Virus record (IMG/VR): IMGVR_UViG_3300028044_000040
Coordinates: 1 to 32,019 of that record
Length of the DNA: 32,019 bases
Source: a virus
Direction: 5' to 3' (one strand)
Positions 1-32,019 of this stretch are shown piece by piece. The translations under genes and the position numbers were made by a program. Every line of letters starts with the position of its first letter. The stretch's first letter is position 1. Under the pieces are notes generated by a model, which ran no database searches, had not been told where the DNA came from, and saw only the letters and a list, made by a program, of their open reading frames with translations.

Positions 1-965
1 CCGTCAATATTTGTAAAATTGATAAGCCCTGCTTGTTGTGCAGTTATGATGTTAAGATTTTCCGGTGTTGTATCCTTTTGTACTTGTGCAAAATTAGGGG
101 TATTGAAGAAAAATAATTTATTATTGTTTAATAGGCCGGGTCCGACCTCGCCTTTATTACCATCGCTCTTTAAATAATAAATAGCAACTTGATCGCCAGG
201 ATTTAATTTTTTACCAGTAACATTATTACCGAATTTTATCTCATACCTTTCATTTTCATTTAATCTAATTTCATATGACGTAGAATTAGAGCGTAGTAAA
301 AATAAAGACTGTACTGGTGTCCATTTTTCCCATTTAGCATTTTGAGTTGTGTTATCCTTTACATAAACATCTATATTAAAGTGGTCAATAATAGCGTTAT
401 TATTATCGCTATCTATTATAGAAACAGTTAGTATCTCGTAAGGCTCGCCTGTAGCAGTGTAAATCGGATACTCTGTAAAAGTTCCCTGATAAAGCAGATT
501 ATTATCCTGTAAATCTGTTAATACTTCTGAAATGTTTGTAGTTTTGAAAAAAGATATGTCATTGTTAAAGGAATAGTTGTATCCGTTTATAGTAAAATAG
601 CTGTATCTTGGAATTGTATAAATATTTGCAGGAAGTGCCGGCTGGCCGGTAGCTAAAAACGGTAATATTGGTGTTTGCGATCCTATTGGTTTGTAACTTA
701 GTAGTTTTACTATTTTATTAATATTTTCATACAATTCTGCTGTAGAAAAAGTACTCTCAGAAGCAGTTTGATTGAGATAAAAAATTAAAACATTGTATGC
801 GTAAGCAATAATATCAATAACTGAAGAAATATTGCTACCCTCAAAATTTTGATCAGTAAATATCTGTTTGCTATTCAATCTTGTAGTGATTAGTGACTTT
901 AAACTGGTAGCATCAAAAGCTACATACTCGTTTTTAAGCAGAGGAAATTGTTCGAATGTTGGCAT
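1..965 (-). CDS. 6: Baseplate wedge protein gp6-like (partial, C-terminus off the left edge)
   Basis: The reading frame is open from an ATG at 965 to the window edge, giving about 321 residues without a stop; T4 gp6 has about 660, so roughly half is present. The N-terminal part carries the pattern typical of gp6/J-like wedge proteins: FEGSNISSVIDIIAY followed by FYLNQTASES and KLLSYKPIGSQTP. In T4, gp6 forms the wedge ring that joins the baseplate hub to the periphery. The gene begins one base after the gp25 stop, so the two are probably co-transcribed; this 25-6 order matches T4-like phages. No late-promoter box or Shine-Dalgarno site precedes its ATG, which fits read-through from gp25. Family assignment is firm; the missing half cannot be judged. 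Confidence 0.88.
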   Translation of the reverse strand, partial: MPTFEQFPLLKNEYVAFDATSLKSLITTRLNSKQIFTDQNFEGSNISSVIDIIAYAYNVLIFYLNQTASESTFSTAELYENINKIVKLLSYKPIGSQTPILPFLATGQPALPANIYTIPRYSYFTINGYNYSFNNDISFFKTTNISEVLTDLQDNNLLYQGTFTEYPIYTATGEPYEILTVSIIDSDNNNAIIDHFNIDVYVKDNTTQNAKWEKWTPVQSLFLLRSNSTSYEIRLNENERYEIKFGNNVTGKKLNPGDQVAIYYLKSDGNKGEVGPGLLNNNKLFFFNTPNFAQVQKDTTPENLNIITAQQAGLINFTNID

Positions 966-966
966 A

Positions 967-1449
967 TTAGTTTATAAAGTTAAATCCCGAATTACTTAGT
1001 GTACCTACTAATTTTATCTTGTTATCTTTTTTGATATTCGGTACTACCACTACCAAGGTTATGATATATTGAAAATTAGGCTCATCTACAGCAACATCAA
1101 CATTTATAACTTTTATACGTGGTTCAAATCTAGATAAATTATCTAATATATCATTTCCTATTACAAAACCTATTGATTCACTTAACTCATTAAAAAGATA
1201 CCTATTAATATTTAGACCAAATTCGGGATTAAGTGGTTTTTGGCCTTTGGACGTGTTAAATAAATTGAATATAGAGTTTTTTATGGCATTATAATTGTAG
1301 CTTAGCTTTAAGTCTCTTACCTCATTAAGTTTAAGAAGTTCATTACTTTTTGTATATCCAAATTCTAAATCTAGCAATAAGTCCGCGTAAAGATACTCTT
1401 CGTGTGCTGGCTTTACTTCTTTAATAGAATTGATTTTTATAGTTGCCAC
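967..1449 (-). CDS. 25: Baseplate wedge protein gp25-like
   Basis: A 160-residue protein of the gp25/lysozyme-like wedge family found in contractile injection machines. The signature is visible: KGQKPLNPEFGLNINRYLF at residues 68-86, in the place of the conserved G-x-R-x-x-P-x-F-G segment, and FEPRI at 108-112. T4 gp25 has 132 residues, so this copy has a slightly longer N-terminus. It nucleates sheath polymerisation together with gp6, whose gene follows directly. The start codon is GTG at 1449, supported by an exact TATAAATA box ending 5 nt upstream. No Shine-Dalgarno sequence is present. It is divergent from the plus-strand gene at 1518. Confidence 0.9.
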   Translation of the reverse strand: MATIKINSIKEVKPAHEEYLYADLLLDLEFGYTKSNELLKLNEVRDLKLSYNYNAIKNSIFNLFNTSKGQKPLNPEFGLNINRYLFNELSESIGFVIGNDILDNLSRFEPRIKVINVDVAVDEPNFQYIITLVVVVPNIKKDNKIKLVGTLSNSGFNFIN

Positions 1450-1454
1450 ATATA

Positions 1455-1462
1455 TATTTATA
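1455..1462 (-). promoter_or_regulatory. T4-type late promoter box for gp25
   Basis: Exact TATAAATA on the minus strand, 5 nt (TATAT) before the GTG of gp25. A T4 late box centred near -10 would put the transcription start at the GTG itself. Confidence 0.75.
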
Positions 1463-1503
1463 TGGTTTTTATTGATTTAAAACCTATTTCCAGTACGCAG
1501 AAG

Positions 1504-1511
1504 AATAAATA
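1504..1511 (+). promoter_or_regulatory. Late promoter box for the gene at 1518
   Basis: AATAAATA on the plus strand, 6 nt before the ATG. It fits the NATAAATA form of the T4-like late box and is back to back with the gp25 box. Confidence 0.65.
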
Positions 1512-1517
1512 ATTTTA

Positions 1518-2138
1518 ATGAATCTCAAGTTCACTAAGCTATTTGAATCAGCCTTGCAAAGATATTCAAATACAGGGTTTCTGGCTGGTGATTTAGTTGT
1601 TTTTAAGGATAATGCTTTTAAGGACGAGTGGTACCTGAATGCTGGTACAAATACACAAGAAAAACTTAAACAAATGGCCACAGGCGGTCTAAATTTAAGA
1701 GTCTCTGCAGTTAAGAACAAATACCCAGCAGTAGGTGCAGCAGGTGACACAAGCTTTATTGGGTCAGAATCAGATGTTGATATTGTAGCAGAAATTGCGC
1801 CAGGTAGATACATGGATTTTGTTACTGTTCCAAGCAGACTTTTAGATACAAGAAGCAGCTATCCTAATTTGCCTGATGTTCCAGAGATTTTTAAGAAAGG
1901 CGATCCATCCAAGAGAGTAAATATCAAGCCTAAAAAAGTAAAAGATGAAAATCAGGAAGTCCCTTTCTATACACCACAGCAAACAAGACTTTCCGACATA
2001 GGCAATAAAAAGCTATCCAAGGGTGATAGAGAATTATTAAACAAAAATGTAAAGATACCTTCAACACCAGTTGCAACTCACAAAGATCCAGCTAGCTACA
2101 CTTACAATTATTTACCCAAGGGCCAATTTAAGCTCTGA
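1518..2138 (+). CDS. Unknown protein, probably virion-associated
   Basis: A 206-residue protein I do not recognise. It is basic and soluble, with no membrane segment. Residues 1-15 (MNLKFTKLFESALQRY region) form a short amphipathic helix-like segment resembling the N-termini of other plus-strand late genes here. A proline- and lysine-rich middle (about 105-165) looks extended. A late-promoter box 6 nt upstream suggests late expression and hence a structural or assembly role. The 3' end overlaps the convergent gp44 gene by 27 bases. Function unknown; a capsid-internal or packaged protein is one possibility. Confidence 0.7.
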   Translation: MNLKFTKLFESALQRYSNTGFLAGDLVVFKDNAFKDEWYLNAGTNTQEKLKQMATGGLNLRVSAVKNKYPAVGAAGDTSFIGSESDVDIVAEIAPGRYMDFVTVPSRLLDTRSSYPNLPDVPEIFKKGDPSKRVNIKPKKVKDENQEVPFYTPQQTRLSDIGNKKLSKGDRELLNKNVKIPSTPVATHKDPASYTYNYLPKGQFKL

Positions 2139-3050
2139 GAGTGCTATTAAGCAAGTGTAGCAATTAATTTCCTGATCAATCACAAAAGAACTTCTATACA
2201 GATATTCAGATATAGTTAAAAGATATTGTTTCTTAACATTAATATCATTTTCATTCTTGTCCACATAGTTGAATAAACCTCTTAGTAGAGAAACATAATC
2301 ATTATTGAAGGCAGATTCATTTTCGATGAGCGCCTTTCTGAGAGTGGTAACGTTTTTGCTTTTAATTTCATTAAATAACAACTGAAGAGTTTGATCACTA
2401 TCGGATATATCAAGGCTTAGTACCTGATTGACTGAGTATTTTTGAAGCTCATTAATAGTTTTTCTAAGATCTGGATAGTTAGATTTGATAAAAGACAACA
2501 AATGTTGCTTTTGATCAGCTGGTATTTCAATCTTTTCATTCTTAAGAATATGTACACATCTTTTTACTGCACCTTCCACTGGAGGTGTAAGATCAAAGCT
2601 TTGACACCGACTTTGTAGAGCATTTATAATTCTGTATTTGTAATTGGCAGTCAGAATAAACCGTGTAATGGATGAATACTCCTCCATGGTGTTGCGTAAA
2701 GCACGTTGTGCATCAATTGATAGACCGTCAGTTTCATCCAGAATAATCACCTTAATATCACCGTAAAGACTTTTAGATTGCGCAAAGCTGGTAACCTTGC
2801 TTCTTATGGTATCAATACCGTTTTCATCACTAGCATTAATGTAAAGATATTGTGATTTTAAGATGTCATTAACAATAATTTTAGCAAGTGATGTTTTACC
2901 AATACCTGGTGTGCCAACAAACAGCAAATTTGGTATATTTTTCTGTGTTTGTATTGTTTGAATAAACAATTTAATTTTATCGTTACAAATAAAATCTTCT
3001 ATGTTTTTAGGTCTGTATTTTTCAACCCACAAACTATTGAAAGTTAGCAT
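2112..3050 (-). CDS. 44: Sliding-clamp loader ATPase gp44-like
   Basis: A 312-residue AAA+ protein of the RFC/DnaX type (T4 gp44 has 319). Visible motifs: the N-terminal WVEKYRP box (8-14), Walker A GTPGIGKTS (46-54), Walker B IILDETD (102-108), sensor 1 LTAN (133-136) and the SRC arginine-finger motif (147-149). It would open the gp45 clamp and load it on primer-template DNA. The gene lies three bases after the dUTPase stop, among virion genes and about 24 kb from gp45. In T4, genes 45, 44 and 62 are adjacent. No gp62 partner is recognisable in this window. Its last 27 bases overlap the convergent gene at 1518. Confidence 0.95.
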   Translation of the reverse strand: MLTFNSLWVEKYRPKNIEDFICNDKIKLFIQTIQTQKNIPNLLFVGTPGIGKTSLAKIIVNDILKSQYLYINASDENGIDTIRSKVTSFAQSKSLYGDIKVIILDETDGLSIDAQRALRNTMEEYSSITRFILTANYKYRIINALQSRCQSFDLTPPVEGAVKRCVHILKNEKIEIPADQKQHLLSFIKSNYPDLRKTINELQKYSVNQVLSLDISDSDQTLQLLFNEIKSKNVTTLRKALIENESAFNNDYVSLLRGLFNYVDKNENDINVKKQYLLTISEYLYRSSFVIDQEINCYTCLIALSELKLALG

Positions 3051-3053
3051 TTA

Positions 3054-3533
3054 TTACTTCCCGGAAGAGCCAAATCCTTTTTCGCCCCTTTGAGTTTCTT
3101 CAACTTCACCCCATTCTATAGGCATTGAAAAGTTTATATACACAACAAACTGAGCTATCCTGTCACCTACACTAATTTTATAGTCAGTATCCGAAAGATT
3201 ATATAACTTAACACCTGCATCGCCCCTATACCCACAATCAATAATACCCGGGTGGGCTAATATACTATGCTTAAACCCAAGCCCGCTGCGAGATTCGACT
3301 TTTATCCAATAACCTTCAGGTATTGCAGCGAATTTTAAGCCGACTCCCACTACTGCACTGCCTTTTGCAGGTAATACTGCTTCTTCAACTGAAAAAACAT
3401 CATAACCTGTGTCATTATCATGGTTTTTTACCGGTAATTTAGCCAGTTCATGGGTCTTTTCAAACTTCAACACAGGCAGAAACTGAATATTTGGATCAAC
3501 ATCACGACTATTGGTGTTATCTTTACTATACAT
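3054..3533 (-). CDS. dut: dUTPase (trimeric dUTP diphosphatase)
   Basis: Hydrolyses dUTP to dUMP and PPi, keeping uracil out of phage DNA and feeding dTMP synthesis. All five motifs of the trimeric family are intact in the 159-residue form: DTGYDVFS (41-48), SRSGLG (81-86), GIIDCGYRGD (96-105, with catalytic Asp99 and Tyr102), GDRIAQ (123-128) and the C-terminal RGEKGFGSSG arm (149-158). I chose the ATG at 3533; the frame extends to a TTG at 3557, but the extra eight residues are not part of the fold. It forms a two-gene unit with gp44. T4 itself uses an unrelated dCTPase/dUTPase (gp56), so this is a replacement of that function if no gp56 exists elsewhere. Confidence 0.95.
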   Translation of the reverse strand: MYSKDNTNSRDVDPNIQFLPVLKFEKTHELAKLPVKNHDNDTGYDVFSVEEAVLPAKGSAVVGVGLKFAAIPEGYWIKVESRSGLGFKHSILAHPGIIDCGYRGDAGVKLYNLSDTDYKISVGDRIAQFVVYINFSMPIEWGEVEETQRGEKGFGSSGK

Positions 3534-3571
3534 GATACTATGATAATATGGTTTCAATAGAAATCAATATG

Positions 3572-3579
3572 TATAAATA
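3572..3579 (+). promoter_or_regulatory. T4-type late promoter box for the gp16-like gene
   Basis: Exact TATAAATA, 5 nt (ATATT) before the ATG at 3585. It is the clearest plus-strand copy of the late box. Confidence 0.75.
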
Positions 3580-3584
3580 ATATT

Positions 3585-4073
3585 ATGAGTGAAGAACTTA
3601 ACGAAATGGTTGGTGATTTACTATCTCAACTTAAAGAGGTAAAGAAAGAAGCCGAAAAAAGCGAAAAAACGAGAGACGTTTTAACTAAAGAAAATTTAGA
3701 GAAATTTGTAATTGAAAATGCAGGCAGATTGGTATCAGAAAGCATGGAAATAGTTACTAATGTAAAAGATTATATAAGTTCTGCCCCAGAGAGTAAAGAT
3801 GTAGGTTCCATGTCAGAACTCATAGCTGCTACATCCACTGCACTTGAAACTTTGAATAAAATTATCATAAGTGACAAGAGAAATGAAACATTAGTGCAAG
3901 TAAAGGATATGGATATAAAGAGTAGGAAAGAAATAAAAGAGGCTGATAATAACAATAGATTATTAGCGACCAGAGAACAGGTTTTTAAAATGCTCATTGA
4001 AAGTGCTAATAAGAGTGCAAAAATAATTGATACAGAGATTGTGGAACTTGAAAATAAGAAAAAACAAGATTAA
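3585..4073 (+). CDS. 16: Probable small terminase subunit, gp16-like
   Basis: A 162-residue, largely helical, charged protein, very close in length to T4 gp16 (164). The middle (about residues 62-100) has the gp16-type layout: a helix, then SAPESKDVGSMSEL, then a threonine/leucine-rich helix ending NKIIISDKRNE. It parallels the T4 region where SPRHMEVFATLM is followed by TTTNREILKLHKD. Small terminase subunits form rings that recognise DNA and stimulate the gp17 ATPase. The assignment rests on pattern and size, not strong identity. An unrelated coiled-coil virion protein remains possible. It is 13 kb from gp17 and on the opposite strand, whereas T4 has 16 and 17 adjacent. The stop overlaps the convergent neighbour by 4 bases. 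Confidence 0.55.
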   Translation: MSEELNEMVGDLLSQLKEVKKEAEKSEKTRDVLTKENLEKFVIENAGRLVSESMEIVTNVKDYISSAPESKDVGSMSELIAATSTALETLNKIIISDKRNETLVQVKDMDIKSRKEIKEADNNNRLLATREQVFKMLIESANKSAKIIDTEIVELENKKKQD

Positions 4074-5797
4074 TTCTTGTTTTTATCACATTCAAAAAAC
4101 TTGCTAGAAAAATTCTTAAATAACTTGTTAAAGTCAAATAAATTAGTAAAGAATTTCTCTATATCGTTCCATAGTTTTTCAAATTTATTACCTATTTTCT
4201 TAAGCATATCTTCAATTCCATCAAAATCAAATGTTAATAATGCTGAGAAGTCTAAATCGCCTATTATAGGTAATTGGAAATTGCATACTAAATCTTTTAC
4301 CTGTTGAGCCAATTCCAGTACACCTAATGGGTTGCTTGCCAGATCTTTGAAATTGGTATTGGTAGCAATTGCAGCCAGTTGTGGGAATGATCCTAAGTCT
4401 ATTGATGGCAGAGATAGATCTATGAATGGAATTGAATTTAATGTGTTGGTTAAATTTGAAGCCATGCTTTCAATGGATTGTACAGCTTGTAGAGGATTTG
4501 CAAAGCTTATAGCATTAATATTTGAAGTATTTGATACATTTTGTACAAATCCGCCTAGTTCGCCAAATATGGAGGTAACAGGAGCAACCGCTTCATTGAA
4601 TGTATTAGATAAAAATGTTATCGATTCACCAATAAACGGTTGAGCTAACTGTAAAGCGCCACCTGTGCCCAATTTATCTGTAAGTGAGCTAACAAAAGAT
4701 AATTTATCATTCAATCCTAGTGTACTGTCTGTTAATTCTTGCTGTTTAGTTACTTTATTTTTTGGATTTCTCGAAACAAATTCAGGAAATTGCTGTTGGC
4801 TAGTTTGATTTAAAAAGGTATTGTTTATAGATTGTGTATCAGCTGGTTGATTGCTGTTTGTTAGTTTAGCTACACCAAGAACTTGCCTAATAGTAAAGTT
4901 TGAAATGCTTTCTCTGTACTTGTTTTGTAAGATATCTACAATTTGATCTCGACCTTCAACATTAATTGTATAAGAAAAATCGGGTGTTTTTTGAATATTG
5001 AAATTATCATAATCTCTTAAATTTAAACTAATGTCATCGTTTATATTTGAGTGGTATTTAATGTATTCATACCGGTCACCAAAGTATGTATTTAGCTCAG
5101 AAACATAATTTTGTATATTTTTCTTGAAATAATTAAAAAATACCAAGTCGTTTACAAGGTTCTGACCATGTGCAACACTAGAATCAACATATAAATTGCC
5201 ATTATATGTGCTCTTTTGAACTTGAACTAAGTTGTTTCTAAAAACTCTATTTGTAAAAATGCTTAATTCTGCGCTATTTTCTAGAACTGCTTTGCTTATT
5301 TTATTCTTTAAAGATGAAGGTAGAGTGGTAGAGAATCCTTTATCAGAATTTAGATCGCTCACAAGTAAAGTAGAGTCGTCACTGATAGTAGTTAAGTTGT
5401 ATAATGTTCCAACACTATCGCTCATAGGAGCAAAAAAATTCTGCTTATTATTAAGTTTTTCAAGCACTGCATTTTTAACTTCATCTACAGAACTATTGAA
5501 TTTTTTAATCCAGTAAACCTTAAAATCATGCTGCTGTGTTTTTAATTTTGAATCAAGCTCCACAAAGAAATCAATTAAGCTTTGAATGGGATTGGAGCTT
5601 TTTAATGCGTTTCTATAATCCATAGCTATGTCTATAGAATTGCCCATGTAATTTTCACCGGCTTTAAATCCTATTTGTTTTTTAAAATCAGTATATTTCT
5701 CTAAGAACTGTCTTGAATTTGTAATGTTACTATCAATTAATTCAGGAAACAGAGTTTTGACGTTAAATCTGTTATTAAGAGGTATATTGGTTATCAT
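4070..5797 (-). CDS. Unknown large structural protein of the baseplate cluster
   Basis: A 575-residue protein not recognised by family. The N-terminal half (about 1-310) is mixed, with many polar residues. A Gln/Asn/Ser-rich linker spans about 310-360. The C-terminal third has hydrophobic and glycine-containing repeats (FIGESITFLSN, IPFIDLSLPSIDLG) and ends in amphipathic Phe/Lys helices. No lysozyme or beta-helix spike repeats are evident. It starts by a TAATG overlap with the hub gene stop, so its translation is probably coupled. A possible weak Shine-Dalgarno (AGGAG) lies 11 nt upstream. Position next to a gp27-like hub suggests a hub, spike or fibre-attachment component. In T4 the corresponding partner would be gp5, but I see no sequence support for that. 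Confidence 0.6.
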   Translation of the reverse strand: MITNIPLNNRFNVKTLFPELIDSNITNSRQFLEKYTDFKKQIGFKAGENYMGNSIDIAMDYRNALKSSNPIQSLIDFFVELDSKLKTQQHDFKVYWIKKFNSSVDEVKNAVLEKLNNKQNFFAPMSDSVGTLYNLTTISDDSTLLVSDLNSDKGFSTTLPSSLKNKISKAVLENSAELSIFTNRVFRNNLVQVQKSTYNGNLYVDSSVAHGQNLVNDLVFFNYFKKNIQNYVSELNTYFGDRYEYIKYHSNINDDISLNLRDYDNFNIQKTPDFSYTINVEGRDQIVDILQNKYRESISNFTIRQVLGVAKLTNSNQPADTQSINNTFLNQTSQQQFPEFVSRNPKNKVTKQQELTDSTLGLNDKLSFVSSLTDKLGTGGALQLAQPFIGESITFLSNTFNEAVAPVTSIFGELGGFVQNVSNTSNINAISFANPLQAVQSIESMASNLTNTLNSIPFIDLSLPSIDLGSFPQLAAIATNTNFKDLASNPLGVLELAQQVKDLVCNFQLPIIGDLDFSALLTFDFDGIEDMLKKIGNKFEKLWNDIEKFFTNLFDFNKLFKNFSSKFFECDKNKN

Positions 5798-7383
5798 TAG
5801 ATACTATTCTCCTGTAAGAATACGTTACTTGAATTGTATGTCTTTACACATCTTAATTCATTTATGTATTCATTTTTTTCAAAAATATGCTTTACCTCAA
5901 TAACAAAATATACACCTAAAATTTTAGTATCAAAATCACTATCTGAAGTGCCACCATCTCTATCTATACCTATGAACGTACCTGCTTGTCTGTGAGTTGA
6001 ACCTGGTACTTTAAAATATACTATATTATTTAAAAAAATTGTATCAAATAATGCTTCGTTTCTACCCATGTTCAAGCGCTGCTCGGGATTATCGCTAAAA
6101 ATTGAAAAAATGTTATTAATATTTTTTTGACTAGTTCTAAGACTACCTGGAACAAAGTTTTTATATGGGCTTGTTTGACATACTCCTTTGAATGGCTTTA
6201 CATAATTATTTTCATAAGCTTCCATAACTTTTTGTATGCTATTATTAGAAAATTCAATATTAAAAGTCTTAGAGTCACCGTCATGGCTATGAACAATTTG
6301 TGAAGCAATGTGCTTTTGTGTGAGAATACCAGGCATAGGGTCATAAGAGAAATTATTTATAGTGCCGAAAGATTTAAAAAATAATGATTCGCTTGGAACA
6401 CGTGCAGAAACTTTTTTTATGTTGTACGTATTGTAGGAATCAGAATAATTACCTAACTTAAAAGTTTCTAGATACAAATCACCGCTATTTTCACTGGTAA
6501 AGCTACTTTGTTTTACTGCGTTTTTAAAATAATCTGAAAGACTTATCAACGAAAATTCACTTGTATATCTGTCGCATTCAAGTATACATCTATCATAATT
6601 ATTATCTTTTGATGAAACATGTCTGCTCATTAAATAGTTTAAACAATCTATGCCTTTATAATTAACAGGAGAAGAAAAAAAGATTTTTGTACTACCGGAT
6701 TCAAAATTATTACTAAATTTTATAGATAGATTTGCGTCTTTAAAAAACGTTGAAAGAAATGATTTTATAGCATCACCAGTAAAAACACTTCTGTCTTGAT
6801 TAGAAAGATCTTGAATTAACTCATTAGTTTCTAATAAGCTTGCTGTATTAAAATACGAGTTTTTATATTCCAATATATCGCTATGCAAACCTCTCAAATA
6901 AAGTTTTTTAAATTTTTTACCAGGCATATCTCCTAGTATTTCTTCTGTATTGTATATGGCCATGCTCAATCTTATTCTAAATACGTTGCTTTGCTTTGCG
7001 TTATCAAAATCATTCTTGAAGGGTGAGTCTTCCAGCTTGGGTATTATATCAATGTAAACAAAATCTCTTGAATCGCCTTTTAAAATAAACCCCCGATCAC
7101 TACTCTTGGTTTCGTTAAAATAGTCGCCAGTTAAATTACTGGCTGATTTATTCTGCTGATTGATATCAGCTACTCTTTCTAAGGAATCTAAATAATTGTT
7201 TAAAACTAAATAACCAGTATGTTCGATGTTATCAATATTATCTTGCAATACTAAAGTTTCTATTGCTCCTATTTGAACTTCCTGACTCCTACCATCAGCA
7301 TTTACAATTTGTACCTTAAAATAATAGGGACTCCTATCTATGACAGTATTAGGATTAACAGCATTTTCTTGATATATGCTCAT
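5797..7383 (-). CDS. 27: Baseplate hub protein, gp27-like
   Basis: A 528-residue protein resembling phage tail hub proteins (the gp27/gpD type that form a trimer under the tail tube). The N-terminus reads as a beta-rich start (PYYFKVQIV, VQIGAIETLVLQDN), and a conserved-looking C-terminal block (about 440-525) contains NIVYFKVPGS, RQAGTFIGIDR and LGVYFVIEVKHIF. That last block matches the usual closing beta-strand region of hub domains ('...Y.V..V.H.F'). The T4 protein has 391 residues, so this one carries extra domains. It overlaps the upstream gene by 4 bases (ATGA) and the downstream one by TAATG, marking one operon. Confidence 0.65.
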   Translation of the reverse strand: MSIYQENAVNPNTVIDRSPYYFKVQIVNADGRSQEVQIGAIETLVLQDNIDNIEHTGYLVLNNYLDSLERVADINQQNKSASNLTGDYFNETKSSDRGFILKGDSRDFVYIDIIPKLEDSPFKNDFDNAKQSNVFRIRLSMAIYNTEEILGDMPGKKFKKLYLRGLHSDILEYKNSYFNTASLLETNELIQDLSNQDRSVFTGDAIKSFLSTFFKDANLSIKFSNNFESGSTKIFFSSPVNYKGIDCLNYLMSRHVSSKDNNYDRCILECDRYTSEFSLISLSDYFKNAVKQSSFTSENSGDLYLETFKLGNYSDSYNTYNIKKVSARVPSESLFFKSFGTINNFSYDPMPGILTQKHIASQIVHSHDGDSKTFNIEFSNNSIQKVMEAYENNYVKPFKGVCQTSPYKNFVPGSLRTSQKNINNIFSIFSDNPEQRLNMGRNEALFDTIFLNNIVYFKVPGSTHRQAGTFIGIDRDGGTSDSDFDTKILGVYFVIEVKHIFEKNEYINELRCVKTYNSSNVFLQENSI

Positions 7384-7751
7384 AAACGTTTGATAGAATT
7401 TTGTATTTCTCTTAATACAAGATTTACATAATCAGGTTTTATTATTTTTACTATCATTCCTCTTTCAGGAAATTTTACCGGATTTCTTATTTTATTCAAC
7501 ATGCATATTAACCACCATAAATGAATAGTTTTATATGCATTATAGCTAACTGTTGTCCAAGGCATTTTATCAGTAATAGTTATATAGACTAAAGCATTTT
7601 TATCAATGTCATCAGGAAAGCTTATGCTCTGAATTAAGTTGTAAACATAGCTACGTTTTTCTTTGTTCTCATAAAGTTTAAATATGTTCTCATACCTAAT
7701 GCTGTCTAAGCTGGGCAAAAAAGGTATATTGTTTTGATGTTTGCCATCCAT
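7380..7751 (-). CDS. 53: Small baseplate protein, gp53/LysM-like
   Basis: A 123-residue protein whose centre, PWTTVSYNAYKTIHLWWLIC (65-84) followed by LNKIRNP and FPERGMIVKI, has the LysM/gpX-like tail pattern: a Y-x-A-Y turn, a W-W-x-I-x-x-x-N core and a G-x-x-I-x-I/V-P strand. The same signature occurs in baseplate wedge gp53-type and P2 X-type proteins. In T4, gp53 is a wedge subunit joining wedges into the ring. The gene is shorter than T4 gp53 (196), so only the LysM-like part is present. AATAAATA lies 5 nt before the ATG, so the gene can start its own late transcript leading into the hub gene. Confidence 0.6.
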   Translation of the reverse strand: MDGKHQNNIPFLPSLDSIRYENIFKLYENKEKRSYVYNLIQSISFPDDIDKNALVYITITDKMPWTTVSYNAYKTIHLWWLICMLNKIRNPVKFPERGMIVKIIKPDYVNLVLREIQNSIKRL

Positions 7752-7756
7752 ATGTA

Positions 7757-7764
7757 TATTTATT
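7757..7764 (-). promoter_or_regulatory. Late promoter box for the gp53-like gene
   Basis: AATAAATA on the minus strand, 5 nt (TACAT) before the ATG at 7751. Confidence 0.65.
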
Positions 7765-7768
7765 TAAG

Positions 7769-9073
7769 TTATTGATTAGTAAGTGATTGTGCTCTATCAA
7801 GTATGCCTTCAAGTGCTGTGTTAAATGCAGGGTTAGTTTCATCACGTAGCAATGTTCTTGTTGTTACTATACTTGATTCATCTAGAACATTATACATAGT
7901 GTTTTTTGTATCAGCAATCAAACCTTTTACTGTTATTCTGATTACATAAGCATCAGGAACAATGGCTCTTACAGGTATGAATTTGTTTTGTGATGTGACA
8001 AGGGATGGTGTAGCAGGTCCCACAAATGCAGGGCTCTGAGGCTCATCTACCCTTAAGTTACCCACAGTTGCCAAGTTAAAATTCAACTCTCTTCTGGAAC
8101 CTTGAAATTCCACACTGATGGAAGATATATAAGCATATGGCATAAACTTTACACCGGGAATTCTTATTTCATAAATTACCGGGGGTTCAACTATAGAGCT
8201 ATTCTTTCTTGCAGGTTTGTTGTTATACATTAATAAAAACAACAATTGCCAATTTTTTACCACATCATTGAATGTTGCCGATCCAGTATTAATTAAGGGA
8301 AAGTTAAAACTTATTTCTTCTCCTTCAGAAGAGTAATTAAAGAATTTAGCCTGTTCTACAAATGAAATCTTTGTTGGGGCATTGATTACAGAGGTCATTT
8401 CTTGAACGCCTCTAACAAGATCCACTCCGCTTTTCAAAAGACCCAGAAAAGGGTTTGATGCGTCATTGGAGAAACTGCTATTAGATGAGCCACTGTAGTT
8501 ATCAAAATAAGGCAAGTTAAATACCCAACCTGTTGGCTTGGTTATATACAAGTTTTTATATGGGAACAAGTAATTGCTTTTGTTTGCATTTAGGGTAGTA
8601 TTTTCATCTGCAACACCTGGTATTGTATCTAAAGCGGCTTTGATATATCTATCTGTAAATTCTGCCGCTTGTCCAACTTTATTTTGTATATCTTGTGAGT
8701 TGTTGTTAGTAACTAAATTTAATAAATTTCTTGCTGTTTCATTATTTTCCAGATTCGTTAATCCTTCCCTTACGTTTTGTGATGCAACACCGTAGGTGTA
8801 TTTGAGTTGCGCTACTAATGCATTTGTCTTGAGTCTTAGCTCTCTTAATATGATTCTGGGTACTTCTTGCCTTGAATCAGTCAATTTTGAATAAGTCCAA
8901 TAAAAATCTTTAACTACATCAACCACGCCCCCCTGGGGACTGTCTGAAGATGCTGCAATTAATCCACCACCAATAGGTGTATTGTTTGTGGATACCAGTT
9001 GTGGTGGATTAGTATCACTATCAAAGTTTAACTCCGATTCATTTCTATCAATAGATATGGAAAATAAACTCAT
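7769..9073 (-). CDS. Tail-tube cap/baseplate protein, possibly gp48-like
   Basis: A 434-residue structural protein. The N-terminal half is low in recognisable features. The C-terminal half (about 230-390) has a tube-protein-like course: SFNFPLINTG, a helix NWQLLFLLMY, then PPVIYEIRIPG, YAYISSISVEFQG and IVPDAYVIRITVKGL. This recalls gp48-type tube-cap proteins, in which a helix precedes '...P..Y.I...' strands and a closing 'P.A..V.I...L' strand. Placement directly after the tape measure agrees with T4 order 29-48-54. The start is TAATG-coupled to the tape measure stop and preceded by AAGG 4 nt upstream, a plausible Shine-Dalgarno. A different baseplate component is possible. Confidence 0.5.
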   Translation of the reverse strand: MSLFSISIDRNESELNFDSDTNPPQLVSTNNTPIGGGLIAASSDSPQGGVVDVVKDFYWTYSKLTDSRQEVPRIILRELRLKTNALVAQLKYTYGVASQNVREGLTNLENNETARNLLNLVTNNNSQDIQNKVGQAAEFTDRYIKAALDTIPGVADENTTLNANKSNYLFPYKNLYITKPTGWVFNLPYFDNYSGSSNSSFSNDASNPFLGLLKSGVDLVRGVQEMTSVINAPTKISFVEQAKFFNYSSEGEEISFNFPLINTGSATFNDVVKNWQLLFLLMYNNKPARKNSSIVEPPVIYEIRIPGVKFMPYAYISSISVEFQGSRRELNFNLATVGNLRVDEPQSPAFVGPATPSLVTSQNKFIPVRAIVPDAYVIRITVKGLIADTKNTMYNVLDESSIVTTRTLLRDETNPAFNTALEGILDRAQSLTNQ

Positions 9074-11115
9074 TATACCTTGCCCCCTGCAAACCTTGAT
9101 CTGATATCAAGACTTGAAGAATTTGTACCAGCAAAATTCATATTTGCTGATTGATTCATAACACTAATTACCCCGGGTTTTGCAAGGCCGGGCAAATTAA
9201 CCATGGCTGTTAATAATGCTACCATTTGTTCTTGTAATGAAATTTCCTTTGTAGAATTAATAGCAGTTGTTTTAATTCCTTTTGCAACTTCTTCATCTTT
9301 AACTAAGGGTGGTTTCTCTTCTTCTTTGGGTGCTGATTTAGGAGCTGCGGTTTCCTGTGTTTTTAATCGATTGTATGGGCTAAATTTTTCATTTTCAGCG
9401 TCTTCAAGAGCATGTTGTCTCTTTTTTTTCATTCTATCATTTAATACATCCCGCTCTTTTTGTAATGCTTTAATCTGCTCATCTGTAGGCTGGGTTAATT
9501 TAGCAGCACCTGCCCCAATACCATACCCCGCACTGCCTCCTAATAGACCCCAGATAAAAGCTCTTTCATTTGCACCTGCTGTATTTCCTGTTATTCGTGA
9601 ACCTGCGTAGGATGCACTTGCTGCAGCAGTACCACCAAGTACAGCTGTTGTTAATCCCATTTTCGCCTCTCTCCTTTTTGGATTTTTTACATCATCAAGA
9701 CGACTTTGCATTTCTTGTAATTTTTTTTCGTCTTTTTCTCTCTCATCAACATTAAGATTTGGGAGACCTTTGGGATTCAAATTATAAACTCTTTCAGGGC
9801 TATATTGTTTACCTGAAAGATCCAGATTATTAAAAAATTTAAATTTTTCAAAAATATTGCCACCTTGAGGTGCATCTTTGAATTGATCTATAAGACTCCT
9901 AACCACTCTCAGTCCTTGTGCAAGGCCAGGTGCATATTTTTCTAAAACAGCAAGACCTTTAAATATTTTTGATTCATCATCGCTAAAAACATTCATAATA
10001 GCTTCAAAAATATTAAATACCGTTTTTAATGCAGCGTTTATTTTTTCGCTTATGGATTTTACAATTTCATTAAAAACATCTCCTATATTCATCTCAAGAC
10101 CTGATTCAGGTACTCCGAAGCTTACATTTTTACCTGCCGCTTCCATTTTTATACCTGCAAATCCAAAAGCTCTGTCTGTAAACATTTTCATGAAATTAGT
10201 AACACCACGCACAGCAGGAAAATAGTTACCAATATTATCTAAAACTGAAATAATATCATTTTTATTTGCACCGCTGCCCTTGGTAACTAAGGAATATAAA
10301 TCAACAAACGATTTAGATATGTTATTAAAAAAATCTCCTATTTGACTGAAGAAAGGTGCTGGGAATTCAGTAATTTTTTTAAAAATATCTTCAAAAGTAA
10401 ATTGTTTTCCAAACATATTAAATTGCCTGCTCTTGTCACCGGTCAGATCGCCAGCTAATAATCTAGCTTTTGATGTACCAAAGAAGTCTGCAATAAATTC
10501 CGCTCCTGGAATAGCAAAAGCCAATTGCTTGATTCCTTTTGTAAAATCGCCTTGGAAGATACTAGTGAACCCTTCATAAGCATCTATGAGTCTGCCTACA
10601 AACGGTATGGATCGTATCATTTCTTTTAAGCTCTTGTCTTTACCTGCAAATTTCTGCAGTAAACTGGTTACACTGGATAGTATTTTGCCTTGTTTAAATT
10701 CTTCGAACATCTTTTTAAATGCAGGAAATTTGGTCAAACCAAAAGCTAATGTAGCTACACCACCTAACAGTAGGCCGATGGGACCCAGAATACTGGACAT
10801 GAATCCCTTGTCTTTTTGACGCAATCCTCTGAACTCTTTTAAAATGGCTTCATTGGTTTTAGATTGATCTAATTTACCTATTAACTGTTTAGTATCTTTT
10901 GTGAATCTTACTTCTTTTGGCTCTTTGTCTCTTTTAGCTTTTTTTTGCTCTTCTGTTTGATATACAGTAAAGAACTCACCTATTTTATCAAATTTCTTAC
11001 CTAACGTAATTTGTATTTTTTCTAATGTATCTGATACTCTCTTGTTACTTTGCTCTATAGAGGTAAAGCCAGATCCCATAATAGAGGACATCTGTTCAAA
11101 GGTAATACCATCCAT
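9073..11115 (-). CDS. 29: Tape measure protein (gp29-like)
   Basis: A 680-residue, mostly helical protein, the longest of the tail block apart from the sheath. It has a charged coiled-coil-like N-terminus, a hydrophobic glycine-rich segment at about 109-127 (GPIGLLLGGVATLAFGL region), repeated Phe-rich amphipathic helices through 130-430, a second glycine/alanine-rich hydrophobic segment near 540-565, and a Lys/Glu/Pro linker before the end. This is the usual build of tape measures, which set tail length and are later ejected. At 1.5 angstrom per residue it predicts a tail of about 100 nm, like T4 (gp29, 590 residues). The ATG is preceded by CATAAATA 6 nt upstream. It follows two chaperone-like genes, as tape measures often do. 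Confidence 0.75.
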   Translation of the reverse strand: MDGITFEQMSSIMGSGFTSIEQSNKRVSDTLEKIQITLGKKFDKIGEFFTVYQTEEQKKAKRDKEPKEVRFTKDTKQLIGKLDQSKTNEAILKEFRGLRQKDKGFMSSILGPIGLLLGGVATLAFGLTKFPAFKKMFEEFKQGKILSSVTSLLQKFAGKDKSLKEMIRSIPFVGRLIDAYEGFTSIFQGDFTKGIKQLAFAIPGAEFIADFFGTSKARLLAGDLTGDKSRQFNMFGKQFTFEDIFKKITEFPAPFFSQIGDFFNNISKSFVDLYSLVTKGSGANKNDIISVLDNIGNYFPAVRGVTNFMKMFTDRAFGFAGIKMEAAGKNVSFGVPESGLEMNIGDVFNEIVKSISEKINAALKTVFNIFEAIMNVFSDDESKIFKGLAVLEKYAPGLAQGLRVVRSLIDQFKDAPQGGNIFEKFKFFNNLDLSGKQYSPERVYNLNPKGLPNLNVDEREKDEKKLQEMQSRLDDVKNPKRREAKMGLTTAVLGGTAAASASYAGSRITGNTAGANERAFIWGLLGGSAGYGIGAGAAKLTQPTDEQIKALQKERDVLNDRMKKKRQHALEDAENEKFSPYNRLKTQETAAPKSAPKEEEKPPLVKDEEVAKGIKTTAINSTKEISLQEQMVALLTAMVNLPGLAKPGVISVMNQSANMNFAGTNSSSLDIRSRFAGGKV

Positions 11116-11121
11116 ACTAAA

Positions 11122-11129
11122 TATTTATG
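11122..11129 (-). promoter_or_regulatory. Late promoter box for the tape measure gene
   Basis: CATAAATA on the minus strand, 6 nt (TTTAGT) before the ATG at 11115. Confidence 0.6.
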
Positions 11130-11138
11130 AAAAAATAC

Positions 11139-11894
11139 TTAGATAGTAAAGAACGCACCGTCAACTTCTATAGCAACATTATCTAGGAAAGCATAATATT
11201 TTTCTATATCTCTATAAGACTTAATATAATCTAAGATTTGGTTATTAATCTGTGAAGGCAGTTTTTCCACTATTTGAACAATATCATCAATTCTTTGGTT
11301 CTGTGTGCTGTACTCAAAGGTTTTATCTTCTTTAGTAATTTTAATGGTTTTAACAAATTTAATTAATTCGTAAACAAACAGCTCACCAATAACGCTTTTA
11401 AAGTCTTTATCTGCGGTAGTACGTAATTTATTAAGGCTAAATTGGCTCATTTCTTTTTCAAAACCTAATTTCGGAGCTTGAAGCGATACACAAAAATTAT
11501 TGAAAATAATATCTTTTTCAAAAGCAAAATCATAATTGGCTTGTGGAAAGGTAGTAACAAGATCGTTCAAATTTAGGTCACGATCTTCAAATTTATATGT
11601 TGCATCTAAGCATTTAGCTCTCAATGCAATTGCTATGGCTTGCCTATCAAATGTATAGAAATCATTGATGTCAATGCTGTCAAGAACATTTTCACTCAAT
11701 ATGCCGTGAAAGTTTATAATAAAAGATAGTTTTGTGAGCGTTTCATCGATGGACGATTTTAAAAGATTTTTTTGTTGTTTTAAATTTAATGATTTGAAGC
11801 GTACTTCCTTCTTGAGAGACGGTACATAGATGGGTATAAAGTTGTCTCTGTTTAGAATATCCAGTTGTGATATGATTTCAGAGGTGTTACTCAT
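11139..11894 (-). CDS. Baseplate hub assembly protein, gp26/gp51-like (copy 1)
   Basis: A 251-residue protein with a start typical of the T4 baseplate (gp26-type) family: IPIYVPSLKKEVRFKSLNLK at 22-41, then QKNLLKSSID, and later AIAIALRAKC near residue 90. In T4, gp26 and gp51 act in hub assembly. It lies immediately upstream of the tape measure, the position of tail assembly chaperones in many tailed phages. The neighbouring upstream gene encodes a protein with the same ordered landmarks, suggesting a duplicated pair. The region before its ATG lacks the TAAATA box at standard spacing, so it is probably transcribed from the box before 12742. Which of gp26 or gp51 it represents cannot be decided. 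Confidence 0.6.
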   Translation of the reverse strand: MSNTSEIISQLDILNRDNFIPIYVPSLKKEVRFKSLNLKQQKNLLKSSIDETLTKLSFIINFHGILSENVLDSIDINDFYTFDRQAIAIALRAKCLDATYKFEDRDLNLNDLVTTFPQANYDFAFEKDIIFNNFCVSLQAPKLGFEKEMSQFSLNKLRTTADKDFKSVIGELFVYELIKFVKTIKITKEDKTFEYSTQNQRIDDIVQIVEKLPSQINNQILDYIKSYRDIEKYYAFLDNVAIEVDGAFFTI

Positions 11895-11908
11895 TTATAA
11901 TAATTAGT

Positions 11909-12742
11909 TTAAGGTTGAGGTATATCCACAGGAGATTTGGTCTGTTTATTTCTATCTTCTAAGTCTTTCTTAAACAAGTTTATATAAATATCGATTTCAG
12001 CTGGTGTTATTCTGTCTAAATCTTCTAACGACATGTTCATCTTTGTAAACAGGAAAAATTCTATTTCATAGAATGAGAGTAAATCTCTCTTAAAAATAAA
12101 TTTAAGAAAGTCAAAAATACTCTGCACATTGGAAGAAAGAAAAATTTCAATATTTTCGGATAAATCAGCAGGGTTTTTAATCATAAACAAACAAACTTTA
12201 GAAAGTAGAATTTCCAGATCTCTTTTAAATTCATTTATTTCTTTAAAAATATTTGCTGGTAAATTGTTTAAAATTTCTTCTGTAACTGGATATTCACTGC
12301 CATTCAAAAACACAGTTTCTATAAAACTAATATATTCATCTTCATAGTAAAGTTGATTGGGTATTTTTAATGTGACATCTATATCATTATTTAAAGATAT
12401 CTTTTTGTTGTAAAAATTATCTAAATTAATATCTTCAATCTTTTTAATAAAATCAATAATATTGATATCCTGTTTAAAGTTTTTACTGCCTAATGTGAGT
12501 TCCAGCTTATCGGACACACACACAGCTCTAATTGTGAGCAGAATTATAATTTTTTCTAAGAAATTGCATGGAGGCAAGTCAATTACATGTGTTTTTACAA
12601 TGTCCTCTAATAATATATCAATTGATTTGTTGTTATTATTGGTAATATTTTTTACTAAATTTTTATATGAATTAAAAGAAAGCTCTTTTATTAAAGCATT
12701 TTTCTTTGCAAAAGGCAGATAGCAAGAATATAGAAAATTCAC
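11909..12742 (-). CDS. Baseplate hub assembly protein, gp26/gp51-like (copy 2)
   Basis: A 277-residue protein. Its first 90 residues parallel the next gene product: SCYLPFAKKNALIKELSFNS against the YVPSLKKEVRFKSLNLK segment, KNLVKNI against KNLLKSS, IDL followed by an F-x4-II run, then TIRAVCVSD against ALRAKCLDA. The rest is helical and acidic without recognised motifs, ending in a proline-containing tail. The start is GTG at 12742, chosen because TGTAAATA ends 5 nt upstream. The box overlaps the stop of the preceding tube-like gene. Function by context: hub assembly or tape-measure chaperone. The family call is weaker than for its neighbour. Confidence 0.5.
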   Translation of the reverse strand: MNFLYSCYLPFAKKNALIKELSFNSYKNLVKNITNNNNKSIDILLEDIVKTHVIDLPPCNFLEKIIILLTIRAVCVSDKLELTLGSKNFKQDINIIDFIKKIEDINLDNFYNKKISLNNDIDVTLKIPNQLYYEDEYISFIETVFLNGSEYPVTEEILNNLPANIFKEINEFKRDLEILLSKVCLFMIKNPADLSENIEIFLSSNVQSIFDFLKFIFKRDLLSFYEIEFFLFTKMNMSLEDLDRITPAEIDIYINLFKKDLEDRNKQTKSPVDIPQP

Positions 12743-12747
12743 TAAAT

Positions 12748-12755
12748 TATTTACA
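12748..12755 (-). promoter_or_regulatory. Late promoter box for the gene at 12742
   Basis: TGTAAATA on the minus strand, 5 nt (ATTTA) before the GTG. It overlaps the stop codon of the upstream gene and is the most divergent of the set, sharing only TAAATA. Confidence 0.5.
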
Positions 12756-13659
12756 AGAACCCTAGAGGATTAATACTACCAATGCCATTTTGAAAGCTAG
12801 TAATTCTTGGAATTTCGCCATTAGAAATTCTGTTTACTATGTCAGCAATAGGTAGATATAGATTGTTTTCTACTGTATAATTTGAATATGTCCATCTGGT
12901 TGAATATGTTGTTAATTTATCATTTTCATAGTCTAAGTCTTGTTCAGATATTTGATATGGTACACAATTATAGAAGTGAAACACTTTTCTAGGTATCATG
13001 GAAATGCTATGATACGTTCGTGTATATTCAAGTAATGTCATGTTGACTTTCATGTTTCTAAGATCTTTTCTAACTCCTGTATCGCCTGGCCGTGCAGCTA
13101 ATCCATAATGAGACGCGAGAATGACCCATGGTCTGATAACAAAATCTATGAATGAGGTGTTTGTATCTCTAAAATTAATAACTAAAGTTGGTGCTTCAGT
13201 GGATCTGCCACCGCCCAAGACACCGGGTAAAAAGCCTCTGTTGTTTTGTACAGAAGTAGTTAACACATCAAATTGCTCAGTAGGTATGGTTATGGCATGT
13301 GCAAATAAGCACCCAATTACTTTTTGCAGAGGATAGCTTGCAAGAATTGTTTTTGCGGTATCTATATCAAATCCTTTCTTGCTGCCATCTGTACGTTCCA
13401 AACCTTGTATTAAGTTGGTTCTTAGCCCTTGTGGGTAGTTATCAATTACCACACACCATTGAGAAGAATTTGGAATAGCGGTAAACCACGATTCCATTTG
13501 AAATAGGAAGTAATCTCTTACGCTAACAATGGGTACACCAGGTATATTGAATCCAAATAAATTGGTAATTTGTGGGGCAAAAAGAGGGTTTTGACCTGTC
13601 GCGAGGCCAGCAAAATTCTGACCAAGTCCGTTAAGAGCATCAGTGAATGGATTATTCAC
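12751..13659 (-). CDS. Tube-fold protein, probable gp54-like tail tube initiator
   Basis: A 302-residue protein (T4 gp54 has 320). The N-terminus is glycine/proline-rich; the middle has strands such as SQWCVVIDNYP and APTLVINFRDT. The end has the closing hairpin of tail-tube proteins: PRKVFHFYNCVPYQISEQ, then a turn LDYEND and the strand YSTRWTYSNYTV. The same ending pattern occurs in the tube protein at 13686. The larger size and location beside the baseplate genes suggest the tube-initiating ring (gp54) rather than the tube itself. Start GTG at 13659, with CTTAAATA 5 nt upstream. The alternative is a specialised tube paralog. Confidence 0.55.
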   Translation of the reverse strand: MNNPFTDALNGLGQNFAGLATGQNPLFAPQITNLFGFNIPGVPIVSVRDYFLFQMESWFTAIPNSSQWCVVIDNYPQGLRTNLIQGLERTDGSKKGFDIDTAKTILASYPLQKVIGCLFAHAITIPTEQFDVLTTSVQNNRGFLPGVLGGGRSTEAPTLVINFRDTNTSFIDFVIRPWVILASHYGLAARPGDTGVRKDLRNMKVNMTLLEYTRTYHSISMIPRKVFHFYNCVPYQISEQDLDYENDKLTTYSTRWTYSNYTVENNLYLPIADIVNRISNGEIPRITSFQNGIGSINPLGFL

Positions 13660-13664
13660 TTAAA

Positions 13665-13672
13665 TATTTAAG
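13665..13672 (-). promoter_or_regulatory. Late promoter box for the gp54-like gene
   Basis: CTTAAATA on the minus strand, 5 nt (TTTAA) before the GTG at 13659, within a TAAATATTTA palindrome. Confidence 0.55.
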
Positions 13673-13685
13673 AAAAAAATTAAAG

Positions 13686-14234
13686 TTAGCTGAGTTTTCT
13701 CCAGTAATGGTAAGAAACGGTTGCAGTGAATTCGATTGTTTCGCCAGTACCGGTAGCAATATTATATGTTAAGGGGCCAACACTTCTTACTGAAACACCA
13801 ACCAATTGATATTGTGCCACTTTGTTCATTTGATTATCGAGCTGAAGTAAATCTATGATAGCTGTCTGCTTTGGTGCAAAATAATTGCCAGTGGAATTGC
13901 TATCATCAAAAATATCTGTTGACCATTGTTCGAATTTTTGTCTTATCTGCGATTTTGAATCCGCATAAAAAGTAAGACTGTATGCATTGGATTCAGGATA
14001 TACAGCATTTCCTGGGATATTAAAATTTAATCCCATGTAGGGAATTGGGATGTTTGTTATCTCACGACCAGGTAATGATGCTGTCTTTACATACACTAAG
14101 TCACTGTCATCAAATGTTACTGTACTGGCACCGCCGGTGTTAATTGAGAGTACTCTGAAATTAAAATCACGTGCAAATTCACGCGACGTTGCTATTCTGT
14201 AGAAGTCAGTAATGAGTTGATTTACGTCTGCCAT
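13686..14234 (-). CDS. 19: Tail tube protein gp19-like
   Basis: A 182-residue tail tube subunit (T4 gp19 has 163). Features: an N-terminal helix (NQLITDFYRIA), the strand pair around VYVKTASLPGREITNIPIPY (about 47-66) that matches the conserved 'A.LPG....I.V.Y.G' loop, NVYPESNAYSL-type strands, and the closing GPLTYNIATG ... IEFTATVSYHYW. These subunits stack as hexameric rings inside the sheath to form the DNA conduit. It directly follows the sheath gene, as in T4. AATAAATA lies 6 nt before the ATG and overlaps the sheath stop, giving this highly expressed gene its own late start. Confidence 0.85.
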   Translation of the reverse strand: MADVNQLITDFYRIATSREFARDFNFRVLSINTGGASTVTFDDSDLVYVKTASLPGREITNIPIPYMGLNFNIPGNAVYPESNAYSLTFYADSKSQIRQKFEQWSTDIFDDSNSTGNYFAPKQTAIIDLLQLDNQMNKVAQYQLVGVSVRSVGPLTYNIATGTGETIEFTATVSYHYWRKLS

Positions 14235-14240
14235 ATAAAA

Positions 14241-14248
14241 TATTTATT
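14241..14248 (-). promoter_or_regulatory. Late promoter box for gp19
   Basis: AATAAATA on the minus strand, 6 nt (TTTTAT) before the ATG at 14234. Confidence 0.65.
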
Positions 14249-16544
14249 AGGAAACTATCTCTTGGAAGCTAGTTCCTGTTCTGGTTGCGTAAAAATTGCA
14301 AAGAATATACTCTGCACTTCGTACTGGTTTAATATAGATATCAATTACAATTGTGTTATCATCAATAACATTGGGTGTGTTGTTGCGTTCATCACAGATG
14401 ATCAAATAGTCATAAACACCTTGTGTATTTTTTGCGTTATCAAAAATAGGTGAGATTGAATTCAATATTTGCGTCCTTGTGAAGAGAGTGTTGGGCTCAA
14501 ATATAAAATATTTTACAGTATCACGTGTTGCAGTCTCCAGACTCAAGAACAACCTGCGCACATTAATTCTATCAAATGCACTGGGCAGTTTCTGGAGTGT
14601 CTTTTGACCAAATATAACGTATCCTTCTGCAGGGAAGAAGGTCACAGGGTTCAAGCTGATACGATACAGAAGATCGCGTTGCTTTTGCTTGGGATAAAGG
14701 GCAATATCAACAACACCTGTCAGAACACCGCGAGTAAATCCTGCTGGTGCAAACCATGGTTGGAAGTTGGAATCGGTATTTGCCATTGCAGCTGCAGCAA
14801 AGCCTGAGAAAGGAACCCACACATCTTGATTTGTTGTAACATCTGAAACACGTGCACAATTGGCGAATGTGCATGCATAACTTGTATTAATACCAGCAAA
14901 TTGATTTTTTAATGGCCAGTAAATGTTGTTATTGAACGAATTTGTTGCAAGATCAAGGGTTCTGATGTTTGAACCTTGCACAAATATGTTTGTAATGGGG
15001 TCAGCAATGAACAGATGATCTTTACGTACGTTAGTAAAGTTTAAGAATGATGTTGCAACTTCCATGTATCTTGAAGCTGCAAAAGGTGTTGGTCCAGATT
15101 GTGCTGTTAGCGATTGCACAGCACTATCATATGGAACTGTATCATCAAAATAACCTGACGTTGCAAGATTGAAGGAGTTGAGATAAACTGTGCCTAAGCC
15201 AGCTTCTGTTGTGAGATTGATAGGATACAGATCCACATTATTAATTTTATCAAAAGCGTAATCGAGCTTGGTTGGTACATTGCCAATGATCTTTGTGGTT
15301 AAATCCTGGTTATCATAATCGCCAAGGGCAACTAGATTGTTGGTCTCACCTAATAAATTTAAAAATCCGCGTACTTGTGCAATTGGCGCGCCAATTCTGT
15401 TGATATAATCTTGTGATGATTCACCATCCAGGTATTCTGACATGCCTTGACTGAGAAAACGGACTTTCTTTGTTGGTAGACCGGTAGAATCAAGCCATGT
15501 GGGCTTATTTTTATTAGAAATAAAGGGGTTAACTATTGAGATGATGTTTGTAGAATTATTATCCACTTGCTCAATAAAGTTGCTTATTGCAGGTCCGCCA
15601 TTTTGTGAAGCAATTTGACGGTTGTAATCAAAGGAAGCAGTGAAGCCGTCTTTGAGAATGTAGTCAAGAGCAATCACATCAGGTGAGCTGGATGATTGTA
15701 CGAGCTTGAAGACACCCACAGAGACTGTATCATCAAATTTACTTGATGATATATCATATGATGGTATGTTCTCTAAGATTTCTGAAATTGTCAAGTTATT
15801 TCCACCACCCGTGCCTGCTGCAGCGCTCAAACCAAAGTTTAAACGAGTTGAAGGCACGTTCACATAATCACTACCGCCTATTGCTTGTGCCTCATTGTTG
15901 ATGGATAAAACTGAATTTATGTCATTATAAGGTGTGGCAGGATTGAGGTTAGTATTATCAATAATACCAACATATGTTCCTTCATAACGCGTATTAATGG
16001 TAGTTTGTGCTTTATTGAGAAGCACAAGACCTGCATCTTTGAGAGATGCAACATTACTAAAAGTTGTTGTGCCGCTAGTATTATTTGACCAAGTAAATCC
16101 ATCACCTCTCAGAATAGAAAGATATTCAGCTTGTGTAAGTTTAAGATGGGTAGGTTTGCCAAAGAAATATACTGAATCATGGCGATCAATTGCAGTTGAA
16201 GAAACCCCGTTGACATATGAGGCAACTGGGTAAACAAGAGCACTATATTCTGTACTCACATCAAAACCTGCACCATTGCCATATGGCAGTCTATAGACAA
16301 TTACGCTTGCTGGTGACTGTAGTATAGCTTTTGTTGTGTGATAGAAATATCTCTCAGCAGCATTGCTGGGTTGACCATATATCTGCTCAAACTCAGAAAC
16401 AGATGTTACACTGATGGGTTCTGAGGAAGGACCTTTGGCTGCAAACCCTGGAATAAATACCACAGTGGGTTGTGCTCCAACGTTTCTTAATGTAAAATCT
16501 TGTTCAGTTATCTGTACACCGGGACTTTGAATTGTGCGTGCCAT
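14247..16544 (-). CDS. 18: Contractile tail sheath protein gp18-like
   Basis: A 765-residue sheath subunit (T4 gp18 has 659). The N-terminus RTIQSPGVQITEQDFTL is the typical sheath start, in which a conserved 'SPGV...E.D' precedes the arm that links neighbouring subunits. The C-terminal domain shows DYLIICDERNNTP and IVIDIYIKPVRSAEYI, the 'V.CD..NNTP..I......V.I.I.P..P.E.I' signature of contractile sheaths. Extra length is in the middle, where sheath proteins carry variable surface domains. It polymerises around gp19 and contracts on infection. Preceded by AATAAATA at 6 nt. Confidence 0.93.
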   Translation of the reverse strand: MARTIQSPGVQITEQDFTLRNVGAQPTVVFIPGFAAKGPSSEPISVTSVSEFEQIYGQPSNAAERYFYHTTKAILQSPASVIVYRLPYGNGAGFDVSTEYSALVYPVASYVNGVSSTAIDRHDSVYFFGKPTHLKLTQAEYLSILRGDGFTWSNNTSGTTTFSNVASLKDAGLVLLNKAQTTINTRYEGTYVGIIDNTNLNPATPYNDINSVLSINNEAQAIGGSDYVNVPSTRLNFGLSAAAGTGGGNNLTISEILENIPSYDISSSKFDDTVSVGVFKLVQSSSSPDVIALDYILKDGFTASFDYNRQIASQNGGPAISNFIEQVDNNSTNIISIVNPFISNKNKPTWLDSTGLPTKKVRFLSQGMSEYLDGESSQDYINRIGAPIAQVRGFLNLLGETNNLVALGDYDNQDLTTKIIGNVPTKLDYAFDKINNVDLYPINLTTEAGLGTVYLNSFNLATSGYFDDTVPYDSAVQSLTAQSGPTPFAASRYMEVATSFLNFTNVRKDHLFIADPITNIFVQGSNIRTLDLATNSFNNNIYWPLKNQFAGINTSYACTFANCARVSDVTTNQDVWVPFSGFAAAAMANTDSNFQPWFAPAGFTRGVLTGVVDIALYPKQKQRDLLYRISLNPVTFFPAEGYVIFGQKTLQKLPSAFDRINVRRLFLSLETATRDTVKYFIFEPNTLFTRTQILNSISPIFDNAKNTQGVYDYLIICDERNNTPNVIDDNTIVIDIYIKPVRSAEYILCNFYATRTGTSFQEIVS

Positions 16545-16550
16545 ATAAAT

Positions 16551-16558
16551 TATTTATT
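16551..16558 (-). promoter_or_regulatory. Late promoter box for gp18
   Basis: AATAAATA on the minus strand, 6 nt (ATTTAT) before the ATG at 16544. Confidence 0.65.
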
Positions 16559-16585
16559 GTTTTTTGGATAAAACTTTTTAGTTTT

Positions 16586-17188
16586 TTACAAACTATCTAC
16601 ACTCTCCACTAAAGAAGCATGAAATTGTGAATAATTAAATGTAGCTGATGTCTCTATTTCACCGGCATCTCTATTGTTATAATCAATACCCGCTAAACTG
16701 GTAGGAAACGCGTTTGTGTATACAAACTCAATGACTCTTTTATCATATTCATCCAAAGAGAAGATTGACAAGTTGGATGCATATTCAAGATTAATGGATT
16801 TATTATTGTTTGTCATGATATCACTGCCATCATATATGCCTGTCTTACTGTCATTTAAGATGTTTAACCACTTATAAATTACCCAATAATTGTTAAACCT
16901 GTTGTCGACAGTAAAATTAATAGTGAGAGGCGGATAGGCCGGCCTGGTGAGAGAGGATGTGAGCAAGGTTTGACCTGCATATTTTAAGGGTATTGCAGGT
17001 ATTTCGATGTTAGGCACAATACTGCCATACACTGAGAATTGAAGAGAGTCTTCTTTGATTGTTGCTTCACTGCGATTAATTTTACGATCAATGCCTTTTA
17101 GTCCTTTGGGCAGGTTCAATATGAGCAAAAATTTATCTTTTCTGCTTTTATTAAAAATACTTTGCGAATATGGAACGAGGTTTGCCAT
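16586..17188 (-). CDS. Second tail-tube-like protein
   Basis: A 200-residue protein between large terminase and sheath, a place where T4 has no gene. It looks like a tube-family member: a beta-rich core (LQFSVYGSIVPNIEIPAIPL at about 49-68, followed by YAGQTLLT and a PPLTINFTVDNRFNNYW strand), and a closing hairpin FPTSLAGIDYN ... ETSATFNYSQF. The order of elements parallels the gp19-like protein (LPG-type loop, N-Y-x-V strand, closing strands). It could be a minor tube, tail terminator or neck-adjacent ring. No late box precedes the ATG, which lies 3 bases past the gp17 stop, so it probably shares the gp17 transcript. Confidence 0.55.
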   Translation of the reverse strand: MANLVPYSQSIFNKSRKDKFLLILNLPKGLKGIDRKINRSEATIKEDSLQFSVYGSIVPNIEIPAIPLKYAGQTLLTSSLTRPAYPPLTINFTVDNRFNNYWVIYKWLNILNDSKTGIYDGSDIMTNNNKSINLEYASNLSIFSLDEYDKRVIEFVYTNAFPTSLAGIDYNNRDAGEIETSATFNYSQFHASLVESVDSL

Positions 17189-17191
17189 ATA

Positions 17192-18898
17192 TTAACTTAA
17201 TCTAGACCACCCCTGTGACTCCAATTCTTTTAAACCTTCAAGCTCTTCTTGATCTGCTTGTGAAAACACAATAGGCGATGTTGAGCCCATGGATGCATCC
17301 TTTTCATTACTATATATTGAAGTGGGATTAATAAAATATTTTATTCCGTAATCTAGCGATTTAATTGTTAATGGTTTTTTATTTGCATCAAATTCGCTGA
17401 CATCAAAATATTTTTCAACTAAATCATTTTCTAAAATCATTAATGCCCATATCAAGCTCATTACCCGGTCATCCCAATTATCCATTCCAGGTTTAGCGCT
17501 CCACGTGCCATTAGGGTACCGAGTAAAAGCTTTTAATTCTTTTAGTGTTTTTACATCTTTAATTTTTACAGATTTTAATTCATTAATCCAGTACCTCATG
17601 TTCATTACACCTTTGTACTTTGAATTGGTATGAGCCAGTACACCTGGTTTGTTGTAACTGGTACCGCCAATTTTTGGACCATATGAAACAATATTCTCAT
17701 ACATGTGTGTATTTTTAAGTTGATCAACCACTTGTGCACCACAATTGTTTCTCTCAATCATAGCAAGCGGTGAGCCCCAATGTTGTAAAATTTCAAATAA
17801 TTTTGTTGTAAAATTATAAGGACTTATGATTCGATTATGATACACAGCCACCTGTTCAATCTGTCTTAAGTTAGTAATGTCCAGAATTTGTATAACACTT
17901 GCAGCTTCACCCACCCCTTCACTAATGTCCACACCCACCACATAAATTTTTTCTTTATTTGGTTCATCCCATAATTGGTATTTTCCATCTTCAAAAACAA
18001 ACTTTGGTTCAGTACATTCACTCTTCATTTCTTCAAAAAGTTTTTCATCCAAAGCACTTTCACCGGTTTGTAAGAAAACATTTCCAAACTCTTGATCAAA
18101 CACATCTCTGCTGCCCAAGGTGCGTATTGTATTTTCTTTCCATGCTTCATCTCTTCCTGGAAATTCCCACCAATCAACCTTTTCTGCATGCCAGTCATTT
18201 TTACGTTCAATTGCTCCAGTGTATAATTCATGAAAGAGATTGCCTGTGCCATTTGGTGTTGAAGCAACAAATATTTTGGACTTTTTAGATGATGAGATAA
18301 TTGGATAAACTGAACTCCAGAATTGCTCCACAAGATGGTTGTCAATAAACGCCAACTCGTCCAAAATAAGAACGTTGCAACTGTCACCTCTGCCTGCATC
18401 ACTACTGGTTGTGGATATACCTATACTACTGCCATTGCCCAGTGACATGGATGTTTTACCATATTCTACAGTGCCTGGTTTGAGGTAATTAGGTAGTTTC
18501 TCATAAGCTAACCGTATCCTCTTAAAAATGTTAATTGCAGTTTGTTCTTTGTTGGCGACCACTAAAATGCGTTGGTCCTCAAAAAAGCATGCTATCCATA
18601 AAGCATATATGGTCATAAGAGTTGTTTTTCCTACTTGTCTTGATGCCAACAAGCAAACAAATCTGTTGTCTCTTAAACTTCTCAAAATTCGTCTTTGATA
18701 GCTGTGAAGCTTGATCTTCATCTTTCCTTCGTCCAGGTTGGTGATGAAGAAAAAGTTTTCTGCAAAAAAAAGTATGTTCTTTCTTGATTTGGCTATGTCT
18801 TCTACCCATTCAGGATGTGTTTCATAATCAAATACTGTTTCAGAGGTAGGTAGATTTTGATTACCTAAATAAAACTTGGAATCTGGTTTTTTTGGCAT
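17192..18898 (-). CDS. 17: Large terminase subunit gp17-like
   Basis: A 568-residue packaging motor (T4 gp17 has 610). ATPase domain: adenine-side LHSYQRR near 64-70, Walker A SRQVGKTT (86-93), Walker B VLILDE (176-181) and coupling motif STPNG (213-217). Nuclease domain: VGVDISEG (Asp324), MIERNN (Glu382) and NWDDRV (Asp476/477), the three acidic sites of the RNase H-like fold. It translocates DNA into proheads and cuts concatemers. It begins the minus-strand tail block. The ATG at 18898 has no TAAATA box at the standard distance, unlike the divergent gene at 18919. Confidence 0.96.
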   Translation of the reverse strand: MPKKPDSKFYLGNQNLPTSETVFDYETHPEWVEDIAKSRKNILFFAENFFFITNLDEGKMKIKLHSYQRRILRSLRDNRFVCLLASRQVGKTTLMTIYALWIACFFEDQRILVVANKEQTAINIFKRIRLAYEKLPNYLKPGTVEYGKTSMSLGNGSSIGISTTSSDAGRGDSCNVLILDELAFIDNHLVEQFWSSVYPIISSSKKSKIFVASTPNGTGNLFHELYTGAIERKNDWHAEKVDWWEFPGRDEAWKENTIRTLGSRDVFDQEFGNVFLQTGESALDEKLFEEMKSECTEPKFVFEDGKYQLWDEPNKEKIYVVGVDISEGVGEAASVIQILDITNLRQIEQVAVYHNRIISPYNFTTKLFEILQHWGSPLAMIERNNCGAQVVDQLKNTHMYENIVSYGPKIGGTSYNKPGVLAHTNSKYKGVMNMRYWINELKSVKIKDVKTLKELKAFTRYPNGTWSAKPGMDNWDDRVMSLIWALMILENDLVEKYFDVSEFDANKKPLTIKSLDYGIKYFINPTSIYSNEKDASMGSTSPIVFSQADQEELEGLKELESQGWSRLS

Positions 18899-18904
18899 AG
18901 ATAC

Positions 18905-18912
18905 ATTAAATA
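18905..18912 (+). promoter_or_regulatory. Late promoter box for the gene at 18919
   Basis: ATTAAATA on the plus strand, 6 nt (CTTAAT) before the ATG. It lies in the 20-base gap between the divergent gp17 gene and this one. Confidence 0.55.
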
Positions 18913-18918
18913 CTTAAT

Positions 18919-19833
18919 ATGAACCAGACAAGAACACTAATAGAAATGGGTAACTTCTATGAAAATAACATTATAGAAGAAAAGAAGTCAATGTTTCCAC
19001 CCAGGGGCACCTTCAAGAGTGTGAATAAAAAAGAGCCCACAGAGGCAGAAGCTGACAAGAATGCTTTTGTTAAGAACACTGGTCCAGAGAATGCTGACGG
19101 GTTTAGAGACAATTTAATTGATACAAAAGTGAAGAGTAAGAAAGAAAATCTCTATCAACCAGAAAAATTCTCACAAAATTATGAAAAAACAGAAGTTAAA
19201 ACAATAAATAATTTTATGAGCAAATCTATTTTTGACAAATTGTATGAGGATGTAATGTCCGATCAGGCCAAAGACACTGAAGCAGTTGATGCTGCAGCTC
19301 TTGGCTTGCCTTCAGTTGATTCAGGTAATGATTCAGGTGAAGAAAGTGAAGTAAGTTTTACACTGCCCCGTGACATTGCACATAAATTGTGTGATGCATT
19401 AAAAGCTGTTCTCGATACAGAAGAGGAAGCTGGCGATGAAGAGGGCATGGGTGGTGAAGAGAATGGCGCTAGCGAAGATGGACAGTTTGCTCCTTCAGAA
19501 GATGCCGAAGCAAAGGCAAAGAAGAAGCATGAGCAAGAAGAAGATGAAGATAATGAAGGTGTTGCAAAGGAGGCTACTGAGCTCAAGGAACTTCCTGCTT
19601 CTGCTGGTCACGGACTACAGAAGAAAGACAACAAAGTCGGTGATGTTACAAAATCATTAACTTCCAGTGGTGCAGGTGATGCAAAAGTTACTGATAAAGT
19701 TGGCAATGATGGTGAAAAAGGCCATGCTTTAGTTGGTGGTGGAATCAAAGGTGCTAATGCTTACACAGGCAAGAGCAACAAAGTGGATTCAAAGACATCA
19801 AAAGTTGGATCATACCTTGCCGGTTTAAAATAA
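18919..19833 (+). CDS. Acidic virion or scaffold-like protein of unknown family
   Basis: A 304-residue protein with strongly skewed composition. The first 100 residues are charged and look disordered. Residues 100-165 contain two helices (MSKSIFDKLYEDVM and LPRDIAHKLCDALKAVLD). Residues 166-220 form an acidic tract rich in Glu, Asp and Gly, and the end is Gly/Lys/Ser-rich. The acidic, low-complexity build resembles phage core/scaffold or internal proteins, but no family is recognised. A second possible start is the Met at residue 100. Late box 6 nt upstream and an intrinsic terminator 20 bases after the stop make this a self-contained late unit. Confidence 0.7.
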   Translation: MNQTRTLIEMGNFYENNIIEEKKSMFPPRGTFKSVNKKEPTEAEADKNAFVKNTGPENADGFRDNLIDTKVKSKKENLYQPEKFSQNYEKTEVKTINNFMSKSIFDKLYEDVMSDQAKDTEAVDAAALGLPSVDSGNDSGEESEVSFTLPRDIAHKLCDALKAVLDTEEEAGDEEGMGGEENGASEDGQFAPSEDAEAKAKKKHEQEEDEDNEGVAKEATELKELPASAGHGLQKKDNKVGDVTKSLTSSGAGDAKVTDKVGNDGEKGHALVGGGIKGANAYTGKSNKVDSKTSKVGSYLAGLK

Positions 19834-19852
19834 CTAAAAATTCAAAAATAGT

Positions 19853-19889
19853 AAAAAAAGGGCTTAATGTAAATTAAGCCTTTTTTTTT
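19853..19889 (+). terminator. Rho-independent terminator
   Basis: GGCTTAAT (19861-19868), loop GTAA, ATTAAGCC (19873-19880), then nine T; an A tract precedes it, so it could also work on the other strand. It closes the acidic-protein gene and sits 2 bases before the next late box. Confidence 0.88.
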
Positions 19890-19890
19890 G

Positions 19891-19898
19891 CTTAAATA
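19891..19898 (+). promoter_or_regulatory. Late promoter box for the gene at 19904
   Basis: CTTAAATA on the plus strand, 5 nt (TCTAC) before the ATG, immediately after the terminator T tract. Confidence 0.55.
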
Positions 19899-19903
19899 TC
19901 TAC

Positions 19904-20227
19904 ATGGCTGAGTCCTTTTTAAAATTTTTCGAAAAGTATGGAGTGGAGCATAGACACATGAAAGATGTCATACCTGATCCTATATCACATCCACAAACCC
20001 CAGGTAAAACAGTTCCAGATTACGTAAGAACTAAAGTTAAAAATCAAAAAGTACAAACATTGATGAACCAGGATAGTGGCAAACAAATTCTAAACATTCA
20101 GGATATTCAACAAATTCAAAAAGAGTATAACTTGGAATTTGATCCACAAAATCCAAAAAAGCTTGGTAATACAGGCATTGTCTTAAAGTTTGATCCAATT
20201 TTTAGGAAAGCTATAATAGAAAAATGA
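19904..20227 (+). CDS. Unknown small protein upstream of gp14
   Basis: A 107-residue soluble protein with no recognised family. It begins with an amphipathic segment (SFLKFFEKYG, 3-12) similar to other plus-strand late proteins here, followed by a proline-rich stretch (DPISHPQTPG) and a Gln/Lys-rich helix, ending in a short strand-rich part. It overlaps the gp14 start by 4 bases (ATGA), so translation is probably coupled, and it likely acts with the neck or head. In T4 this position holds gp13, but the sizes differ greatly (309) and I see no similarity. Confidence 0.7.
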   Translation: MAESFLKFFEKYGVEHRHMKDVIPDPISHPQTPGKTVPDYVRTKVKNQKVQTLMNQDSGKQILNIQDIQQIQKEYNLEFDPQNPKKLGNTGIVLKFDPIFRKAIIEK

Positions 20228-20958
20228 ATACTAAAGACAAGTATACAGGTAGTACCACTATAAACATACAACCTTTTACCTTCAAAGATAACGATTGTTT
20301 CAGATATACTGATAAAGACAATAATTCAGCTGAACGAATGACTGTTTCCAATTATTGGAGAGAACAGATTAATCAGTTTGGTCAAAAAGTTCAGTATTTT
20401 ACACATAACTACAATGTTTTATCAGCAGACAATTTATATGGTGAACATCCAATACAGCAATATTCAACGCCAAGATTGATTACTGTGGCAATAAACTTGC
20501 AAGAAAATGCATTGATGTTAAGCAAGTTCGGGTTAGTATCAGATGACGAACTCACAGCGTTCATTCACATAAGTGCTTTTTACACTGCGTTTGGTATTAA
20601 CCAGGAGCCTAAGTCTGGTGATTTATTCAAGCTAGTGGAATATGGTAATGACAGACCAGGTGGCAGACAAGGCAACATATATGAAATTACACAGCGACTA
20701 GATCAAGATATTGCACAAATAAATCCTCTCATGGGACACTATGTATGGTTAGTGAAAGCCAAGAGATTTGAGTACTCTTTTGAACCTGGGCTCAGTGGCG
20801 GTGAAGCAGTGAATGAACAAGTTTTTGATGATACAAAGAGCCCATATGCATCAGGTGCAGTTAAACCTTACAACTACAGTGTCAATGAAGAGTCCAAAAG
20901 TATATTCGACTACAGTCAAACTAATTATTCAGATGTGTATGGTGGGTATGGTGGTTGA
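20224..20958 (+). CDS. 14: Neck protein gp14-like
   Basis: A 244-residue protein (T4 gp14 has 256). The order of landmarks matches gp14: QKVQYFTHNYNVLSADNLYGE (53-73, the 'G..v.Y..R......D.ifgE' region), LSKFGLVSDDEL (99-110), the helix after FIHISAFY, then QEPKSGDLFKL (127-137, the 'P.eGDLi..P' motif), NIYEITQ and VWLVKAKRFEYSFE (174-187, the closing 'Y.l..k.feYS.E' block). gp14 with gp13 seals the packaged head and receives the tail. Here it is transcribed opposite to the tail genes. Its 3' end overlaps the convergent gene at 20925 by 34 bases. Confidence 0.78.
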   Translation: MNTKDKYTGSTTINIQPFTFKDNDCFRYTDKDNNSAERMTVSNYWREQINQFGQKVQYFTHNYNVLSADNLYGEHPIQQYSTPRLITVAINLQENALMLSKFGLVSDDELTAFIHISAFYTAFGINQEPKSGDLFKLVEYGNDRPGGRQGNIYEITQRLDQDIAQINPLMGHYVWLVKAKRFEYSFEPGLSGGEAVNEQVFDDTKSPYASGAVKPYNYSVNEESKSIFDYSQTNYSDVYGGYGG

Positions 20959-21206
20959 GGTTCTTCATAAGAATACACTGGGATTCTTTCTTTTCTACAA
21001 TTTGAAATAAATTTTTCTGCGTCTTGTATGCTATTGAATTCAGCTGCTATTTTGCCATCAACACTTGCAAATGTATAGACAACTTTATTATCTGTCTTAG
21101 ATATATTGGTCAATACATATTTTGTATTGTATTTGAACCTTTTATCTAGTAATTGATATGAGGGGTTGTGTATTATAGTGAAGCTGGTTCCAACGATGTA
21201 GTGCAT
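20925..21206 (-). CDS. Small unknown protein with a Shine-Dalgarno site
   Basis: A 93-residue protein, unrecognised. It begins with strands (VGTSFTIIHNPSY) and continues with KYVLTNISKTDNKVVYTFASVDG and a helix (IQDAEKFISNCRKE), a pattern resembling small beta-barrel or DUF-type phage proteins, and ends in a proline/tyrosine-rich tail. It is one of few genes here with a textbook ribosome site: AAGGAG with a 5-nt spacer before the ATG at 21206. The site lies in the end of the upstream gene, which it overlaps by 34 bases. Confidence 0.65.
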   Translation of the reverse strand: MHYIVGTSFTIIHNPSYQLLDKRFKYNTKYVLTNISKTDNKVVYTFASVDGKIAAEFNSIQDAEKFISNCRKERIPVYSYEEPQPPYPPYTSE

Positions 21207-21499
21207 GCTTTCTCCTTATTTAAACTTGGCGGCACAGTGTGCATTGTGTTGAATTCGTTTAATGAAATTTCGTCCAACATGGATTCATATCTCTCTGAGA
21301 TATATTTTTGAAAAGCCAATGGCTTAATCCAATCATCATTTTCTTGCAAATTGTATTTAAAATTACCAGCTTTTTTTGATATATAATCCAAGGCTTCAAC
21401 CAAACATATCCACCTGGTATATTCTTGAAGTTGAAGTTTATGAACTTTGTTTGAATTGGTCTTAACCGTTATGGAGTTTTTTGATGGTACTAATTGCAT
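21173..21499 (-). CDS. Small unknown protein
   Basis: A soluble protein of 108 residues if started at the ATG at 21499; an in-frame TTG at 21508 would add three. No family is recognised. The middle (WICLVEALDYISKKAG ... FQKYISERYESMLDEI) is helical. The 5' end overlaps the upstream gene and the 3' end overlaps the next one, so it sits in a tightly coupled run of small genes. Expression is probably driven from the promoter before 22323. Function unknown. Confidence 0.6.
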   Translation of the reverse strand: MQLVPSKNSITVKTNSNKVHKLQLQEYTRWICLVEALDYISKKAGNFKYNLQENDDWIKPLAFQKYISERYESMLDEISLNEFNTMHTVPPSLNKEKACTTSLEPASL

Positions 21500-21911
21500 A
21501 TCCAACAATAATATATGAAAGATCTTTTACGTCAAGAAGATTCTTATTCTTATTAAAAAACTTTATCACTTCAAGAAATGCATTTAAAGACGTGTTTTGT
21601 GCTTCAAAGAATGTACGGCAACATCTGGTAATTTGCTCTTTATTTTCTTCCAAAACATCACTATTCTTGATAGAGGCGCTCAACGCATCATAAAAGAGAT
21701 TATTTAAACCTGAAAAGAAAACCCTTTCATCAGATACCTTTTTAAGAGATACAAAGCCATATTCAAATTTTTGGTAGTCAGCTATAGTCAGATACTTCTT
21801 AAAAAAAAGTATAATGTCATCCGGAAGCAAGCTTGCAGATTCAACTGCACGGTCAATGCTATTGGGCGGTATGCTGTTTGTCAATTTCTCAATGCTTTCA
21901 GGAATTTTCAT
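21462..21911 (-). CDS. Small helical unknown protein
   Basis: A 149-residue protein predicted from sequence to be mainly helical (DDIILFFKKYLTIADYQKF, RCCRTFFEAQNTSLNAFLEVIKFF). No catalytic motif or membrane segment is clear. I compared it by eye with T4 gp62 and gp33 and saw no match. It overlaps the membrane-protein gene upstream by 14 bases and the next gene downstream, so it belongs to the same operon. Function unknown. Confidence 0.62.
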   Translation of the reverse strand: MKIPESIEKLTNSIPPNSIDRAVESASLLPDDIILFFKKYLTIADYQKFEYGFVSLKKVSDERVFFSGLNNLFYDALSASIKNSDVLEENKEQITRCCRTFFEAQNTSLNAFLEVIKFFNKNKNLLDVKDLSYIIVGYAISTIKKLHNG

Positions 21912-22323
21912 CTGGAATCTTTAGGTTATTTAAAACAGCTGATGGGTTTTCAATGGCTTCTGTTGCAACAGCTGTTTCTGCACCAATTAATACACTTATT
22001 TTTTTGTTGCATTGAGCACATTTATAATAATTCTTTGCATTGAGTCTAATTGGAACAAACTCTACAACCTTCTTGAAACATGGACATTCCACTTCCAATC
22101 CTTGAAAAGACAGTTCCTTGAGCATTTCATTTTCAATTTTTTTAATCTGAAGACCAGTATAAATTCGTATAAAAGTTGAATATACGTAAAAACCAGTAAA
22201 CTGAAACACAACACCTGTCAATATACCTGCAATGAAATTAAGCTTTACTAGGTAAAAGATAATGGCAAATAACAGAGATACAAGACACAATGTAAATAGC
22301 TGATTCAATAGCTTTTTGAGCAT
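21898..22323 (-). CDS. Membrane protein with zinc-knuckle tail
   Basis: A 141-residue protein with two hydrophobic segments (about residues 9-28 and 30-53) near the N-terminus and a cytoplasmic-looking remainder. Four cysteines, CPC at 80-82 and CAQC at 102-105, form a likely zinc ribbon. Phages use such small inner-membrane proteins for host takeover or lysis timing, but none of those roles is shown here. It is the first gene of a minus-strand run of small genes. A sigma-70-like -10 (TATAAT) lies 7 nt before the ATG, inside a 19-base perfect inverted repeat, suggesting early, possibly repressible expression. Confidence 0.68.
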   Translation of the reverse strand: MLKKLLNQLFTLCLVSLLFAIIFYLVKLNFIAGILTGVVFQFTGFYVYSTFIRIYTGLQIKKIENEMLKELSFQGLEVECPCFKKVVEFVPIRLNAKNYYKCAQCNKKISVLIGAETAVATEAIENPSAVLNNLKIPDENS

Positions 22324-22328
22324 ATATA

Positions 22329-22347
22329 GTATTATATATTATAATAC
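22329..22347. repeat. 19-base inverted repeat at the promoter of the membrane protein gene
   Basis: GTATTATA, TAT, TATAATAC: a perfect 8-3-8 dyad located 6 bases upstream of the ATG at 22323 and covering two TATAAT elements. It could be an operator or simply a consequence of AT-rich -10 sequences. A second 8-3-8 dyad precedes the gene at 25777. Confidence 0.45.
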
Positions 22348-22359
22348 GAACATCAGCAA
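22331..22359 (-). promoter_or_regulatory. Sigma-70-like promoter for the membrane protein operon
   Basis: TATAAT (22331-22336), 17-nt spacer, weak -35 TTGCTG (22354-22359). The -10 ends 7 nt before the ATG at 22323. Confidence 0.45.
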
Positions 22360-22360
22360 G

Positions 22361-22723
22361 CTATTTGTTACCACTGATTAATGTTTTTATTATGTTTTGT
22401 ATGACTGTGAGTTTTTTGATAGCGGAAATTATATAAGTCTTGGCATCATCATTAAATTTAATATTTGGATTGTTTAAAGCTTGCTTGAAGAGTTCCACTG
22501 AATTAGAAGAGTTTACATACAGATCACCAAGCTGGTTTATAACGTTTCTAAGAGGGTAAGGCAAATCATTACCTGCTTTGACAGCACCTGGTATTTGCGG
22601 GTTTTTATTGGTGTCAAAAATGTCATTCAGGGAAACGCGTTGAGTTGAGAGGTCTCTTGATGCTATACCGCTTACCCATTTGTTATATTGCATTACTTCA
22701 TCAAACAAAAGAGTATGTTTCAC
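22361..22723 (-). CDS. Unknown late protein, GTG start
   Basis: A protein of 120 residues if begun at the GTG at 22723. The frame is open further (to 22864), but that extension runs antisense into the plus-strand gene at 22758 and reads as low-complexity alanine/serine. ATTAAATA with a 5-nt spacer fixes GTG 22723 as the likely start; an ATG at 22693 is the alternative. The product is mixed, with VSLNDIFDTNKNPQIPG and a helical C-terminus (KTYIISAIKKLTVIQNIIKTL). It shows no recognised family; late expression suggests a virion role. Confidence 0.62.
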   Translation of the reverse strand: MKHTLLFDEVMQYNKWVSGIASRDLSTQRVSLNDIFDTNKNPQIPGAVKAGNDLPYPLRNVINQLGDLYVNSSNSVELFKQALNNPNIKFNDDAKTYIISAIKKLTVIQNIIKTLISGNK

Positions 22724-22728
22724 ATAAT

Positions 22729-22736
22729 TATTTAAT
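22729..22736 (-). promoter_or_regulatory. Late promoter box for the gene at 22723
   Basis: ATTAAATA on the minus strand, 5 nt (ATTAT) before the GTG. Together with the box at 22745 it fills the 34-base gap between two divergent genes. Confidence 0.55.
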
Positions 22737-22744
22737 CTTTTTAG

Positions 22745-22752
22745 AATAAATA
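22745..22752 (+). promoter_or_regulatory. Late promoter box for the gene at 22758
   Basis: AATAAATA on the plus strand, 5 nt (ATGTT) before the ATG at 22758. Confidence 0.65.
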
Positions 22753-22757
22753 ATGTT

Positions 22758-23174
22758 ATGAGTCTTTTTAATAAAGTTTTTGATACAGTGCTTGAAGCCG
22801 GTGAAAATACAGATGACACTGCTGCAGCAGCAGTAGCAGCCCCACAAAATGATAGAGCTGCCATGGCGCAGACTTTAAAAAATTCTGCACCTGAAGACTA
22901 TGATATCAAAGGCCGAGAGACGGTTGTTGATCAAAATAAGCAACATCAATTACAATCATTAAAAGGTTGGATTGAGCAAATAGACGTGTTTATTAAGTTT
23001 CTAAATGGCACAGATTCAGATTCTATTCAAGTGCAGCTGCATGCTGCTCCATGTGATTCAATATTTGAAGACATGGCCAGAAGTGAGAAAAAGAAGATTG
23101 CCAGATTAGCCGCAGAATTAAGTTCATTGAGCGAATCAATGAAGGGATACTTAATTTCTGCTAATGACAGATAA
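22758..23174 (+). CDS. Unknown small virion-like protein
   Basis: A 138-residue protein starting MSLFNKVFDTVLEAG, then an acidic/alanine-rich stretch (DDTAAAAVAAP) and a helical remainder (QLQSLKGWIEQIDVFIKFLN; KKKIARLAAELSSLSESMKG). The start recalls T4 internal proteins, whose N-terminal capsid-targeting peptide is removed after a small-x-Glu site before Ala or Gly; VLE-A at residues 11-14 would be such a site, though this is speculative. It is a single-gene plus-strand unit with its own late box. The 3' end overlaps the primase gene by 24 bases on the other strand. Confidence 0.66.
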   Translation: MSLFNKVFDTVLEAGENTDDTAAAAVAAPQNDRAAMAQTLKNSAPEDYDIKGRETVVDQNKQHQLQSLKGWIEQIDVFIKFLNGTDSDSIQVQLHAAPCDSIFEDMARSEKKKIARLAAELSSLSESMKGYLISANDR

Positions 23175-24194
23175 TAATAATTTTGCTTTGATTCCGCTGT
23201 AGGAATTTTCAACAAAATAGCTTGGATCCACTGAATCTATTTTTTTATCTACTACCAGATCATTAATATCCTTATATTTTTTGCCGTCATTTTCAGGCCA
23301 TATGAATACAGTTTCACCATTTTGTATGAGCTTCTCAGTTTTGTTTCTACTGGCACTATCTTTATATTGACTATCAAGAACCCAGATGCGCTTGTGGAAT
23401 TTAAATGAATTCAGCTGACTCTCTTGTAATGCGGAAAACATTGTGTGGCTATTCTCCTGAATTCCTGAAATTGCAGTGCCATTGCGCACAAAAAATGCAT
23501 CAATTGGGCCTTCAAAAATAAAGATATATTCTAAATCCGCATTTATGTTGTTAATGTTATACAGAGATTTTTCACCATTTATTTTGCTCAGATATTTGGG
23601 ATACAACCTCAGATCTTTATCATAAATAATTCTTGATTGATAGAAAATGACTTCATTTTCCTCATTATAAAAAGGTATTATGATTCTGTTCTTATGAACT
23701 CTATCATTTAATGATAAAAACAAAGATTTAGGTCTATTGATAGCGGTAATCATTCTTCTCTTCTCTAACAAGTGCAGTGCATCATTAACTGTCTTATTGT
23801 TGTTATAGTAATTAATCTGCATTTTATCGAACAGATCAATTGATTCAAGTGGCAGTCTCTCCACTTTAATAGGTTTTTGAATATCGCTTCTCTTGTCGTC
23901 CGTTAACGCTTCAAGAGGCAGAATCTCATAATTTTTCGATTCATTAATTATTTCAACAAAAGTAAGTCCGGAGACCTCTTGCACCCACTTGACAGTATCA
24001 CCATACCAACCGCAATTATGACAGCAAATCTTATTATCATCTACCAAATAAATGCATCTGCGTTTCTTGTTCCACGATTTTCCTTCTCTGCATATTGGAC
24101 AACCTGCCATGTATGTGTTACTAAATTTTTTAAATTTAGGGTAGCCAGCATACTGATAGAATTTTTGTACAATATATTCTTGGGGTATAACCAC
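23151..24194 (-). CDS. 61: DNA primase gp61-like
   Basis: A 347-residue primase (T4 gp61 has 342). An N-terminal zinc-binding domain has CPIC at 32-35 and CHNC at 58-61, followed by the WYGDTVKWV segment typical of DnaG-type zinc domains. A TOPRIM-like catalytic core follows: IFIFEGPIDAFF (Glu228, Asp232), IWVLDSQ (Asp274) and KDINDLV (308-314). It makes primers for lagging-strand synthesis as partner of the gp41 helicase encoded at 29727. The start is GTG at 24194, the only sensible start before the zinc domain. A promoter TTGAAT-N16-TATAAT ends 6 nt upstream. Confidence 0.92.
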   Translation of the reverse strand: MVIPQEYIVQKFYQYAGYPKFKKFSNTYMAGCPICREGKSWNKKRRCIYLVDDNKICCHNCGWYGDTVKWVQEVSGLTFVEIINESKNYEILPLEALTDDKRSDIQKPIKVERLPLESIDLFDKMQINYYNNNKTVNDALHLLEKRRMITAINRPKSLFLSLNDRVHKNRIIIPFYNEENEVIFYQSRIIYDKDLRLYPKYLSKINGEKSLYNINNINADLEYIFIFEGPIDAFFVRNGTAISGIQENSHTMFSALQESQLNSFKFHKRIWVLDSQYKDSASRNKTEKLIQNGETVFIWPENDGKKYKDINDLVVDKKIDSVDPSYFVENSYSGIKAKLLLSVISRN

Positions 24195-24200
24195 AAAAAT

Positions 24201-24228
24201 ATTATAAGTTATTTCTTTGGAGATTCAA
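24201..24228 (-). promoter_or_regulatory. Sigma-70-like promoter for primase
   Basis: TATAAT (24201-24206), 16-nt spacer, TTGAAT (24223-24228). The -10 ends 6 nt before the GTG, inside the end of the upstream small gene. Confidence 0.6.
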
Positions 24229-24394
24229 TATCTTTTACTGATACTAGGCCTTTGCGTATGAAAGCACCACTTGCAGGGTCAATATAATGTGCCTCAACTA
24301 TTTCCTTGTTACCGCGAATGAATGTTTTTAAGACAGGTCTGACAGGTTGTCCACTAATGGGTGAAGTAATAGGACGAGGGTCAATAAGATCCAT
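24209..24394 (-). CDS. Small unknown protein
   Basis: A 61-residue protein of unknown family. It reads as an extended, proline-containing start (DPRPITSPISGQPVRP) followed by strands (LKTFIRGNKEIVEAHYI, GAFIRKGLVSV), perhaps a small beta protein. The ATG lies one base after the stop of the gene upstream, with AAAGG about 6 nt before it as a modest Shine-Dalgarno, so it is probably co-translated with that gene. It contains the primase promoter in its 3' end. Confidence 0.55.
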   Translation of the reverse strand: MDLIDPRPITSPISGQPVRPVLKTFIRGNKEIVEAHYIDPASGAFIRKGLVSVKDIESPKK

Positions 24395-24395
24395 A

Positions 24396-24605
24396 TTAAA
24401 CCTTTCTCAAGGCTGCGGAAAGCTTCTTTTTAAAATCCTCTGTAAACTTTGCAACATATGAATCAAGCGCAGTGTTTGCAGCCTCAACACCTTTGCTATT
24501 GATAATATTTTGAATAGCATTTACATCGCAAAAAACTGTAAATGATTCCACATCCTTGTTTTTATCTTTCTCAGACCTAAAAGTTGTTTCAATAATTAAA
24601 TTCAT
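24396..24605 (-). CDS. Small unknown late protein
   Basis: A 69-residue protein: one strand (NLIIETTFRS), a strand VESFTVFCDV, then helices (AIQNIINSKGVEAANTALDSY and FTEDFKKKLSAALRK). No family recognised. It stands out because it lies among replication genes yet has an exact TATAAATA box 5 nt before its ATG, one of only three exact copies in the window. With the 61-residue gene downstream it forms a small late unit inside an otherwise early region. Confidence 0.62.
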   Translation of the reverse strand: MNLIIETTFRSEKDKNKDVESFTVFCDVNAIQNIINSKGVEAANTALDSYVAKFTEDFKKKLSAALRKV

Positions 24606-24610
24606 AGAAC

Positions 24611-24618
24611 TATTTATA
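24611..24618 (-). promoter_or_regulatory. T4-type late promoter box within the replication cluster
   Basis: Exact TATAAATA on the minus strand, 5 nt (GTTCT) before the ATG at 24605. Confidence 0.7.
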
Positions 24619-24627
24619 CCACCTTAA

Positions 24628-24909
24628 TTATTTATCAATAGTCTTATTTGCTTTGTACTGTTTTTGACATATATTATAGATGTCTTTAGGTAGCTTATTG
24701 ACGACATCCAGTATCTTTTCTTTTAATCCAGTATCAAATTTCTCAATAGGCACCTGTCTGATTTGCATGGCTGGTAGTGATAAAAAATAATACTCTGTAT
24801 CTTGTTGTTCCATAAAAACAAACATTTCGCCCAAGTATTTACCTCCGCAAACAGCATATACATGACGCGCACGAGGATGTTTACCTAAAAAACTAAAAAG
24901 TTTTTTCAT
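24628..24909 (-). CDS. Small unknown protein
   Basis: A protein of 93 residues from the ATG at 24909, unrecognised; a longer frame from an ATG at 24945 would overlap the epimerase gene by 53 bases. I prefer the inner start, MKKLFSFLGKHPRAR, because the overlap is then 17 bases. Strands HVYAVCGGKYLGEMFVFME and TEYYFLSLPAMQIRQVP are followed by a basic helical end. It lies between the epimerase and two small genes and is likely expressed with the epimerase. Function unknown. Confidence 0.58.
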   Translation of the reverse strand: MKKLFSFLGKHPRARHVYAVCGGKYLGEMFVFMEQQDTEYYFLSLPAMQIRQVPIEKFDTGLKEKILDVVNKLPKDIYNICQKQYKANKTIDK

Positions 24910-25777
24910 GGGAAAGTTTCTCAATACTAGATAGCAGTGTTTCATGCACCGGTGGCAAATCCAAATCGAGATCAGCTATTTTTTTGGTGGATAATACACA
25001 ATTGGAACGATTTGCTTTTAGTTGTAAGTTTTCAATATCTACAAATTTCCAATTTTTATTGATAATGTTATTTTTTGAAAGTAACTGAACTATCTCCTTT
25101 GCATCAATTCCACCTGGGTTGACCACATTGTATATATCAGGGTTTGTCTTGTAAAATTCGTGAACTATGAATTTATTAATAAAGACTGACAAATCATCAA
25201 GAGATGTTAAGCTGTTTTTAAATGATATGAGATTATCATAGTTTATAATTTTATTAATGATATTGCGTTCAGAAGAATATGAGCAGAATGGCATACGTAT
25301 TCTGAGGATTGACGAATTTGTCTTTGTATAAAGCATTTCAGCAAGATGTTTTGTTTTAGAATAAAAACTGCTAGCATTGGAATACATTCCAAAATTCGGA
25401 ACGTCATCTTCTGTGTAGTCTTTCTCGTAACCACTGTAAATACACCCACTTGACACATTGATGAGATAGTGTTTATATTTTTGGCAGAAGTTGCTCAAAA
25501 AAATAGGTAATTTAGTATTGTATTCCACACAAATTTCTTTGTTTAACTCACATGCATCAACATTGGGTCTGCCTGTGTATCCAGAGCAATTAATAAACAC
25601 AATGTCATTCTCTGGATAACAATGAAGCTCTCTTAGAAATTTTTTTAATGCAATTTCATTAAAATAGTCAACTTCTTTCCTATCAACTATGACTGTATGA
25701 AGATTGAACCATTTTTTAAAATGATTGAAAATATGGTTGCCGACAAAGCCTTTGCCAAGAATTATTATGTTTTTCAC
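24893..25777 (-). CDS. NAD(P)-dependent sugar epimerase/reductase (extended SDR, RmlD-like)
   Basis: A 294-residue extended short-chain dehydrogenase. The Rossmann motif is GKGFVG (8-13), FINCSGYTGRPNVDACE lies at 62-77, the Ser109/Ser110 pair in NVSSGCIYSG provides the catalytic Ser region, and Y-S-K-T-K (139-143) is the YxxxK pair. The closest general match is the dTDP-4-dehydrorhamnose reductase/UDP-sugar epimerase group. It would act on a nucleotide sugar, perhaps to modify host surface glycan, phage DNA or virion glycans. Substrate cannot be told from sequence. The start is GTG at 25777, in the foot of a 19-base inverted repeat. It is an auxiliary metabolic gene inserted among replication genes. 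Confidence 0.85.
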   Translation of the reverse strand: MKNIIILGKGFVGNHIFNHFKKWFNLHTVIVDRKEVDYFNEIALKKFLRELHCYPENDIVFINCSGYTGRPNVDACELNKEICVEYNTKLPIFLSNFCQKYKHYLINVSSGCIYSGYEKDYTEDDVPNFGMYSNASSFYSKTKHLAEMLYTKTNSSILRIRMPFCSYSSERNIINKIINYDNLISFKNSLTSLDDLSVFINKFIVHEFYKTNPDIYNVVNPGGIDAKEIVQLLSKNNIINKNWKFVDIENLQLKANRSNCVLSTKKIADLDLDLPPVHETLLSSIEKLSHEKTF

Positions 25778-25795
25778 TAATATAGTTTATATTAG
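25777..25795. repeat. 19-base inverted repeat at the epimerase start
   Basis: CTAATATA, GTT, TATATTAG (plus strand): a perfect 8-3-8 dyad whose edge touches the GTG start at 25777. In the mRNA it would form a hairpin closing on the start codon; as DNA it could be an operator. Five T follow on the plus strand, but no plus-strand gene ends here. Confidence 0.45.
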
Positions 25796-25798
25796 TTT

Positions 25799-26131
25799 TT
25801 ATAAATCTCCACGATCATCATCTCTCTCGCGTGTGCTGTATATAAATTTGTTAATCAGTGTGCCAAGAGAATCAGCTTCTTGCTGATTATGAGCAAAAAT
25901 AGTTTGCACAGGTTCGCCATCACAATTGTATCCCAGAAGAATAAAACTATTTAAATATTCCGATATTGTAGAATTTAGTGCATCTAAATCTTTTTTCAAA
26001 GCGGTTTTGTTAGTTATCTCTTCTTTTAAAAAGTTAATTAACGCTTTGTGAGTGAGCTCTTTAACCTCTTTGTTCTCATTTGGGTTAAAGTTGTTTAGAT
26101 TGCTATCAGGAGGATTGCTTTTGCTCATCAT
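25799..26131 (-). CDS. Small unknown protein
   Basis: A 110-residue, charged, soluble protein: a disordered Asn/Pro-rich start, a long helix (about 25-65, LTHKALINFLKEEI ... LDALNSTISEYLN) and a short end (FILLGYNCDGEPVQTIF ... DSLGTLINKFIY). The compact helix-turn-strand pattern recurs in small T4-like phage proteins of unknown role. Two consecutive Met codons open the gene. AATAAATA lies 3 nt before the first and 6 nt before the second, so the second Met fits the rule seen elsewhere. It overlaps the upstream gene by 26 bases. Confidence 0.62.
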   Translation of the reverse strand: MMSKSNPPDSNLNNFNPNENKEVKELTHKALINFLKEEITNKTALKKDLDALNSTISEYLNSFILLGYNCDGEPVQTIFAHNQQEADSLGTLINKFIYSTRERDDDRGDL

Positions 26132-26480
26132 ATTTATTTATTCTCTGACGAAGATATCTGATGCGTCCTGGATAATCAACATTATTAGATACACCGCTTT
26201 TTAATAAAAAGTTAATGATTACTTCTATGCTATCAGTTGCTATGTAGAAATTCTTTTGAATGCGTCTACCTCCATCATTCATTTCAAATAAAACTTCATT
26301 TATATTGCTTTTATTGAAATAGCATGTTATGAAGACTGAAGCTTCAGTTGGATTAACTATAATAGTCCACTGACGTGGATCAGATTTAGCATACACATTA
26401 AAAACCTTCAAAACAACAAAACCATTGTCTTTAAGACGTTTTATGAAATAACTGGGTGTTCTTAATTTATTTTTACTCAT
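26106..26480 (-). CDS. Unknown protein downstream of the sliding clamp
   Basis: A 124-residue basic protein: a helix (PSYFIKRLKDNGFVVLKVF), a W-containing strand region (RQWTIIVNPTEASVFITCYF) and a second alpha/beta part (NFYIATDSIEVIINFLLKSG), ending in a basic tail with RIRYLRQRINK. TAATG coupling to the clamp gene suggests a replication-linked job, possibly nucleic-acid binding. T4 RegA has similar length and lies in the same gene cluster, but no RegA residues match by eye. Unknown. Confidence 0.62.
   Translation of the reverse strand: MSKNKLRTPSYFIKRLKDNGFVVLKVFNVYAKSDPRQWTIIVNPTEASVFITCYFNKSNINEVLFEMNDGGRRIQKNFYIATDSIEVIINFLLKSGVSNNVDYPGRIRYLRQRINKYDEQKQSS
26135..26142 (-). promoter_or_regulatory. 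Late promoter box for the gene at 26131
   Basis: AATAAATA on the minus strand; 3 nt before the first ATG and 6 nt before the second. Lies in the 3' end of the upstream gene. Confidence 0.45.
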
Positions 26481-27211
26481 TAGTTTGTTAAAGCAGATAT
26501 AATAAACTTAAACGAAGTATTTTCTTGATTTAAATCCAGTACACCAACACCCATCTTTGTTATAAGGTTGAATTGTATGTCTTTGAACTTCATAGAAGAA
26601 ATTATTCTAAATATCTCAAAATTCAACGGTATAGGGACTGCAAACTGTGTACCATCATAATTATTAGAAATCTCAATACCGTAAGAATCAATGTTGGGAC
26701 GTGTTTTGTCTGTGAGTTCACCGAAAACAGATCCATTCTTAACACTTAAATATATCTTATTTGACTCAGTAGTGATCGTGCTACCCTTAATAAGGCTGAG
26801 AATTGTATTCTGTAATAGTGTGAATTTACCGTCAAACTCTAATGCATTAATTTTATCAATATTTACTTTTGGTGAAGAAATGATATTATCGTCATACAAG
26901 TGGTATTTGAATCTGATGGTATTAGATGTGTAGCCTATAAAATTAGATGAGACATCCAATTCGAACGCAGATGGCTCAATGCATGAGATGACACGGTTAA
27001 GTTTTTTTAGATCTGGTATGTTTAGTGTCTTTTTTATATCTATATTTGTGTCATTGAAGGTGCTGCTAACAATAATAGTATTATCACTAGTTGCAATGAG
27101 TGTTGAAATTTTTCCCTTGTCGATATTAATAACAGCGCTATCAACTACACGGCTAAGCGGTGATAAAAAGTTATTAACAAATTTATCTTTATCACTTATT
27201 AAAAGCTTCAT
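26480..27211 (-). CDS. 45: Sliding clamp gp45-like
   Basis: A 243-residue processivity clamp (T4 gp45 has 228). It shows the two-domain beta/PCNA-like layout: an N-terminal helix (DKFVNNFLSPLSRVVDSAVI), then ATSDNTIIVSSTF, LNIPDLKKLNRVISCIEP and RFKYHLYDDNII at the domain link, and a C-terminal domain with the SNNYDGTQFAVPIPLNFEIF and SFKFIISALTN strands. It tethers the polymerase and, in T4, also activates late transcription with gp33 and gp55. That is relevant because late-type boxes are abundant here. It has its own promoter TTGATT-N17-TATAAT, 5 nt before the ATG. Confidence 0.88.
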   Translation of the reverse strand: MKLLISDKDKFVNNFLSPLSRVVDSAVINIDKGKISTLIATSDNTIIVSSTFNDTNIDIKKTLNIPDLKKLNRVISCIEPSAFELDVSSNFIGYTSNTIRFKYHLYDDNIISSPKVNIDKINALEFDGKFTLLQNTILSLIKGSTITTESNKIYLSVKNGSVFGELTDKTRPNIDSYGIEISNNYDGTQFAVPIPLNFEIFRIISSMKFKDIQFNLITKMGVGVLDLNQENTSFKFIISALTN

Positions 27212-27216
27212 AACAT

Positions 27217-27245
27217 ATTATAATGTAAACGAGTAGCTAAATCAA
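27217..27245 (-). promoter_or_regulatory. Sigma-70-like promoter for the sliding clamp
   Basis: TATAAT (27217-27222), 17-nt spacer, TTGATT (27240-27245). The -10 ends 5 nt before the ATG. Confidence 0.65.
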
Positions 27246-27656
27246 TTATTTTTTAAGTTGCCCAACTAGCCGATCTAATTTAATCTCCAGAGAATCGAGT
27301 TTATCAAAAATTAGTTTTGCATAATTGCAGTTATTAAAGTCAAACTCAAGTTGATTTGGATCATAGAATGCATCAGTGCTCATCCCAGTATTACTCACGG
27401 ACAATTGAATTTGTTGTGCAAGAGCTGGCTGAACGTTAATGCCCGGGTTAGCCGAATTAACAGGGGATGGAATTGGTGTCGATACACCAACGCTTTCTAT
27501 GATCTGCTCTGGTCTTAATGTTAAGCCCTGAAGACTATTACTCTTTGAAATAATATTCCTATCCAACTCTTTCATTTCACCCATGAGATGCTGTCCCATG
27601 AACTGAATGGTTGTAAGTTTTATTTCTTCAGGTGTTAACTCTCTGAATGTATCCAT
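27246..27656 (-). CDS. Unknown protein between gp32 and the clamp, with a clamp-binding-like motif
   Basis: A 136-residue protein: a helical start (TPEEIKLTTIQFMGQHLMGEMKE region), a long proline/serine-rich, probably disordered middle (about 50-95), and a short C-terminal helix (AKLIFDKLDSLEIKLDRLVGQL). Just before that helix is NQLEFDF, which resembles the QL-x-L-F peptide by which proteins dock on bacterial and phage clamps. With the clamp gene next to it, a clamp-associated role is a fair guess but unproven. I saw no match to T4 gp33 or gp59. Confidence 0.6.
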   Translation of the reverse strand: MDTFRELTPEEIKLTTIQFMGQHLMGEMKELDRNIISKSNSLQGLTLRPEQIIESVGVSTPIPSPVNSANPGINVQPALAQQIQLSVSNTGMSTDAFYDPNQLEFDFNNCNYAKLIFDKLDSLEIKLDRLVGQLKK

Positions 27657-27659
27657 TGA

Positions 27660-28523
27660 TTATAGGTCTTTGAGCAACTCGTTAATTGAGTCATCTTCAG
27701 AAGACTTATTAGAAGAGATTTTCACACTCTTAGTTGGAGCAACACTTGGAACTGGAGCTGAAACTTTAACCTCAGTATGAACAACAGGCATGCTTATGCT
27801 CTCATCATCAGCATCCTTTGTTGCATAATAATGTGTATCCATGAGGCTCTTGAGCTCATCATAACTCTTTGCAGTTACATATGATTCCAGGTCAAAAGCA
27901 CCCTTATAGACTTTATCATAGCTATCGTCGTCCAGCCCTTCAATCTCTTTGGGTGTTGTAAACTTTGATGAAACATAAGTAGGATAATCACCTTGCTTTT
28001 CCACTTTAATGCGCAGGTTGCATCCCTTTGGAGACAGATCAAAAATTCTCGGGCCAAGCTCTGAAGCTTCTTCGCCTTCAATGGCCTCCATGATTACTTT
28101 GTGCAGTTGACGACCAAAACGAAGAATTTTCACCTTGTTATTATTTTCAGCATTAACTGGATCGTTAACAACATAACAATTCACAAGCCAACGTTCTGTA
28201 CGATTAATAGCTTTAGCTCTTTCTTTCTCTTTTTCAGTGCCTGTGCGAAGAACCTTATAACGTTCTTCAGCAATAGGGTCTCTTTGATTCCATGTGGATG
28301 GGCTTACTGCAGTGATGAGTTGACCGGTGGCAAAGCTATTCCAACCATAAGAATAATAGTGTAAAAACGTTTTAGTTGGGTCCTTTATATTGGGAAGCAA
28401 TCTTACATTGTAGGTATTTCCTACTTCTGTGCGGATAAAATCCTTTGCACTGGATGACTTTTCGTTATTTTTGGAAAGAGCACCTTTGATGCTCTCAAAC
28501 ATGGATGTTGTAAATGTACTCAT
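27660..28523 (-). CDS. 32: Single-stranded DNA-binding protein gp32-like
   Basis: A 287-residue ssDNA-binding protein (T4 gp32 has 301). N-terminal basic segment; core strands including TYNVRLLPNIKD, RWLVNCYVVNDPVNAENNNKV and ILRFGRQLHKVI, matching the T4 block 'YWANILVVKDP...EGKVF.YRFGKKIWDKI'; and an acidic C-terminal tail (SSEDDSINELLKDL) used for partner binding. The T4 zinc site is absent: where T4 has a Cys-rich loop ending CPVC, this protein has SPSTWNQRDP, without cysteine. A promoter TTGATT-N16-TATTAT ends 6 nt before the ATG. A strong hairpin lies 52 nt upstream. Confidence 0.85.
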   Translation of the reverse strand: MSTFTTSMFESIKGALSKNNEKSSSAKDFIRTEVGNTYNVRLLPNIKDPTKTFLHYYSYGWNSFATGQLITAVSPSTWNQRDPIAEERYKVLRTGTEKEKERAKAINRTERWLVNCYVVNDPVNAENNNKVKILRFGRQLHKVIMEAIEGEEASELGPRIFDLSPKGCNLRIKVEKQGDYPTYVSSKFTTPKEIEGLDDDSYDKVYKGAFDLESYVTAKSYDELKSLMDTHYYATKDADDESISMPVVHTEVKVSAPVPSVAPTKSVKISSNKSSEDDSINELLKDL

Positions 28524-28529
28524 AAACTA

Positions 28530-28557
28530 ATAATAACAGATATAATATATAAATCAA
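28530..28557 (-). promoter_or_regulatory. Sigma-70-like promoter for gp32
   Basis: TATTAT (28530-28535), 16-nt spacer, TTGATT (28552-28557). The -10 ends 6 nt before the ATG at 28523. Confidence 0.5.
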
Positions 28558-29195
28558 CTCTTTTTCATAATTTTCTCTAAACCCATGGTAACAAGGTTTA
28601 GAGCTTTTTTTGAATTATATAGTTTGGTTCTAAAGAGAGAGGCTTTATTGTAGAGATCCTCATTAATAGTAAATTTAACAATATCGGGACTAATACTCTT
28701 TAGAACAGTGTCAAAATTAGAAAAGCCAAATAAAGTATAGTAATTTATTTTATGGTCTCTTAAGTGAAGCAAAAATGAATGCTGATTGTTGGTTTTGTTG
28801 TTTATGTAGTTTTTTATGTCAATGTTGCTCTCGTTGCAGAAATTTTTAATAAAGATTAATGAATTTTTAATACTATTTAATTGTTCGTCAGAATCCGGAT
28901 CCTGATTAATTTTATTTTTTTGAAAAAGAGTATAAGCTTTTGTAGCTTTGAGTGTGGTAAAGTATTCAATTGGAAAAAAATTTTCGTCTTTATACAATGT
29001 GTAGGGTGCACTGAAAAATTCATCCATTGAAATATTTGGAAACCTTTTAAAGAATGAGCTTAATTTTTTAAGAGATATAAATTTTACTTCGTCAAGCTTG
29101 TTGAAATCTTTTCTGTAGTTAAAGGGTAGATTTTTTGAAGCGCGGGAGGCTCTTAAAAATGAATTGTATATGTGTTTGTCAAAATTAGTAATCAA
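28554..29195 (-). CDS. Possible helicase loader, gp59-like by position
   Basis: A 213-residue helical protein directly upstream of gp32, where T4 has gene 59 (217 residues). A C-terminal segment, HLRDHKINYYTLFGFSNF, resembles the T4 gp59 stretch LLQSNIISFETFILLDSF in spacing and hydrophobic pattern, and the overall helix-rich build fits. The N-terminal half (STMDEFF-like NISMDEFFSAPYTLYKDEN) shows no convincing match. The start is TTG at 29195, overlapping the bS21 stop (TTGA); no ATG fits better. If correct it would load gp41 at gp32-coated forks; an unrelated replication accessory protein is the alternative. Confidence 0.5.
   Translation of the reverse strand: MITNFDKHIYNSFLRASRASKNLPFNYRKDFNKLDEVKFISLKKLSSFFKRFPNISMDEFFSAPYTLYKDENFFPIEYFTTLKATKAYTLFQKNKINQDPDSDEQLNSIKNSLIFIKNFCNESNIDIKNYINNKTNNQHSFLLHLRDHKINYYTLFGFSNFDTVLKSISPDIVKFTINEDLYNKASLFRTKLYNSKKALNLVTMGLEKIMKKS
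28575..28603 (-). promoter_or_regulatory. Hairpin upstream of gp32, candidate translational operator
   Basis: A perfect 9-base stem (CTCTAAACC ... GGTTTAGAG) with an 11-base loop, ending 52 nt before the gp32 ATG, followed by an AT-only-looking unstructured leader. T4 gp32 represses its own mRNA by binding a pseudoknot and AU-rich leader at a similar distance. No pseudoknot partner for the loop is visible. Confidence 0.45.
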
Positions 29196-29401
29196 GTAAA
29201 TCTTCTCTTATGGGCTAGCTGAACCTTTAGCTTTCTTCTTTGAGAAGGCGTTAAAAATCGTCTCCTCAACCTAAGGTCATCCAGGACGCCGCTTGTAATA
29301 ACTTGCCTACTGAACTTGGTGTACATTCTATCAAAATACTGTTTGTCGGTACATTTCTTTGAATCTAAAGTAACTGCTGCATTTATATTTAGTTGTTTCA
29401 T
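29192..29401 (-). CDS. rpsU: Phage-encoded ribosomal protein bS21
   Basis: A 69-residue, strongly basic protein. Residues 24-69 follow the bS21 pattern: FDRMYTKFSRQVITSGVL (the 'L.RFKRKVE.SGIL' helix), DDLRLRRRFLTPSQRRK (the '.E.RRR..YEKPS..RRRK' segment) and a basic end AHKRR. Length is right for the family (about 55-75). bS21 sits at the small-subunit platform near the 3' end of 16S rRNA and takes part in initiation. Phage copies are known from large environmental phages. The gene overlaps neighbours by ATGA and TTGA within the gp41-gp32 transcript, so it is likely made early or mid-infection. Confidence 0.82.
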   Translation of the reverse strand: MKQLNINAAVTLDSKKCTDKQYFDRMYTKFSRQVITSGVLDDLRLRRRFLTPSQRRKLKVQLAHKRRFT

Positions 29402-29685
29402 AATGGTAGATTATTTGTATGACTGTTTAGATACTTCATTATATACTTACTTTTATAGAGTCCAGGCTCAAATTGAAGAAAAAAAGTTACTGCAGAGAAA
29501 TTATTTTGCAAGTCACAATATTTTTTAAATAGATCTCTTAAATCTTCACGTTGCAATAGCATAATAAAAACGTTAGCCATATTTAATTTCTTGGTATGTA
29601 ACAGTGTAACGAAACTGCAGAAAGAAAGAAAAAGATGGGTGTACTCATAAGAGCTTAAATTTTCAGTAGGGTTAAATCCATTCAC
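29398..29685 (-). CDS. Small unknown protein
   Basis: A 95-residue protein from a GTG at 29685. It is helical and hydrophobic in places (YTHLFLSFCSFVTLLHTKK; MANVFIMLLQREDLRDLF), but the segments are too short and interrupted for confident membrane helices. It lies between the gp41 helicase and bS21 and ends in an ATGA overlap with bS21, so the two are probably co-translated. Function unknown; the start is uncertain because no Shine-Dalgarno or promoter box marks it. Confidence 0.58.
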   Translation of the reverse strand: MNGFNPTENLSSYEYTHLFLSFCSFVTLLHTKKLNMANVFIMLLQREDLRDLFKKYCDLQNNFSAVTFFLQFEPGLYKSKYIMKYLNSHTNNLPL

Positions 29686-29726
29686 AGTTAAAGGTAATTA
29701 TTGACTATTTAATGCAAATCAACGGT

Positions 29727-31049
29727 TTATAACGAAAGCTTGGAAAGTGTATAGATTGTGCTTGAACTGCCCTCGGTATCGTTTGCATGCTCATCTTCTG
29801 TAATTGTCAAGGTCGAGTAATCAATTCTCATTGAACAATGTCCAAAGTTTGGACCGAAACGATTTTTCATGAAGCCCATTTTTATAACGCCTAATTCTTT
29901 GTCTGTATCTTCCTGCCAAATACTTAAAATAACATCACCTGTCATAGCTAAGCCTATGCTTTCAGATATTGTCTTTAAACCGGGATCAGTAATTTCATAT
30001 CCCTCTCTGTTAAGTTGCGTTGCAGAGATCACCGGGCAATTGAAATGATATGAAAGGGCGCGAAGATGTTCTGTACAGTTCTTAATACGTTCATAACTCG
30101 AGTCACCAAAAGAGGGTTTAAGGAGATTAACATAATCTAATACTATGGCATCAATGCTGATGCCTTTTTGAATTATTTTTTGAATAAAGGATTTAAGCTG
30201 ATTTGCAGTTATAGTAGCAGGTGGAAACTCTTTGATAATAATTTTTGATTGCGGATTTTCAAGACAATATTCGCTAATTTGATTTTTAAGTGTTACACAT
30301 TCAGTCTTTAGCTGGCCAAGTGGTATTTTCGAGACACTGCTACATAATCTTTTTGCATATATGAGTTCAGGCATTTCAAGAGATACTAGAAGAACTGTTT
30401 TGCCTTGTTGTGCAATATTAACAGCGACATTTCCAAGAAATATGGACTTACCAATATTTGTCTCACCAGCAAAAAGATAGAGCGACCTGCCGTTCTCCAA
30501 GAATCCACCACCAATCTTGTCATCAAGCCATTTCCATTTAGATGGAATATATTTTTCTGTAGAGTTGAGATCATCTATTACCATATCGATGTCAGTGAAT
30601 AGATCCAAACCTATTTGAGTTGTTAGTGTAATATTGCAAGCTTTATCAAATTTTTCTAGTATCTTAGATGTGTCGACATCATTTTTAGATATGTCATCCA
30701 CCACACTCATCATTGTATGGTATACAGCTTTTTCTTTTAAAAATTTCTCTGTATTTGTAATTAGCTCATCATTATTAAAATTCTTATCTATACCAGCAAA
30801 TAAAGATACTACATTTTTTAAAGATGTCTTTAACTCATCAGTTGTTAAGTAGGCTTTTATTTCAGTTATAGTAGGGCAAGCGCTATTTTTAGTATAGAAT
30901 CCTTTTATTAGCTCAAAAATAGCTTTAGTATCTTTGTTCTTAAAGAAGACAGGGTTCAAATGGTCAATAACAGAAGCCAAATATATTTCATCTGTAAGGC
31001 ATTTGTATGCTATAATAGTCTCAAAAAAGTCTAAATCTAACTGAGCCAT
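29727..31049 (-). CDS. 41: Replicative DNA helicase gp41-like (DnaB family)
   Basis: A 440-residue hexameric 5'-3' helicase (T4 gp41 has 475). RecA-like domain: Walker A GETNIGKS (195-202), SLEMPE (223-228), Walker B IVLDYVNLL (302-310, Asp305), the Q-bearing SATQLNR (342-348) and an arginine-finger region near KNRFGPNFG. The N-terminal helical domain (1-150) would bind primase. It unwinds the fork and, with gp61, forms the primosome. A clear sigma-70 promoter (TTGAAA-N16-TATAAT) ends 6 nt before the ATG, and the -35 lies in the end of the glycosyltransferase gene, so the helicase can start the replication operon. Confidence 0.94.
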   Translation of the reverse strand: MAQLDLDFFETIIAYKCLTDEIYLASVIDHLNPVFFKNKDTKAIFELIKGFYTKNSACPTITEIKAYLTTDELKTSLKNVVSLFAGIDKNFNNDELITNTEKFLKEKAVYHTMMSVVDDISKNDVDTSKILEKFDKACNITLTTQIGLDLFTDIDMVIDDLNSTEKYIPSKWKWLDDKIGGGFLENGRSLYLFAGETNIGKSIFLGNVAVNIAQQGKTVLLVSLEMPELIYAKRLCSSVSKIPLGQLKTECVTLKNQISEYCLENPQSKIIIKEFPPATITANQLKSFIQKIIQKGISIDAIVLDYVNLLKPSFGDSSYERIKNCTEHLRALSYHFNCPVISATQLNREGYEITDPGLKTISESIGLAMTGDVILSIWQEDTDKELGVIKMGFMKNRFGPNFGHCSMRIDYSTLTITEDEHANDTEGSSSTIYTLSKLSL

Positions 31050-31055
31050 AACTGT

Positions 31056-31083
31056 ATTATAATATCAATAAACGAATTTTCAA
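31056..31083 (-). promoter_or_regulatory. Sigma-70-like promoter for gp41
   Basis: TATAAT (31056-31061), 16-nt spacer, TTGAAA (31078-31083). The -10 ends 6 nt before the ATG, predicting a start at or beside it. The best sigma-70 match in the window. Confidence 0.7.
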
Positions 31084-31754
31084 TCAAGGTATTCTTGCAA
31101 AAATTTACGCTCACTATCCAAATAGAGTGCACTATTAGGGTCCAAAAGTCCTGGCGATTTGTGAATAACCCATATGGGATACACGCCTAATTTTAATTTC
31201 TTTTTATTGGCATCTATGCAACTGGAAATATCATAATGGTGAAAGGTGTAATTCTCGTTGAAAGCAAATTCTGCAGCGTTTATTGCTTTGCAATTTACAC
31301 TTAAAAAGAGCCCGTCTAACACGGCAACTCTCGAAGGAGTTATGCCAAAGCTAGTCATATGAAACGCATTTTCGGAGGTAAAGTGAGCAACTGCACCTCG
31401 TAGGTTGTTACTTTGAAAGCCACCGCACATGAGATGCCATAATGCAGGGTTTTGTATTCTCATGTTTATTCCACCCGCTAGTCCAACAATATCAAAACTA
31501 TCATGAGCCTTTTGCAGTTTTTCTATTATGTTAAAGTCATCAACATACACATCATCATGAATAAAAACAATATTATCATATTGCCCAGATTTTTCCCTAA
31601 GAAAAGAATTATAATTAACAGACAAGCCTTCCTTATTGTTGGATTTAAAAAAAATATCGAATCTTAATTTTTGATTTATTTGTAATAGCGATTTAAAGGC
31701 TAATGTTGATTTAGGGTATGTATTGCGTGTGCAGAAATAAAAAGCTGTTTTCAT
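31080..31754 (-). CDS. Glycosyltransferase, GT-A fold (StrF/GT2-like)
   Basis: A 224-residue enzyme of the 'glycosyltransferase-like' (StrF domain) type. N-terminal strand TAFYFCTRNT, the NYN segment (47-49), the metal-binding IHDDV (65-69, DxD-like), VGLAGGINM (90-98), VLDGLFLSV (145-153), HHYDISSCI (172-180) and WVIHKSPG (195-202) follow the family order. It would transfer a sugar from a nucleotide-sugar donor, acceptor unknown: host glycan, virion protein or DNA are all possible. ATGA overlap with the upstream amidotransferase suggests a joint function. The gene end carries the gp41 -35. Confidence 0.78.
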   Translation of the reverse strand: MKTAFYFCTRNTYPKSTLAFKSLLQINQKLRFDIFFKSNNKEGLSVNYNSFLREKSGQYDNIVFIHDDVYVDDFNIIEKLQKAHDSFDIVGLAGGINMRIQNPALWHLMCGGFQSNNLRGAVAHFTSENAFHMTSFGITPSRVAVLDGLFLSVNCKAINAAEFAFNENYTFHHYDISSCIDANKKKLKLGVYPIWVIHKSPGLLDPNSALYLDSERKFLQEYLD

Positions 31755-32019
31755 TTAGTAAAGAAAGGTGAGTTTGGAATAAATTTACCGACCGACGTTA
31801 TACCTTCAGATGTTATGAGATAGATTAACCCTTCTTCCAGTTCGTGAAAATTCTCCTGCTTTACTGAAGAAAAGCTATTTGTAATAAAATCTGCGTACAC
31901 GGTACTGCCGGATCGTGCTATGTAGATATTATGTGTTTTATGGTTATAAATCCATAACCCAAAAGTACCTTGAAGTGTGCTCAACACGTCGCGAATAGCC
32001 AAAATTTCATCTTTTGTTT
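31751..32019 (-). CDS. Class II glutamine amidotransferase-like protein (partial, N-terminus off the right edge)
   Basis: Open to the window edge, so the start is missing; no ATG lies inside. The 89 visible residues fit the end of an Ntn-type class II amidotransferase domain (asparagine synthase/GFAT type): LSTLQGTFGLWIYN, NIYIARSGSTVYADF, SFSSVKQENFHELEEG, LIYLITSEGI and the terminal FIPNSPFFTK. The catalytic Cys would be at the missing N-terminus, so activity cannot be assessed. Short phage proteins of this kind occur next to sugar-modifying genes and could supply amino groups to a glycan. It overlaps the glycosyltransferase by ATGA. Confidence 0.7.
   Translation of the reverse strand, partial: TKDEILAIRDVLSTLQGTFGLWIYNHKTHNIYIARSGSTVYADFITNSFSSVKQENFHELEEGLIYLITSEGITSVGKFIPNSPFFTK

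Follow-up and report, generated by a model that had tools for sequence, protein, structure and literature searches.

INTRODUCTION

Bacteriophage T4 serves as the paradigm of temporally controlled gene expression in phages, and Shine-Dalgarno (SD) sites are present in the leaders of its late mRNAs. In Actinobacteria, Deinococcus, and other bacteria, leaderless genes have a −10 hexamer roughly 6 nt upstream of the ATG or GTG start and no SD motif, and lambda cI, when transcribed from PRM, has a phage mRNA that starts at AUG. Leaderless genes have been described in mycobacteria (PMC7148126). T4 late promoters use gp55, gp33, and gp45, and cyanophages such as S-PM2 have late boxes of the form NATAAATA (PMC2988020, PMC2984593). 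The late TATA box of T4 lies approximately one helical turn upstream of the transcription start site, with its first two bases at −13/−12 (PMC2988020).

Here, we analyze a window of 32,019 nucleotides (IMG/VR virus record IMGVR_UViG_3300028044_000040) in which a first-pass annotation had noted 15 genes whose start codon is preceded by TAAATA at 5 or 6 nt and had predicted leaderless late mRNAs.

RESULTS

Fifteen start codons are preceded by TAAATA at 5 or 6 nt

All 15 boxes are present at the places claimed, on both strands. Coordinates given for boxes are those of the six-base TAAATA in window numbering, and fractions give the orthologs that keep the box. Nine boxes are 5 nt away from the start codon. 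Six of these, on the minus strand, precede genes 967-1449 (1455..1460; GTG; baseplate wedge), 7380-7751 (7757..7762; ATG; baseplate wedge-like; only 7/28), 11909-12742 (12748..12753; GTG; baseplate hub assembly type; only 2/32), 12751-13659 (13665..13670; GTG; 41/44), 22361-22723 (22729..22734; GTG; 28/30), and 24396-24605 (24611..24616; ATG; box sequence TATAAATA), and three, on the plus strand, precede genes 3585-4073 (3574..3579; again TATAAATA), 19904-20227 (19893..19898; 15/15), and 22758-23174 (22747..22752; 24/37), all starting with ATG. Spacing is 6 nt, always before ATG, in five boxes: those of minus-strand genes 9073-11115 (11122..11127), 13686-14234 (14241..14246; tail tube; 63/79), and 14247-16544 (16551..16556; tail sheath; 46/57) and of plus-strand genes 1518-2138 (1506..1511) and 18919-19833 (18907..18912; 36/43). 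The fifteenth box (26135..26140, minus strand), which precedes gene 25799-26131 (8/10), is separated by 3 nt from the first ATG and by 6 nt from the second (26128), just as the first-pass annotation had described it. Its count of 10 boxes matching NATAAATA was likewise reproduced. The GTG starts that it had called open genuine frames: the starts at 1449 and 22723 read ATGTG, in which the ATG belongs to another frame that soon closes (ATG-TGA at 22723), so that the gene can open only with the GTG, at 5 nt.

TAAATA thus placed was found for 15 of the 40 gene starts in the window, versus 0.2 to 0.26 expected. The higher expectation (0.26) was computed from the same upstream regions of the 40 starts; dinucleotide shuffling, a control that had been proposed with the original observation, gave a mean of 0.20 and a maximum of 4 in 2000. 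Among internal ATGs of the window, 1 of 559 had TAAATA at 5 or 6 nt.

Late-box genes of relatives keep the spacing and lack SD motifs

Conservation was assessed in about 150 IMG/VR relatives, and gene classes were counted in the window plus seven relatives, which together have 234 late-box genes (TAAATA at 5 or 6 nt). Late-gene orthologs in the relatives mostly retain the box at this spacing. For two of the 15 genes (7380-7751 and 11909-12742), most orthologs have no box, and in one subclade TAAATA is placed at 9 nt instead; a search for a diverged box at 5 or 6 nt in subclades without TAAATA gave no clear motif apart from this 9-nt subclade.

An SD motif was found in 1.7% of the 234 late-box genes, and only two of the 234 overlap the preceding gene (99% nonoverlapping). 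A −35 TTGA occurs in 6% of late-box genes versus 55% of genes with TATAAT, so that late-box genes have no conserved −35 element. All but one of 299 starts in the window and seven relatives are ATG or GTG, the exception being a TTG. The base preceding the start codon is mostly T, as expected if transcription starts on a purine. Twelve of 49 GTG genes read ATGTG, and in nine of these 12 the ATG is followed directly by a stop codon, an arrangement that would be unproductive in a leadered mRNA. The leaderless signature is borne by 61% of the first genes of transcription units. Neither promoter signature was found in 173 of 447 first genes, which may reflect misassigned start codons, weak promoters, or mRNAs with leaders.

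Replication genes have sigma70-type promoters at the same position

In genes without a TAAATA box, a second promoter, of the sigma70 type, lies at the same position and had been overlooked by the first-pass annotation. Replication genes have the sigma70 promoter TTGAnn-N16-TATAAT, also 6 nt ahead of the start codon. On the minus strand of the window, TTGAAT-N16-TATAAT (24201..24228) lies 6 nt before the GTG of the primase gene (23151-24194; kept in 28/37 orthologs), TTGATT-N17-TATAAT (27217..27245) 5 nt before the ATG of the sliding clamp gene (26480-27211; 15/22), TTGATT-N16-TATTAT (28530..28557) 6 nt before the ATG of the single-stranded DNA-binding protein (SSB) gene (27660-28523; 13/18), and TTGAAA-N16-TATAAT (31056..31083) 6 nt before the ATG of the helicase gene (29727-31049; 5/6).

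In the window and seven relatives, genes with TATAAT at 5 to 7 nt have a −35 TTGA in 55% of cases and an SD motif in 0%, and TTGAnn-N16-18-TAnnnT precedes 71 genes at a spacing of 6 nt versus at most 11 at any other spacing. Orthologs keep the promoter class: late genes have the late box, which was never seen with the primase, clamp, SSB, and helicase genes, all of the sigma70 class.

Candidate late transcription machinery

The search for gp55 and gp33 suggested in the first-pass annotation had different outcomes for the two proteins. A gp55 homologue (PHROG 234) was found in 10 of 10 relatives tested, with E values of about 1e-25 to 1e-29, and these homologues carry the T4 core motifs; the window itself, being a fragment, does not include the gp55 gene. 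No gp33 homologue was identified. Gene 27246-27656, which adjoins the SSB gene, was considered as gp33 and is unsupported, with no family match and no clear likeness.

The sliding clamp (26480..27211, minus strand) is of the gp45 type with a PCNA fold (AlphaFold pLDDT of 90; Foldseek match to PCNA with an E value of 1e-13). PHROG and Pfam profiles of gp45 matched neither the window clamp nor anything in the relatives; these profiles were too narrow, since they were also silent on a cyanophage and the fold search found the clamp. Its modeled fold makes the clamp a candidate gp45-type activator at the late boxes. The clamp loader, of the gp44 type (PHROG 168; E value of 6.5e-81), is encoded at 2112..3050 on the minus strand.

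DISCUSSION

A leaderless reading of late and early genes

The best reading of the TAAATA boxes is that they are late promoters from which transcription would start on the start codon, as suggested by their conservation, the absence of SD motifs, gp55, and the clamp. We put the probability at roughly 0.85 that TAAATA is the core of a T4-type late promoter yielding leaderless late mRNAs and that the early sigma70 mRNAs are likewise leaderless. The earlier interpretation of the late genes as leaderless is thus supported; it was incomplete, because early genes share the arrangement.

From the sequences, we infer where transcription starts, that gp55 and the clamp act at the boxes, and that translation is leaderless. 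Host RNA polymerase with the phage sigma factor gp55, aided by the sliding clamp, would read the TAAATA boxes, whose placement would have transcription begin with the first base of the start codon or at most one base away. In T4 numbering, the 8-base box spans −13 to −6, so that a 5-nt spacing would make the first base of the start codon +1; with a spacing of 6 nt, the same rule would put the start one base upstream, and a one-base leader is possible. Late mRNAs would have no leader or SD site and would have to be translated through recognition of the 5′-terminal start codon. Host-type sigma70 promoters (TTGAnn-N16-TATAAT) 6 nt before replication genes would make early mRNAs leaderless as well, and operon-internal genes would be reached through overlap with the preceding gene or an occasional SD site.

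Other readings of the boxes

It is improbable, although less so than the other alternatives considered here, that the promoters are real while most protein comes from longer polycistronic mRNAs, with leaderless translation playing a minor part. Many late genes do lie on one strand with short gaps, and genes inside operons, which have no promoter of their own, need to be translated all the same. However, 34% of late-box genes are divergent from the preceding gene, from which no read-through can come. Tail sheath loci with the box at 5 or 6 nt lack an SD motif in 43 of 43 cases, while all five sheath loci without the box carry a strong one, as if the box replaced the SD site, and the AUG-stop ahead of several GTG starts would be harmful to a read-through mRNA.

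Slightly less probable again is that TAAATA is no promoter at all and serves as an A/U-rich, Kozak-like leader element in a non-SD host such as a member of the Bacteroidetes. The sequence ahead of start codons is AT rich, SD motifs are rare, and the phage encodes bS21, a protein that in Bacteroidetes helps mask the anti-SD sequence (PMC9976891). Against this, replication genes have, at the same place, TATAAT with a −35 hexamer instead, and a −35 element would lie outside the mRNA. Bacteroidetes promoters differ from the TTGA/TATAAT type, to which the early promoters here belong. Moreover, internal overlapping genes go without the box (2/234). The box itself is that of the T4 late promoter, and a gp55 gene is present in the relatives.

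Coincidence, or the picking of starts to fit a hexamer common in AT-rich DNA, is already refuted: although the total number of TAAATA hexamers in the window is at the chance level (65 found versus 64.4 expected), the enrichment is confined to the position before starts, where it exceeds 50-fold with starts chosen mechanically, the pattern recurs in relatives and is kept at orthologs, and T4, with 35% GC, has no TAAATA at 5 or 6 nt.

Host and phage-encoded bS21

Scans of a bacterial and archaeal genome collection with the terminase and IMPDH gave no relative, and the nearest isolates are only distantly related (terminase identity of 38% or less among the best matches). A SAR11 host is not favored: its phage HTVC008M has SD motifs in about half of its genes and no leaderless early promoters. 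A Bacteroidetes host, considered because of bS21, was set aside on account of the TTGA/TATAAT type of the early promoters.

Ribosomal protein bS21 is encoded at 29192..29401 on the minus strand (Pfam PF01165; 44.2 bits versus a cutoff of 27) and is present in six of the seven leaderless relatives. A link between bS21 and leaderless translation is speculative. In its strongest form, which we consider rather doubtful, the whole program is leaderless and phage bS21 makes host ribosomes prefer 5′-terminal start codons over host mRNAs with SD leaders; if true, this would be a takeover of translation through mRNA architecture. An initiator tRNA was rejected as part of the system, as the CAT tRNAs in three relatives resemble tRNA-Ile2; an initiator-like CAT tRNA was seen once, in L156 only.

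Significance

Searches of an open-access library, which lacks most subscription journals, turned up no account of late mRNAs without leaders in T4-like phages, and early and late promoters placed for leaderless mRNA in a large uncultured group of T4-like phages do not seem to have been described. To our knowledge, this would, if true, be the most extensive leaderless program in a phage. A widespread aquatic clade has the T4 sigma factor system, yet its early and late mRNAs are predicted to start on the start codon. With the pattern, both the start codon and the site where transcription starts can be predicted from sequence, and gene starts are corrected; it also predicts a host that is efficient at translating leaderless mRNA and offers a natural setting for asking about the role of phage-encoded bS21. 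The authors of a pelagimyophage study reported that late promoter prediction was unsuccessful, and the pattern may explain why those promoters were missed (PMC7029224).

Comparison with known systems

The boxes resemble T4 and cyanophage late promoters in their TAAATA core (TATAAATA, NATAAATA), in the AT-rich stretch downstream, and in having no −35 element. Shared with T4 are also the gp55 homologue with its core motifs, the PCNA-fold clamp, and equal classes of structural genes. The spacing is different: T4 boxes lie mostly 14 to 32 nt upstream and none lies at 5 or 6 nt, and those of P-HM1 lie about 20 to 25 nt upstream. The ribosome site that the first-pass annotation had expected between box and start in T4 is indeed found there in 15 of 17 cases, in contrast to 1.7% here.

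Like bacterial leaderless genes, the genes described here have a −10 hexamer some 6 nt ahead of ATG or GTG and no SD motif. The bacterial genes, however, are cellular and use host sigma factors, whereas the genes here are phage early genes and genes predicted to be under a phage-specific late sigma factor. Lambda cI is an isolated gene, unlike the 61% of transcription-unit first genes that bear the signature here. Similar to the phages considered here, the Pelagibacter myophage HTVC008M is T4-like and encodes gp55 and bS21. Its clade, however, is mixed, with most boxes farther upstream and accompanied by an SD motif, and HTVC008M differs further in the SD motifs of about half of its genes and in having no leaderless early promoters. 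About ten HTVC008M genes have TAAATA 5 or 6 nt before ATG, a partial form of the arrangement, and since this phage is cultured (on "Ca. Pelagibacter ubique"), part of the idea can be tested now.

Position of the TAAATA box in the window

The window is a 32-kb piece of the genome of a T4-like myovirus that has no close relative among isolates. Its identified genes include ones of the clamp loader gp44, tail sheath gp18, tail tubes, terminase gp17, primase gp61, helicase gp41, and SSB gp32 types; among annotated phages, the best matches to the terminase share at most 38% identity with it. Flanking the sheath gene are two tail-tube paralogs (13686-14234 and 16586-17188, minus strand; PHROG 45 in both cases). 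Two large late-region genes (4070-7383, minus strand; 575 and 528 aa) were without any PHROG match, and an RmlD-like sugar reductase (24893-25777, minus strand) and a glycosyltransferase-like protein (31080-31754, minus strand) are encoded within the replication region.

The first-pass annotation had placed TAAATA boxes 5 or 6 nt before 15 start codons and predicted leaderless late mRNAs; all 15 boxes and their spacings were as described. The comparison with shuffled controls that it had proposed was carried out: 15 of 40 starts had TAAATA at 5 or 6 nt, versus a mean of 0.20 and a maximum of 4 in 2000 dinucleotide shuffles, and an expectation of 0.26 from the remaining positions in these upstream regions. 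Only 1 of 559 internal ATGs in the window was so preceded, and the overall TAAATA frequency was unremarkable (65 versus 64.4 expected). It is the position of TAAATA, not its abundance, that stands out.

Conservation of the late box

Late-box placement is a property of a clade. IMG/VR holds approximately 150 relatives of the window, which are not independent of each other in the comparisons below; eight large contigs (94 to 162 kb) were taken whole, seven with the leaderless pattern and one, G004, as an outgroup. Of 18 large relatives, 17 had more TAAATA-N5-ATG than its reversed control, and a sharp peak at spacings 5 and 6 was seen in the window and seven large relatives. Among pooled terminase relatives, 155 genes had the box at spacing 5, 107 at spacing 6, and no more than 31 at any other. 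Gene starts came from a simple longest-ORF caller and some are wrong, which blurs a single-spacing peak but should not create one. A side peak at spacing 9 is in part the genuine spacing of one sister subclade (L050, L051, L052, and L055), in which TAAATA lies 9 nt, not 5 or 6 nt, before several starts, suggesting a leader of 3 to 4 nt.

Orthologs of the 15 box genes mostly kept the box at 5 or 6 nt and almost never had one at the control spacing of 15 or 16; retention was poor for two genes, those starting at 12742 (2 of 32) and 7751 (7 of 28). The tail sheath gene had the box at 5 or 6 nt in 43 of 58 relatives, none of them with a Shine-Dalgarno (SD) motif; 10 had it at 11 to 19 nt, and the 5 without a box all had a strong SD motif (SD figures here and below are motif counts).

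Probable promoters before early genes

The first pass overlooked a second arrangement: before genes that have no late box, TTGATT stands 28 nt and TATAAT 6 nt from the start codon. Sigma70-type promoters of this kind lie ahead of the window genes for primase, clamp, SSB, and helicase, whose orthologs mostly kept the promoter and never had the late box. TTGAnn-N16-18-TAnnnT was found before 71 genes at spacing 6 and at most 11 at any other, nearly always with a 16-nt spacer. Since the sigma70 −10 hexamer occupies −12 to −7, +1 would fall on the start codon. Either signature was present at 274 of 447 operon-first genes, versus 17 to 43 with the motifs shifted; 15 had an SD-like motif.

Could these elements instead be translation signals? 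That the two sort by gene class, and that the early element has a −35 hexamer which the mRNA would not contain, argue that they are promoters. Only 2 of 234 late-box genes overlap the preceding gene, and a third are divergent. The late element is the T4 box, with a −35 alongside in only 6%. The late sigma factor gp55 is encoded in all 10 relatives examined, with T4 core motifs present, and was seen in relatives, not in the window. The co-activator gp33 was searched for but not identified; a PCNA-fold clamp is encoded in the window. In T4, roughly one helical turn separates the late box from the transcription start, and the first bases of the box are numbered −13/−12 (PMC2988020), so that spacing 5 puts the predicted +1 on the start codon. 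The late-promoter reading with its predicted start on the start codon stands, and it should be widened to early genes.

Start codons of the predicted leaderless genes

The genes predicted to be leaderless start with ATG or GTG, TTG being almost absent, which fits if RNA polymerase has to initiate on a purine; the preceding base is T in 61 to 71%. GTG accounted for 49 of 159 starts at spacing 5 and 3 of 75 at spacing 6, a bias that we cannot fully explain. At 12 of the 49 GTG starts the sequence is ATGTG, and in 9 of those 12 the ATG runs directly into a stop; an mRNA beginning on G would avoid this dead end.

Translation and putative modification genes

A clade-conserved gene for ribosomal protein bS21 (29192-29401, minus strand) lies between the helicase and SSB genes and is also present in six of the seven leaderless relatives (G001, G002, G003, G005, G006, and G007). 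It overlaps the preceding gene and is without a leaderless promoter. HTVC008M, a cultured Pelagibacter myophage, likewise encodes bS21, and its version of the protein is incorporated into E. coli ribosomes (PMC6375957). Any connection between bS21 and leaderless translation is a guess.

Three large relatives encode tmRNA (Rfam RF00023, 87 to 120 bits; L164:282-688, minus; L200:19055-19495, plus; L156:14109-14520, plus), with unusually long predicted tag peptides in two. In L156, the tmRNA adjoins a CAT-anticodon tRNA (14018-14094, plus) whose body is initiator-like by eye but whose anticodon stem lacks the three G-C pairs; this contig also has a group I intron (10870-11106, minus; RF00028, 70.9 bits). 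L174, L175, and L176 (relative G003) encode queuosine-type pathway proteins (QueC, QueF, QueD-like PTPS, and GTP cyclohydrolase I) alongside an IMPDH-like protein, suggesting 7-deazaguanine modification of DNA or tRNA.

Comparison with other T4-like phages

In T4, none of 111 genes has a box at 5 or 6 nt; 17 have one at 14 to 32 nt, 15 of these with an SD motif. Neither phiM9, nor cyanophage P-HM1, nor two marine single-cell viruses had a box at 5 or 6 nt, the boxes of the latter three lying mainly at 20 to 30 nt. The outgroup G004 has SD motifs in approximately 40% of genes and no spacing peak. The HTVC008M clade is mixed, with the box at 5 or 6 nt in 26 genes, 3 of them with SD, and at 14 to 32 nt in 72, of which 63 have SD; HTVC008M itself has about ten genes with TAAATA 5 or 6 nt before ATG. 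A terminase tree placed HTVC008M with P-HM1 and T4, apart from the window clade, although long branches converge at that point; the close boxes of HTVC008M and of the window clade may be independent occurrences. The predicted scheme unites T4-type transcription with promoters set directly at the start codon, and in the open-access literature searched no leaderless late mRNAs of T4-like phages were described.
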